64,000 bases of DNA from Asterochloris sp. CNOR1. Taxonomy: Eukaryota; Chlorophyta; Trebouxiophyceae; Trebouxiales; Trebouxiaceae. Position 1 is the stretch's first letter, and the number at the start of each line of letters is the position of its first letter. A program made the position numbers and the translations under genes. The notes under the pieces are model-generated. The model saw only the letters and a program-made list of their open reading frames with translations, made no database searches and had not been told where the DNA came from. This document shows, one piece after another, positions 1-64,000 of this stretch. The stretch is from contig OZ017757.1 in NCBI GenBank assembly GCA_963969365.1, forward strand, positions 124,001 through 188,000. Reading direction: 5' to 3'.

Positions 1-1118
1 CACTGTTGGGAGCTCAACATTGGCTCAAGCTGCACCTTCCACAAGGCGCCGAGTGATCCCTGAGCCACAGGTTATGCCCAGGCGTGTGGTCATTTGTGTC
101 TGCACAAGGCCTTAAAATTACCTTCCTCAAACGGGGAAGCATCCCTTGGGCCATGTTGTCAGGTCAACAGGCAGCTGCAAGCACACACCCTGCAAACCCA
201 GCTGACACCACTCACCGTCCCCATCTGACTCGCCATCTGCCTGTTTCCACGCTCCTGCGCTGCTGCCATCATCCTGCTGTGAGCTGCCAAGTTGGTGTTA
301 CTGTCCTGCCTTCTATGTGCAGTCCATCCCGACCTGTACAGTGCCTGCAGCTGATGGTGGCGAAAGGCTGTGCGCCCCAAACGTGGGCCTGCTGTCAGCT
401 GCACTGCTTCAGGGCCGCCGCAGATTTGCATAGCATGGCTGCAGGCTAAGCGCCTGGACCCAGGCGCACCTAGCTGGTGGTGACACCGTGAGCCTTACAC
501 AAAAACACATGTTGGGCAGTGTGCGTTTGCACTGGACAGCTGGCCAATGCTCTCTGCGTGCCTGATGCTGGCCTTCTTCAAGCCGCTAAGGCTGTGCAGA
601 TGCATGCTTTTGAGTTGACAGGGGAACAGAAGCAGGTCTCTGCATTATGGGCTCAACGGACGGACTTCTGTTTTGTCCGACTCGATGTCAGGCTGTCCTG
701 GAGGTGCCCAGCTTCTTGCAAAGGCAAAGTGTTGGTACTGCACAAGAACTGTTGATGATGTGACCAAGCCATGTGGCTCAGCTTCACGCGCTGCCTGTTC
801 TTGGAGGTTGGAACAGCATCAACCTGGGCCAGATGCTCACAACAGGCCGAGCATGGATGTCAGATCCCCACAGCTGTGGTTCCAAGCTGCCCTCCTCATG
901 AAATCACATTCATCAGACTGAAGCAAGTGCAACATGATTGAGACCTCCTGCCCATCGAGATGCCAGATCCCAGTGGTGCTGCCAAAGTCATGCATGAGGC
1001 ACCTGACACCCAAGCTGCCAGCACTGCAAAGGAGCCTCCACCACACAGCCACCCTGGGCAAGATCATGCCAAGACAGACTAGTAGCATTCAAGGCAAGCA
1101 CACCTGCCTGGTGCAGCC
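1..1118 (+). repeat. Duplicated 5' spacer upstream of zinc-ribbon copy A1
   Basis: Positions of about 35-440 match 46.73-47.21 kb on the same strand and 40.05-40.4 and 44.95-45.3 kb in reverse. Positions of about 650-1110 match the reverse of 39.5-39.95 kb. It is the same spacer found upstream of the other zinc-ribbon genes, so it is part of the amplified unit. No gene in it can be supported. Confidence 0.6.
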
Positions 1119-2075
1119 GTGATCTCATGCAGGCTCTCTTCTTGCATAGGCACTGCAGCACAACACCCACTTGCTGCAGGCAAATCTGAGGAGCAGGATG
1201 GCCCCAACATCAGCAGACTGGCACCGCACCTACAGCAAGAGTGGGACCATGCGGCCAACGCCCACCTGGGCAGCATCATCATCGCGCCGCAAAGCTGCAG
1301 GAAGGCCTGGTGGAGGAGCGGCATGTGCAAGACGGGGCAGGCACACAGGTGGCAGGCAACAGTCGGCAGTCGCGTCAAGGGCACCAGCTGCCCCTACAAG
1401 AGTGGCAGAGCAGTGTGCCCCTGCAATGATCTGGCCCACAACCACCCAGAGGTGGCAGCGGAGTGGGACTGGGAGGCCAATGGGGAGAGGACCCCAGAGA
1501 CTGTGACAGCAAGCAGCACGATCAGGGCAGCCTGGAGGTGTGGCCTCTGTGGGCACAGATGGAGCGCTTGTGTGTCAGACAGAACGCATGGGAATGGGTG
1601 CCCTCAGTGTGCCCGTGAGGCTGGCCGCACCAAGACAAGGCAGCCCAGCATCAGCAAGGGAGCACTACACCTGCTGGCTGAATGGAACTGGGAAGCCAAT
1701 GTGAAATGTGGCTGGCACCCAGACCAGATCACTTTAGGGTCCCACAAAAAGGTGCATTGGGCCGTGCATGATGAGTGCAAGCTGGGCCTGGTGCACAGAT
1801 GGCAGGCATCACCAAGTAGTCGCATACAATTGAGCAGTGGCTCCCCCTTCCCCTCTGGCAAGGCTGTGTGTGCTTGCAACTCCCTGGCTGTGCAGTGCCC
1901 AGAGGCAGCAGACCTATGGGACTCTCAAAACAATGGAGACCTGACTCCTGGTGGTGTAGCAGTGCAATCAGTCAAGGTTGTGGCCTGGAAGGGTCCAGAT
2001 GGCAGCCAGTGGCACCAGAGAGTTCATGAACTGGTCAAGCTTGTAAGAAGGCATGATGCAAAATTGACGAAGTAG
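1119..2075 (+). CDS. Zinc-ribbon repeat protein (DUF4379/PF14311 type), copy A1, intact
   Basis: The frame is open for 318 residues. It holds four tandem repeats of the family pattern 'P-x-x-A-x-E-W-D ... N-G-x-x-T-P ... W-x-C-x-x-C-G-H-R-W ... R-T-x-G-x-G-C-P-x-C'. Repeat 2 (about residues 105-166) is canonical, with Cys pairs at 141/144 and 161/164 that should bind one zinc. Repeats 1 (35-101) and 3 (183-253) keep the Trp/His/Arg framework but use another cysteine arrangement, and repeat 4 (256-308) has lost its cysteines. The function of the family is unknown; nucleic-acid or protein binding is plausible only by fold. The real coding start may lie upstream of an intron: a CAG acceptor just before GCAAATCTGAGG (near 1179) is conserved in most copies. 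The ATG at 1119 is simply the first in frame. Confidence 0.75.
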   Translation: MISCRLSSCIGTAAQHPLAAGKSEEQDGPNISRLAPHLQQEWDHAANAHLGSIIIAPQSCRKAWWRSGMCKTGQAHRWQATVGSRVKGTSCPYKSGRAVCPCNDLAHNHPEVAAEWDWEANGERTPETVTASSTIRAAWRCGLCGHRWSACVSDRTHGNGCPQCAREAGRTKTRQPSISKGALHLLAEWNWEANVKCGWHPDQITLGSHKKVHWAVHDECKLGLVHRWQASPSSRIQLSSGSPFPSGKAVCACNSLAVQCPEAADLWDSQNNGDLTPGGVAVQSVKVVAWKGPDGSQWHQRVHELVKLVRRHDAKLTK

Positions 2076-3292
2076 CTCATCAATGCAATTCCAGTCCTGA
2101 CTTCAGTCTGATTCAGTTTTTAGTCTGACGTTGCCTTTGCTGGGGTGAGGCGCATTCACTAGTGGGTGTGCAATGACATGTCGCCTGCCTCCCGCACTGC
2201 CAATGCATGCATTCCATGTGCAGCTCATAGCAGCCTGTGCCTTGACTCTGCTTGCATCTTCAGGAGTGGTCCTTCACAAGGTTGGGGCCACCATGGTTGG
2301 CAGGGGCGACAGAAGACTTGATCATTGATGAGCCGAGCTACGAACACATGATTAGCGCAACTGTTACACAAGCCCAACTACGTTGGCAGAAGGAATTGAC
2401 ATGCAACCTGTACTTCCAGCCAGCGGTAAGACTGGCTAGCTGGTTAATACTACAGCGGCCTGTAACTGAGTGGCTGTTTGCCCACACTGGACACATCAGG
2501 TTCCTGTCATGCAGCCAGGGTCAGGCATGAGATACGAATCGACACATCTGCTCAAGTTGCAGGGGAGGTCCTTAGTGCAGAGCTACCAGGTCACAAGGTG
2601 AGACCATGGCAAGACAATCAGAAGACTCACATCGGCCCAGGCCTGTCAGTCAAGACCATGATGATGTGCCGCATGCCTGCCCAAACATGACAGCGTAGCA
2701 CCTGCCATGTCTGCAACCCAGACTGGTAGTCTAGGGCGGAAGGCTGGCGGCAGACCAGCCTGTCATGACCTGACTCAGATGTGGCAGCAGAGTGAGACTG
2801 AGAGGGCAATGGGGAAAAGGGCACAAGAAACTGTTGCGTCAGGCAGCCACATGCCTTTGGCAGCATGGAGCTGGGGCCTCAATGGGCACATCACTGTACC
2901 ATCTAGTGTGGACAGTCAGCACAGAGTACAGGGGGCCAACTGCACCCAATGGGCTGTGCATGGGAGATGGGACACAGGGCCCACAGCTGTGGTTCCATGC
3001 TGCCCTCTTCGAAGTCTTCGTTAGACTGAAGCAACACAAGTATGTTTCAGGCCGTCTGTGCATCTTGGCGCCACCAGACCTCAGCTGTGCTGCCAATATT
3101 ATGCATTGGGCGCCTGGCACAACAGCTGCCAAAGCTGCACAGAAGGCTTCACCTGGCGGCTGCACCAGGCAAGGCCATGCCAAGCCAGATCAGTATGACT
3201 CAAGGCATGCATGCCAACCTGGTGCAGCGATTCTGTCATCAAGGATCACTCCTTGCGTAAGCACAGCAGCACATCACCTGCTCTGTGTGCAG
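2076..3292 (+). repeat. Spacer between zinc-ribbon copies A1 and A2
   Basis: The part after A1 (about 2240-2720) resembles the part after A2 (about 4320-4640), for example the shared blocks near 2590 and 4525 around 'CACAAGGTGAG'. The part just before A2 (about 3060-3220) is a copy of the A1 upstream block at 950-1115. Apart from the decayed fragment at 2740-2930 I see no gene. Confidence 0.5.
2740..2930 (+). pseudogene. Decayed fragment of a zinc-ribbon (DUF4379-type) repeat
   Basis: The DNA follows repeat 2 of copy A1 base for base with many substitutions and small gaps. The stretch matching 'CCTGCAATGATCTGGCCC', the 'GGCAATGGGGA' block and the 'GGGCACA' block are all present in order. The translated frame no longer keeps the Cys pairs. 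It lies in the spacer between copies A1 and A2 and looks like an old remnant of one more array member. Confidence 0.5.
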
Positions 3293-4188
3293 GCAAGTCT
3301 GAGGAGCAGCCTGGCCCCGACATCAGCAGATTGGCTCCGCACCTGCAACAGGAGTGGGACCATGCGGCCAACGCCCACCTGGGCAGCATCATCATTGCAC
3401 CCCAGAGCATCAAGAAGGCCTGGTAGAGCAGCGGCATGTGCAAGACCGGGCAGCCGCACAGGTGGCAAGCGAGCATCCAAAATCGCACAATGGGCAACAG
3501 CTGCCCCTACGACAGCGGCAGAGCAGTCTGCCCCTGCAATAATCTGGCCCACAACCACCCAGGGGTGGCAGCGGACTGGGACTGGGAGGCCAATGGGGAG
3601 AGAACACCAGAGACTGTGACGGCAGGCAGCACGTTCAGGGCAGCCTGGAGGTGTGGCGTCTGTGGGCACAGACGGGGCGCCACTGTGATGTCCAGAACAC
3701 ATGGAAGAGGATTCCCCAAGTGTGGGCGTGAAGCTGGCCGCAGTAAGACAAGGCATCCGAGCATCAGCAGTGGAGCACCACACCTGCTGGCTGAGTGGGA
3801 CTGGGAAGCCAATGAGAGATGTGGCTGGCGCCCAGACTGGGTCACTCTGGGCTCAGCCAAGCAGGTGCACTGGGTTGTGCAAGCTGAGTGCAAGCTGGGC
3901 CTGGTGCACAGATGGCAGGCACCACCATCATTGCGTATTTATGGAAGTGCTGGCTCCCCGTTCCCCTATGGCAGAGCTGTGTGTGCTTGCAACTCCCTGG
4001 CTGTGCAGTGCCCAGAGGCAGCAGACCTTTGGGATTTTTTGTTGAATGGAGGCCTGACCCCTCATCACGTGACCTGGCTGTCCCACCAAGAGGTATGCTG
4101 GCAAGCACCAGATGGAAGGCAGTGGCAGCAGAGAGTTGATGAAGTTGTCTACAATGTCAGAAGGCGTGAAGCACAACTGAAGAACTAG
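3293..4188 (+). pseudogene. Zinc-ribbon repeat gene copy A2, interrupted by a TAG stop
   Basis: The sequence aligns with A1 over its whole length: N-terminal 'GKSEEQPGPDISRLAPHL', four repeats, and the canonical repeat-2 cysteines apart from the last pair, where 'CPQC' is replaced by 'FPKC'. The second Trp of the 'A-W-W-x-S-G-M-C-K' motif in repeat 1 is an in-frame TAG at 3424-3426, where all the other copies that retain this region have TGG. Downstream of the stop, from 3436, 250 codons remain open to 4188. It could still make a shortened three-repeat product. I call it a pseudogene because the break removes half of repeat 1 and one zinc ligand is also lost. Confidence 0.65.
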
Positions 4189-5305
4189 CTTCAACAGTGC
4201 AGTTGCCAGCTGGCATTCTGCAAACAAGGTCACTTTTGCTAGTCTATGACGCACATCCCCGTCTTGTGTGCACGATGTGTCTGCCTTTCACACTGCAATG
4301 CATCAGCACAGCATGCAACTCACAGCAGCCTGAACCCTGCTTGCATCTGCAAGAGTGGCCCTTCTGAAGGCGTTGCCATCATTGTTGACAGGGGTAACAT
4401 CTTCAGACTGGCTAAGGGCCACTTGACCATTCTAGACGCACCAGATCCCAGTTGTGCAGCGAAGGTCATGCATGTGATACCAAGCAACACTTAAATTCAA
4501 ACCGGATGGGAGGTTTCACTGCGAGGCTACCTGGCCACAAGGTGAGGCAACAGCAAGAAAAACAGCAAAAGGCCTGTCATTCAGGACCTTGACAAGGAGC
4601 TGTGCGCCTGCCTCAGCATGACAGCGCAACACCTATCTGCAAGCGAGGTTGGCAGGCAGTCATTGCTCAGTCCTGGCTGCCTTGCGTTGCTTGTGCCAAT
4701 ACATTTGTGATGGCATTCTAGCCAGTTGCTGGGCGTTGAAGGCTGAGGCCTGATCTTTGGTGGTGCTGCGCGGCGGGCAGCAGGAATTGGCCACTCCACC
4801 ACAAGCCTCTGCTGTGTGACAAACCAGCACTGCTGGGGCGCACACACGTGCCTGGAGGCCAAGCAGAGTTGCAGCTGGTGCGGCTTGGGCCTTGGTCACC
4901 CTGATCAGGCACTGAGTTAACATCTCTCTAGGATAAACCTGATGTTTGTCAGATGTGGCCACATGCCACGGGGCCTGAAAAGAGATACAGCCTGGAGTTC
5001 GGGCCATAATGAACTAGCAATGTCCCCACGCCCACAGCTGTGGGATCATGGCTGCCGTCCTCCAAGAATCTTGACTGCCCTCCCACCACAAGCAGAGAGA
5101 GATATGCTTGTGGCCAACGTGTTTTGGACATGCCAGAGGCGGCCTTGGCTTGGGCAGCAGCCACAACTTCTGCCCGATGTGCCACAGAAACACCTCTGCA
5201 GAGCCAAACAGGCACAGGGTGTGCATGTATTCATGGCAGGCACATGTCTTCTGTGCAGGCTCGACAGCTTGCCAGCTCTCTGCGCACATCAGCACAGCAG
5301 CTGCC
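4189..5305. other. Spacer between A2 and A3, no gene recognised
   Basis: The first 450 bases are the duplicated 3' flank described for A1 and A2. The remainder to A3 has only short scattered open frames without recognisable motifs or good splice-bounded exons. Confidence 0.4.
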
Positions 5306-6238
5306 ATGTCTGCAGGCAAGTCAGATAGACAGGGGCAGCCTGCTGGCCCAGACATCAGCCGGCTGGCCCCCCACCTTCAGCAGGAATGGCACCACGCATC
5401 CAACGCTTGCCTGGGCCGCGTCACCATCACACCAATGAGCGCCAGGAAGGTCTGGTGGAGCAGGGGCATGTGCAAGGCAGGCCAGCCGCACAGGTGGCAG
5501 GCAACTGTCTACAACCGCACTCGCGGCAGCGGGTGCCCATATGAGGCAGGACGCACCGTGTGCCCTTGCAATGACTTAGCCCACAACCACCCAGATGTGG
5601 CAGCAGAGTGGGACTGGGAGGCCAATGGGGAGAGGACACCAGCGACTGTGGCCGCCAGCTGCAACAGTAAGGTCGCGTGGAAGTGCAGACGGTGTGGGTA
5701 CGCATGGAGTGCGCAGATCAGCACCAGAACACATGCAGGGGCTGGCTGCCCAGAATGCGGTCGAAAGGCAAGCAGACACCACACCAAGCAGCCTAGCATC
5801 AGTACTGGAGCCTCCCACCTCCTAGCTGAGTGGGACTACGACGCCAATGGGCTGCAAGGCTGGCACCCAGACCGCATCACTCTAGGCTCGCACAAGAAGG
5901 TGCACTGGAGGAGACTGGATGAATGCAAGTTGGGCCTAGTGCACAAATGGCAGGCTATGCCAAACCATCGTGTTGGAATGAATGCTGGCTCCCCATTCCC
6001 ATACGGCATGGCTGTGTGTGCCTGCAACTCTCTGGCTGTGCAGTGTCCAGATGCAGCTGCTTTGTGGGACCATCAGGCAAACGGAGGTGTGACCCCCGAC
6101 AATGTGACTGCGCAGTCCTCTCACGTCATGTACTGGAAGGGACCAGATGGCAATCAGTGGCAGCAGATGGTGGTTCAAGTTGTTGATATGGCGAGACGCA
6201 GAAAACAGTGTGAGCGTTCCCTAAAAGCTCAGCATTGA
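5306..6238 (+). CDS. Zinc-ribbon repeat protein, copy A3, intact
   Basis: This copy is open for 310 residues from the ATG at 5306 (MSAGKSDRQGQ...); the frame extends further upstream to 5108 without a stop. It has the four-repeat layout of the family and is the most divergent intact copy: repeat 2 reads 'W-K-C-R-R-C-G-Y-A-W ... G-A-G-C-P-E-C', keeping both CxxC pairs. The lack of stop codons despite this divergence suggests it has been under selection. It ends about 300 bp from the 3' end of VPS26, which runs the other way. Confidence 0.72.
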   Translation: MSAGKSDRQGQPAGPDISRLAPHLQQEWHHASNACLGRVTITPMSARKVWWSRGMCKAGQPHRWQATVYNRTRGSGCPYEAGRTVCPCNDLAHNHPDVAAEWDWEANGERTPATVAASCNSKVAWKCRRCGYAWSAQISTRTHAGAGCPECGRKASRHHTKQPSISTGASHLLAEWDYDANGLQGWHPDRITLGSHKKVHWRRLDECKLGLVHKWQAMPNHRVGMNAGSPFPYGMAVCACNSLAVQCPDAAALWDHQANGGVTPDNVTAQSSHVMYWKGPDGNQWQQMVVQVVDMARRRKQCERSLKAQH

Positions 6239-6445
6239 TCTGAACACTTGTCAGACCAACACATGTGCACAGTGCAGTCCATGAGAGAAGCTCAGTTTGG
6301 GGCAGACATTGACAACAGAAGACTTGCCAGTGTTTCATCAACACTAGCAAAAGTAGTCAGTACTGTCCCCGGCCTAGCTTCAACAGTTGCTCATAAAATG
6401 CTGAGAAGCCCAGTTTACACCACTGCTATTGTGCCAACATGCTGG

Positions 6446-6450
6446 TTACA
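6446..6450 (-). terminator. Possible polyadenylation signal of VPS26 (TGTAA)
   Basis: On the minus strand TGTAA occurs about 90 bases after the VPS26 stop codon. TGTAA is the usual poly(A) signal in green algae. The pentamer is common by chance, so this is a suggestion only. Confidence 0.3.
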
Positions 6451-6536
6451 ATAATTTGAATAAAGATGTCGCTTTCAGGATTGAGCTGCAGAGCACATTC
6501 TGCAGCTACAGGCCATGCCGACAACTGCAGGTGTAT

Positions 6537-9500
6537 TCAAGATGAGGAAGTTTGCGCAGGTGTTGAGGGCGCAGGCGGGGAAGTGCCTTCACGCTCTCTG
6601 TACAACTGAATCTCCTGTTGCTTAAAGTACCTTCTGTCCTCCTCATCGACAAGCACCAGATTGAGGTAATACTTGACGCTGAACTTGTTGTGCACATTCT
6701 TCAGCGTTGGCGTTAGATCATAGGGTGACAGGAACAGCCTGCAAGCAGTGAACCGGGTTCCTTTTGCACTCATGTGCTGTATATAGCTCTGTCTGTCTCG
6801 CTTGCCCATGCCTCCTTCGTTCTTGTTGAAGGCGTGCATGGTGCACAAAAGCCAGCCCACAACAGGGGATGCCGTGCCCACCCCTTGCATTGGTTCTCCA
6901 TGTTTTCAGATAGGCAAAGTAATGAGGGCCGCATGGCTCAGTGCGAAGAACACTCATCCAGGCCCACCTGATAGGAATATTCTCTCCCCTAACAGGCGCT
7001 CCATCCATGATCTCATACTTTGCGAGGGTCTCGCTCTCATTCCTCGCATTGCTGCCCGAGCCAATGGTCTCCCGCCGCCGTATCTCAATCTCCATGTGCT
7101 TGAGCTTGATGCGCACCAGCAGGAAGTAGATTTTGCCGATGACAGTGTCCTGCACAGGAGGCAGGATGTTCATGTTTTTGTGAACACCATTCAGCCTCAG
7201 GTCAATGCGCACCAGCACAGGGCCATTGTGAAGTCCACCGTTTCCTGCACAGAAGGCAAGACAAGTCCATGCACAACAAGGTCATTCAATGCTTCAGGCC
7301 AATGCACACCAGCAGCAGGCCACTGTGCCGACCAGCATGTCCTGCAAAGGGGAGGGCTCCCCGGTGAGAGCAATCAATAACAGCACAAATCTCTGTTGAT
7401 AGCATGAGTCAGCTTCAACTCTGTTGCAACAGGGTAACATGGACTGCTTACTACGTGAAAGCTCACCCAGACATCACTGGGACTCTGACGGCACACCTTG
7501 CTAGCCCACAGTGATGGAGCACTGCACCGGTTATGAAAGCAACAATGGCTCCACCCAGAGCAAAGGGGTCGTGACAGGGCAATGCATCCCAGCCTGGCAA
7601 CAGATTCAGGCAGCATTCCCTGTGGCACATCCTGCCCTGCCATGACATGCAGAGCAGCAAAAATACGACTGGGTCAGCAGACCCACTCAACGGCAGCTCA
7701 AAGGTCCATCTCACCATCAGGCTGTACTTGGCCTTGCCATACCCGAGTTCAATGGGCAGCTCTCACCTTCAGACTGTACTTGGCCTTGCCGTATTCAAAC
7801 TCAATGTGCAGGCAGTCCTCGATGCCAACCTCCATCTGCAGGGAAGGGGCAAGACATGGCTTAGCTCCGGCATGGATTAGTTGCGGCATGGATCAGCTGA
7901 GCTGGGCGCTGGCACAGCAGGTGTGCTGCTGTGCCCACAATCAAAACACAGGCATCTCTTCATGCCCACTTCATCTGTAGGCATGGCCATGGCATGGCTC
8001 AGCTGTAGCAGGGACAGGCTGGGGCTTGGCACAGCAGAAGTGCTGCTGTGCCCATGCTCAAGTACAGGCACTCATTCTGTCATCTGTAGGCAGGGCCATA
8101 GCATGGATCAGCTGTGGCAGGGACAAGCAGGGGCTTGGAAAGCAGAAGTGCTGCTGTGGCAGAGTGCTACTGATTTATGACTCCATATGGCACCACGCCC
8201 CCTGCCTTTGCATCTGTAGTGCAGAGGCGCATCTGGCCACAGCCCTTCCCATGCTGTGTGCCACACACATGCATCCGGCATGCCTCTACATCCACTATAT
8301 GAGCGGCTGGGGTATATGGGCAGGTGGCCATGCCAAGCACGTCTGTGCTTGCACAGTTGTCAACACAGGGCCATGCAGGCTCTGCATGCGGCCCAAGATG
8401 ATGGTGACTGCCTCTGTGCTTGCAGCATGGGCTGCATGGAGGTTGGGCTGATGCGCATGCAGCCCACTTGCCTGCAGCCCACCATAGTGGTGTTGCTTCA
8501 GCGCTGTCAGAACGGAGGCCAGAGATGAACCTGCCTGCAGCCCATTCTGCCTGCAGCCTATCACAATGGGCGGCTGCAAGCGTCTGTGCGCGTGCAGCTC
8601 TGGCAGCACAAGCGCAGTGTGGACCCAGCAGGCATCCCACCTTGGTGGGCGTCTGGGTCGCAGCCGCAGGTGGCCTCTCGAAAATCTCTGTGCCTGCAGC
8701 GCTTTTGATATAGGGGTTGTTGCAAAACCTCAACCCTTGACCCTGAGCCCTAAGACTTGGGCAGGCATCCTACCTTGATGGGCGGCTGGTTTGCAGGTGC
8801 GGGGGGCGGCGGGTCCTCATAGTTGCGCACCCAGAAGGGGTACTCGCGCACCAGGGATGCGCCGTAGGGGCGCACCAGCGTCACCCGCAGCAGGTACCTG
8901 CACCATCACGGTGCTCTCCAGTACGTACATGCTTCCCTACATCTTTGTGCTGCAGCGCATGCACACCGGGGTCACTGGTGGGTCGCCAGGGCTAGCCTGC
9001 AGCAGGTGCCCTGCACAACCATGGCGCTCTGAGACGGCAGAGCTGCGGCGCATGCAGTGTGGCAGCAGGCGTAGGCAGCGTAGGGGGGGCCATCGTCACC
9101 AGCAGCAGTGGCCTGCAAATGGCAGGAGTGAACTACCAGGCCATGCTACCCTGCTCCCACTCGGGACACAACCTTGTTCTGCAGACCCAAGGGCACTGTC
9201 AGGTGTGGTGAGCAGGTGCGTGACACAAGTTTTGCACTGCATGGCTTCGCCATGCGTTCCGGCAGAGACCAACTCCTGATTCACTTCCTCAGCATTTCAC
9301 CTGAGACGCGCTTGCAGGCCGCAATTTGGTTTGTCGATCAATGGACTGTGTGATCACTGCGTTGCCTGCCTTTGACAACCACTCCACTGCCTGCAGTCAT
9401 GCCTGGCTGTACCGGCAACTTGAGCTGTCTCACCTGGGGCGCATTCGCAGGCAGCGAACACACCCATGGTGCCTGTGTTTCAACCACCGCAGCCCGCAGG

Positions 9501-11392
9501 CACACCCGCCTGATATACTGCAAAAGCAGAAGTCCAGACCCGCAAGCGTGCCGCACCTGAGGCGCACTTGCAGGCTGCAACAGGACTCATGCTACCTGCC
9601 TCTCAACCAGGGGCAAGCCACAACTGGACTGAAGAGCTGCATCTTCACATGATGGAGGTGAAACAGGGAGCTCTCCTGCTGCGAGCCTGTCTCACCTGAG
9701 GCACACTTGAAGGCCACTCAGAATTTTGCTGTCTCCACATGATGGAAGTCAAATAGGGAGCCCTCCTGCTGCAAGCCTGTCTCACCTGAGGCGCACTTGA
9801 AGGCCGCGGTAAGACTCGTACTGCATCTCGACATGGTTGAACTCAAAGAGGTAGCTCTCCTGCCTCGTGAGCTCCCCCGCAGGGGCCAGATTCCGCACTG
9901 TAGGCACGCCCAGAAATGGTCAGCCTAGGGTCTGTAGTAAGCCATCACCTACTGCTTGTTGGCTGGTGGACTCTCCTCAGCAGCACAGGTGGGCACTGAG
10001 GGCCACTGACTGGCAAGCCAGCACCTGCAGCAAGACCCACAGCACACACGAACAGTCCTGGGCAGCACAGTGTGAAACAGCACCAAAGCAGAGGTGCCTT
10101 GGTCTAGAAAGTGTGAGAGAGCTGCCACAGCAGAGGTGCGTTGGGCAGCCAAGTGTGAGGGAGCACTACAGCAGAGGAGGATTGGCCATGAAAATCCCCT
10201 TGGGAGAGCACCACAGCAGAGGTGCAGTGGGTAGCCAAGTGTAAGAGAGCACCGCGGCAGAGGAGCATTGAGCAGCCAAGCGTGAGAGAGCGCCACAGCA
10301 GAGGGGCACTCAGAGAGCCAGTCGTCACCAAGGTCAATCCAGTGCCAGCACCATGTTTACTCGTGGCCGAGAAGGTAAAAGGCTTGCTGGCTTATGCATA
10401 CACAGGATGACTTATATGCCTTGTCCCAGGCGCACCCAAAGGAGGTCGACTTGCTGGGGTTGCTGCGCTCTAACTTGAGCGCAATGTGCCCCAGCCTCTG
10501 CATGTTGATGCCCAGGCATGACACAAAACCCCAGAGACCCCTTTTGCTGGGTGTAGCAAGGTGTGGTCAAGTGGCTAGGGTTGCTGCGACTCAACTTACG
10601 CTCTGGGCGATCCAGCGGCTGCAACTTGGTGGCGTGATGCTCACTTCCCTTCCCAGGTACCACACAGCACCCCAGGCGTACCGAGGGAGGTGAACTCGCT
10701 GGGGTTGCTGCGCTCTGACTTGAGCTCTATCTGCCCCAGCAGCTGCACCTTGATCCCCTGGTGCTCAGTTTTCTTGCCAGGCACCACAGACACCCGCACC
10801 TGCACAGCGACATAAGAACGTGCTTCTGGAGCGCAAGCTTCCATGGCTCGACAGTGCAATGCGCCTTGTAAAGCAGGATTCCTGCGCCACAGACTGCAAA
10901 GCAAAGGCCATTCATTGGCATTGAAAGAGTGGCAGCAGGTCCTGCACCGTCTTCCTGAGGGTGAGACTGCTGACACTGCCGCCGTCGCTTTCACGTGAGG
11001 CCAAAGACACAGGACTGATTTTTGAGCTTGCTGACTCTGCTACCACAGCTTGAACTTGAGGGCACAAGACACAGGGCCGGGTTATGAGCTTGCTGACACT
11101 GCCGACACTGCTTGCACTTGAGGGTAATAGAGACAGGGCGACTTCATTCTCTGGCCGCCTGCAACGGACCCAGCAGCTGCAGGGCAGCTCAAGCTGCCCT
11201 CAACAAGCAAGTGCACTGGCGCACCTCGCCGCCAATGCTGTCCTTGTTGGCAAACAGGGGCAGGGTCTCGGTCTCCCCGCTGCGCGTCTTGACTGTGGCC
11301 GACCTCAGCTGGGTTGTGTCGCAGGGGCGGAACGCCAGCTGGATGGTGGCAGCATTGCCCAGCGCCAGGCCACCCAGCAGCTGCTTCTGCAT
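6537..11392 (-). CDS. VPS26: Retromer subunit VPS26
   Basis: VPS26 is the arrestin-fold subunit of the retromer, the endosomal coat that returns cargo receptors to the Golgi. Seven exons join in phase: 11392-11225, 10799-10682, 9897-9786, 8897-8774, 7835-7767, 7149-6968 and 6738-6537. They give 975 bases, or 324 residues, close to plant VPS26 (about 300). Recognisable blocks in order: 'PLFANKDSIGGE' and 'EHQGIKVQLLGQIEL' (N-terminal arrestin half), 'FEFNHVEMQYESY', 'MEVGIEDCLHIEFEYGKAK', 'GKIYFLLVRIKLKHMEIEIR', 'AKYEIMDGAPVRGENIPIR' and the hallmark 'NLVLVDEEDRRYFKQQEI'. The Ser/Pro/Thr-rich tail is short. The start at 11392 aligns with the plant start. The introns are large and full of local repeats (see repeat entries). 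Confidence 0.93.
7695..8165 (-). repeat. VPS26 intronic repeats copying an exon edge
   Basis: The 3' edge of the VPS26 exon at 7767-7835, with its donor, recurs degenerate at about 7709-7750 (shared 'CTGTACTTGGCCTTGCC'). On the other side, about 7840-8165 holds roughly three units of about 120 bases sharing 'GCAGAAGTGCTGCTGTG' and 'GGATCAGCTG'. Confidence 0.6.
9425..9800 (-). repeat. Echoes of the VPS26 exon 3 splice donor
   Basis: The plus-strand string 'CTCACCTGAGGCGCACTTGA' spanning the exon 3 donor at 9786 occurs in degenerate form at about 9429, 9556 and 9690 inside the following intron. The last of these is accompanied by a longer match to the exon interior ('CATGATGGAAGTCAAATAGG'). 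Confidence 0.65.
10085..10320 (-). repeat. Minisatellite in VPS26 intron 2, unit about 41-45 bp
   Basis: About six imperfect copies of 'CAGCAGAGGTGCATTGGGCA' followed by 'GCCAAGTGTGAGAGAGCAC' run head to tail. The fourth base block varies, and one unit (near 10168) is more divergent. Confidence 0.8.
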
Positions 11393-13217
11393 GGGCAGAG
11401 GTAGTCTCAGTCAGATTGGTTGTGCTTCACAGCTGGTGGCCTGCTTAAGAGGGCCGCCTGGGACGGGCCTGGAATCAGGGCCCCTCAGAAGGCTCTGCTA
11501 CAGGGGCGGAGGTACATGGCCCATCTCAGCGACTTGCTTCCCCAGTGAGGGCCGCCCAGCGGCAGCCTCTGCAGGGGATGGAGGTGCAGTTTTCAGTGCG
11601 CGCGTGCTGTGCTTGCTCGTCTGACCTGTGCAAGCAGCTGATGGCCTGGGGGAGCAAATAGAGAGACATCTCCACCTTCCTGCAGCCTAGCATCAGGCTG
11701 GGTGCCTGGGAAGCAGCTGGGCTGGCTGGTACAGGTACTACATGGAACATGCTTTTCACCTGTGACACATGCTTTTGGCCATTGGAACCCATATGGCCAA
11801 GGACGGCAACAGCATGTTGCACAAGTGCAACGCACGCCATGGATCTGCATGACTGGAGAAGCAGGAATGACATCAGGTTGTCCCTGATCATCTCACCATT
11901 GCTCTGCGCCAGCCAGATCAGCAGGCCTCAGCACCAGGGTACAGCTTGTTGGTCTACACCCTGTGAGTGTGTTATCGTGCTGCCAATGTAGCCTTGCTCT
12001 GCAGCTCCTAAAATTGATGCAGCTGCAAGCACTCGCTGCGGTCGGTATTGCATGTAGGTTGGGCACAATGTGACATGCTGACCTCTTGGAACAAATGTAT
12101 ATTATTTTCTTAGCGTTTATCGTCAGGGTGCTTCGCAGGATGTGTCTAGCAGCAGAGGTGTGGCATTGCACAGGTTTGCAGCCTGGCAGGCAGCGGACAT
12201 TGCAATTTTCCAGCTCTGGTGAGGTTCACTCCTGGCAGACCAAAAAGCAGCCAGGCTGCACTGCAGTCATCTGCTACGGTCACACCCTGATGCAAGCCGA
12301 GTGGCAGGAGGTTCTCCTTTGCAACAGGACGCCGTAGGAACCTGGGTGGCATGACGGCCCAGCCGGATTGCAGCCTGCACATGCCTCTGCAGGAGTTGTC
12401 ATAGTGTTTGACATGCAACTGAAGCCTGCGCAGACCTCAGATTGTTTTGAGAGGACTTGCTGCTCATCTTTCACTGGTTCTGAAGACTTTAGAATCCGCA
12501 AGTTATGACGTGGTGGGGACAGCATCCACTGGCCGGGCGTGTTGTGTTTGTACACAGACGCAGCTCATCGTAGCCGAAGTGAGCCTTGCGCACCTGTGTC
12601 TGTTCCTGGCGTAGCAGGTGTCCCTCAAGCATTGTGGTCAGAATGGCCCATGTCTTTTGTGCTGAGGGCTATCAGATACTCAGAAAAAGTTGCTGCATGG
12701 GATGGCAGGCATACCTCTGTCAAGTCTGCTCTGCCATGGCCTCAGCCTTCCTTGCCATTGCAATTGCAAGCACGCCAGTGGGAACGTCAGGCACCCCAAC
12801 ATGCAGTTTTGTGTCTCCCCCATCTCGCTGGCCCGCATCTAGACGTGCGCATGGCTCTCGCACTGAAGCTGGCCTCCTTGCCTGCAAAGTGCACAAGCTG
12901 TGGCAGGCTGCCACCTTCTGCAAGCACAGTATTGTGAAGCGCCCTCTGGGGGACGCCGAGGGTGCCCCTGTGAGTTTCTTTGTGAACTCACTCGGCCTGC
13001 TCAATTCATTTTGTCAAAACTCTTCATGGAACACACCCTTCCTGGGCGACAGCATCGTATGATGCATGCTGACCCATGCTTGGGCAAATATTGGTGTGCA
13101 AAGCTCAAGCATTAGTGCTGATCACTGATGAACCCTATCCGCGCACAAACCGCTCACCCTGGCACCAGAGGGGGACCCGCTCACAAATATGCAAGGTGGA
13201 AATTTCAGGCGATGAAG
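11393..13217. other. Intergenic stretch, no gene recognised
   Basis: This covers the presumed VPS26 promoter side and about 1.8 kb beyond. It holds several short open frames on both strands, the longest about 158 codons, but none shows family motifs or a convincing exon chain. I see no RNA gene or mobile-element domain. Confidence 0.4.
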
Positions 13218-13933
13218 CTATTTGTTCGGTTTTGTTGCATGCCTTCTGACAGTGGCGACCACCTGATGAACTCTCTGCTGCCAATGCCTGCCGTTGGGCT
13301 CTTTCCAGCACTCGACTCGAGCAGACTGCACAGTGATGTTGTCAGGGGTCAGACTCCCATTTGCCTGGTGGTCCCAGGTCTGCTGCCTCTGGGCACTGCA
13401 CAGCCAGGGAGTTGCAAGCACACACGGCTCTGCCATTGGGAAACGGGGAGCCACTGTTCGATGCTGTGCGATCAGCTGGTTCAGCCTGCCATCTGTGCAC
13501 TAGGCCAAGCTTGCACTCATCTTGCAGGACCCAGTGCACCTTCTTGTGCGAGCCCAGAGTGACTTGGTCTGGGTGCCAGCCACAACTTTCATTGGCTTCC
13601 CAGTCCTACTCAGCCAGCAGGTGTGGTGCTCCAACGCTGATGCTGGGCTGCACTGTCTTATAGCGTCTAGCTTCACGCCCGCACTGGGGGCATCCATTCC
13701 CTCATGTTCTATCCATCACATGGGGCACTCCATCTGTGCCCACAGAGGCCACACCTCCAGGCTGCCTTGATACTGCTGCTTGCAGTGACAGTCTCTGGCG
13801 TCCTATCCACATCGGCCTCCCAGTCCCACTCTGCTGCCACCTCTGAGTAATTGTGAGCCAGGTCGTTGCAGGGACACACTGCTCTGCCAGTCTCGTGCAA
13901 TGTAGTCCTCAGCCAGCCCCAGGCTGATGACAT
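13218..13933 (-). pseudogene. Zinc-ribbon repeat gene copy A4, truncated and frameshifted
   Basis: The minus strand carries repeats 2-4 of the family in three different frames. Repeat 2 ('GRAVCPCNDLAHN' to 'WRCGLCGHRWSA') lies in the frame at 13933-13709. Repeat 3 ('DECKLGLVHRWQAEP' to 'VCACNSLAVQCPEAADL') is in the frame ending near 13342. The tail ('WDHQANGSLTPDN' onward) is in yet another frame ending at 13218. The shift at 'A-A-D-L / W-D-H' fits a one-base deletion. The first repeat is missing: homology stops at about 13905 with unrelated sequence beyond. Confidence 0.8.
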
Positions 13934-14720
13934 GGTTGATGTAGCTGCTGTACTCAGCAGATGGCACCTGGTAGTGCTGCATGAAGGGGTGGGTCGATCT
14001 GTTTTGGCGCGCTAGGGTTTTTGACCTAGCATGTAGGTCGGAGTCTGACTGTGTTGACCACATGAAACACCGTTGAGTGACGGCACACCGGACATGGATC
14101 TGGCGGCAAGAGTCCGAAGCTGTAGATTGGCTTGGCCCACCCACAAGATGGAAACCTTTGCTGTACACTGCCCAGCAGTCAGGCGCAGATTTGCTGAGGT
14201 AGAGGGCTTGTTTAGCTGATGTGCCTGCAGCCGTGCATGCTGCAAATGGCTGGCTTTTTTGCTGCAGGCCTCAGGGAGTTGTATGGACTGGTCTTTCGAG
14301 CAGTAGCAGGAAGGGTAGATCACAGAGAGCAGCCAGCAAGAGCACAGGGGGCCCTTCCTCACAGGCAAGCCATGTGGTCCCACATGCTGGCTCTGTCCAA
14401 GCAGAGGTGTCAGCACAGACTGCCCTGATGTAGTTTAGTGGGAGTGGTAGCCAGTGGAGCAGTGCGGTGCCCCAGTAGGGTGGTTGCAGCCAGTTCAGGA
14501 AACATCTTGTGCCCTCTCTCAGGTGGCAGGCACCGGACCCTGCCGCCCACTGTGCCAGTCAGGCACCCTCCTGCATGCTGACAGGGTTGACACTGCTGCA
14601 GGCTGCATGTCATGGACATGCAAGGTCGTCATGACTGAACACTCTGCCAAGGTCTCCTGAGAGTGACCTCTGCATGCTCTGAGCTGTGCTGTCTTACAAC
14701 CTCAAGCTGGCAGCTCTTGC
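13934..14720. other. Intergenic stretch, no gene recognised
   Basis: No conserved protein motif, splice-consistent exon set or repeat family was found between the zinc-ribbon pseudogene and the RHS/Crinkler-like gene. Confidence 0.4.
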
Positions 14721-17700
14721 ATGCAGGCGGAGGATTTGCAAAGGGTGAAGGACCGGCTGCACAGATTCCAGGACAGACTGGAGGACCTGGAGGAGGAACT
14801 GTAGGAGGAGCTGCTGAAGGACAATCCAGATCAGACTAAGCTGGACCGACTGAAGGTAGCCATGGAGCTGCGGATTGCAGCTGAGAAGAAGCTGCTGAGT
14901 GAGCGGGATCGGCTGGAACCCCGGCGTGGAGGTGAGCAGCGCCTGAAGCAGTGGGGCACAGCGCCTGATGCAGGGTGACAGGCAGCCCACCTTGCTGGGC
15001 CCATCCAGCATCCTGCAGCAAGAGGACCCGTTGGCACCTGAGTTCCCAGGTAGTGGCGGTGGCTGCGGTGGTCCACCTGCTGGACTTGGCGGCACCAGCA
15101 GAGGTCGGGGCCATGCACGCAACAGGGCACCTCAGGGCACAGGCTGCGTGCATTGATTTGCATGCTGCGCACCACACCTTGCAGAAGCCCCTCGTCCCTG
15201 CCGCCGCGTCTTCGCCTTGTCAAGTGACCGCAAGGCATGATGGTAGGGCGGCTCCTTGGAGGTGGCAGCATGGTGGCAAGTGCTAGAGCAGGCGGCATCA
15301 GCTTGCACTGCACCTTTGCGGGTGAACTCACAGCGCTCAGAAGCTGGACCATGGTGCCCACTGTGGCTTGCAGGAGGCTGGGGGCGCCCGCTGCATATGG
15401 CTGACCTGACAGCTGCACTATTGCACGGAAGTGTCATGCTGCCCTGCTGGTCGCTGCACCCTTTCAAAGGAATCTGATGGCCTCCTGCTGCACATGGTAC
15501 GCGGTGTAGCATCCTAGAGACGTTGATCAGCTCTCAATCGGTGGAGCCTTGGGTCTTTGCAAGACCTGCTGCTGACCAGCATGGTGTGACGGCCCGCCAC
15601 CTTTGGTCGGCTGCTAGAAGGAGGACTGACCGCAGGATGCTGCCTGCAGGGCTGCAAATCACTGAAGAAATCACTAAGTTTGCAGCGGCCATCCCTGACC
15701 TCTGTGAGCAGCCAGATAAGGACAGCCTCCTGCACTTCAGTGTGCCAGTCCCTTTCTTGCGGGGGAGACAGGACATGTTTGTGCGCGAGGTGTACGAGGC
15801 TCTCTGGGACCACGTCACCAACAGCAGCTTGAAGGCCTTTGTAGTTAGCGGCAACGCAGGCATCGGCAAATCATGGTGGCTGGTGTGGGTTCTCATCAAG
15901 TAAGGGCAGCTCATGGTGCTTGAGCCACGTACACAGTGAGGTTTTGCCTGAATATCACTGTGCGACCATTGCTCAGGGCAGGCCAGTGCTTGGGGAGCCA
16001 TGCAGCCATGCACCCTGCTGCTGCGCAGTCCTCTTTCTGGACAATGCTGCAGGTTGCTCAAAGCTGGCAAGGAGGTGCTGTGGCATGCTGAAACTCAGGT
16101 TGGCAAGGAATTTTTCTCTTTGACGGCAAAGGTGGAGTCAAGCAGATCACTGTTGAGCAAGCCAGCAAGGTAGGCTTGCTGTCATCTGGCACAGAAGACA
16201 GCACGCAGATGAAATGAGCCACAATCTCAAGCATCGTGAGCCTACAGTAGGTGCCAGCATGTGGTCCTTGCTGCAGTTGCTCCGAGAGGGTGGCATATGC
16301 TACCTGGTGGATGGTGCAGTCCCCTTTGCCAATGCAATGTACAGGTTTGATCTGAGCCTTGTGGCCCACTCCTACAAGCCTGCCCGCTTCCGAGGCTATC
16401 AGAAACAAATGAGTGATGTCTACGGCGGCACCCTCTTCATGGATCCTTGGACCCCAACTGAGATTTCCAAGGTGGCGGCAAAACTGCACCCACAGCTGAG
16501 TCGCTCGCTGGTGAGCTGGCAGCAAAGACTCGTTCAATTCGCCCAACTGTGTCATCTCGCTCTCCTGCTCACCATGCAATTGTAGAGCGTGGCTTCAGGC
16601 CCAGGTTTGCCACCACCACAAGCTGCATGCAGGTCGAGGAGCGCCTCAATGTTCTTGCTGGCTTCCCCCGGCAGGTCTTTGCCGACTTAAACCATGACCC
16701 TTTGGCTGATGCTGAGGATGCTTTGGACAATCTCGAGTGGGAAAAGTTAATGTCAGGCTTCACGCCTGACGCAGTGGGGGTCCCTGACACTGCCAGCCAT
16801 AGGCTACTCCTGATCTCAGCTCCTGCCTGGAGGTCTGGTGAGCATTCCTGTCTGGTGATGAGCAGCACTGCAGTCATGTGACTGCAGAGTTTGCAGTCAC
16901 CTACCCTGCCACCACTGCTGTGCAGGCAACTTCAAAACCCGTCAAATTGAGTTCAGGTCCTATGAGATCAAACGCAGAGTGTATGAGCAGATCACACAAA
17001 CTTTGGGAGACCAGCAGCGCGCTTTTCTGGCTGCGAGTGACGACAAGGCCAACTCAGTGAGTGTCCCACTCTTTCAGCAAGCAATGCCACAGCACATGCA
17101 GGCGGCGCCTGTTGTTGCATGCTGTCTTGCTTGAGCATGCTAAATTTGCTTTGTAGGGCATGAGAGCCTTCAAGGGGCTGATGATGGAGATCCAGATGCA
17201 TGAGACCACTCCGCGTGGGGGCGTGTTCAAGATTAGGTAAGGTCTGAGCAAGTAAGTGAAGCAGGAGAATCAGCACTGGTATTCTTCTGACTGCAGAGAG
17301 CTGTTGCCGCCCAAAGCGGGCCTTTCCACTTGTTGGAGCGGCGGCAGACGCAGATCAGTATCCTTGATGGCAACGGCGCCAGGACTTGCTTTGACTGGCC
17401 GTCCCGGGCCCGTTGCCATCAAGGGTACTGATCTGCGTCTGGCGCCGCTCCAACGAGTGGAATTTACGAACTTGAGGCAGCTGCCGTCAATTGCGGATGC
17501 ATATGCTGTTCCGACCCAGCGCACTTTCCCTGGCATTGATGCTTTACATCCCAGCAGTGGGCGCATGTTCCAGTGCACGGTCTCCACGGAGCATGACATG
17601 AAAGCTGGCATCTTTGACACACTGGAGCGACTTGACAGCAGCATCAACCCAGCTCCTTTAGTGGTGGTGCCAACCCTCGGCACTTTCAAGAAATGGACGA

Positions 17701-17813
17701 ACGGGATAAAGATCCCCAAATTGCCTCCATCAGCTTCAGCCAAGGTTCAGCAGCACTGCAAAAAGCTCAAGCAGTACGTTCTGTTGCTTGAGTCAATGAA
17801 AATAGACCCTTAG
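14721..17813 (+). pseudogene. RHS/Crinkler-family P-loop NTPase-like gene, apparently decayed
   Basis: The order of blocks fits the NTPase-bearing RHS/Crinkler family. There is an N-terminal coiled-coil-like segment (14721-14930, rich in Glu/Leu/Arg) and a Walker A 'SGNAGIGKS' at about 15850-15875 within an exon of about 15650-15899. A 'YLVDG' block with 'DPWTPTEI' follows at 16210-16500. Next come 'VLAGFPRQVF' and 'SHRLLLIS' at 16630-16820, and a C-terminal 'TFPGIDAL...FQCTVS' exon ending at 17813. Two defects argue for decay: an in-frame TAG at 14802-14804 in the coiled-coil segment, and a frame change near 16112 between 'GKEFF' and 'FDGKGGVKQITVEQ'. A 51-bp inverted repeat sits in the last exon. 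Family members are known from oomycetes, fungi and trypanosomes and are patchy elsewhere. The exact role is unknown. Confidence 0.65.
17326..17460. repeat. Long hairpin: 51-bp inverted repeat, 33-bp loop
   Basis: Arms are 17326-17376 and 17410-17460. The second arm reverse-complemented differs from the first at three positions only. The right arm encodes the family-like segment 'VAIKGTDLRLAPLQRVEF', so the left arm is probably an inverted local copy. Confidence 0.9.
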
Positions 17814-17816
17814 ATA

Positions 17817-18545
17817 TCCGATATCTTTAGTTTGCTCACGGGCAGGAGCAAGCAGACAGAACCTGTGTGAAAACTCATGGCTGAGCTCAACACCACATAA
17901 TGGGTCTGTCCAAGGGTCTGCTGCTTGGTTGCTGCCTCACCTGCTGGTAATGTGTCCAGGGACACTGACGCATCTCCCATTGACGGCACGCTCAGAGCCT
18001 GGTGGCCCTGATACATGCTGATGGAGGCAGCTCCTCATGACCAACTGTGTATGTCTGGGGGCCAGCTGCAAGTAGCAAGCTTGTTGTGCACTGAGACACG
18101 TGCAGATGTGGTGGGGCGAGTAAAGTGCCAACTAGAGGCACCGAGCCATACTCCTGGAGCAAGCTGCGCCTTAAGTCTGCATGGTTGCCTGCAGCTGTCA
18201 CATGTCATGCTGCCTCCAGGAGGTAGAACACTTCCTTAGACATGCACCAGATGGGCTTGATGTTAGAGGAGCAGCTGCAAGAAGTTGTGGATCATGCCTT
18301 CAAAGAGGCCTGACAATCTGTGCACCAGCTGATGGACAAGAAGGTGTCAGTCAAGGGCGCATCGAAGCATGCCAGGCTGTTGGGAACATCTTGATGTGTG
18401 CAAAACGACATTCAGTGCGGTGAGCATGTGTGTGTACACAGGGTATTGACGACAGTCTGGGTCATTTGTATCATTTAAGAGGCCTACAATATGGTGACAT
18501 GCCATATAGCATGTGATGGTTTAAGGGCATGTTGCGGGGTGTCAC
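17817..18545. other. Intergenic stretch, no gene recognised
   Basis: A short helical-looking frame (start near 18250, 'MLEEQLQEVVDHAF') is stopped after about 20 codons. Nothing else is supported. Confidence 0.35.
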
Positions 18546-20552
18546 ATGGCCTGTGATAACATGACATATTTAGTTCCGTGTGACCGCAACGCTGCCACAG
18601 CCTTCGGCACCATGAGTGCAGTTGGTTTGCTGTCTGTGATTGGACTGCTGATGTGTGGCGTTGTGGGTGAGGATGCTGTCCATGATGTCTCCGCCTTCAG
18701 AGGGCAAGGCACACTCGCAGCTGCCTGGCTGATTCATGCAGGTCCTGTAGCAGCACAGTCTACCCCTACATATGTTGCTGCCCAAGGCTATGTGAGCCAG
18801 AGCCCAACCTCTGAGGAGCGCCCACCCAGCTCCCCCAGTGCAGAAGCTGTTGGCGGGAATGAATCTCAGCCTCCTGAGGAACCGGCGCCGCCAAGTGAGA
18901 CGCCTGCACCTTGCTTCAGGTCTGTGCAGCTCAGAATGCCATGCAGCTGGCTCGATGCTGGCTGGCTCTGTGCACATCACAGCTTTGTGCTCTCAGCTCA
19001 AGGCTCAGAAGCATCTGTTGCAGCCACACCCTATGACTAGGCTATGGCAAAATGTCCAGCCAGGGCACATGCATCATTAGCGCTGCACAGCATGGGAGGG
19101 GACACATCATCTGCTGAGATGCTGCTGCGCGCAGCACATCACCCAGTTGCTTATCCTGATTCAACAATTAAACTTGATCATCATACTTGATTACCAGAGT
19201 TGATCTCACACTCAATTTGTGCAGGCGAGCCTGAGGCTGAGGGGCTTGCAGAGGAGAATCTCAGGTCAGTGCACAGTGCCGGCCTGTCTAGGTCAAGTCA
19301 ACACCGTGCAGTGTTGAGCATGCTGTGGTGGTGCAAACTGCACTCCTGCTCTGGCATCCATCCGCACATCCCTTTTTGGGGGCTCAACACCGCATGGTCA
19401 TAGCCTGCTGGTCAGCCTGGCGCCAAGTGCAATGTCTCAGCTTTCCTGCCCTGTTACAGTACTCAGCACTGCATTGGTGGCTGTCCGGTTACATTTTGGT
19501 GCGGCATGGTGCCCTGGCTGCCAGGTCCACAATGTACCGGCCGCTGCCTCCATGTCACGTGGTGGCATGGTGCCGAAGTAGAATTGGTGCCCCGCACGCC
19601 CTAGCACCCCAAGGCCCCTCCCAGGCGTATCACATGGGTGTGTTTAGACACTGGCCTGCCTGGCATGGCCTGTGCGACCTGGCCATGCAGAGACTGGACT
19701 GGTCCACATGAACCAGGGCCTCTAGCTGCAGGCCCCCAGTGTTTGCCGTCCTGCCTGTGCATCCCAGAACATGGACCTGCAGGCCTGGGGCCCGCGCGTC
19801 ACTGCACACCGGGCTGTTCGCCCCCAGGCTGCACACAAATGGAAGTTGAGCTGGCAGCCTCTCCTGTGCACGCATGCAAGTCATTGGATCTCTGAAAGGG
19901 GCACACCACGAGTGCACAAGCCTTGGGATGCATGCCTGTACTGCTGCTGCAGCTGGAGTGGTTCTGGGTAGATGCTGAGCACCTGTGGACGCAAGACATG
20001 CAACGCTCTGGGCAGGACTGTGCCCTCATGGCGCGCCCGTGCTCAGCGCAGCAAACCCTGCTGCACACTCCCAGGGACTGGGCCACTGACCTCTTGCATG
20101 CAGCAGAACAACTGGAATGGGACTGGCCACCTGCTGCCTGCGCATCTTAGGACATGGGGCCACCAGCCCCCTGACTGCGCCCCACAACCACCACTCAGCT
20201 GGGGGCCTCTCCTGCCCATGCAGTGCCCTGGGCAATCAAGTCTCCCCTGGCATGCACGTTACCTGATGGGCACCAGCTGCAGGCAGGGCATGACCAAATG
20301 CCTGGCTGCCGGCCTTCTGTAGGCAGCCCATGCATCTACTCAGGTGGTGGCCCCTCCTGCAAATGCAGTGCCCTGGGCGAGCCAGCGCCCCCTGGCGCGC
20401 CCGTGCCCAGCCTGACGGACCTGCTGCATCGTGTCCTGGGAGAGGAGACAGAAGCCTTGGCCCCTGGACCTGCAGCCGCTCCAGCACCAGCCCCTGGCCC
20501 AGCTGCAGCCCCAGCAGCTCTGACAGCAGTGGCGCCAGCCGCTGTGGGATAG
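18546..20552 (+). CDS. Uncertain gene with Pro/Glu- and Ala/Pro-rich exons
   Basis: I do not recognise a family. Three pieces look exonic. The first is an open frame from 18546 to about 18920 with a hydrophobic stretch and a Pro/Ser/Glu-rich part. The second is 19225-19265 ('EPEAEGLAEENL'), bounded by CAG and GTCAGT. The third is a terminal exon of about 20366-20552, coding 'ALGEPAPPGAPVPSLTDLLH' and then an Ala/Pro repeat tail to a TAG. The second and third join in phase. The first does not join cleanly, so the 5' part is unresolved. The start of the last exon is echoed at about 20219-20265 in the preceding intron, as seen in the certain genes. Confidence 0.3.
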
Positions 20553-20990
20553 CCTGCTGGCCTGAGGGCCTGAGCAATCAGACCAGACGAAGAGACTGCA
20601 GCATCCACTTCGGACAGCTTTCACAGCACTCGCGGCTCCACTTGTCGGCGAGTCAGCGCAGCAGCACAGCCGTTAATGTCAGACAGCCTATGCAGCTGCC
20701 TGCTCCTGAGTGCGGGAACCACAGCGAAGCCTCATCATATCTTGGTCAATCTGACTTTCCTAGACTGCCTGATCATCGCTGTCATCTGCATGACACGACC
20801 ATGCAGCATAGATGCACCTCACGTTAGATGCTGCCAAGAAAGTAGTTAAGCTGTGGCTCAGGTCAAATGACCTTATGCTCTGTACATCCCAAGGCAGCAC
20901 AGCAGAACCAGTTTGGCCACCAGTATGCGGGCGAAACGGATTGAGTCCAGGGCTTGAACACATCTGATCGCCTCAGTCCCAGCTCGCGTC

Positions 20991-23900
20991 ATGCAGCGCC
21001 ATGCCACCTCCCCGGCAGCTCTCAGGTGCAGAATGGAGCTGGTGCACCTGTGTGTGAACAAGCAAGATGAGAACACCCAACTCTCACTGCCCTCAGGCTC
21101 CCTCAGCACACATTGTGCGCCACTGTCTGCAGGCTGATGTCAGACCTGAAGCAAATCAGCACTGTGCCCCCTGAGGGCATCAGCGCCAGCCCTACCAGCG
21201 ACGACAACCTGTGAGAGTGCTGCACTTTGCGCCCGCGCCTGGCCATGCGCTGGCAGGTGCTGCCAACCTAGCTTTGTGGCTGCTGACTGGCGCGCCTTGC
21301 GTGCAGGTTCCTGTGGACTGCCAGCATTTTTGGGCCGGACGAGACGCCATTCGAGGTGCGTCTGCTCATTGCCAGTGGCTGAGAGCATGCAGCCCAGGTC
21401 TGGCAGCTGCCAGCCAGCCTGTTGCTGAAGCAGGCTCTGCAGTGGTCTGCCGCATGGTCCCATGTTTTGCCTGGTCTGCACCCACCGTGTAGGTCCCGTC
21501 ACTACTTAGGCGGCCCACCATTTTGTCTGCCCACCACAGTGCTCTGTGCTTGATCATGATGGCTGCTGGCAGCCCGCCCCTGATGCAGCCGCTGTACAGT
21601 CAACTTTACACCAAGCTGGCCATCAGACCCCTGTCCATGAGTCCGCTGCAGGGTGGCATTTTCAGTCTGCGGATAACCTTTTCAGGTAGGGGTCGCCAGC
21701 TGCCTGCAGCCAGCTGCTGGCTGTGTGACTTGGGGGAGGCAGGGGCCAGCGCAGGCACTCTGCTTGCACAGCAGCTGGGACTGCAGGTTTCCTTCTGGTG
21801 GCAGGAGCATGAGGCTCTCTCTGCTTGCACAGCAGCTGGGAGTGTGCCGTCACCAGCCTGCCTCACGGTGGTAGCAGCATGAGGCGCGCTGCCACACATC
21901 AGCTGGGACCGTGCTGTGCCCAGGTCGCTTCATGCTGGCAGGGTCATGAGGCTCTCTGCTTGCACAGCAGCTGGGAGGGCGTCGCCTCCTGCGGCAGCAG
22001 CAGCTGCAGCACACTGTCTGCACAGCTGACAGGTACTGACGTGCTGCTCGCTGTCGTGCCTGCAGAGCAGTACCCTGAGAAGCCGCCGCGGGTCAGATTC
22101 ACCTCAGACATGTGAGTTGTGTGCGCTGCTGGGGTTTCTCACATGAGTCAGTCAGCAGCTCCCGCGCTGCCTCTCAGACTTGCAAGTTGTTTTGTCGGGG
22201 TGCTTCCGACAGGGCAGTTGGGAGCACCCATGCTGTCTCTTGGCCTTCTGAGACCTTCTGATTGGGTCACCTCTGATAGGTGTGTCAGCAGCACCCGCGC
22301 TGCCTCTGGGTTGTGGGCGTCGGCAAGACATCAGCGTGTAAGAGGCAGCTAAGTCAAATGCCTGCTTGCTTGGGGGCAAACAAGATGGCTGCCTTCTGTC
22401 TCCTGTACGACCACAAGGGAGGGCATAGCAGTTTGCATGGTTGCTCACTGCTAGGGTGAGAAGGAGCTGTGCGCCCAGTATCCCCCAGCATCAGGGGGCC
22501 AGACTGCAGATGGGGCAATAAGGGTGCCACAGATCCATCACACGTGTGGCCTGGAGGAGCATGAAGGCGTCAGCCAGCCGCAACAGTGGCATGTCATTCC
22601 AGCGTGCTCAGCTGCAGCGCCCTGACCTGCAGGTTTCACCCCAACGTGTACGGCGATGGAACGCTGTGCCTGGACATCATTCAGGACGCCTGGTGAGCAG
22701 CCGGAGGCAGCGCTGCACCCGGCTGGGAGTTATGCACAGGAGCAGTGACATCATGCAGTGCTTGCCACATATCGCCGTCCACGCCGTGTACCCCCCCCCC
22801 CCCCCCCCCCCCCCCAAAAGTGCTCTGCTGGGGGCTGAACTTGCTGTCTGCTTGGCTGGGGGCTGAACTTGCTGTCGGCTTGGCTGGCAGCAGCTTGTGC
22901 TCAGTGGTGTCAGGCTGAGCATGCTTCATCGTGGGCATGGGACAACATCGTCTATGCTTTGTGTGATGCTGGATCTTTTAGATGCTCAGGTCCGCTGTCT
23001 GTCAGTCAGGCAGAGCAAAGGTCCTGAACTTACAGCTGCTGGCAAGTCACACTATCTGCCAGCAGAGCAGCTGACAAACCTCCCTTATACGGCCTCCATT
23101 TAGTTACCGCCGGCTAACCCTGACTGCGACAGTGCAGACACTTCAAACACATGCGCTGCAGTCACGTGCTGCAATGTGCACTTGCCTCTTGCTGCAGGTC
23201 CCCGTGCCACAATGTGTGCACAATATTGACCTCCATCCAGTCGCTGCTGACAGACCCCAACTGCGCCAGCCCAGCCAACCCCGACGCAGCGCAGCTGTAC
23301 ACAAATAACAGGTGGGCGCCAGCGTTGATGCATCCCTGCCCTGCGCGCAACATGGCTGCAGAGGCCGCTGCTGAGCCTGCAGAGCTGCTGCACAAAGGTT
23401 TTCATAAAAATCCAGAGATGTCAGTATTGGATTTGCTGCCAGTGCTTATGGTGCAGGCACTCATCCGCAGTTGCACACAGAGAGAAGCTGTGCAGCTTGT
23501 GTGCAGTTGTCAGCCCTGCTAAATGTCAGTGTCACAGAAGTTTGGGCATGCACACAGATTCAAACCTGCTGGCTGGCCCATGTGAGGTTGAACCTGCATC
23601 CGCCAGCGCTGAATGATGGTGCACAGTGCAGCCTATGCATCGTTGTGAGGCTGCATTTGCTGGCGCTGCTTGCTGGTGCGCCGCACAGCTTGTGCGTGAT
23701 TGTGAAGCCGCAGTTGGCTGCGCTTCTTGCTGGTTCAACCATGCATGCCGGCATTGGCAGACCTGGTCTGGTGCACCTTTGGTGAGGCCTCATGCAGCTG
23801 GGGCTGCCCTGCAGCAGAGATGCCGCTGGCATGGCTGGCTGGCCATGAACTCCTTTAAGCAGAGTGTGAGCTCATGCTGGGCCTGCAGAGCATCACAGAT

Positions 23901-24041
23901 GCCTGCACAAAGAGCCGCTGCCTTTGGAGTTCACCGATCAGCAGAGGCGCTCTTGGTCAACGCCTGCCCCTCTCCTTTGTCTGCAGGAAAGAGTATAACA
24001 AAAGAGTCCGCCGATGCGCAGCACGGAGCTTGGACAGTTGA
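20991..24041 (+). CDS. RAD6: Ubiquitin-conjugating enzyme E2, RAD6/UBC2 type
   Basis: The enzyme carries activated ubiquitin on a cysteine and passes it to substrates with an E3; RAD6 acts on histone H2B and PCNA in the nucleus. Eight exons join in phase: 20991-21025, 21133-21210, 21307-21355, 21652-21685, 22066-22111, 22633-22692, 23198-23311 and 23987-24041. They total 471 bases, or 156 residues (RAD6 is about 152). The frame shows the N-terminal helix ('RLMSDLKQI'), '[13 protein letters not shown]', '[10 protein letters not shown]' and the HPN motif at 83-85. The catalytic Cys is C93 in '[13 protein letters not shown]', and 'ILTSIQSLL', '[11 protein letters not shown]' and 'KEYNKRVRR' follow. 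'SPCHNV' replaces the usual 'SPxYDV'. It converges on the PurK-PurE gene, with 244 bp between the stop codons. Confidence 0.93.
21735..21990 (+). repeat. Tandem repeats in an E2 intron, unit about 65 bp
   Basis: About four imperfect units share 'CTCTGCTTGCACAGCAGCTGGGA' in whole or part, interleaved with 'GCAGGAGCATGAGGCTCTCT'-like blocks. Confidence 0.65.
22791..22815 (+). repeat. Poly-C tract of 25 bases in an E2 intron
   Basis: An uninterrupted run of C follows 'CCGTGTA' and ends in 'AAAAG'. The run length is likely to be unreliable in sequencing. Confidence 0.95.
22827..22885 (+). repeat. 28-bp direct repeat in an E2 intron, two copies
   Basis: 'GCTGGGGGCTGAACTTGCTG' plus eight more bases is repeated twice, with one clear difference near the end of the unit (TCT versus TCG). 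Confidence 0.85.
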
Positions 24042-24285
24042 CCCGCCTCACAACCTGCGCTGTAGCCGCCACTGCTGTTGTATGAAAACAGCATGCCCCC
24101 TGTACTTGCCACCACAACTTTTGCAGGCATGAGTTATCCGGCATGTGGTTTCGTGCTGTTTGCAGCACCCAGTCTGACCAACGATTACTTCACTTTCATT
24201 CACCAGCTGTTTGAATGAGTCCTACGCTGCTGACTGATGTTCAAGGCGGGCAGGGGAAGGGAGGATGGGGCTTTCTATGGATCCC

Positions 24286-27200
24286 TCAAAGACTGTGATA
24301 GTCACGCCAGCCCTTGCTTTCCAAATGGGAGGCCTTGTGCAAAACAGTGGACTTCATGTCGTCCTGAAACAGAGGGACAATATTTGTTACGTGAGATGCT
24401 GACTGACATGCGGAAGGCTGGCAAGCAACTTTGGCTACAAGGCCAGGGCCGGCCCTAACAGCATTTCTAGCTCTGAAAAGGTCCAGTGGCAAAACAGAAA
24501 GCTGCACTGGATATGATGGCAGGACAGCAGTCACCTGATAAGTTGCCATTTTGTTGAACAGGAACAGGTCCGAGGTGCCCAGGATTCTGGCAGCCAGCAG
24601 TCCTGCATTGGCAGCATTGCCAATGGCGACTGTCGCAACTGGGACCCCCTTGGGCATCTGCAGCAGCAGTCATTACTGTCAAGCTGTGGCAGCCAGCTTG
24701 ATGGCGCAGCACCAGCAGTATCCTCAAGCCAATATACTCAAGGGACTCATCAGCCCTGTCTTGAACAGAAGATGCCAGGGCATCTTATGCGGCCTGCTGA
24801 GGTGTGCCCCCCTGGAAGAGACAGCGCTACTCCGTGGACAGGCGGTGACCTGTCCCAGCTCATCATCCTCATGTCGAAACACTGACGGGAGTTCTGGCTG
24901 AGACCCCACCTGGACAATGGAGAGCAGAGCATCCAGCCCATCAAGGTGAGCCCCCTTGGGCTTGACTGGCACGCCGATGACGGGCAGCGGCGTGAGTGCA
25001 GCCACCATGCCTGGGAGGTGGGCGGCACCGCCAGCGCCCGCGATCAGAACACGGACGCCACGCGCATGGGCTGTGCGGGCGTACTCCAGCATGCGGTCGG
25101 GCGTCCTGCAGGCGGGCAGGGGAGTGATCCAAGCTGGCAGCAGACAGGTTAGAGAGCAGATTTACACTTAGCAAGGGCCTCTGGCAGGCAGCCAGGTCTC
25201 TCATAAAGACAATCGCATTAGCATGAGCTGTGCGGGCGTACTCCAGCATGTGGTTGGGCATCCTGCAGGAGGGCAGGGGGGTATTGCTATCTGGTGTCAG
25301 ATGAGTAAGAAAGCAGGCTGAGGGCTTGAAAGAAGCTCTGGCAGGCGGCCAGATGTATTGCAAAGACAGTGTGGTGGAAGAGACAAGCGGATGGGCAGTC
25401 AGGACTGGGCCTTGATCTGGTTTGCGAGTGGGCACTGCCTGTTGGCCATGCTGCGTTATGTAGCATGCGACATCTCAGGAAGTGGTCCAGCATCTCTGTT
25501 GCCGGTACATCCCAGCAGCGCTCTAAGCAGGCCACTCACTGGTAGTGGTCCAATTTTTTGACTGCATCCCAGCATTTCTTTGGATCGTTGACTGACCCAA
25601 CACGGTTGCCCCGCCCCCCACAGCAACCCCCCAAAGACAGCATGGCGAGCACTGTCGCACCTCACCTGTGGGCCGACACTATGGTGACCTCGCAGGCGAC
25701 CCCAAACTCCTCCAGCACCGCAGCTGCCCCCGACATGGTGGCCAGGTCTGAGTCGCTGCCCATGATGATGCCAACCAGGGCAGCTGGCGGGGCCTCCGCA
25801 GCTGAGTCAGTGGCTTCCTCGTCCCAGCTGCTGTAGTAGCGCTCGCCCAGCTCGCTGTCTGCAGGGCAGAGGTGGCTTTGAGGCCATGACAGCTGAGCAC
25901 TGCATATGTTCAGCAGCAGTGGCAGCCTCTTTGCTTGTCCCATCTGTAGTAGGGGCGCTCGCCCAGCTCGCTGTCTGCGAGGCAGAGGTGAGCTTGAGAC
26001 TATGAAGCCGAGTGTTGCATGTAGCAGCCTCTTTACTTGCCCTGTTGCTACAGCAAGCGTGGCAGCCTTTTTGCTTGTGCTAGCTGCTTTGAGACTGGCC
26101 CCGCCCGCGGTCTGCAAGGCAGAGCTAGACTCAAACAAGTAGGTCTGTGGGAGTCAGACTTGGTCCACCTGCTTTCAGCACGATAGTTCCGGCCCCTTGC
26201 TGGTCCCAACTGCTCCACAGAGTCAACATCTGTAGCAAATCCAGAGAGGTGCGATGTTGGACTGTACATGAGGCAATGCAATACGCTGAGGCAGCAAAGT
26301 AAGAGCCATTGTGTGGCTTGCTCGCATGGCAGAGGCAGCAGGGTCAACCTCAAGCCAGCTGATCCACTTGTGGCATTCACCCAGCCCATCTCAGAAAGAG
26401 GGTTTTTAGCTGGGCTCTGCCCCAAGGCTGATCAGAGCGTGGGAGATGGGCTCTGTGTTTAGAACAAGTAGCCCCCTAAGTTCACAAGAATTGGACATGC
26501 AGGTCCAGCAGCCTGTGGTTGATTTTGCGACAGCATCTGTCTCAAAAGCTAATGCAGCCTCTGCATAAGTCAGCCCAGCTTAGTTGCAGGAAAGCAGCTG
26601 TGGGGCTGCGGCCAGCACAGCAGTGACCAGCCCCCAGATGGCAAAGCACTTGACACGCACATACAGCCCTGTGCACGCCCACCACCTGTCACACCACCTG
26701 CCATGCAGGTCCAGCCTGTGCAAGCCCACCTCTCAAACCCAAATGTGCACAGCATTTTGATTGAAATATGTGTGGCCGCCCACAGTATCCTGCGTACTAC
26801 GCAAAGTGCAAAGAGCGTCACCTCGACAAGGCAACTTGGCGCACCTGGCATGGAGATGAGGCCTCTCCAGCATCTATGCATGGTTTGCGATGGGCGTCAC
26901 ATGACCTTGGAACATTTCTGCGCACCTGGCATGTAGATGAGGCCTGTCGCAGCAGCATCTGTGGTAGTGGCTTCCAGCGCTGCTGCAGCCGCTGCGTCGA
27001 TGCAGCGCAGCCGCTGCCGAGCCTGGAAGTTGTCGGGAGCCACGATCGTGATGTGACCCACCTTGCGCTTCTCAGAGACCTCATGCTTGCCGTACCAGTG
27101 CACATTGGCTCCAGGAGTCTGCACGGGCAGCACCAGGCTTATCCAGAGGTCATCAGGTTCTTGTGTGCAAGTGGGGGAGTTGCACCAGATCTGAGCAGCT

Positions 27201-30200
27201 GCAGAGACCCCAGACGGTTTTGTGGGCAAACTTGCTCAGTGATGAGGTTTGAGATTCATGCATGCACCCAAGTGTGCAAGGGGGTCCAGGTCCTGCTTTG
27301 AGTACACAACACAAGCTCACAGCTTGAATGCAATTCAATGAGGGAGGGGGACCAGATGTGGCCCACCTCAAATGCCCTTCCCATCAACTCATGCGCCAGC
27401 TTGACTCCCAGGTCGCCATGGGCCTCCCCTAGGATATTGAGCATGATGCTGCAGGCAATCAAAGCATAGCACTGAGAAGCAGGGGCTGCAAGGCAGACTG
27501 CAAACTGGCCTCCAGAGGGGCGGCCTCACTCCAGAGGGCCAGACTGACTCCAGAGAGGGGAACTCCAGAGGGGCAGACTTCAAAGGGGGAGATCGATTTC
27601 TGAGGGACAGACCCAGAGGAGCAGACTGACACAATGGCTGTCAACAGGGCTTCCTTGTTGTCATGGACCTGCTGCTGCGGACACAGCAACCAGATATGGC
27701 TTTTGGGCTTATGGTGAGATTTCCAGGTACCAGCGGTGAGCGGTGCCCAGTCTACGTGTAAGTACTGACCTGCCTGTGGTGGACGCCTGCAGGGTCGCCT
27801 CCACTTGTCCAGACAACAACCCAATAAGACACGCACCAGCAATGGCTTTGTCTGGGTGATTGGCTGTGTGAACAATGGTAGCTTGCCATATCTCTCCCAA
27901 GCAAGCATATAAAGCATGCCAGCAGACAGGGAGCCTGTCAGAAGCAGGGGCCGCGACACAGGCTCCACATGGCCAGGCACGATGCCGCTGGCAGCCAGAG
28001 CAATCTTGGCCCCGCTCAGTGCCTTGCACAGCAGCGCAGCAGGAGCCTGGCAGCAAGCATCTGCAAGGGTCCAGGCAAAGGGCAGCAGCAGCAGCAGCAC
28101 GACTGCTGGGCCGCGACGAGGACGAACGATGGCAACGCAGCTAGTTGTAGAGGCCAAGAACGCAGTTGCTGGAACAGCACTGATTGCCCACACATGCATG
28201 TCTATGCCTCAGCCACCCAGCAGCACATTATTCACGAACTAGGGGGTTAGTTCATACGTATAGATATAGTATGACGGTGATAAGCATTGCAGTAGCAGCT
28301 TGCCTGCCACCCGCTGACCCCGGACGACCAACCGAGGAATGCACACACAGAGGGGCTGCCTCCACACTGGCTTCCACCATTAAGGTGCCTGTGTAGCAGG
28401 CTCACTGGCCCCCACCACCAGAGAAGGGCTGTCAAATGACCAACTCAGGATTGCGCAAAATGGGGCTGCTTGCACTCCGGTCTCCAGAGAGGACCAGGCA
28501 CAGTGGGGCTGCCTCCACACTGATCTCCCCCACACAGCACAAATGCCCATGCTGGTCAGCGTAGCAGGCTCACCTAGCCACCACCACTGGGGCTGGGTTG
28601 CCATGCGACCGCCCCGGAATTGCACATGGAAGGCTGCCTCCTCACAGCACAGGTGCCCAAGCACACAGCATAGGTGCCCATGCAGGGCAGCGCAGGCGGC
28701 TCACCTGGCCCCCACCACCAGAGATGGGTCTCCAAGCGGCCACCCCAGGATTGCGCGCAGGTGCTGCTCATACTGGCTGGTCGCGCAGGCTTCGATGGTG
28801 TAGTGCCCTGAGTTGTGGGGCCGCGGTGCCACCTCGTTCAGCAGCAGAGTTCCATCGGCCAGCAGGAACAGCTCCACGCCGAAGACGCCGGCGCCTGCAG
28901 CCATGCGATGCCTGTAAGAGGACGCAAGGCTGGCTAAGCAACTGACTGCTCCCCCTGATGGCAGACAAGGTAGCCTACATCTGCCTTGTTGGGGGCCACA
29001 GGCAGTCGCCTCCTAAGCTGCTCCCTGCTACCCCGCAACATGCTTTCAGCTGTTTGCTTGTCTTGTTTTGCATGCATGCAAGCAGCCGCCACTCTGACCC
29101 TTCTCATCCTCCAGACATTCAGCAGTCCACTGAGCAGCCGGCCCTGCCCATCACTCTGCACCCCCCCAGCATCAGGAACGCATCAGTTCTTTGCCTCAGC
29201 GCTGTACAGGCAACACGGGCACCGCCCTGCTGGGCCCCAGAGATGCATCAGCTCGACATGGAAGCACAAACCCAGTCCCTGCCTATGTCACTCTACAGGC
29301 ACCAGCCTCCAGCGCTGCCTTTCAAGACCCTGACGTGAACAATTTCCATCAGTTCACTGGGTCAGCATGGGCAGACAGGGTCACCCTTCAGGCAAGCCAA
29401 CAGCCTCCTCAGCAAGCCCAGCCCCCGTCTTTGTCACCCTCCAGGCACTCCTGCCCCAGCAGTCCTCTCAGGACCCTGACATGCAGAACCCCTCACACTG
29501 CTACAATCAAGCATGAGCAGACACGCTCGACCTTCAGGCAGTCAACAGCCTCCTTGAAGCACCCTCTCAGCAATCTGCTTTGCACAGCGCTTGCCCACAA
29601 CTCACAATATGCACACCCAGCAGTGATCAGCCTCCAGGCAACGGCCTTCACAGCCACCTGACTGCATGTCATTGGGCAGATTTTCAGCAGCAAGACCCGC
29701 CAAAGCACTGCTTAAACTCGAATGAGATAGACACCATCCTGCTGCCCTCACATAAGCGGTCTAGCTCGACATGATAGCACGTGCTTAGCTCCTGAACTTC
29801 TCACCCTCCAGGCAGTCAACTGCCGCCTCAGGGAGCTCTCTCTCAATAACCTGCTCTGCACATTGCTCACATAAACCCGAAAATTTGCAGAGCTCAGCCT
29901 CCAGGCAGCAGCCAGCATAGCTACCTGACTGCATGTCACTCCGCACAACCTCAGCAGCAAGATTCCATCAGAGCATTGCCTCAGCCCTCTCAGATTTGGA
30001 TAGGCACCTTCCTGCTGTGGTCACAGAAGCTTGTCTGCAGAACACGATAGCACACGCTCAGCACCAGAACCGCTCACCTTCCAGGCACCCAACAGCCTTC
30101 TCCGCGATCTGCACAGCCCGCCGCTCCACAGCTGTGGGAATAAGTGCGGGGGCCTCGGTCGTGTGGCAGATGCTGTCGCGGTGCAGCGTCTCCACCACAG

Positions 30201-33200
30201 GGTACGAGCGCAGAGCCCCACTGCGGGAGCGCGCCACCATCACTGCCAACTCCTGCAGAGGCAGCGAGCAGACCTAAAACACCCTGGCATGCGGTCTGCA
30301 GATGGGGTGTCTGCGTCTTTGCTGGCTACAACCTGATGGGCCACTGATGAGCAGGGCGGCATCCAGCACTATTGGCAAGGTTGGGCCCACTGCAGCTGCC
30401 AGAGGGGACCATCATCACTGCCAGCTTCTATTAAGGGCATGGGAAACCATGCAGGGATGAGACAACAAGCATGCAGTGCTGACATGACTCTGGCCTGACT
30501 CAAACAGCTCCTAGCTAGTGCAGTATATTGACCATACAGCTAAACTCTAAACTGCTGCATGTTCCAACTGTTGTGGACTGATTTCACATACGGATGCTGT
30601 GCTGGCTACGTGCTGGGTGCCAGCTTCCTCTTCTCCATTTGCAAAGCATTTTTGGCTCATACTGCCAAGTTCCAACCCAGCATCCGCAAACTGATTACTT
30701 ACACTAGGCAGGCCCCACCGCAACAGGCAGGGCAGCCAGGCAGCTGCACAAGGCAAATGCCTACATGCATCCCAGCACTAAAGGCTGCTTGCCGCCGAAC
30801 GGCCCTGCTGCAGCAGCAAAGCACGACGGCGGCCAGCACCTGCTTTGGCAGAGGCTCAGGCAGCGAGTGCACGTGCAGGTGGGCTCAGCAGTGCTCCGGC
30901 TACTCTGCACAGGGCTCACCTTCACATAGGGCGCCCATCGCTCTGCATACAGCCCATGAGCATACCCTCCCAGGTTCTCGACTGCCGCCGTGCACTGCTC
31001 GAGGCTCTGCACTGCTGCATTCCCCCTGCCATCATATGCCAACCTGCAGGCAACTCACACGCATCCCATCTGACAGTGATTAAAGCAGCAGTGCTGTCAA
31101 GTGGTGAGGCCCAGCATGAAGGGCGAGAGTCTGTAATACACCTGCGTCAGTCAGCCTCAGGTCTGGTGAGGGAGTGCATGGGCCATTGCCAGCACCTTAA
31201 CAACAACATATACCCCTATCTTCAGTCAGAATGATGATGATTGATCAAGCGCAGGAGGCGATAGCATCTCCACTGCAGCTGATGTATGTGCAAAGCCTGG
31301 ATCTGTGCATTTGCAGGTCAGCAAAGGCATGCAGGAGCAGCTAGCCAGACAGCTTCACATCGGATGTACAGTGTGGTCCTGACGTCTGAAGTGGCAAGCA
31401 GCCCAAGGTACAGCATGGGAGCAGGGCATGCCAGCACCTTGGGTGGCTGGACCCCAGCAAGGACACAGAGGGGTGCAGTGCAGAAACTGTCAGCCAGACA
31501 GCCTCACCACAAATGCACAGAGTGTCCCTGACGTCTCAAGTGGCAAGCGGCCCAAGGTGCAGTGTGGGTAGCCCACAGTGTGGTGTGGGGCCCCACAGAA
31601 GCACAGCAGGCACTTCGCCCCTCTGCTGGTGTGCAGATGGATGCTGCAGAGTTGGCGCCCACATGGACACCGAATGCTGCCTTGGCTCCAACATGAAGGC
31701 AGACCGCACATCAGTACAAAGGCAGAGCACAAGTGCACCACAGCCTCGCCCCTCACCTTCGGGACTTGAGCATGAGTGGGAAGCCAAATGTCTGCACGGC
31801 CTGCTTGAGGGCGTCTGCATCAGCAATCTCTAGGCAGGCTGCTACAGGGACGTCGTGTCGCTGGAAGTGCATTTTCTGGGTGTATTTGTCCTGCAAAATG
31901 CAGAGAGCAAACCTCTGAGGCAGCCACAGAGATGGTGTGATGCTGGAAGTGCCCCTCCTAGAGGCACTTGCCCCGTATACAATCAAACATTTGTTTCCCT
32001 GTTTGTGAGGTTGAGCTGCAGTCTGCCATCTGCCCAGCCCTGTCCCCACCAGGCTTAGCGGGCGGCGCGTAATTTCCACACTGATGTCCAGCTGTGGCCC
32101 CACAGCCTCCCGAACATCCACAGCAATGTGCTCAAGGCCCACAGCAGCTGCCCCCCAATCCAGCGTTCCTCTGCCTTGTCCCTGGCCCTCTTGAGGTGCA
32201 CCTGATGCCTGCCACCTGCCCAGCCCAGTCTCTTCCGGCCTCAGCATGTGGGGCGTGAATTGCAGACTAATGTCCAGCTTTGGCCTTACAGCCCCCCAAG
32301 TAAGCGCATCCATGTGCTCGATGCCTGCCTGACCGGTATGAGCCTTGGCATGTGGGGCATGGGCTCTTACACCCCCGTCCAGCTTCAGCGCTCAACCTCT
32401 CAAACATCCAGATCAATGTGCTACATGAGGTCTGACCCCCAGCTGACCAGCGTCACCTGTATGAGCCTCAGCGTGTGGGGCGTGGGCTCTACATCGATGT
32501 CTAGCTCCAGTCCCACTGCCTCCAGAGCATCCGCATCGACGTGCTCAATCTCCACGGTCAGCACATCCACGTCTCGTGCCAGCTGCTGCACCGCTGCAGG
32601 GTCCCTGAAGCTACCCACCACCTGCTCAGCCACAGCTGAGGCTGGGCAGCCGGGGGTGGGGTCCAGGACTTTGACTGTAACCCCCATCTTGGCCTGCAGG
32701 GCATGCACACTTGCATTGGCAGGCTGTGACCTCCAGTTCTCTCAACTGTGATGCCAGAGTCTACATGTATAGCACAGCATTGGGCTGTGCTTTTCTGAGC
32801 TGAGGCTGGGGCAGCAGGGGAGGAGTTTTGCTCATAGATAGCCACGCCGATCTCGGCCAGCAGGGAACGCCTGAATGAGGTCGACTGCCCCACCCGGAGC
32901 AGCGGTTTCAGCTTGTTGCACTCATTGCTCCAAGAGAGCACACAGAGCGCACCGCCTCAATTGCCAGCATCTTTCCCAGCTGGCCGCCTCCAAGGATGCC
33001 CACCGTGGCTCCCCGCGGCAGTCCAGAGGCTCTGCACAGCTGCAGACGCCCACAGTCAAAGCATGGCCTGACGGTGCAGTTCAGAACAGTCAGTGGCCCT
33101 GCCTGCCCACCCTATCTGAGTGAACTTCAGTGACCTCTCGCTGCTGGCTGCTGCCTGTACATGTAGAACCAGCCGCCTCAGTGGTTGTGCACTGCGTTGG

Positions 33201-33316
33201 ACTTTGGTATGTCTAAAGTCCCCAGATCTTGCATGCCAGGTAAAGCCTGCTGATGGAGCAACTGATTCAGATTGAGATGTAGCATGAAATGAACGCTTGG
33301 CTGGCAAGACCGTCAT
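24286..33316 (-). CDS. ADE2: Phosphoribosylaminoimidazole carboxylase, fused PurK-PurE
   Basis: This bifunctional enzyme makes CAIR from AIR in purine synthesis: PurK is the ATP-grasp carboxylase and PurE the mutase. Thirteen exons join in phase: 33316-33135, 33031-32953, 32693-32457, 31890-31757, 31043-30920, 30252-30078, 28894-28705, 27448-27367, 27118-26926, 25858-25666, 25105-24910, 24657-24535 and 24363-24286. The total is 1986 bases, or 661 residues, as in plants. The first exon is Ser/Arg-rich and ends 'VQAAASSER', which fits a plastid transit peptide. PurK shows '[12 protein letters not shown]', '[17 protein letters not shown]', '[10 protein letters not shown]' and '[18 protein letters not shown]'. 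PurE starts near residue 490 with '[13 protein letters not shown]', then 'SAHRTPDR', '[11 protein letters not shown]' and '[18 protein letters not shown]'. Confidence 0.93.
25065..25278 (-). repeat. Echo of PurK-PurE exon 11 5' edge
   Basis: About 60 bases around the exon 11 acceptor (25065-25127) recur at 25221-25278 with few changes; both contain 'GCGGGCGTACTCCAGCATG' and the 'TCCTGCAGG' acceptor. The echo still encodes '[10 protein letters not shown]' in the same orientation. Confidence 0.75.
25835..26125 (-). repeat. Echoes of PurK-PurE exon 10 5' edge
   Basis: The acceptor region 'GCTCGCCCAGCTCGCTGTCT' at 25841-25860 recurs at about 25959-25978, with the following 'GGCAGAGGTG'. A weaker third unit is at about 26100-26125. 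Confidence 0.65.
28390..28775 (-). repeat. Echoes of PurK-PurE exon 7 3' edge
   Basis: Two degenerate copies of the exon end plus donor lie in the next intron at about 28399-28456 and 28570-28622, beside the real one at 28701-28757. All carry the 'CCCACCACCAGAG' or 'CCACCACCACTGG' core and the 'GGATTGCGC' or 'GAATTGCAC' block. Confidence 0.75.
29385..30125 (-). repeat. Echoes of PurK-PurE exon 6 3' edge
   Basis: The exon end at 30072-30120 ('CTCACCTTCCAGGCACCCAA' then 'CAGCCTTCTCC') is echoed at about 29381, 29437, 29528 and 29805 on the intron side. The better copies also keep the 'CTGCTCTGCACA' block that follows. Confidence 0.65.
31370..31610 (-). repeat. Direct repeat in a PurK-PurE intron, two units of about 150 bp
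   Basis: The block 'CTGACGTCTGAAGTGGCAAG' followed by 'CAGCCCAAGGT' near 31379 recurs near 31529 with small changes. Confidence 0.7.
32030..32560 (-). repeat. Echoes of PurK-PurE exon 3 3' end, three extra copies
   Basis: The last 90 or so bases of exon 3 (32457-32550, encoding '[18 protein letters not shown]') are repeated in degenerate form at about 32340-32430, 32225-32300 and 32040-32130. The shared core is 'GTGGGGCGTG' then 'ATGTC(C/T)AGCT'. Confidence 0.75.
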
Positions 33317-34100
33317 GAGTGATCAGCTATCGTACAGCACTTTCAACGTGTTTGCAAGGTAAGCTGACATGCAATCCACCTGACAGATAGGCAGGAAGGC
33401 TGAAGTTTCTCAGGGGAGGGCATTGTGGAATCACAGTGCGGCTGATCCCCCTCATGCTCTACTTACTGGTGGCTGTGAAAAAGCATCTGTATGTGATAGA
33501 CATGGCATGGTGATAAGATCAGCTTGTATATGCAGCAGGTTCGTGCCTTTGCAGGGGGCTGGGCGGGTCTGGCCCAAAAGCATACAGAGAGGGGTATGCA
33601 TGCACTCAGACTTGCTTCTGAATTCAGGTGCTGACGTCCTGCAGAGGCATGCTGGCTGGGTGAGCCCATTCACAGCCAAGCAGCGGTGGCATCGCTGGCA
33701 TGCTTTCAGCAGAGTAAGACATGCCAGCCGACCAGAGCAATATCAACATCTTCAGCTGTGGAGGGCTCAAAGGTATGTCAATGTTTGCACCACAGAGGCC
33801 ACCCTCATGCCTTACACACTTGGTGGGCTGGGTGCACCTGCCAGCTGTCAAATGGCTCTGCACATGGGCCCAGCACCGCTGTGTGTTGCACCTCAACACG
33901 ATTCTAGCTGGTTCTGAGCAGTCACCACTGGGCGGTGGACATGCCATCTGCACTTGCAGCAGGCCAATGCATCCCTGCTGTGGCCGGGCAACGCTGCCGT
34001 AATCATGGCTTGCACTCACGCCCTCAAAAGCACAACCTTCTGCTGCAAGGGAAAGGGTGCCCCCATTTCACTCTCGTGTCTTAACATGTTGGACAACATG
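33317..34100. other. Upstream region of the PurK-PurE gene, no gene recognised
   Basis: This includes the presumed promoter. A plus-strand frame of 164 codons (33423-33917) has no family motif and reads like non-coding sequence. Confidence 0.35.
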
Positions 34101-34344
34101 ATCAAGTGTGTGATGCCACTGGCTGCCATTTGACCCCTTCCCCGCCACAAATTTGGGAGACTCTTGCATAGCTGCAGCCAGTACATCTGGGTTTGTGCAT
34201 GGAAGGCCCAGATGCGTCATTATTTACGCACCGAGTCAACACAGGGCTCAGCCTGCTTCACCAGTGTGCTTCATCTGCTGCTTGGTGACAAGACAGTTCT
34301 AAATATTAACTTGACCACAGACTCAGCGCAGTGCCTCAAGTTTG

Positions 34345-35238
34345 CTAATTTGTTTTGGAGTTCTGCAATCTTCTGACAATGGCGACCACTTGCTGGACTT
34401 TCTGCTGCCACTGCCTGCCATTGGGCTCTTTCCAGCACCCAACTTGAACAAACTGCACAGTGATGTTGTCAGGGGTCAAACTCCCATTTGCCTGGTGGTC
34501 CCAAAGGTTTGCTGCCTCTGGGCACTGCACAGCCAGGGAGTTGCAAGCACACACAGCCATGCCTGATGGGAATGGGGAGCCACTGTTCAATGCTAGGCGA
34601 CTATTTGGTGCTGCTTGCCATCTGTGCACCAGGCCCAGCTTGCACTCGTCTTGCACAACCCAGTGCACCTGCTTGTGCGAGCCCAGAGTGACCCGGTCTG
34701 GGCGCCAGCTGCATCTCATATTGGCTTCCCAGTCCCACTCAGCCAGCAGGTGTGGTGCTCCACTCCTGATGCTGGGCTGCCTTGTCCGAATGCGGCGGGC
34801 CTCACGGGCACATTGGGGGCATCCATTCCCATGTGTTCTGCTCAATACAGTGGCGCTCCACCTGTGCCCACAGAGGCCACACCTCCAGGCCGCTTGAATA
34901 TGGCTGCTTGCTGCCACAGTCCCTGGTGACCTTTCCCCAGTGGCCTCCCAGTCCCACTCCACTGCCACCTCTGGGTGGTTGTGGGCCAGGTCATTGCAGG
35001 GGCAAATGGCTCTGCCAATATCGTAGGGGCAGTGCTTGCCACGTGAGCGACTGTAGATCTGCGCCTGCCACCTGTGTGGCTGCCCAGTCTTGCAGATGCC
35101 GCTCCTCCACCAGACCCTCCTCCCACTCTGAGGAGTGATGGTGATGCTGCCCAGGTGAGCATTAGCTGCATGGTCCCACTCCTGTTGCAAGTGAAGAGCC
35201 AGCCGGCTGATGTCGGCGCCGTCTTGATCATCAGGCAT
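34345..35238 (-). CDS. Zinc-ribbon repeat protein, copy A5, intact
   Basis: The frame codes for 297 residues from the ATG at 35238 and has all four repeats, including repeat 2 with both CxxC pairs ('WRCGLCGHRWSA', 'GNGCPQCARE'). The ATG follows a TTTTGCAG acceptor directly, so translation may start in an upstream exon as argued for A1. The start of the protein differs from the other copies ('MPDDQDGADISRLALHL'). It points away from the ORC3-tail pseudogene at 36.4 kb across a spacer shared with units M2 and M3. Confidence 0.75.
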   Translation of the reverse strand: MPDDQDGADISRLALHLQQEWDHAANAHLGSITITPQSGRRVWWRSGICKTGQPHRWQAQIYSRSRGKHCPYDIGRAICPCNDLAHNHPEVAVEWDWEATGERSPGTVAASSHIQAAWRCGLCGHRWSATVLSRTHGNGCPQCAREARRIRTRQPSIRSGAPHLLAEWDWEANMRCSWRPDRVTLGSHKQVHWVVQDECKLGLVHRWQAAPNSRLALNSGSPFPSGMAVCACNSLAVQCPEAANLWDHQANGSLTPDNITVQFVQVGCWKEPNGRQWQQKVQQVVAIVRRLQNSKTN

Positions 35239-36439
35239 GCCTGCAAAATTTGTCGCTGTTTGAAACAGATCCTCAATATCATGACTGCAGCACCAGGCAG
35301 ATGTGCTTGCCTTGACTGGAACTGCCAGATCTTTGCATGGCCTTAGTCAAGGTGGCTGTGTGGAGGCTTCTGTGCAGCATTGGCAGCTTGGGTGTCAGGC
35401 GTCTCATGCACGACCTTGGCTGCACAACTGGCATGTGACACCTCCAGAGTGTGCTGGTGGCATCCAGCATGCTTCAGTTGCCATAATATGATGGTTTTGA
35501 AGAGGGCAGATGGACCACAGCTGTGGGCATGTGACTTTAAATTCATGCACAGCCGTTTGCATGCTTCACGTGCACTGAACTTCAAAATTAGGCAGTGCCT
35601 GGGACTGTACCACACAAACGACGACAGCATCAGTGAGTATAGCTGCAAGACCAGCAATTTGTCTGTGCAGGAGCTAAGCAGCCTCACCCCGGCCTGGCAG
35701 CAGACGGGAAGTTCTTGTGTTCAGGCCGATGCTGCTGTGTGAAGCTCCTGGGCTACAACATTGGCCGATGGCGCCTTTGGCCAGGTCCCAGAGTCTGTAG
35801 CTGGCTGAGTTGCGTTCTGCGGCAGCCGTGCAGCACCTCAGCGGACAGCCTGGTCACAACCCTCCGCCATCAGTGACTGTGAGCTCGTGTGTTGAAGTTT
35901 GCTCCAAACAGAAAGAGCAGCAGAACAAGCCCAGCCTCGAAGCTCACAAGAGCGGCAGCAGCACAAGGAAAAGTAAGGAAGAGCACAGTGAGATGACGGG
36001 TCAGTTGAGGAGGGGGAGGGGTTCTGCAGCTTCTGTGCTGGCAGATTCTTGTTCAGCTGATGCTGCTGGCCCAAAGGGCTGCTTTGCCGTCTGAGGGAAG
36101 CAATCTGCAGCCGCATGTGGAGGCAAAGCATTGCCTGCACACGCATGTATGATCTGTGGCCTTGAAACCACTGGGTGGCTTCAGCAGGAGATTTTCTGTT
36201 GCAATGTGAAGCTCAGCACAGTGGCCCAGGGCTGTTGTGCGGTTCCAATTGGCTGCCAGTGTCAGTGTGGTGACAGGTCTGTGAGGGCAGATGGGACACA
36301 GTGGTAACTCTGGCTGGTGCACTGGTGTGGAGGCAAACGGCCTCCAGCTGTTCTGTGGTGGCTGGTCCAGGTCTCCTGAGCTAGCTGAACAGCAGAGAGT
36401 GTACAAGCCAGAGTCCAAAGCTGCTGATTGCAGACACAG

Positions 36440-38160
36440 GCATGAAGCAGGACTTCAGACTCTGCCAGTCCACCGCCTCAAGCCTGGCCGACGTTTGTCG
36501 GGCGGTGCTGCTCTGCAGGATCAGGCGCCCTGTGTGCACCACTGGAGGACACTCACGCCTCTCACAGCAGATGGGCAGTCGCACTGCTGTGGCTGAAATT
36601 GCTTCCCTGCTGCAGCAAGCATCACTGGACCGCCAGTGCCAGGTGAGCACCTCTTCATGGCGGGACCCAGACCTGCAGGACCCACAGAGCCGCTGGCTGT
36701 GGGTGCTGCCCAAGTAACATGCTGCTGCCTGCATCTTCTCCCCAATAGCGTCCAGCTTCTGCCGAGCACAAGCATCCACACAGGGGCGGCTTTCTGCATG
36801 TGCACAGAAGAACCCCACTTCGACAGCCTTTCAACTCCCTAGGTTGGTTGTTGTGGCCTTCATGGCAGGCGTACAGGCTGCCACAACTTTCCAAGACAAG
36901 ATCAAGCCCCAAGAGAGGGGTTGGGTGTTGCGACCTGCAGGGCTTCCCCTAGCCGAGCTGCATGAGTGGCTCTCAGGTGCGGATGCCCTGGCTGGAGACA
37001 TGCGTGAGAGACAGCAGCATCCGGAGGCCGGCGTCAAGTGGCTGACTCCAGAAGCTTGCATGAGGGTGTTGCAAGTAGGCGGCCAGCTGTTTTGGCACCA
37101 GATGCATGCAGTGGCCTTTCGCATGGCAGCTTGCTGTTGCATGCCTGTGCGGAGAGAGCATGCAACTTTTGGGGGCTGGCGCCGTCACTCGCCGCCTGCA
37201 GGCGGGTTGCTGGGGTTGCAGACTGCGGGCGGCAACTCAGAGAGGTGGTTGAAGTGTAGCTGCAGGCTCATGAGGTCAGCTTCAGGCCCCTTCAGTGGCG
37301 CAACCTTGAATCCTCGCAGTCGTTGCGGACAGTCTTGCAACTGTCATGTTGCACAGTGCTGCATACTGGATGCTCCCTGTGCTTGCAAGCTGGTGACCCT
37401 GCCCGCAGTGATTCCTCCACTCCCGTTTACAATGGGGGTCAACGTGTTCCTGCAGATGACAGGCATATGCTGGCGAGCCCTGCTTCTCACCCCCGGCTTG
37501 CCTGTGTTGCGTGGTGCCTGCCCTCATTGCCTGTCCTCAAAGAGGCAGCCACAGCAAGGCCCAAGTAATGAGTCCCCAAACCACAGAAAGCTACTGGTGA
37601 GCACATGGATTGGCAGAGACGTCATGAACAGTGGTGCTGCTGTCTGAGCCTGTAGTCTAGGCAGTGCAGCGACAGCCTGGCGCAGGTGTAATCAAGGGTG
37701 CCTTTTCACTGGTGCCGCGCCTGGCTGACTCGGCATGGACTCACGCACCTCTGGGCCCATCCTCGTGCGCCATGTTGACAGCAGCGCCTTGCAAGGTGGC
37801 TGCACAAAGAAGCTTATTGCCAATGCTTTGGAGGTGCAACCTGTCAGCCACATGTTGTCTGTGTTGGGTCAGCTTGGTGGCATTGCAGCTCATAAACCCA
37901 TCAGATCAGCTCACCCTGTTTCACAACACAGTGGTGGGCAGCTGATTGCTTGTGCATGTGCCTCAGTTACAGTGCTGGTCTTGCAGCACTGATATTGACT
38001 GAGTTTGCAGAATCACAAGACAGTCCGTGTGGCAGAGTGCTGGTTTCAAAAGTCCTGGCTGGTCTGAACTACACTGGGGCTCAGCCAGAGGCTCCAGGGA
38101 GGGTGGCAGCTGCCAGGGCCCGTTGGAGGCATGCAAGGCCCTCATGCAAAGTCTTGCAGG
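36440..38160 (+). pseudogene. ORC3 3'-half pseudogene, copy a
   Basis: Blocks matching the C-terminal exons of the real ORC3 gene appear in order. An exon-like block lies at about 36520-36650. A 'VVAFMAGVQA' block is at 36845. 'LHEWLSGADALAGDMRERQ' at 36958-37020 corresponds to 'LHELYEWASGADALTGDRRE' at 63.16 kb. A degenerate copy of the 63420-63491 exon is at about 37200. The last part (37730-38160) matches unit M2 at 42.6-43.05 kb and probably the ORC3 end that lies outside this window. Frames do not connect, so it cannot make ORC3. Confidence 0.55.
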
Positions 38161-38506
38161 GGGCAAGTGGCAGCCCCCTTTAGGAGCCAGGCTGACGCCC
38201 ACACCAATCATAGCCACTCTGCACTGAATGCCATGTAGGCCCCAAGGCTACGCATCATTGCGCATGCCGTCCAGATCTACTGCCTGGTGGCTGAAAATCA
38301 GTCTCTTCTTGCAGGGTGAGGCCAAGGACAATGACCATGGTAAAATGCTCAGTACTAGCACGCCCTTTAGGCAGCTGTGAGCTGCAGGGTATCTGCATAC
38401 ATTGGCAGCACGCAAGGCAAAGGACAGGTCATTGCACTCCTCTGATGTATGCGCCTCACCCTGGCACAGTCCACGTCTTGGTTGACTCTGCTTGCCATTC
38501 ACTCAA

Positions 38507-39457
38507 TCATGCTGATGATGTTACTGTGACAACTTTTATGTAATGCCTTCTGAGATTGTTGACAACTTCATCAACTCTCTGCTGCCACTGCCTGCCAGCT
38601 GGCACTTTCCAGCTTGCAACTCGAACAGACTGCACAGTGATCTTGTCAGGGGTCAAGCCCTCACTTGCCTGGTGGTCCCACAATATGGCTGCCTTTGGGC
38701 ACTGTACAGCCAGGGAGTTGCAAGCACACACAGCCCTGCCTGATGGGAACGGGGAGCCACTGTTCAATGTTATGCGATGATTTGGTGATGCTTGCCATCT
38801 GTGCACCAGGCCCAGCTTGCACTCGTCTTGCACAACCCAGTGCACCTGCTTGGCTGAGGCCATAGTGACTTGGTCTGGGTGCCAGCCACACTTATCATTG
38901 GCCTTCCAGTCCCACTCAGCCAGCAGATGCGGGGCTCCAACGCTGATGCTGGGCTGCCTTGTCTGGACGCGGCGGGCCTCACGGGCACACTGGGGGCATC
39001 CATTCCCTCGTGTTCGCTGGTTGACACTGGCACTCCATCTGTGCCCACAGAGGCCACACCTCCAGGCTGCTTTAGTATTGCTGCTTGCTGTCACAGTCCC
39101 TGGTGAACTTTCAAGATTGGCCTCCCAGTCCCACTCCGCTGCCACCTCTGGGTGGTTGTGGGCCAAGTCGTTGCAAGGGCAAACTGCTCTGCCCTTCTCG
39201 TAGGGGCACCTGTTGCCCTGAGTGCGATTTTGGATTCTTGCATGCCACCTGTGCGGCTGGCCTGTCTTGCACATGCCGCTCCTCCACCAGACCTTCCTGT
39301 GGCTCTGAGGAGTGATGGTGATGCTGCCCAGGTGGGCGTTGGCGTCATGGTCCCACTCCTGCTGCAGGTGCGGAGCCAACTGGCCAATATTGGGGCCAGC
39401 TTGCTCATCATGTTTGCCTGCAAACACAGCAGGTGTTGTGGTGCTGTGCTCTGGCAA
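38507..39457 (-). CDS. Zinc-ribbon repeat protein, copy A6, intact
   Basis: The frame codes for 316 residues with four repeats; repeat 2 is canonical ('WRCGLCGHRWSASV', 'GNGCPQCAREARR'). The N-terminus ('MPEHSTTTPAVFAGKHDEQ') crosses the conserved GTTTGCAG acceptor, so part of it may be intron. The C-terminus is longer than in the other copies ('HYIKVVTVTSSA'). Confidence 0.75.
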   Translation of the reverse strand: MPEHSTTTPAVFAGKHDEQAGPNIGQLAPHLQQEWDHDANAHLGSITITPQSHRKVWWRSGMCKTGQPHRWHARIQNRTQGNRCPYEKGRAVCPCNDLAHNHPEVAAEWDWEANLESSPGTVTASSNTKAAWRCGLCGHRWSASVNQRTRGNGCPQCAREARRVQTRQPSISVGAPHLLAEWDWKANDKCGWHPDQVTMASAKQVHWVVQDECKLGLVHRWQASPNHRITLNSGSPFPSGRAVCACNSLAVQCPKAAILWDHQASEGLTPDKITVQSVRVASWKVPAGRQWQQRVDEVVNNLRRHYIKVVTVTSSA

Positions 39458-39699
39458 GGAACGGTCCTGAAGAACAATAGTGCAGCACTAGGCGAGTGTG
39501 CTCGCCTTGAGTGCTACTGCTGAGTCTTCGCATGGCCTTCGAAGGGTGGTGGATTCTCATTGCCAGCATTGGCAGCTTTAGTGTCAGGGTCGTCATGCAT
39601 GACTCGGGTAGCATCTCTGGGATCAGGCACCTCAAGAGTGGGCGGGTGGCCACCAGCATGCTCCACTTGCTTGGATATGATGAAGTGAAAATCATGAGG

Positions 39700-40360
39700 A
39701 GGGCAGATTGGACCCACAGCTGTGGGCATGTGGACCCAACTCCATGCACAGCTGTCGTGAGGCCTCTGGCCCACCTTGATGCTGTCGAGACCTTCCACAA
39801 CAGGCAGCGCAATAGGCTGTAGCACACGGCTTAGTTGCATCATGCACCACTCCGTGTGCAAGACTACACACCGTGCCTTTGCAAGAGGCTGGGCAGCTCC
39901 GATGCAACCTGATGTGAGATTGAGCAGAGCACAAGTGTACTCACAAGCAGGCATCTGCATCAACCTGAGCGGCTTGAGGAAGCCGAGGAGTACTTTGGAG
40001 CAGGGCGCGCTCATCAGCTGTCCGTGTGAGTGCTCAGCGGCCATCAGCTATTGCTGTGTGAAGCTGCACATTGTTTCCAGCAGCTAGATGCGCTACGGTC
40101 CAGTCGCATGACCTGCAGCTGGGTGATGCATATCTGCGGCGGCCCTGCTCCACTGCAGCTGGCAGCAGGCCCACATGTAAGGCCACAGCCTTTTGCAGCC
40201 ATTTGCTTCTGGAGCTGTACAGTCAAGGGACTAGACAGAGGGAGCAGGGGAACAAGGCAAATCAGAGCAGGAGCGTGGCAGCAGCACAGCAGCATCAAAC
40301 AGAACCACAAGCAGATGCATCAGAAGTAGAGGCTGAGTGTTCTTAGCTGGATTTGCAGGG
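39700..40360. repeat. Spacer block nearly identical to 44600-45260
   Basis: The two blocks, in the same orientation at an offset of about 4.9 kb, differ at only a few per cent of positions by eye, and some stretches of over 100 bases are identical except for one to three bases. The flanking gene copies A6 and A7 differ far more. The block contains a minus-strand frame continuing to 39514 (176 codons) that is probably spurious. Confidence 0.8.
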
Positions 40361-40709
40361 TTTTTGCTTGCAGCTGCCTCTGCACCCTGAGGGTGTGGCA
40401 AAGGTGCTTCTTTGCCGTTTGAGGCAGGTGATGTGGGGCGTGCAGAGGCATAGGTTGGTCTGCCAGGGCACAAAATTGTGGCCCAGGGACCACTGGGCGG
40501 CCCAAGATAGGTGCGGCCTGAGCCCCTTTTGAGCTTGCTGCAGTCGCCTGGGGCTGGTGTGGGGCTCAGTCGGATCTGTCATGGGCAGCACAGAGACAGT
40601 TCACAAGGCAGGCCTGTCTGGGCAAATGGGGCACTCCTGGGCTGTTGTGCTGCTGCGGGCCATAAAGGGCCCCTACACCTGCTGCCAGTGCATCTGGTGG
40701 CACATCCAG

Positions 40710-43030
40710 CATGGATGAGCAAGCCATGTTGCAAAGACTCTACATTGCAGTGTGCAATGCGGCTCATTGTGAACGAGGAGGCCACTCGCCAAGCAGCAGC
40801 CATGCTGTGCCATGCCAGCAATGCTGCCGGCAGCTTGACCTGCTGACGGATGTCAAAGGTCATGCTGCTTTGCAGGTCCAGGCAGTTCGTGTCAGGAGGG
40901 GCCCATGTGCAGCGCTGGAAGAGACCTGCGCTTCTTACAGCAGATGGTTGACTACACCGTCGCAGTTGGACGCTGCAGCAAGGGTCAGTGGACTGCCGAT
41001 GCCAGGTGAGCCCCAGTTCATGGCGGGCCCCAGCATGGCAGGACCCAGACAGCCATTGGCCATGAGTTCTGCCTCCGTGCAAGCTGCGCCATGCATGTTC
41101 TTTCTGCGCACTGGTCCTTTGCATGATCTTAGCGCTGCGGCGCTTGAGCCAGGCCCAAGCACCGCAGGCATCTGCATGTCCATGCAGGACAATCCCTCAG
41201 TGTCTTGCAGCTCCTGGGGCTGGATGTCATCGCCTGCATGGCTGGCTTTTAGGCGGGCACCATTTTTCGAAACATTACTTCAAGTCCCACTTGAGACTCA
41301 AGCCTGTGATCTGAAGGGCAGGGGTCCCTTCACACGCTGCATGAGTTGTATCAGTGGGCCTCAGGTGCGGCAGCTCTCACTGGGGACGGGTGTGAGACAC
41401 TGCAGCATCTGGAGGGTGGTGTCAAAAGTCCAGCAGAAGGCGGCTGACTCCAGAAGCTTGTCTGGGGCTCTTAGAGGCGAACAAGCGGCAGACCTGGTGC
41501 TGCATGCACGCAGCTCCCCCTGCACAAGGCTGCTGTCTGCGTGGTCACAATCTGTTGTTGCATGCCTGTAACAGGAGAGCATGCGCTTTGTGGGGGGCTC
41601 ACGATGTCTGTTGCTGCCTGCAGGCGTTTGCTGGGAGTGCAGATCATTTGTGGCAAGGCAGGCAGGCGGCGGAAGTGGATTTTCACGCGATCGAGGTCAG
41701 CAGTCAGCCCATGGTTTGCTCTGGTGACATTGCCTCTGCAGTAGCTCACTTTCAACATTGTTGGGGACAGTCCTGCATATCAAACCTGCTGGGGTGATGC
41801 ATGGCTGGAGCTGTTTGCATGCTTTGAGGACGAGGCAGGGGAGCTATGTAGCCCTGGAGCAGGCCAGCGCTGAGGCTTCAGCAGTGCAGCAGGACCTTGT
41901 CAGGGGTTCCCAGACAGCCTTGCCAGCAGCTACCTGTACAGGCAGCATAAGCTCTGCCAGGATGAGCAAGCTTGCTGGACATACCTGGACAGTCAACCTG
42001 CAGGTGCTGCTGTGCTGTGCTGCGAGCGCCAAAGATCTGACTTGCTATGCCTGGCCGGTTGCCCCCTGCAGAGCATACATGAGGCGCTGCCGGCGCGCCA
42101 CAGTTACATGGGCACCTCCGCCCAGATGAGCATGTTGAGGCTGGCAACGGATGCTTCCATTCGCGTCTGAGCTGTATTCAGGAGTGGGCCTGGCAGTGCT
42201 GTCGGCGTGCTCCAACTTGAGCTTGCAAGTGCAAGGAACCCTTGATCAAGGGGCCTGACTTGGGTGGCCTGACTTGAGGTGAGCATGTGGCAGTGCAGTC
42301 GCTTGGCGTCTCTGGTCACACACAGTCCAGGAGTGTCTGCGTTGCATACCAGCTGTTCCTTGCCGGACACCGCTCCAGAGCGGTCAGTCTGGCATGGTCT
42401 GGATCTGAAAGGGAGTTCTGATGGGTCTGGACCACGGACTGAGGTTGTAACGTATGCTTGCTGGCACCATTCCGAAAGCTTGACGGTAGCAGTCTGATCT
42501 CTGGTCCCCTGCCCAGCAGTGCTGCTCAGAGTGGCAGCAGAGCCCATGCTCCTGTTGGACTGGTTTGGTCACATCAATGCTAGGCGCATCTGTAAAGTGG
42601 CCATGTTTGCAGCAGCACCTCACAAGGCGGCTGCACAAAGAAGCTGTTGCCTGTGCTTTGTGTTGGATGTAGGCGCACTGTCGGCCACATGTTGGCTGAG
42701 TCGATTGATCAGGTTGGCAGCAGCTCAGCCTTGACTTACTTGCCGAGCTTCTCCTGCTTCCAATGGCAGTGCGGGGAAGCTGGTTGCATGTGCGTTTGTG
42801 GGCCTCTGTTGTGGTGTTCGTGTCGTAGCCACCATTCCAAGTTGACGGGGTGCTGCAGAATGGAGAGACCATCAGCTTCGCAGAGCAATTCCACAACATC
42901 TGGCCGGCCTGCAATAAAGCTGTGGCTTTGCCAGAGGCATCAGAGAGGGTGGCAGCCGCCCAGGGCCTGCAAGAGATATACAAGGCCCTCCCGCAAAACT
43001 CTGCAGAGGGTGAGTCGCAGCTCCCTCTAT
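40710..43030 (+). pseudogene. ORC3 3'-half pseudogene, copy b
   Basis: This copy parallels ORC3 from about 62.57 kb on. There is an exon at 40868-41008 coding 'ALEETCASYSRWL' between a CAG and a GTGAGC. 'LLGLDVIACMAG' is at about 41214, the equivalent of the 63141-63281 exon at 41335-41480, and 'AFAGSADHLWQGRQAAEV' at 41627-41690. Further exons beyond the reach of the real gene in this window include 42845-43010, coding 'LQNGETISFAEQFHNIW' and 'VAAAQGLQEIYKAL', which resembles the ORC3 C-terminal winged-helix part. Frame breaks between blocks and no 5' half mark it as a pseudogene. Confidence 0.6.
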
Positions 43031-43085
43031 GACCCAGGGTGACGCTCACGCCAGTCCTAGCACTCTGCACTGACTGCCATGTATG

Positions 43086-45410
43086 TGCATGCACTCTAGT
43101 CATTTACTCAGGCAAGAACCGTGAGGTTCCCTGCTGTGACTCTGAGCCAGCGTTGGGACCTCAAACTGACACATGGAAGGCAGCACGGGCTGCTGTATGC
43201 GGTCATAGCATGGCAGGCTCGGAGGAGACTGTCATCATGGGCTCTTAGAGACTTCTGCATGGCCGCAGCAAGTGCTGTGCATGCGAGGCCCAGATGCGCC
43301 CTTGGATGTGCATCAGTGCAGCACAGGGCTAAGCCAGCTTCAGCATTGTGTGTCTTGTGTTGCTTGGTCACAAAACAACTTTGAAAATGATCAGACCACA
43401 GACTCAGCTCAGTGTCAACTTTGCTGATTCTTCTTGAGGATGCGCTGTCTTCTGACATTGTTGACAACTTCATGAACTCTCTGCTCCCACTGCCAACCAT
43501 TTGGCACTTTCCAGGCCACGAATTTCTCCGACTGCACTGCTACAGCATTGGGAGTCAGGGCTGCGTTGGATGCAAAGTCCCAAAGATCTGCTGCCTCAGG
43601 GCATTGCACAGCCAGGGAGTTGCAAGCACACACAGCCAAGCCAGAGGGGAACGGGGAGCCGTTGTTCGATGTTGTGCGATCAGCTGGTGATGCTTGCCAT
43701 CTGTGCACTAGGCCCAGCTTGCATTCATCTTGCACGACCCAGTGCACCTTCTTGTGCGAGCCCAGAGTGACATGGTCTGGGTGCCAGCCACAACTTTCAT
43801 TGGCTTCCCAGTTCCACTCAGCCAGCAGGTGTGGGGCTCCAACACTGATGCTGGGCTGCCTTGTCCAGATGCGGCGGGCGTCATGGGCACACTGGGGGCA
43901 TCCAGCCCCCATGCGTGTTCTGCTCATCACAACAGCAGTCCATCTGTGCCCACAGAGGCCACACCTCCAGGCTGCTTTAGTATTGCTGCTTGCTGTCACA
44001 GTCTTTGGTGTCCTTTCCCCATTGGCCTCCCAGTCCCACTCCGCTGCCACCTCTGGGTGGTTGTGGGCCAGATCATTGCAGGGGCAAACTGCTCTGCCTA
44101 TATCGTAGGGGCAGTGCTTGCCAGTTGTGCGGTTTTTGATGCTCGCTTGCCACCTGTGCGGCTGGCCTGTCTTGCACATGCCGCTGCTCCACCAGACCTT
44201 CCTCCCGCTTTGATGAGTGATGGTGATGCTGCCCAGGTGGGCGTTGGCCGCATGGTCCCACTCCTGCTGCAGATTTGAAGCCAATCTGCTGATGTTGGGG
44301 CCAGCCTGCTCCTCACATCTGCCTGCAAACACAGCAGGTATTATGCTGCTGTGCTTAGGCAAGAAACGATGCCAAAGGACAGGACTGGTGCACCAGGTAG
44401 TTTTGCCTGCCTTGAATGCCACTCATCTGTCTTGGCATGGTCTTGCCGATGGTGGCTGCAAGTTGGAGCCTGTGCAGCATTGGCAGCTTTGCTGCAAGGT
44501 GCACGCATGACATGAGCATCTCAGCTGGGATTCGGCACCTCCAGAGGGGGCAGGTGCTCCTGAGCATGATCCACTTGCTTCAGTCTTCGAATCATGAGGA
44601 GGGCAGCATGGAGCCGCAGCTGTGGGCATGTGGACCCCGACTCCAAGCACAGCTGTTGTGAGGCCTCTGGCCCACCTTGATGCTGTCGGGACCTTCCTCA
44701 TCAGGCAGTGCAATAAGCTGTAGCACACGGCTTGGTCGCATCATGCACCACTCCGTGTGCAAGACTACACACCGTGCCATTGCAAGAGGCTGGGCAGCTC
44801 CGATGCAACCTGATGTGAGACTGAGCAGAGCACAAGTGTACTCACAAGCAGGCATCTGCATTAACCTGAGCGGCCCGAAGAAGCCGATGTGTACTTTGGA
44901 GCAGGGCGCATCGGTCAGCTGTGCCGTGCGAGTGCTCAGCGGCCATCAGCTATTGCTGTGTGAAGCTGCACATTGTTTCCAGCAGCTAGATGCGCTACGG
45001 TCCAGTCGCATGACCTGCAGCTGGGTGATGCATATCTGCGGCGGCCCTGCTCCACTGCAGCTGGCAGCAGGCCCATATATAAGGCCACAGCCTTTCGCAG
45101 CCATTTGCTTTTGGAGCTGTACAGTCAAGGGACTAGACGGAGAGAGCAGGAGTACAAGGCAACTCAGAGCAGGAGCATGGCAGCAGCACAGCAGCATGAA
45201 ACAGAACCACAAGCAGATGCATCAGAAGTGGAGGCTGAGTGGTCTCAGCTGGGTCTGCAGGTTTTGTGCTTGCAGCTGCCTCTTTGCCCTGAGGGTGTGG
45301 GAAAGCTGCTTCCTTGCCGTCTGAGGTAGGTGATGTGGGGTGTGCAGAGGTATAGGTTGGTCTGCAGGGCACGCATTGTGGCCCCAGGAGTGTTGATCCA
45401 TTAGGGGCCC
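43086..45410. repeat. Duplicated unit M3, cut off at about 45.4 kb
   Basis: It carries the 3' flank, zinc-ribbon gene A7 and the spacer, and then stops; the ORC3 tail expected on the plus strand is absent. Homology to the M2 spacer ends near 45410, after 'GGCACGCATTGTGGCCC'. Confidence 0.65.
43415..44422 (-). CDS. Zinc-ribbon repeat protein, copy A7, intact
   Basis: The 335-residue frame is the longest copy because its frame extends upstream past the conserved GTTTGCAG acceptor (about 44331). The residues before 'AGRCEEQAGPNISRLA' may therefore be intron read-through. Four repeats are present; repeat 2 reads 'WRCGLCGHRWTAVV ... GAGCPQCAHDARR' with both CxxC pairs. Confidence 0.75.
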   Translation of the reverse strand: MAFKAGKTTWCTSPVLWHRFLPKHSSIIPAVFAGRCEEQAGPNISRLASNLQQEWDHAANAHLGSITITHQSGRKVWWSSGMCKTGQPHRWQASIKNRTTGKHCPYDIGRAVCPCNDLAHNHPEVAAEWDWEANGERTPKTVTASSNTKAAWRCGLCGHRWTAVVMSRTRMGAGCPQCAHDARRIWTRQPSISVGAPHLLAEWNWEANESCGWHPDHVTLGSHKKVHWVVQDECKLGLVHRWQASPADRTTSNNGSPFPSGLAVCACNSLAVQCPEAADLWDFASNAALTPNAVAVQSEKFVAWKVPNGWQWEQRVHEVVNNVRRQRILKKNQQS

Positions 45411-45559
45411 CACCAGCCACATGAATCATAATGAAACCAGCTCACTCAGCACAGAGAGCTCGAACCACGCATCATCTCAGCACATGCAGTCGCAAGACTC
45501 TCCCCACCACATGGGGTAGTCCTGAGGGTGCGCTGCTTAGGGGGCGATGCCGAGCAAAG

Positions 45560-46440
45560 CATGGATCAGTTGCTGACCTCAACAGCATGCAACTCCACTG
45601 CTGCTGCCTGCCTGCCTTGCCACACATTGTGTTGCAGTCCCAGCAAACACCTGCAGGTAGAAGCTGACATCAATAGCCCTTGCACAGCGCATGCTCTCAT
45701 GTCAGAGGCATGCAACAGCAAATGTCACCAGCCAGACAGCAGCTTGTGCAGGGGGGCCTGCATGCAGCACCAGGGTCCACCGCCTGTTCACCTCCAAGAG
45801 CCGCACACAAGCTTCTGGACTCAGCCGCTTGACCCTCCAGAAGCTGCAGTGTCTCACGCCTATCCCCAGTGAGGGCATCTGCACCTGAGGCCCACTGATA
45901 CAACTCATACAGCGGGCAGGGGCCCCCTCGCCCTGCATTTCACAACACTCGATCTCTAGAGGGAGTCATAATGCTCTGGAGAGTCATGCCTGCCTGTAGG
46001 CCTGCCAGATAGGCCATGAAAGCCAGTCTTGGGAGCTGCATGACATTGAGGGGTTGTGCCGTGTGCACGTGCAGATGCATCCGATGTGAAACTGCTGGGG
46101 ACTGCCACAAGCCCACAACACCAGTATCCAAACAAAGTGACTGCTGCGCAGAAGGTGCATGAAGCAGCATGTCACCCAGGCAGCAACCATGGATGATGGC
46201 TGTCTGGGTCCTGCCATGCGGAGCCTCACGACGCACCAGCAGTCCACTGACGCTTGCTGTAGCAGTTAGCCACGACAGTGCAATTGACCATCTGCTGTAA
46301 GAAGCGCAGGTGTCTCCCAGCGCTGCACACAGGGCTCTGAGGAGATCAGCAGCCTTGGCCTGCAGAGCAGCATGACTTGACGAACGTGGGGAGGTCAAGA
46401 TGACGGCAGCATCAATGGCATGGCAGAGCATGGCCTGCAA
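45560..46440 (-). pseudogene. ORC3 3'-half pseudogene, copy c
   Basis: Read on minus, it gives 'AMLCHAIDAA', then 'KAADLLRALCAALGDTCASY' and 'SRWSIALSWLTATASVSGLL', closely matching the ORC3 exon at 62695-62824. Next come 'LPRLAFMAYLAGLQAG' and a two-frame copy of the 63141-63281 exon near 45890-45790. A copy of the 63420-63491 exon follows near 45660-45590. The upstream ORC3 exons are absent. Confidence 0.6.
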
Positions 46441-47802
46441 ACGTCAAAGTGCCATGCCACTGCCATCAGCTGCATCGCACACTGCAGTGTAAACTCTTTG
46501 CAGCACGACCTTGCTCAGGCATGCAGGACGTGCCACCACATAGAATGGCAGCAGGTCTAGTGGCCCTTCACGACCGGCAGCAGCCCAGAGTTGCCACCCT
46601 GTCCCGGTTGCCCAGGCAGAGCTGCCTTGTGAGCTGTCTCCATGCTGCCCCTGTCAGTTCAGATTTCGCCCCACACCAACACCAACCCCCAGGCCACCGC
46701 AGCAAACTCAACTGTGGCTCAGGCCCCACCTGTGTTGGGCCGCCCAGTGGTCCCTGGGCCACAGGTCGTGCCCTGGCAGACCAATCTATGCCTCTGCACA
46801 TCCCACATCACCTACCTCACACAGAAGCACGTTCCCCACAGCCATCAGCGTAAGAGACCGCTACGTAGCCTGCAGACCCAGGTAAAACCATTCACCCTCC
46901 CCATCTGATTCGCCATCTCCTGGTGCTCTCCTGACGTTGCAGAGCTGCTGCGACGCTCCTGCTGTGAGCTGCCAGGCTGGGCTCTGTGTCAATCCCTACC
47001 TGTGCAGCTCCCTACCTGTGCAGCAAACGGTGGCGAAAGGCTGTGCCAAATGCAAGTTTCAGATGCGGCCAATCAGACATCGCTGTGTGAGGCTGCGCAG
47101 TCTCACCACCAGCTGGATGCACCTTGGTCCAGTTGCACACCCTGCAGCGAGGCCATGCATAACTGTGGCAGTCCTGAAGCACTGGGTACGGCACTCCCTG
47201 CTTGCCTGATCTTAAAGTACTAATCAGCGTTTCCAAGCTGCCAAGACTACGATTGCAGATCCCTGCTTTCAAAGTTGCACATGCCTGCTTTGTGAGTCGA
47301 CAGAGAACATGCAAACATCAGCCAGGCCTCTCAGAGGGCAATATGGGCTAAAAAGGAGCTCATTTTGCTCACATTGATGTCAGGCTGTACTTGAGCTTCC
47401 GAGCCTGCTGCGATGATGGCAAAATGGCAAAATGCTGGTCTTGGACATTGGCTGGTGCAGAGTGAGACCAAGCCATGTGGTGCAGCTTCACATGCTACGT
47501 AATCTGGACTACAGCATCGAGTTGGGCCCGTTCATGGGGCAAGGGTCAGACTCCCACAGCTGTGGTTCAAGCTGCCCTCCACATGAACCAACTATCATCA
47601 TCGAAGGCAGTGGAGAATACTTGACGCCATTCCTCTTGAGACGCCATATCCCATTGATGCTGTCAAGGTCACGCATGAGGCCCTTGGCACCACAGATGCC
47701 AAAGCTGCACAGAAGACTCTATCATGCAGCCATAGCTGGCCAGGCTTTGCAGAGACAGAGTAGTTACATTCATGGCAAGCAATGGTCCAGCAGTCCTTCC
47801 AT

Positions 47803-48679
47803 GAAACATCAGCAGATTGGCTCCGCACCTGCAGCAGCAGTGGGACCATGCAGCCAATGCCCACCTGGGCAGGATCATCATCACTCCTCAGAGTGGGAGG
47901 AAGGGCTGGTGGAGCAGCGGCATCTGTAAGACTGGGCAGCCGCACAGGTGGCAGGCAACCGTAAAAAATCGCTCCGATGGCAGGAACTGCCCGTACGATG
48001 CTGACAAAGCAGCCTGCCCCTGCTATGATCTGGCCCACAACCACTCAGAAGTAGCAGCCGAGTGGGACTGGGAGGCCAATGGGGAAAGGACACCAGAGAC
48101 TGTGACGGCAAGCAGCCACTTGAAAGCAACCTGGAGGTGTGGCCTCTGTGGGCACAGTTGGAGCGCCAGTGTGTTGACTGAAACACATGGAAGAGGATGC
48201 CCCCAGTGTGCCCATGAGGCCCGCCGCAAGAAGACAAGGCAGCCCAGCATCAGCAATGGAGCACCACACTTGCTGGCTGAGTGGGACTGGGAAAGCATTG
48301 AGACACATGGCTGGCACCCAGACAAGGTCACTCTGCGCTCGCCAAAGGAGGTGCACTGGGTCGTGAGAGACGAGTGCAAGCTGGGCCTGGTGCACAGTGG
48401 CGGACATCACCCGATGACCGCACTAAATATAACACTGGCTCCCCATTTCCCTCTGGCAAGGCGGTGTGTGCTTGCAACTCCCTGGCTGTGCAGTGCCCAG
48501 AGGCAGCAGACTTGTGGGTTTACGGGGTGAATGGAGAATTGACTCGCAGTGGTGTAGCAGTACAGTCGCACATAGTCGTGGCCTGGAAGGGGCCAGATGG
48601 TAGGCAGTGGCAGCAGATTGTGCAACAAATTGTCAAGAACATGAGAAGACGCTCGATTTTCAAACAGGTTGGGGTATGA
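47803..48679 (+). pseudogene. Zinc-ribbon repeat gene copy A8, frameshifted
   Basis: Repeats 1 and 2 and the start of repeat 3 are in one frame (to 'DECKLGLVHS'), and the rest ('SPFPSGKAVCACNSLAVQC' to the end) is in another frame ending at 48679. At about 48396 'CACAGATGGCAG' of the other copies has become 'CACAGTGGCGG', which accounts for the shift. The usual 'GKSEEQ' beginning is also lost. Repeat 2 keeps its cysteines ('WRCGLCGHSWSA', 'GRGCPQC'). Confidence 0.75.
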
Positions 48680-49593
48680 CTTTTCTTGAAGTGCATTCCC
48701 CTTGCAGACAAACGGATTGTCTTCCTGGTTGCCAATGCATGGTCGGGCACACACAGAAGAGTGCATGTTTGAACCCAAATGTGTGACTGATTCAGTCAGG
48801 ATACTTTGCAGCCTCATGAGCCCCAATGTTCAGCCGGCACACTCTTGCCTCTTCTGCACTGTCCGCAGGCATGCTGGTGAGTGGCAATAGAATTGTAAGA
48901 GCATCAGGCAAATGCAGAGCCTCATGCTATGCCTGTACAGATCTGTTTGTTCAATTCTGGGGCTTGCTGAGATGGCAAAGCAACTGCAGGGCTGCCGGCA
49001 AGCATAGGCCGTGCGTCAGATAAGTACAGATGGCTAATTGTGCACGTATGAAGCCTTCCTGACGTTCGAAGCATTGCGCCTTGCACGAAGATCAGTTGCA
49101 TGCAGGTTTACTACATCACAGCACACAAGAGATCACAGACAAGAGTTCATTCAGAATAACAGCATACAATCACATCTTCAAAACTTGCAGGTTCACACAA
49201 AGGTTCACAGAACAGCCCAAGCCAGATGACTGCCAGCGGGCATGCATTTGAAAATGGGGCCTGAGCGAGGGGTGCAGGCCAAAATTTGAAAAGGCTGTTG
49301 ACAGGTGTGTTTGTATGACACATGTTCCACACCAAAAAGTCCAACAAAACGTAGCATCACAGCCGATCCTGCCTGCTTGGCTGCGAGGCCTGCTGGCACC
49401 TAACTACAGCTCTGGGTCTGACGCTACAGGAACTGGCTTTGTGCACACACTCTCTCAAGTAGGCAGGGGAGTGCAAAACAGTCTGCCACATTTGTGGTCA
49501 GGTCAGCTGCGGTCGGCTAAAGTTGACCTCCAGTGGCGACCTCACCGATCATCAGGTCATGGAGATATATTGGTGAAGCCATGGCAAGGGGTC
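48680..49593. other. Intergenic stretch, no gene recognised
   Basis: This is the 3' side of both the A8 pseudogene and the hexose transporter. It is somewhat more AT-rich than its surroundings, with only short frames. Confidence 0.4.
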
Positions 49594-52500
49594 TCATGCC
49601 ATGTTGCTGCGGGTCACATGGTCAGGGCCAAGAGCGCCAGTGGGGGCCTTCAAAGTTGGGCTGGAGTCAGCGCTGGAGGAGTCGTCAGAGGTGCGGCCGC
49701 CCTTGCCCAGGGTGGACATCTCAGCTGTGGCCTGCCTCTTGTTAGGAACCACCCCGCCAGGGTAGGCAATGCGGCGCCAGGCCCAGTGAGCCCTCTGCCA
49801 GTCGGCGCACTACAGGCATGAAGGGGGTTGCCATCAGTGAAAGTGAAGCTTGAAATGCAAGCAGGGCTGCCAGGGGATTTGAGCATTCAAGGCAGCGCAG
49901 GCATGAAACATGGTGGGCTGCGGGAGTGCCTTGCATAGCACAAAATGGCAATACGGCTTGACTCACTGTGATATGGGGTGCGGTTCAGTAAGCTGACACA
50001 GGCTCTTATTGCTGACCAACCGCACAACATGCAACAGGGCTATTTGCGGTGCAGCACTGTGTAATACAGTGCAGTGCACATATACACAGACCTGTACAAT
50101 TTTGCCCTGCTGGGCAGCATCACGGGCCATGCAGCACAAGCAAGCCATAGATGCTATGCGCTGTCGTATGCCTTGAACAGAGCAACCAGGCATCCACACA
50201 TCAGAGCGGGCAGCACAATTCCCGAGGCTGTTGGGGCACCAGCGCTGGACAACGCACCTCCTCGATGGGCACTCCACGAGTCTCCCTTACAAAGACCCAT
50301 GAGAAGATGAGCGCAATGAACTGGAAGACACCGAAGAAGATGAACTGCAGCCACAGGTACACAAAGGTCAGGACAAAATACGCGCTTGTAGAGACAATGA
50401 GCAATGCAGGGCCCTGGCAGGGCAGACTCAGTAGAGTTTGTAGCCATCATTGCTGTGTGGAGCAGCAGGGTTGCTGGCAGACTAGGTCCTCCCTGGCAGC
50501 AGCCAGCCTGACAGATTTGAAGTGCTGGCTCTGCTTCCAGGTGAGCACAGGTGCAGAGCAGGGCTGCTGGCAGACCAGAGTCTCCATGGCACCAGCTAGC
50601 AGACAGGGTCCTGCAATTGGTGCTCCAAGACAGCTCCAGCCAGGCAGAGCGCAGTGCATGCCACAGGAAGCAGCACTACCATGGCACCCTGGTTGCCATC
50701 AGGGTGATGACTTTAGCCCTGGAGCAGCAGTGCTGCACGGAAGCCTAGATGGCAGCCGACACCAGGGGCTAAGCATTGCCCAACAAGCATGCAGCATGCC
50801 TGTGTGGACTCCAGTAGCTGGTCACATACCGTGTTTGTAGCGCTGACAGGGACTAGGACTGGACGGCCACAAGCACTCACCACGCCGTACTGCATGCTGC
50901 ACATCATGGGCAGGAAGGAGATGGTGACCACGGCGCCCGACATGAGCTGCGTGAACACGGTGATGGACTGGCCAGCTGAGCGGGTGTTTAGGTCATGGAT
51001 TTCTGAGGGGATGAGCCAGCCAATGGGACCCCACCCCCACCCAAAGGAAGTCGAGTAGAGACCAATCTGCAGGGGAAAGGGAGGGGCTCAGCATTGTAAC
51101 AAAGCCTGTGCTTGGCGAAAGCATGCAGTGCATCCAGTCCAGCAACAGGTGCTGTCCACTGTGTCAGATACACAGATACTGCACAATCTGCTGCTCAGCT
51201 GAGCACTGCAAGCTGTGCTCAAGGTGGCTGGTCTGATCAAGCAAGGACATGCAATGCTCACCAGCACCACGGAGGCGATGGAGGCGCCGTATGGGAGGTT
51301 GACCTGCCCTGGGACGTAGGTCTGGGAGAACAAGATGGCCACAGCAAAGTCGGCCATGGTGCCCACTGTTGAAGCTGTCAGCAGCAGCACGCGGCGCCCC
51401 ACCTGCATTGGTCAAGGTACTCAGTGTGTGAGCAATGAGTTCCTGATGTGGCAGCAGGGTCGAGCATGAGCCTGCAGAAGCACAGCTGCCTGGCTGGCTG
51501 CTCCATTGGGTTGCACTGTAGCAATGTTGCCCAGAGTGGACAAGCTCACCCATTTTTGCCAAAGTCGCAGCTGGTGTGCTGCAGCAGAGCAACGTGCAGC
51601 CTCAATGCGCATCAGACTTGCCAAGAGTCAAGCTGGTGTGATGCAGCAGGGGCACTGGCTGCCCACAGTGCACCTTGAGCTTCTCCATCATACAGTTCAC
51701 TCAGCTGCAAAGCAGCGTTGGATCGCCTGCTCACCTTGTCGACAATGCCCACTGTGATGATGGTGGCAATCCACTGCACGCCGTTGACCAGCAGAGCAGC
51801 ATAAAGCTGGCCAGAGGTGCCAGCAGACGCGAAGGCAGTCACGCCGCTGAAAATCTGGGGGGCGAAGAAGCTGATAGCGTTCACTCTGCAGCAGGCAGGG
51901 TATGCAGGTGAAAGGCAGGCCTTGCAGAGTAGCAGGTGCACAGCCACCATGACAGGCATCAGGCAGAGCAGCTGGTGCAGCCTTCAGAGTCTTGCTTTCT
52001 GATCATGCTTTTGAGAAGTGCCACAGGGCATGTCAGGGCTGTGTGGGCATGTCAGGCAGGCAGCGCGGCTCCAGACAACTGTGCGGCACCCTGCAACTGT
52101 GACTTACCCACTCCACTGCTGGAAGAAGGGCATGGCGATGGCCAGTATGAGCTGGGGACGGTTATGGCGCCTGCATGGAAGAAGGGGACAGGTCAGCGTG
52201 GCGCACAGACACACGCTTGTAGCACTCAATCATCAGCAGCGGTGCCGCCTTAGTCGATGTGAGCATACAAGCTAAGGCTTGCCCTCAGTAGGGGTCAGCA
52301 TACGGGTTAAGCCACCCCCTCAGTGGTTGTGAGCCTACAGGCTGAGGCACCATGTCCAGAGCAACCTGGGCACGGGCAGCCCCTGTGACTGACAAAGGAC
52401 CCAGTCACCCAGTCAAGTCAGCAAGCCCGCTGAAGCTGTGAACGCGCGCGACCCCTGTGAGTCAACAAGGACCCACAAAAGGCCGCCCCTTTATAGGGTG

Positions 52501-55500
52501 CCCAATGGGCTGGCCCCGTAGGGCCACGTCATGGGCTCATGCACCACTGTGGCATGCAGACACTACAGCCAACTCCCACCTTCAAGCTGACCTTGCCTGA
52601 CAGCATGTTGCAAGGGGCTGCTGCCTTCCTCACCCAGCACAACATGTTCAGTCAGCGGCCCCACCCATATATGTCAGACCACCAAGCTGCTCTCACTTGA
52701 AGATGGCCCTCCAGGGGTTGGCTGCTGTCTTTGTGACCTCGTTTGCCAGCACGATGGTCTCAAACTCGACATCCACATCCTGGGTGCCGCGAATGCGCCT
52801 GAGCACCTGCCGCCCCTTGTCAAAGTGGCCGCGCTCCACCAGACTGTTGGGGGTCTCGGGCAGGAAGAGGCCGCCTGCAAAGGGCAGCCTGACAACTCTG
52901 AAGAAGTCATCAGATTTGGGAAATGTTGAGCTTGGGAATCACTCAGGTCCCCAGCTGTGTGCCTGCAGTGGAGATTGGCAGCCAAGGCTTCCCCAGGTAG
53001 GCTGTTGAGGCAGAAGCAGGCTGCCTGCAGCAAGAGGCGTTGCCCCAGCTTGCTCATGTCTGTTGCCATGCTGAGAGAGCTGTATGTGAGCCTGGCCCCT
53101 GTAGCATGAGCTCCTGCAGTGCTCTGCACGTCTCCTGCCCTGCACCATCCTGGGCATGACCAGACTGCATTGGTCACTATAGGCTGCTGCAATGCAGACA
53201 ACAATGAATGTTGGCAATACGCAAGCCTCTGGCCCACAGCCCTGCGCACCTAGCAGGAGGATGGTTCCAGGGATAGCTGCCAGGCCAAGAGAGATCCTCC
53301 AGCCCCAGTAGAGGTTGATTGTGCCAATGTTGATGGCGCTGGCCACAACGATGCCTGTGATGGTGCCGCACTGCACCAGCGCATTCAGGGGGCCTCTCCA
53401 CCTGGGAGGGGCCACCTCTGCTGTGTAGATGAAGGCGCCTGCAGTGCAGGCAGTGGCACAGCCTCAGAGAACACCTCTGCTGTGTAGATGAAGGCGCCTG
53501 CCGGTGTCCTGACTCTGTTCACCAGCAGAAAGCAGCTGTGCAGTGGGGCACATGGTGCAGCTGGTTGTCAGGGCTGAACGGCAGCTCAATGCATCATGCA
53601 GCAGAAAGCAGCAGCTCACATGAACTGCCACTGGCCCTCAACGTGCTCAAGCTATGCCACACCATATCACAAGACCGTTGTGCATGTTGCTTGCAGCAGG
53701 TGGTGCAAAGCATGCCATTCCCCTTGGGTGCAGGACTCATCGACTCACAGTGGTCGCCAAAGCCCACGCCAATGCCCCAGAAGATGCGGCCTAGGAAGAT
53801 CATGGACAGAGTGTTGGAGTGAGAGCCAGCCTGGAGCCCAGCGCCGATGAAGTAAGCCTGCAAAACAAGCTGGCAGATAAGCCTGCAATCAATCTGCTTT
53901 GTGGGCCAAGAGCGACACTCAAGACACCCTCAGCCAGTAGCCTTCAGCTGTGCTGCCATAAGACACTCACCACGCCAGCGATGATCATGGACCTGCAGTA
54001 AACTGAATGTCTGTTACTACAGGCAGGCTGCAACACAGAAACAGGTGCAATCTGCTTCTCAGTCTGTACACTAAAGCAAAGCCCACAGAGGCAAGGGCAG
54101 TCAGCAGCCTGAGCCGCGCTGCTGCCGCACTTGCTTGAGCTGTGAGAGCATTTCATCATCTGTGCAGCATGGCAGCAGCCCACAAAGGCAAGGGCAAACA
54201 GCAGCCTGACCTGCTGAGCTGCCACGCTGCTCTTGTCTAAGAGATTGCAGCAGTAGCTTGAGGCTGCACAAGACCTCCTTCTAACCCACTATGCAAAACA
54301 AGCTTGTGCCCCACCTGGTACGTCCCCAGTGCTGTGTAAACCAAGAGGCTGGCAAGGAAGCCAGGGCACCAGTGAAGTGCATGATGGCTGCAGCAGGGCA
54401 AGTTGTAGGGTTTAGGAAAGGAGCTACTACTCAGCAGCTGTCACAGCACGTGATGGGCACAGCAGGTGCAGTGCAACACAAGGTCAGCTGCAAGCATGAG
54501 AGTTCGCTCACAAGTGCAAAGGCAAAGTGCAATGGCAGACTCTGGCATCGACCACAGCTCTGAATGTGCCCACTGCACTGCTGCATTCAGCAGCAGCCCT
54601 GGCGACGGATGCCGCTCAGAAACGTCTCACCTGAGTAAGTTGAAAGCACGCGTGAGTTGTAGCGGCAGTAAAAGTTGCCCCCATGCTGCCCTTGTACGTC
54701 AGGGAAGTAGAACTTCAAAAACTGAGGGAAGGACTCAACACCCCCGGTGATGCCTCTGCACAGCAGGGGCTCAGTGTGTATCCTCTGCGGCTGTGGCTGC
54801 TGCACACGCTTCTGCTGCATGGGTCAGCGCATCAATGAGATGACAGACGTTGCATGGTCAGACAGTTCAAGCTTACCCGTCGTAGCCAAAGAGGAGGCCG
54901 CCAGATGCAGCCACTACGCAGGCCAGAATCACAAAGATGGTGCACTTGGCATCAACATCCTGCAGGGCAGGTGGATAGGCAAGATCAGAGACGAAGCCTG
55001 CTGCAGGAAGCTGAGCTGATCCCATTGCTGCCACAGGCGCCCTGCAACACAATGCGCAGCTAGTGCAATTGTCTGGTTAAAGACAGGCTTGTGCTCTGTG
55101 CAGCTATTGTCAAGGAGGCCCATTGGCGGCTTGCAGTAGTTGACATCAAAGCATTGGCTCCAGGAGAGCTGCAAATTGGTAAGAGGGCGAGGTGATGTGG
55201 ACCAGAATGCAGCAGCCGCCGCAGCTGTACAGCCATGTATCCTGCTGCCTTCGAGCTGAGCTGAGCACTCTGCTGCTGTTAGCAGCCCTTGCTGCTGTGA
55301 GCACCCCTTGCTGCTGCTGGCACAGTCATGCATGATGTGACATGTCTCACGGCGTCCCTTTTTGGGTAGTCCCTCCAAAAAGGGGCAGGCCCCCCCTTCG
55401 GGTCTGACAGCAATGCATGGCCACCACTTGGGCAGCCTGGAGGCTATGATGATGGCGAAGCAGCGCTTTGCCAGCCAGCTTCCAAACAGTGGTCAAAGAC

Positions 55501-55741
55501 ATCAGGCATTTTGCAAGCTGCACCTGGGTTGTCAGCCAAGCAGCCCATCCCTTCCATATTGGACCACTAAGTGGACACAGTAATAGACAGGCTTGGAATG
55601 CTTGCCAGGTGAAAAGGCGACCAGAGTTACACCACTCACCACAACACCAGCTGCAATGCGCTCCAGTTCAGCCTGTGACCGCTGGCCCTTTGCTGCAGGT
55701 GTTGTAGCTACTGGACCATCAGCACTCTTGCCCACAGCCAT
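49594..55741 (-). CDS. Hexose/proton symporter of the STP/HUP type (MFS)
   Basis: This plasma-membrane sugar uptake carrier should have 12 transmembrane segments. Fourteen exons join in phase: 55741-55640, 54959-54877, 54755-54631, 54387-54315, 53992-53971 (22 bases), 53857-53749, 53438-53250, 52874-52697, 52170-52108, 51885-51735, 51402-51262, 51066-50881, 50344-50258 and 49809-49594. They total 1725 bases, or 574 residues. Family marks in order are 'GGLLFGYDGGITGGVESF', 'GRTRSM' after TM2, 'FLPETPNSLVERG', 'FFQQWSGVNAISFFAP', 'VDKVGRR', 'GWGPIGWLIPSEI' and 'ETRGVPIEE', then a Ser-rich tail. The N-terminus is longer than in HUP1. Substrate (glucose or another monosaccharide) cannot be told from sequence alone. 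Confidence 0.93.
53412..53502 (-). repeat. Echo of transporter exon 7 5' edge
   Basis: The 29 bases at 53415-53443 that span the exon 7 acceptor recur at 53471-53499 exactly, 56 bases upstream in transcript sense, starting with 'ACCTCTGCTGTGTAGATGAA'. Confidence 0.85.
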
Positions 55742-57008
55742 GATCGTCCTCTCGAGAGATCGGCTTTGACCTTGTGTGGACCCGCTCTGTGGGATGCTCT
55801 GTGAATGCAGACAACTGTAAGAAACAGCCCGGTAGACAATAAGAGGAGGCTTATGTCTGCAGATATGGGCTTAGTAAGCCCTGGATCTGCAAAAAGTCTG
55901 TTGACTTCTCATCATTGGCCGGCTGAGAAACCCACTTGGAATGCCATCATTTATGCCAGACCCTTTGCCAAAGCAATGCGGGGCTGCAGAGATGAAGGCT
56001 GAACTTCCACCTCATATTTCTTCCACCTGATGTTACATATATATCTGACAAGGCACAGCAGCAAGAGCTGCCAAATGGCTGGACCATTGAGTTCAAAGAA
56101 AGAAGTCGCAGCAAAATTCAGGGTCTGCCTTGCCACCTTGTGACAGTGCAGGCACGTGATTGGACAAATGAGCTGCTGGTCATAGAACGCCGCTGCAATC
56201 CAAGCCATGCCACATGACTGCTCATAGGCATGACCTCTCTTTATCATCCCCTGCTGCCAAGAGGCCTGCCCTGAAGGCTGCATGCCAGTAGAGTATGCTG
56301 CTTGGCTGTGTTTGCAGCCAAATCTCTGCTGTTGAGCTGAATGCTTAGCATGGGTGAAGGGCTGAGGTCAGCACGGCAGGTGCTAGCCCAGGCATTGGCA
56401 CAAGCTGTCCAATGCAAGGGTGGCAAACGTGAAGAGACGGGCTCGCCTGCTGCTGCGCAGGCACTGTGAGACACAGATAGTCCTGCTGCTGCACAGCTAA
56501 AAGGCCATGCTGACAGACACTAGCAGTTCAGCTGCCTCATAATTGGATGCCTGCTGTCCAGGGTGCACACGGAAAGCCATGCCCCAGGCCCATCTGCTCA
56601 TGCAGCTGGCTGCCCCAGGCTGCACAACATGCACTGATGGTGCCCTGCATTGCACACTTCTTGCGTGCCTGTGCTGGCCTGCTACCTGGGCAACTTGCAC
56701 TGAGGCATGATGCCACAGGTGATGCTGTAGACATGTCATTTGGCAGAGTAAGGGGGCTTCAGGTGCTGGTCAGTGGCAGCACATCACTGTGGCTAAAGTT
56801 GGCAGGCTGTTGTCCTTCTATCCAAAGAAGTGGAGTATTTGCCGCTGCAAGAGCAAGACCAACAGCAGAGCGCAGCTTGGCACACACGTCAAGAAGTGCA
56901 TTATGGACGCGTGCTTACGTTCCTGCTGCTCGAGAGCGGGAACCAATAGGTTGCCCTGATCCCTGTACCCAGCTGCACCGGGCGATCCTGAAGGTCCAGC
57001 CATCCTAG
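55742..57008. promoter_or_regulatory. Divergent intergenic region between the transporter and ORC3
   Basis: About 1.27 kb separates the transporter start on minus from the ORC3 start on plus, so both promoters should lie here. No TATA box or other element can be named with confidence. Open frames on both strands lack motifs. Confidence 0.35.
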
Positions 57009-60000
57009 ATGGATCTGGCAGGCGCAGACGCCCAAGAGGAGGATGATCAAACGCTGCAGCACAGCGCCTTTGAGGTGCTGCGCGACATGCCCAATCCCGC
57101 TTCTGACAGGGTGCAGAAGGCGCAGGCCGCCAGGGGCGTCGACCCCCAGCAGCTGGTGCTGCAAGGTGTGCGGGCAGAGCTGTGCTCCTGGTCATGCTGT
57201 AGCATCCTGTGCGCTACTGTTACTGGATGCTATTGCTGCTGCAGAGCACCTGCTGGCCGCCTTCTCCCTATCAGAGAAAGGGGAGGACAGGGAATATCAG
57301 CAGCAACGCTTGGATGCTTGCCAAGCCTGCTGGGATAGCCTGGCCAGTCACATGGAGGTCAGCAATGCCTTTGCAGGCCGCAGCAGCCAGACTGTGGTGC
57401 CACTGCCCCTGGCTATGCCGAAGGCACCAAACATTTTGCAAAGCAGTCCACAAAAGTGTACACACAACCAACGCAGTGTAGGCTGGGGAGCCTGAGGTGT
57501 TGCTTTGCAGGCAGCGTTGGCGGCCACTGACCATTGACCTTGCACCAGCAGATGCTGCATCTGCCTTCAGCATCTGGGCTGGACCCCATGTACCACATGC
57601 GCCCCTGCAGGCAGTGCTGGCGGCCACTGATCAGCAGACCTTTGCGACGCTGATGGAGTTTGTAGCAACCCAGCACCAGCGCAGCCTGGACGCAGAGGCT
57701 GGGGCCAGGGGGCGCCATCGGCTGCCCACAGCCCTCACCTTTGCGGGGGGCGTCAATTCGGCTGACCATGCCAAGACGTTCCCTACTCTGGCGCAGCTGC
57801 TGCGAGACCAGGTAGGCCGTGCTGATGGCTGCTTGCCTCTGCCAGCGAGCAAGAAGAGTCTGATTGCACCGCCCAGGTAAAAGCCAGGGAACGTCAGGGG
57901 CACTTTTCACTTTGCAGTCTGCTTAGCCTGCTGAGAGCCATAACGTCCTGCTGTGCCTCCCAGCCTTAGAAGGCTGACCTGCTGAGAGCCCATAGCCTTG
58001 ACATGACGTTGTTCCTCACAGCCTTCAGGGTGGTTCAGTGCTGACAGCGCAGTTGGCTGGACTGCGCTGTGCCCCTCTGATTTAAGAGCGCTTGAATGCG
58101 AATGGGCCACTGCTGGAATCTGGGCTGTTTCTCCCAGCCTTGGGAATGCTGATTTGCACAGGGGCCATTGCCATGACACTGTAGTGCTTCTCACAGCCCT
58201 TGGGGATCTGGATTGCAGAGAGGCCATGATTGGACACTGTGCAATCCTCCCAGCCCTGGAAGTTGTGGACTGTGAAGAGGCCTTGACTGGACACTGTGCT
58301 GTTTCTGGAGCCATTGGAGTGCTGGAATCCTGACACTCCATGGCTGGACGTTGTGTTGTTCCTGCTAAGGAGGATACTGTATTGTAGAGGGCATGTGTAT
58401 AGAGCAAAACAGGATCTTGAAGCTGGCCAAGCTTCCCCCAAAATCACCCTACATGCTTGCGGGAATCAGTACATCCAAAGCTTCACGCACGCTGTGTGCA
58501 GGGCTGCCATGTGGCACTGTTGCAGTCAGGCTGCCTTGGTGCTGGGACTGGGGTGGCCCTAGCACTGAACGCCATCATGCGCCAGTTCAGTGGGCGGGAG
58601 ACAGACGCAGATGATTTGCTGGTGGGCATGGACTAATTTTTTGTATGGCACATCTGGTCGTGTCCAGGCTTCAAGCCACTTGCGTGTCGGCTCAGACTGA
58701 GGCTTTCTTCTTGCACATGCCTGCATGCAAATCATGCTGGACTGCTGCCTGAGGGTGAAAGTTGTGATTGTGGCACCTGTGGCGGCCCATATGCTCGGGG
58801 TGGCTGTCACCTGATGCACCGGCAGCCACTCAGTTGCCGGCAGCGCTATAGGCTGCAGATGCTGCAACCCTGGTACAAAATGCGCTGGCTGGCACTCAGT
58901 CTCTGCCAGTCTTTGTGTGCTGCAGGCGCTGCAAGCCTGGTACCGGGATGCCTTGGCTGGCACAGCGCCCATGCACCCATCCACAGCAGCGGCGGCAGGG
59001 CTGGACCTGATGAGCTCCCCGCTGGGCAGGCTGCAGCTGCAGTCGCCAGACTGGCACACGCAAAGCGGCCCCGCCACAGGCGCGGCGGCCACAGGCATTA
59101 CACAGGGGGCCAGGCAGCAGCCCGCTGATAGTGACCCTCAGGGCAGAGAGCTGGAGTCGTCGCACAGGAGCACACAGGAGGCTCCTGCCACAAGCACTGC
59201 GGCTGGAAGCAGGACGCGGGGAACCAGGCAGCAGCCTGCTGACAGTGATTCGCAGAGCAGAGAAGGCCAGGCTGACGCTGAGTCTGCTGCCGCAGCAGAT
59301 GGTGTCCTGTCACCCCTGGAGCGCCTTAGGCTGCAGACGCCAGCCACCGCCAGGGTCAGGCCTCCTACCCGTGCCCTGACAATTGGCGAGGTGTGCTGCC
59401 TGCACACCCTCACCTGCATGGCTCACATGCCTGATGCTCGAAGTGCATGGCAGGTCTGACAACGGCTTGCCTGAAAGTGTGCTCTCTGTGTCAGTCATAT
59501 ATGCCATCAATGGGACAGCCGGCACCTGCCACACTGAAGTAGAGCCACATCTAGCAACTCCTATGTGGCAGCATGACAGGACCACAGAAAAGCAATTTCT
59601 GCTGTAGCCGACTTCTTGGGCTCTGTCTGCAGGCAGCTGCAGCTGTGAGGCCCAGAAATCGGCCCCTGGTCGTCATGTTGGAGGGGGCTGAGGGGACAGG
59701 TGCATCGGCCCTGAAAGATCTGATCATCCTGCTGGCAGAGGTGTGCCCCTGCTTGCTTCAACATAACATGGTCCCATTGAGGGCTTTGCAAGTCCTGCAT
59801 AGCTGCAGCTTCCGGAGAGCGCAACACTGGGCACTTCTGGGGCTCTGTATGCTTTTGCAGCCCGCTGTCGCATGTTTGCAAGCTGCAAACATCCAGGCTG
59901 CCGGTGCAGGTGCACAGCCAGCTGCCTGTTGTGCTGGTGATGGGCATGTCTACCTCGGCCGCGGCGCTACAGCAGTTGTTACCCCTGGCTGTGGTGGACC

Positions 60001-63000
60001 TGCTGGAGGCGCAGCATTTTCACCTGGTGCGATCACTGCCTAGGTGAGGCAGTGGGCTGAAGCATGCCAAACTGCAAGCTTCTCATTGCTGGATTTTGCT
60101 GGCAAGTGGAGATGCTGCATCGCCCTATGATGCGCTTGTGGCCAGGGGGGGCTACTGCGCTAGAGCAGGCCAAAATGCAAGGAATGCGGTGCAGTGGCTC
60201 CAGCTATTGTTTCATGGCCAGCTGTAGATGCAGCACTTCCAGAGGGTGCGCTCGCTCTCCAGGGGAGTCACAGGGCTGGAGCAGGCCAAGCTGCAGGGAC
60301 TCGTTGCAATGACACCAGACAACCTTGGCTTGATAGCTACAGATGCAGCGCTTCCGCCTGGCGTGCCTGCTGCCCGGGGGGGACAGTGGGCTTGAGCAAG
60401 CCAAGCGTCAGGGTCTGCAGTGCAGTGGCACCAGGCAGTCATGGGTTCATGGCTGGAGATGCAATTCCACCTGCTGTGCTTGATGCCCACGTAGGACACT
60501 GGGCTCCAGCAGGCAGAGCTGCAGGGTGCGCCTTGCTGCGATTTTGGGTGGCAGGCATGCTCAGGTGGGCTGCTGGGGTTGAGCAGGGTGCTCAGCTTTG
60601 GATTTCACAGGGCGCGCTACATGTGTCACACGCTTGCACTGTGCTGTGTCTGCTCGATGACTGAAGACACCTCTGGCTCATGCGCTTGCTGGCAAGATGG
60701 GCACACAGGTAGCAGGAGGTCTGGCTGTGGGTGTAGAAGTCTTGGGCAGTGTGCTTGACAATGTGCTTGACTCACAGCAAGTGTGCGTGGCGCAGCTCTG
60801 CTAAGTCTAGCCTGGCACAAGCAAGATATGCCGGTCAGTTGTTCCTGCCGGATCAACAGCGAACTTGCACTGTCCACTGTTGGATAGAAGCATGCAGCAA
60901 AGCCATCTGGGCACCTGCTGTCGAGGTCAGTAGCACAGGCTGGATGGCCCTGTCTGCATCCAGGAAGGGGAGAACCTGCCTGAGGACTCCAAGACGGGCT
61001 GAAGGCGCATTGCTCTCACCTGGTGCATTCCCAGCATATGCGCTCTGCGCAAGCAGATTAGACCCAGCTGGCCACCTGCAGGATGACACGGAATGGTCAT
61101 TGGGCAGTCTCTGTTCAAGAGCCAACGCCCGCTGAGGGCGCGTCACTATGCTTGCAGCTAAGGGGGCCCACACGGCGGCTGGCGGCATCGTCTGCACTCA
61201 GCCTGACTGCTGAGGAGTACGCCCAGCAGCTGTACCTGCACGAGCCCCTGACAGGCCAACTGGCTTATTCTGACTGCCCTTCTGAGCATCGCTGCATTCG
61301 TGCAGGCTGCGCCCTTCCAGACTTCCAGTTTTGAGTGCTGCCTCAAGCAGTTTCTTGGTTAGAGTTAGCTGTGAAGCTTATCTCAGAGATGCCTTAGGCC
61401 CCAATGCTCCGCCATGCAGGCTGCAGGCACTCATGCGAGATGTCTTGATGGGGCCCAAATTTCATGGCATCTTCTTTGGCCACCAGGTCATCAAATTCAT
61501 CAATACTCACTTCATGGAACACGACTTCACCACAGCTGTCTTCCGTAAGGGCCTGCAGGTGGGACTCATGATGCCACTCACACCAGGCCTGCACTGCTGA
61601 GCTGGTGCACGAAACGTGCTGCTGTGCACTCCTGGGGACCTTGTATGACTGGCCATTATCAGCATGCGGCTGGCTGGCACTCAACTCCAGAGGCTCAAGC
61701 GCGTTCCAAGCTGAACGCTGCGATTTGTGTGTGCAACCAGCCGCTTGGCCCACGCTCCTGAAGCAGAAGTTGTGTCTATAGTATACCTGACTTAAGAACA
61801 ACCTTAACCTGTCCTGTGCCGGCAGCAAGTGGAGTGCATGGTGCAGCTTCAAGCATCGCTCTCCTTCCTGCCAGGGACGGCATTCAGGTCGGTGCAAATG
61901 GGACTGCAAATGGGACAGCAGACAAGAACAAGAAGGAAAGAACAGCCCGCAGCCTGTGCTGCCACCTCAGTGCAGGCAGCATACGTGACTGCCTGCTGCA
62001 GGTGGCCTGCATCGCCCATTTCCAGAGCGCCCCACTGTCCTTTCTGGCGGCAGAGTGCATACAGGCCGATGCTCAGCCTGCAGACATGAGCAGCCCATCC
62101 CTGCAGCTCACAGCAGGAGCAGGAAAGCAGCGCAGGGCCAGGAAGAGGAGGGCAGAGGAGGATGAGGAATCAAGTGCAGAGGGGGAGAGGTGGCAGTCAC
62201 GCCTGCAAACGACATGCTTGCGGCTCTCTCCTGAACTGACGGCAGTGGCCCAGGGGTTGCTTGGCTGCCCAAAGAAGGTATGTCTGCACTTAGGCCCGAG
62301 GCAAATGATCACGTGCCTGCTGATGGGATGACTCTGTCTGCGGACCGCTTGGCAGCTCAAGGGAGATTGGGGCCACTGTCAATGTTGGGCGCAAACAGTG
62401 GTCGTGGGTATGTAGTCCAAGGGTGACAAGTGATGAACTGGTGCTGGCAACAGGGGACAAGATGGCATTGCTGAGCATTTGCATTGCTGCTGGCCATGGG
62501 GGCCATGCTACCATTTTGTTTTGGCGCAGCCAACCATTCTGATTGAGCTGGTGCAGCGGAGACAGTGCAGTGTGCAGTGCTGCTGGCTGCAGATGGAGTA
62601 GGCCATCTGCCAACAACAGTCCATGATGTGCCATACCAGTGATGCTGCCGGCAGCGTAACCTGTTAACGTATGTGAAGTCATGCTGCTCTGCAGGCCAAG
62701 GCTGCTGATGTCAGGAAAGGCCTGTGTGCAGCAGTGGAAGAGACCTGTGCCTCTTACAGCAGATGGTCAATCGCATTGTTGTGGCTGAATGCTGCAGCAA
62801 GCGCCACTGGACTGCTGGTGCCAGGTAAGCCCCAGTTCATGGCAGGCCCCAGCATGGCAGGACCCAGACAGCCATTGGCCATGACTCCTGCTTGTGTGAC
62901 ATGTTGCGTCATGCATCTTCTGCGCAGCAACCACTCGCTTGACGCATCATGGGCTTCAGCCAAGCCCAAGCAGTCTCACACTGGAGGCATCTGCATGTGC

Positions 63001-64000
63001 ACGCAGGCACACCCTTTGCATGTCTTGCAGCTCCTGAGACTGGATGTCGTGGTCTGCATGGCAGGGCTCAGAGGCAGGCATGAGTCTCCAAACCATTTAC
63101 AAGCCCCTGCTGAGATAGCGCGTTGTTAAGTGTAGGGCAGGGGTCCCCTTACACGCTGCATGAGCTGTACGAGTGGGCCTCAGGTGCAGATGCCCTCACT
63201 GGGGACCGGCGTGAGACACTGCAGCATCTGGAGGGTGCCGTCAAGCGGCTGAGTGCAGAAGCTTGCGTGAAGCTCTTGGAGGTGAACAGGCAGCGGACCT
63301 GGTGCTACGTACATGCAGGCGCCTTGCACAAGCTGCTGTCTGCCTGGTGACAATGTGCTGTTGCGTGTCTGTGACACATGCGCTGTGCGAGGGCTGTTGA
63401 TGTCAGCTTCAGCCTGCAGGCGTTTGCTGGGATGGCAGACAAAGTGTGGCAAGGCAGGCAGGTGGCGGCAGTGGAGTTGCAGGCTGTTGAGGTCAGCTTT
63501 TGGCCTATGGTATGCTCCAGTCACACACCTCATGTAGTGCCCTCTTGAGAATACCACGCTTGTTGGGAAGAGTCCTGATACTTCATGAGCTTAGGTAATG
63601 CATGAAGCTTTTTATGCTTGGGGAGCAGATCACCCAGTCAACTTAGGTCTTGCTGGAGTAGCCTTCCATCTTTCTGCCATGTGTTGGAAGGCAGTTGCAT
63701 CATGAGATGGACTCCTGGTTGTCACCCTATGCTTCAAAGGCGTGGTGCAGGCCCTCGTTGCCAAGATTCGACGAGAGAGTCCCATAAAGGCCACAAAGCT
63801 TAAGTCTCCAGCAGGCAACAACGGTCCCAGACAGCAGCTTGTTGCTGGTGGGCCCTCTTTGTTGATAAGCACACCATGCACAATGCTGCTTTTTCCTCCC
63901 AAGACTGCTGTCATGACAGCGCAAAGGCAGCAGCCTGGGCAGGTATGCAGGTATGCCTCCCTAGGCGCGCCCTTGCCGCGGGTGCCTGACTTGATGGGGA
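57009..64000 (+). CDS. ORC3: Origin recognition complex subunit 3, 3' end outside the window
   Basis: ORC3 is part of the nuclear complex that marks replication origins. Exons in phase: 57009-57165, 57245-57357, 57611-57811, 58502-58621, 58926-59390, 59633-59740, 59910-60043, 61420-61558, 62002-62277 and 62695-62824. An unresolved short exon near 63.04 kb must follow. After it come 63141-63281, 63420-63491 and 63751-63942, which ends at a GTATGC donor near the window edge. Family blocks are 'LPTALTFAGGVNSADHAKTF', 'RPLVVMLEGAEGTGASALKD', 'LPVVLVMGMSTSAAALQQLL', 'FINTHFMEHDFTTAVFRKGL' and 'CIAHFQSAPLSFL'. The C-terminal exons ('SRWSIALLWLNAAASATG', 'AVKRLSAEACVKLLE') fit ORC3 less obviously but join in phase. 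The 155-codon exon 5 carries a low-complexity insert with an internal repeat. The start ATG is inferred. Confidence 0.85.
57500..57640 (+). repeat. Echo of ORC3 exon 3 5' edge
   Basis: 'GCAGGCAGTGCTGGCGGCCA' at the acceptor (about 57607) is echoed as 'GCAGGCAGCGTTGGCGGCCA' at about 57507, each followed by 'CTGA'. Confidence 0.8.
57955..58335 (+). repeat. Tandem repeats in ORC3 intron 3, unit about 58-60 bp
   Basis: About six imperfect units share 'TCCCAGCCCTTGG', 'GAGGCCATGACTGGACACTG' and 'TGCTGTT' like blocks. Confidence 0.7.
59985..60530 (+). repeat. Echo array of the ORC3 exon 7 3' end, about five units of 110-120 bp
   Basis: The exon end and donor at 59995-60065 are followed by four degenerate copies at about 60110, 60228, 60340 and 60456. 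Each has a 'GAGATGCAGCA' like start, a GC-rich middle and 'CTGGAGCAGGCC'. The copy at 60228 still encodes 'QHFQRVRSLSRG', against 'QHFHLVRSLPR' in the exon. Confidence 0.8.
61815..61875 (+). repeat. Echo of the ORC3 exon 9 5' edge
   Basis: About 55 bases ('QVECMVQLQASLSFLPG' in one frame) parallel the real exon start at 62000 ('QVACIAHFQSAPLSFLA'), about 175 bases upstream in the intron. Confidence 0.55.

Follow-up and report, generated by a model that had tools for sequence, protein, structure and literature searches.

Introns of Asterochloris sp. CNOR1 carry local tandem copies of adjoining exon edges and splice sites

Several genes in a segment of the Asterochloris sp. CNOR1 genome have introns that carry degenerate copies of the adjoining exon end, donor or acceptor included, and the locus raises the question of whether a duplication process is directed at exon-intron borders or whether exon edges are carried along by local duplications that can arise elsewhere. 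The window, that is, the whole stretch of 64,000 nucleotides analysed (OZ017757.1, bases 124001-188000), lies within a 2.76-Mb contig of a genome assembly of 21 contigs and 56.4 Mb. Contig 1 has TTTAGGG arrays at each end and, therefore, the long contigs look chromosome-sized; we read the gene content together with the TTTAGGG telomeres as those of a green alga.

Exons of five window genes, namely VPS26, PurK-PurE, a sugar transporter, ORC3 and UBE2 (the latter supported by Pfam), were anchored by hand on 47 conserved peptide segments. The wider sample consisted of the window and 23 ten-kb stretches of the same genome, 294 kb in total, on which a hidden-Markov gene finder was trained from the anchored segments. 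The gene finder recovers 5709 of the 6072 hand-placed coding bases, which are the bases of its own first training, and its exons overlapping the peptide segments provided the exact borders for the five-gene test. Its output for the 294 kb, 50 genes with 516 introns, consists of predictions and includes small false exons that a score filter was meant to remove. Leaving out exons that scored below 5 or were shorter than 45 bp, as well as inter-exon gaps below 60 or above 2500 bp, we analysed 315 introns from 47 predicted genes, an intron being defined as the gap separating two confident exons. An exon edge was considered to be echoed when its last or first 60 bases matched its own intron with a local alignment score of at least 32. 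The genes and duplications of the window are as follows:

6540..11386, minus strand: VPS26-like gene with 7 conserved exon segments and 6 introns (Pfam Vps26: C-terminal part, E 6e-72; an N-terminal exon, E 5.6e-8); its exons have five matches across the genome, every one within this gene
7709..7811, minus strand: 52-bp tandem duplication crossing a VPS26 donor, after exon MEVGIEDC..KAKYSLK (exon copy 7761-7811, echo 7709-7759, identity 42/51)
9636..9805, minus strand: 90-bp tandem duplication in VPS26 at the donor CAG/GTGAGA of exon ELTRQ..RLR (copy 9728-9805, echo 9636-9715, identity 71/78; additional echoes at 9542-9607 and 9425-9456)
10425..10795, minus strand: VPS26 exon-end echoes, about three units of 123 bp (exon end 10671-10761 with echo 10425-10516, 75/91; 10736-10795 with 10612-10672, 47/60)
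24289..33031, minus strand: PurK and PurE parts predicted as one gene, with 12 conserved exon segments (Pfam AIRC, E 4.9e-39; preATP-grasp, E 3.1e-19)
25064..25368, minus strand: 157-bp tandem duplication in PurK-PurE over the acceptor CTGCAG/GAC (exon copy 25064-25211, echo 25221-25368, identity 112/147)
25815..26028, minus strand: acceptor-crossing duplication in PurK-PurE (exon copy 25815-25917, echo 25931-26028, 82/97)
28399..28768, minus strand: donor-crossing duplications in PurK-PurE (28632-28754 with 28507-28623, 91/117; 28698-28768 with 28399-28470, 59/69)
29535..30081, minus strand: 273-bp tandem duplication in a PurK intron, almost all intronic (202/260), entering the exon by 4 bp in one alignment and by 9 bp in another
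32051..32562, minus strand: PurK-PurE echoes on the donor and acceptor sides (exon end 32447-32545 with echo 32324-32422, 74/97; acceptor-side copy 32064-32139 with 32250-32325, 56/76); both flanking exons also resemble each other (70/98)
49597..55741, minus strand: sugar (hexose) transporter gene (Pfam Sugar_tr, E 5.9e-55 for the joined central exons)
53413..53501, minus strand: sugar transporter acceptor and exon start (53413-53442) with an echo at 53472-53501, 30/30 identical at an offset of 59
57009..62277, plus strand: ORC3-like gene (Pfam ORC3_N, E 4e-15)
57506..57642, plus strand: acceptor-crossing pair in ORC3 (57506-57541 and 57606-57642, 31/36)
58852..58963, plus strand: acceptor-crossing pair in ORC3 (58852-58895 and 58919-58963, offset 67, 36/44)
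60141..60526, plus strand: intron-only duplications in ORC3, away from any exon (115/149 and 83/109)

Comparison with unrelated introns confirmed that the border echoes are real. In the five genes, 14 of the 84 exon edges were matched in their own intron, compared with 1 of 2780 edge-intron pairs across genes. The matches are distributed over VPS26 (4/12 edges), PurK-PurE (7/22), the sugar transporter (1/20) and ORC3 (2/18), the very genes in which the first-pass annotation had reported them; the possible fifth gene that it allowed for found no counterpart in UBE2, the fifth of the genes examined, where 0/12 exon edges were echoed in their own intron (60 bases, score of at least 32). The check that the annotation had proposed, own versus randomly paired exons and introns, gave 42 echoed edges out of 630 in the 294-kb sample versus 6 out of 12,572 shuffled pairs, far from the parity that would have spoken against its claim, with donors (22/315) and acceptors (20/315) contributing similarly (shuffled, 3/6286 each). 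When entire exon-intron-exon segments were considered, direct local repeats with a score of at least 36 were present in 89 of 315, or 88 once exon-only repeats were excluded, whereas dinucleotide shuffles yielded 2, 1 and 1 of 315 and inverted repeats were found in only 2 of the same 315 segments, in line with copies on the same strand. Repeat units are denser in the window (2.23 per kb of intron) than elsewhere (0.70 in 18 loci and 0.86 in 5 loci).

In principle, the echoes could stem from resemblance by chance or low complexity, from errors in the gene models or from misassembly, given that TGCAG and CAGC words abound in the genome, CTGCAG being present in introns at 1.33 times the expectation, and that some of the small predicted exons are surely false. 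However, the shuffled, cross-gene and inverted controls reject chance similarity for the bulk of the echoes, including those of the hand-anchored exons, and misassembly is discounted because most copies are too diverged, at about 75-81% identity. We consider such an artefactual origin extremely improbable, and single weak rows of the echo set may be due to chance.

The geometry of the copies points to local tandem duplication. Among the 49 aligned edge matches, 38 cross the splice site, 6 stop at or before it and 5 align best wholly within the intron; their offsets, 59-468 bp, are shorter than their introns. The aligned span reaches at least 0.8 of the offset, as in adjacent head-to-tail copies, in 22 of the 49 edge matches, and at least 0.6 of the offset in 43 of 93 repeat units (101 units at a score of 44, minus 8 exon-only ones); in the other 27 edge matches, the copies are not clearly adjacent, with a spacer or a decayed part in between, such that adjacency is shown for about half. 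The 38 border-crossing matches start 9-144 bp into the exon and end 2-338 bp into the intron, 23 of them running on as an intron copy for at least 30 bp and 13 ending less than 20 bp inside. The median copy number over all TRF arrays is 2.3, and when short homology was sought at the breakpoints of young pairs, of which the 294 kb contain only 7, the aligned run was 4-14 bp longer than the period in 5 of them. Border echoes are a subset of a broader local tandem duplication, which affects 88 of the 315 introns. The first-pass annotation described a recurrent local duplication process anchored at exon borders, and the recurrent, local and tandem parts of this description are borne out; the anchoring, as stated, is not.

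Duplications of this kind also occur within intron interiors, and at a similar rate: at a score of 32, self-copies were detected for 56 of 1152 interior 60-bp windows, searched on both sides, compared with 42 of 630 edges. A border scan with 40-bp windows, in which donors and acceptors were pooled, the copy was sought further into the intron and intervals were obtained by bootstrap over genes, resolved a modest peak. Copies were found for 46 of 586 exon windows at -40 to 0 and for 56 of 570 windows spanning the border, versus 174 of 3900 interior windows, corresponding to ratios of 1.76 (CI 1.25-2.44) and 2.20 (CI 1.51-3.21), respectively. Outside the 64-kb window, these edge ratios were 2.17 (1.42-3.35) and 2.86 (1.78-4.62), and in a strict intron subset the excess was weaker, at 1.48 (CI 0.87-2.50) and 1.84 (CI 1.04-3.11). 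The first intron windows (29/558 and 18/542 versus 174/3900) displayed no enrichment, with ratios of 1.16 (0.64-1.91) and 0.74 (0.38-1.28), and the deep exon window from -80 to -40 had a ratio of 0.50 (CI 0.25-0.79). Only the exon side and the across-border window are raised, and the rate inside the border is flat. Of the 93 units, 48 cross a border, versus 34.5 +/- 3.9 expected under uniform placement, as do 20 of the 43 clearly tandem units (13.6 +/- 2.6 expected). In a first TRF pass, which also took in short noise arrays, 32 of 195 arrays crossed an edge where the null fraction was 0.088 (sd 0.018), that is, about a twofold excess; we prefer the alignment-based units.

These edge ratios, within and outside the window, and the surplus of crossing units are what would be expected if a process preferring exon-intron junctions, through breaks at R-loops or stalled forks, for instance, or through microhomology in CAG/GTGAG and TGCAG/G, copied the exon edge into the intron. 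However, a border-targeting process should lift both sides of the border, because 20 of the 38 crossing matches reach at least 46 bp into the intron, and the intron flank is without excess. Furthermore, simulated unanchored duplication reproduces much of the pattern. At steady state, the edge ratio was 1.1-1.3 (exon rates 0.1-0.4), below the values outside the window; with few recent duplications, a setting picked after the data were seen, it was 1.5-2.4, with the intron flank near 1. The end points inside the intron are spread as in the unanchored simulations, in which 0.56-0.63 of the crossing matches ran at least 30 bp inside and 0.22-0.35 less than 20 bp. In 19 units, the exon and intron parts were 0.81 and 0.76 identical, the exon part being the better one in 11, compared with about 0.90 and 0.86 in the steady-state simulation (exon rates 0.1-0.3); the real pairs would thus be older than steady-state ones, in line with few recent events. 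Accordingly, anchoring at exon borders appears unlikely, and the exon-side excess may be an effect of visibility. The few-recent-events simulation yielded 0.82-1.58 at -80 to -40, above the observed 0.50, and the real peak, which falls off faster into the exon than the simulated one, leaves room for a weak border preference.

The two copies of a pair appear to have had different fates. Exon and echo differ at 142/823 first, 161/823 second and 200/821 third codon positions, a codon bias that looks like that of a constrained exon and a drifting echo. Among the echo donors, 15 of 24 still have their GT, and among the echo acceptors, 18 of 19 still have their AG (21/29 and 28/30, respectively, in a wider set). 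In this wider set, 16 of the 29 donors and 19 of the 30 acceptors reach at least the lower-quartile score of real sites; judged by these scores, the echoes plausibly supply decoy splice sites, as the first-pass annotation had suggested. Selection against such decoys was looked for in the matches of the GT and AG bases, and no loss was detected: GT bases matched in 38/48 cases versus 459/603 nearby exon bases, and AG bases, which if anything were kept, in 37/38 versus 350/452. Generic stability of GCAG words, which are kept in 50 of 117 cases in intron-only pairs (0.32 for all 4-mers), explains part of the acceptor retention.

Retained, well-scoring sites, together with the persistence of GCAG words inside introns, are also what one might expect if the echoes were kept for a function, be it that of an alternative exon end, a decoy splice site or a regulatory pseudo-exon. 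Against this possibility, the offsets are distributed over the residues modulo 3 as 18, 16 and 9 of 43, so that 25 of 43 are not multiples of three and would shift the frame, and mismatches at codon positions 1 and 2 are nearly as frequent as at position 3, which suggests that the echo is not read as protein. Moreover, the sites behind the acceptor retention are few, some introns contribute several of them, and the alignments were selected by score; strong sites are in any case present in introns at about 3 GT and 2.4 AG per kb. Retention for function is thus very unlikely.

How do the echoes relate to known modes of intron evolution? Small insertions that arise as tandem duplications, and minisatellites, generate head-to-tail copies via slippage or repair in non-coding DNA. 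Compared with these, the echoes usually comprise about two copies and often have longer units, yet they are ordinary in kind. The closest known counterpart is tandem genomic duplication in the context of intron gain, where it is presented as a recognised route to new introns (PMC3443670, PMC4974935). For instance, the potato RdRp gene is described as having undergone a local tandem duplication of intron-exon structure including the acceptor (Ma et al. 2016; PMC4974935), and the same paper also mentions an 83-bp tandem duplication within another intron that left the structure unaltered. The local tandem copying of gene segments is common to intron gain, as outlined in these sources, and to the process described here. 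By contrast, in Asterochloris the copy is absorbed by an existing intron, which lengthens with its borders included, no new intron being needed, and the offset is smaller than the intron, whereas in intron gain it equals the intron length. When the gain geometry was sought in the 516 introns, 12 scored and none did so at both ends, compared with 24 of 516 for the echo geometry; the gain geometry, in which the offset equals the intron length and the intron ends mirror the opposite exons, is thus only weakly represented, and the echoes do not conform to it. Internal gene duplications, among them segments with whole introns, and created introns are the subject of an earlier study (Gao and Lynch 2009, as cited in PMC4974935 and PMC3443670). 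These duplications likewise take place within genes, but in the echoes, unlike in those duplications as cited, the extra copies decay as intron. Introners, characterized as dispersed copies of one element (PMC9860276), resemble the echoes in adding intron sequence repeatedly and in many genes. The distinction from them drawn in the first-pass annotation appears to hold for the echoes, because comparisons of exon edges with introns of other genes yielded almost no matches (6/12,572 and 1/2780 edge-intron pairs), each echo resembling its own gene. The annotation also held that no named element does this, which may be true, although no element is needed. Among the matches listed in the literature, judged by titles and the starts of abstracts, border echoes are not named as a class, which is weak evidence of novelty.

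Taken together, these observations suggest that introns probably grow by small, unanchored local tandem duplications and that exon edges are copied along. The duplications, with offsets mostly of about 50-500 bp, would arise anywhere in non-coding DNA, presumably through slippage or error-prone break repair, and as many introns are short relative to the unit, a large share of units straddles a border by geometry alone. A border-crossing duplication would be harmless if splicing kept to the outermost sites: the old exon would stay intact, and the extra exon end with its splice site would become part of the intron and then decay. Duplications lying wholly in exons or read from an inner site should mostly vanish because they change the protein or the frame. 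The exon copy of a crossing pair would be held by coding selection, and as a conserved exon slows the decay of the pair, crossing pairs should stay recognisable for longer than intron-only ones, making borders look favoured. The share of bases covered by strong TRF arrays is 1.75% in intergenic DNA, 3.7% in exons and 3.6% in introns; the exon figure, which mixes border-crossing and coding repeats, is hard to square with a process confined to non-coding DNA.

A combined reading, in which duplication of splice borders, or survival of the copies, runs at about 1.5-2 times the unanchored neutral level and the echo acceptors are retained, has a small probability in our estimation; if true, exon edges would act as hot spots from which introns are continually supplied with functional spare splice sites. 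Under the preferred explanation, unanchored duplication, the border enrichment carries a warning, as it can arise simply because exons keep their half of the pair recognisable. In this compact algal genome, growth by local tandem duplication is still visible in about a quarter of the sampled introns, and the copying along of exon edges with their splice sites would be a simple way, with no need of mobile elements, in which introns could lengthen and gain spare splice sites.

Among the echo acceptors of the 315 introns that lie between confident predicted exons, that is, acceptor sites copied into an intron together with the degenerate tandem echo of the adjoining exon edge, 18 of 19 retained the AG, and all 19 retained the C that precedes it, a small sample in both cases. 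Retention of the AG and its preceding C was well above that of the adjoining bases (n=19).

Local tandem duplication copies were denser in the introns of the window (2.23 repeat units per kb) than in ten-kb stretches elsewhere in the genome (at 1 Mb, 18 loci gave 0.70, and at 300 kb, five loci gave 0.86). The window (1-64000) is situated within 190 kb of a contig end, and the higher density may reflect either a subtelomeric effect or the mere chance of where the first-pass annotation looked.

In the PurK region, part of the PurK-PurE predicted gene, two adjoining predicted exons on the minus strand (32051-32562) are alike (70/98 identical); an entire exon may have been duplicated, or one of the two may be falsely predicted. 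Separately, an intron of UBE2, a gene with no echo at the 12 exon edges compared, holds a run of 25 C (22791-22815).

By eye, seven long ORFs look like members of one family.

Long ORFs alike by eye
1119-2075, plus strand, long ORF
3436-4188, plus strand, long ORF
5108-6238, plus strand, long ORF
34345-35238, minus strand, long ORF
38507-39457, minus strand, long ORF
43415-44422, minus strand, long ORF
47817-48530, plus strand, long ORF

A plus-strand predicted gene contains, also by eye, an inverted repeat (17330-17460) and a P-loop-like motif; an 82-aa stretch noted with it (15655-15900) had no match in a Pfam search. Three of the seven long ORFs were scanned, and all three matched Pfam DUF4379 (E 1.4e-37 or better), described as a probable treble clef zinc finger, and the seven look-alikes constitute a multi-copy cluster occupying both strands of the window.
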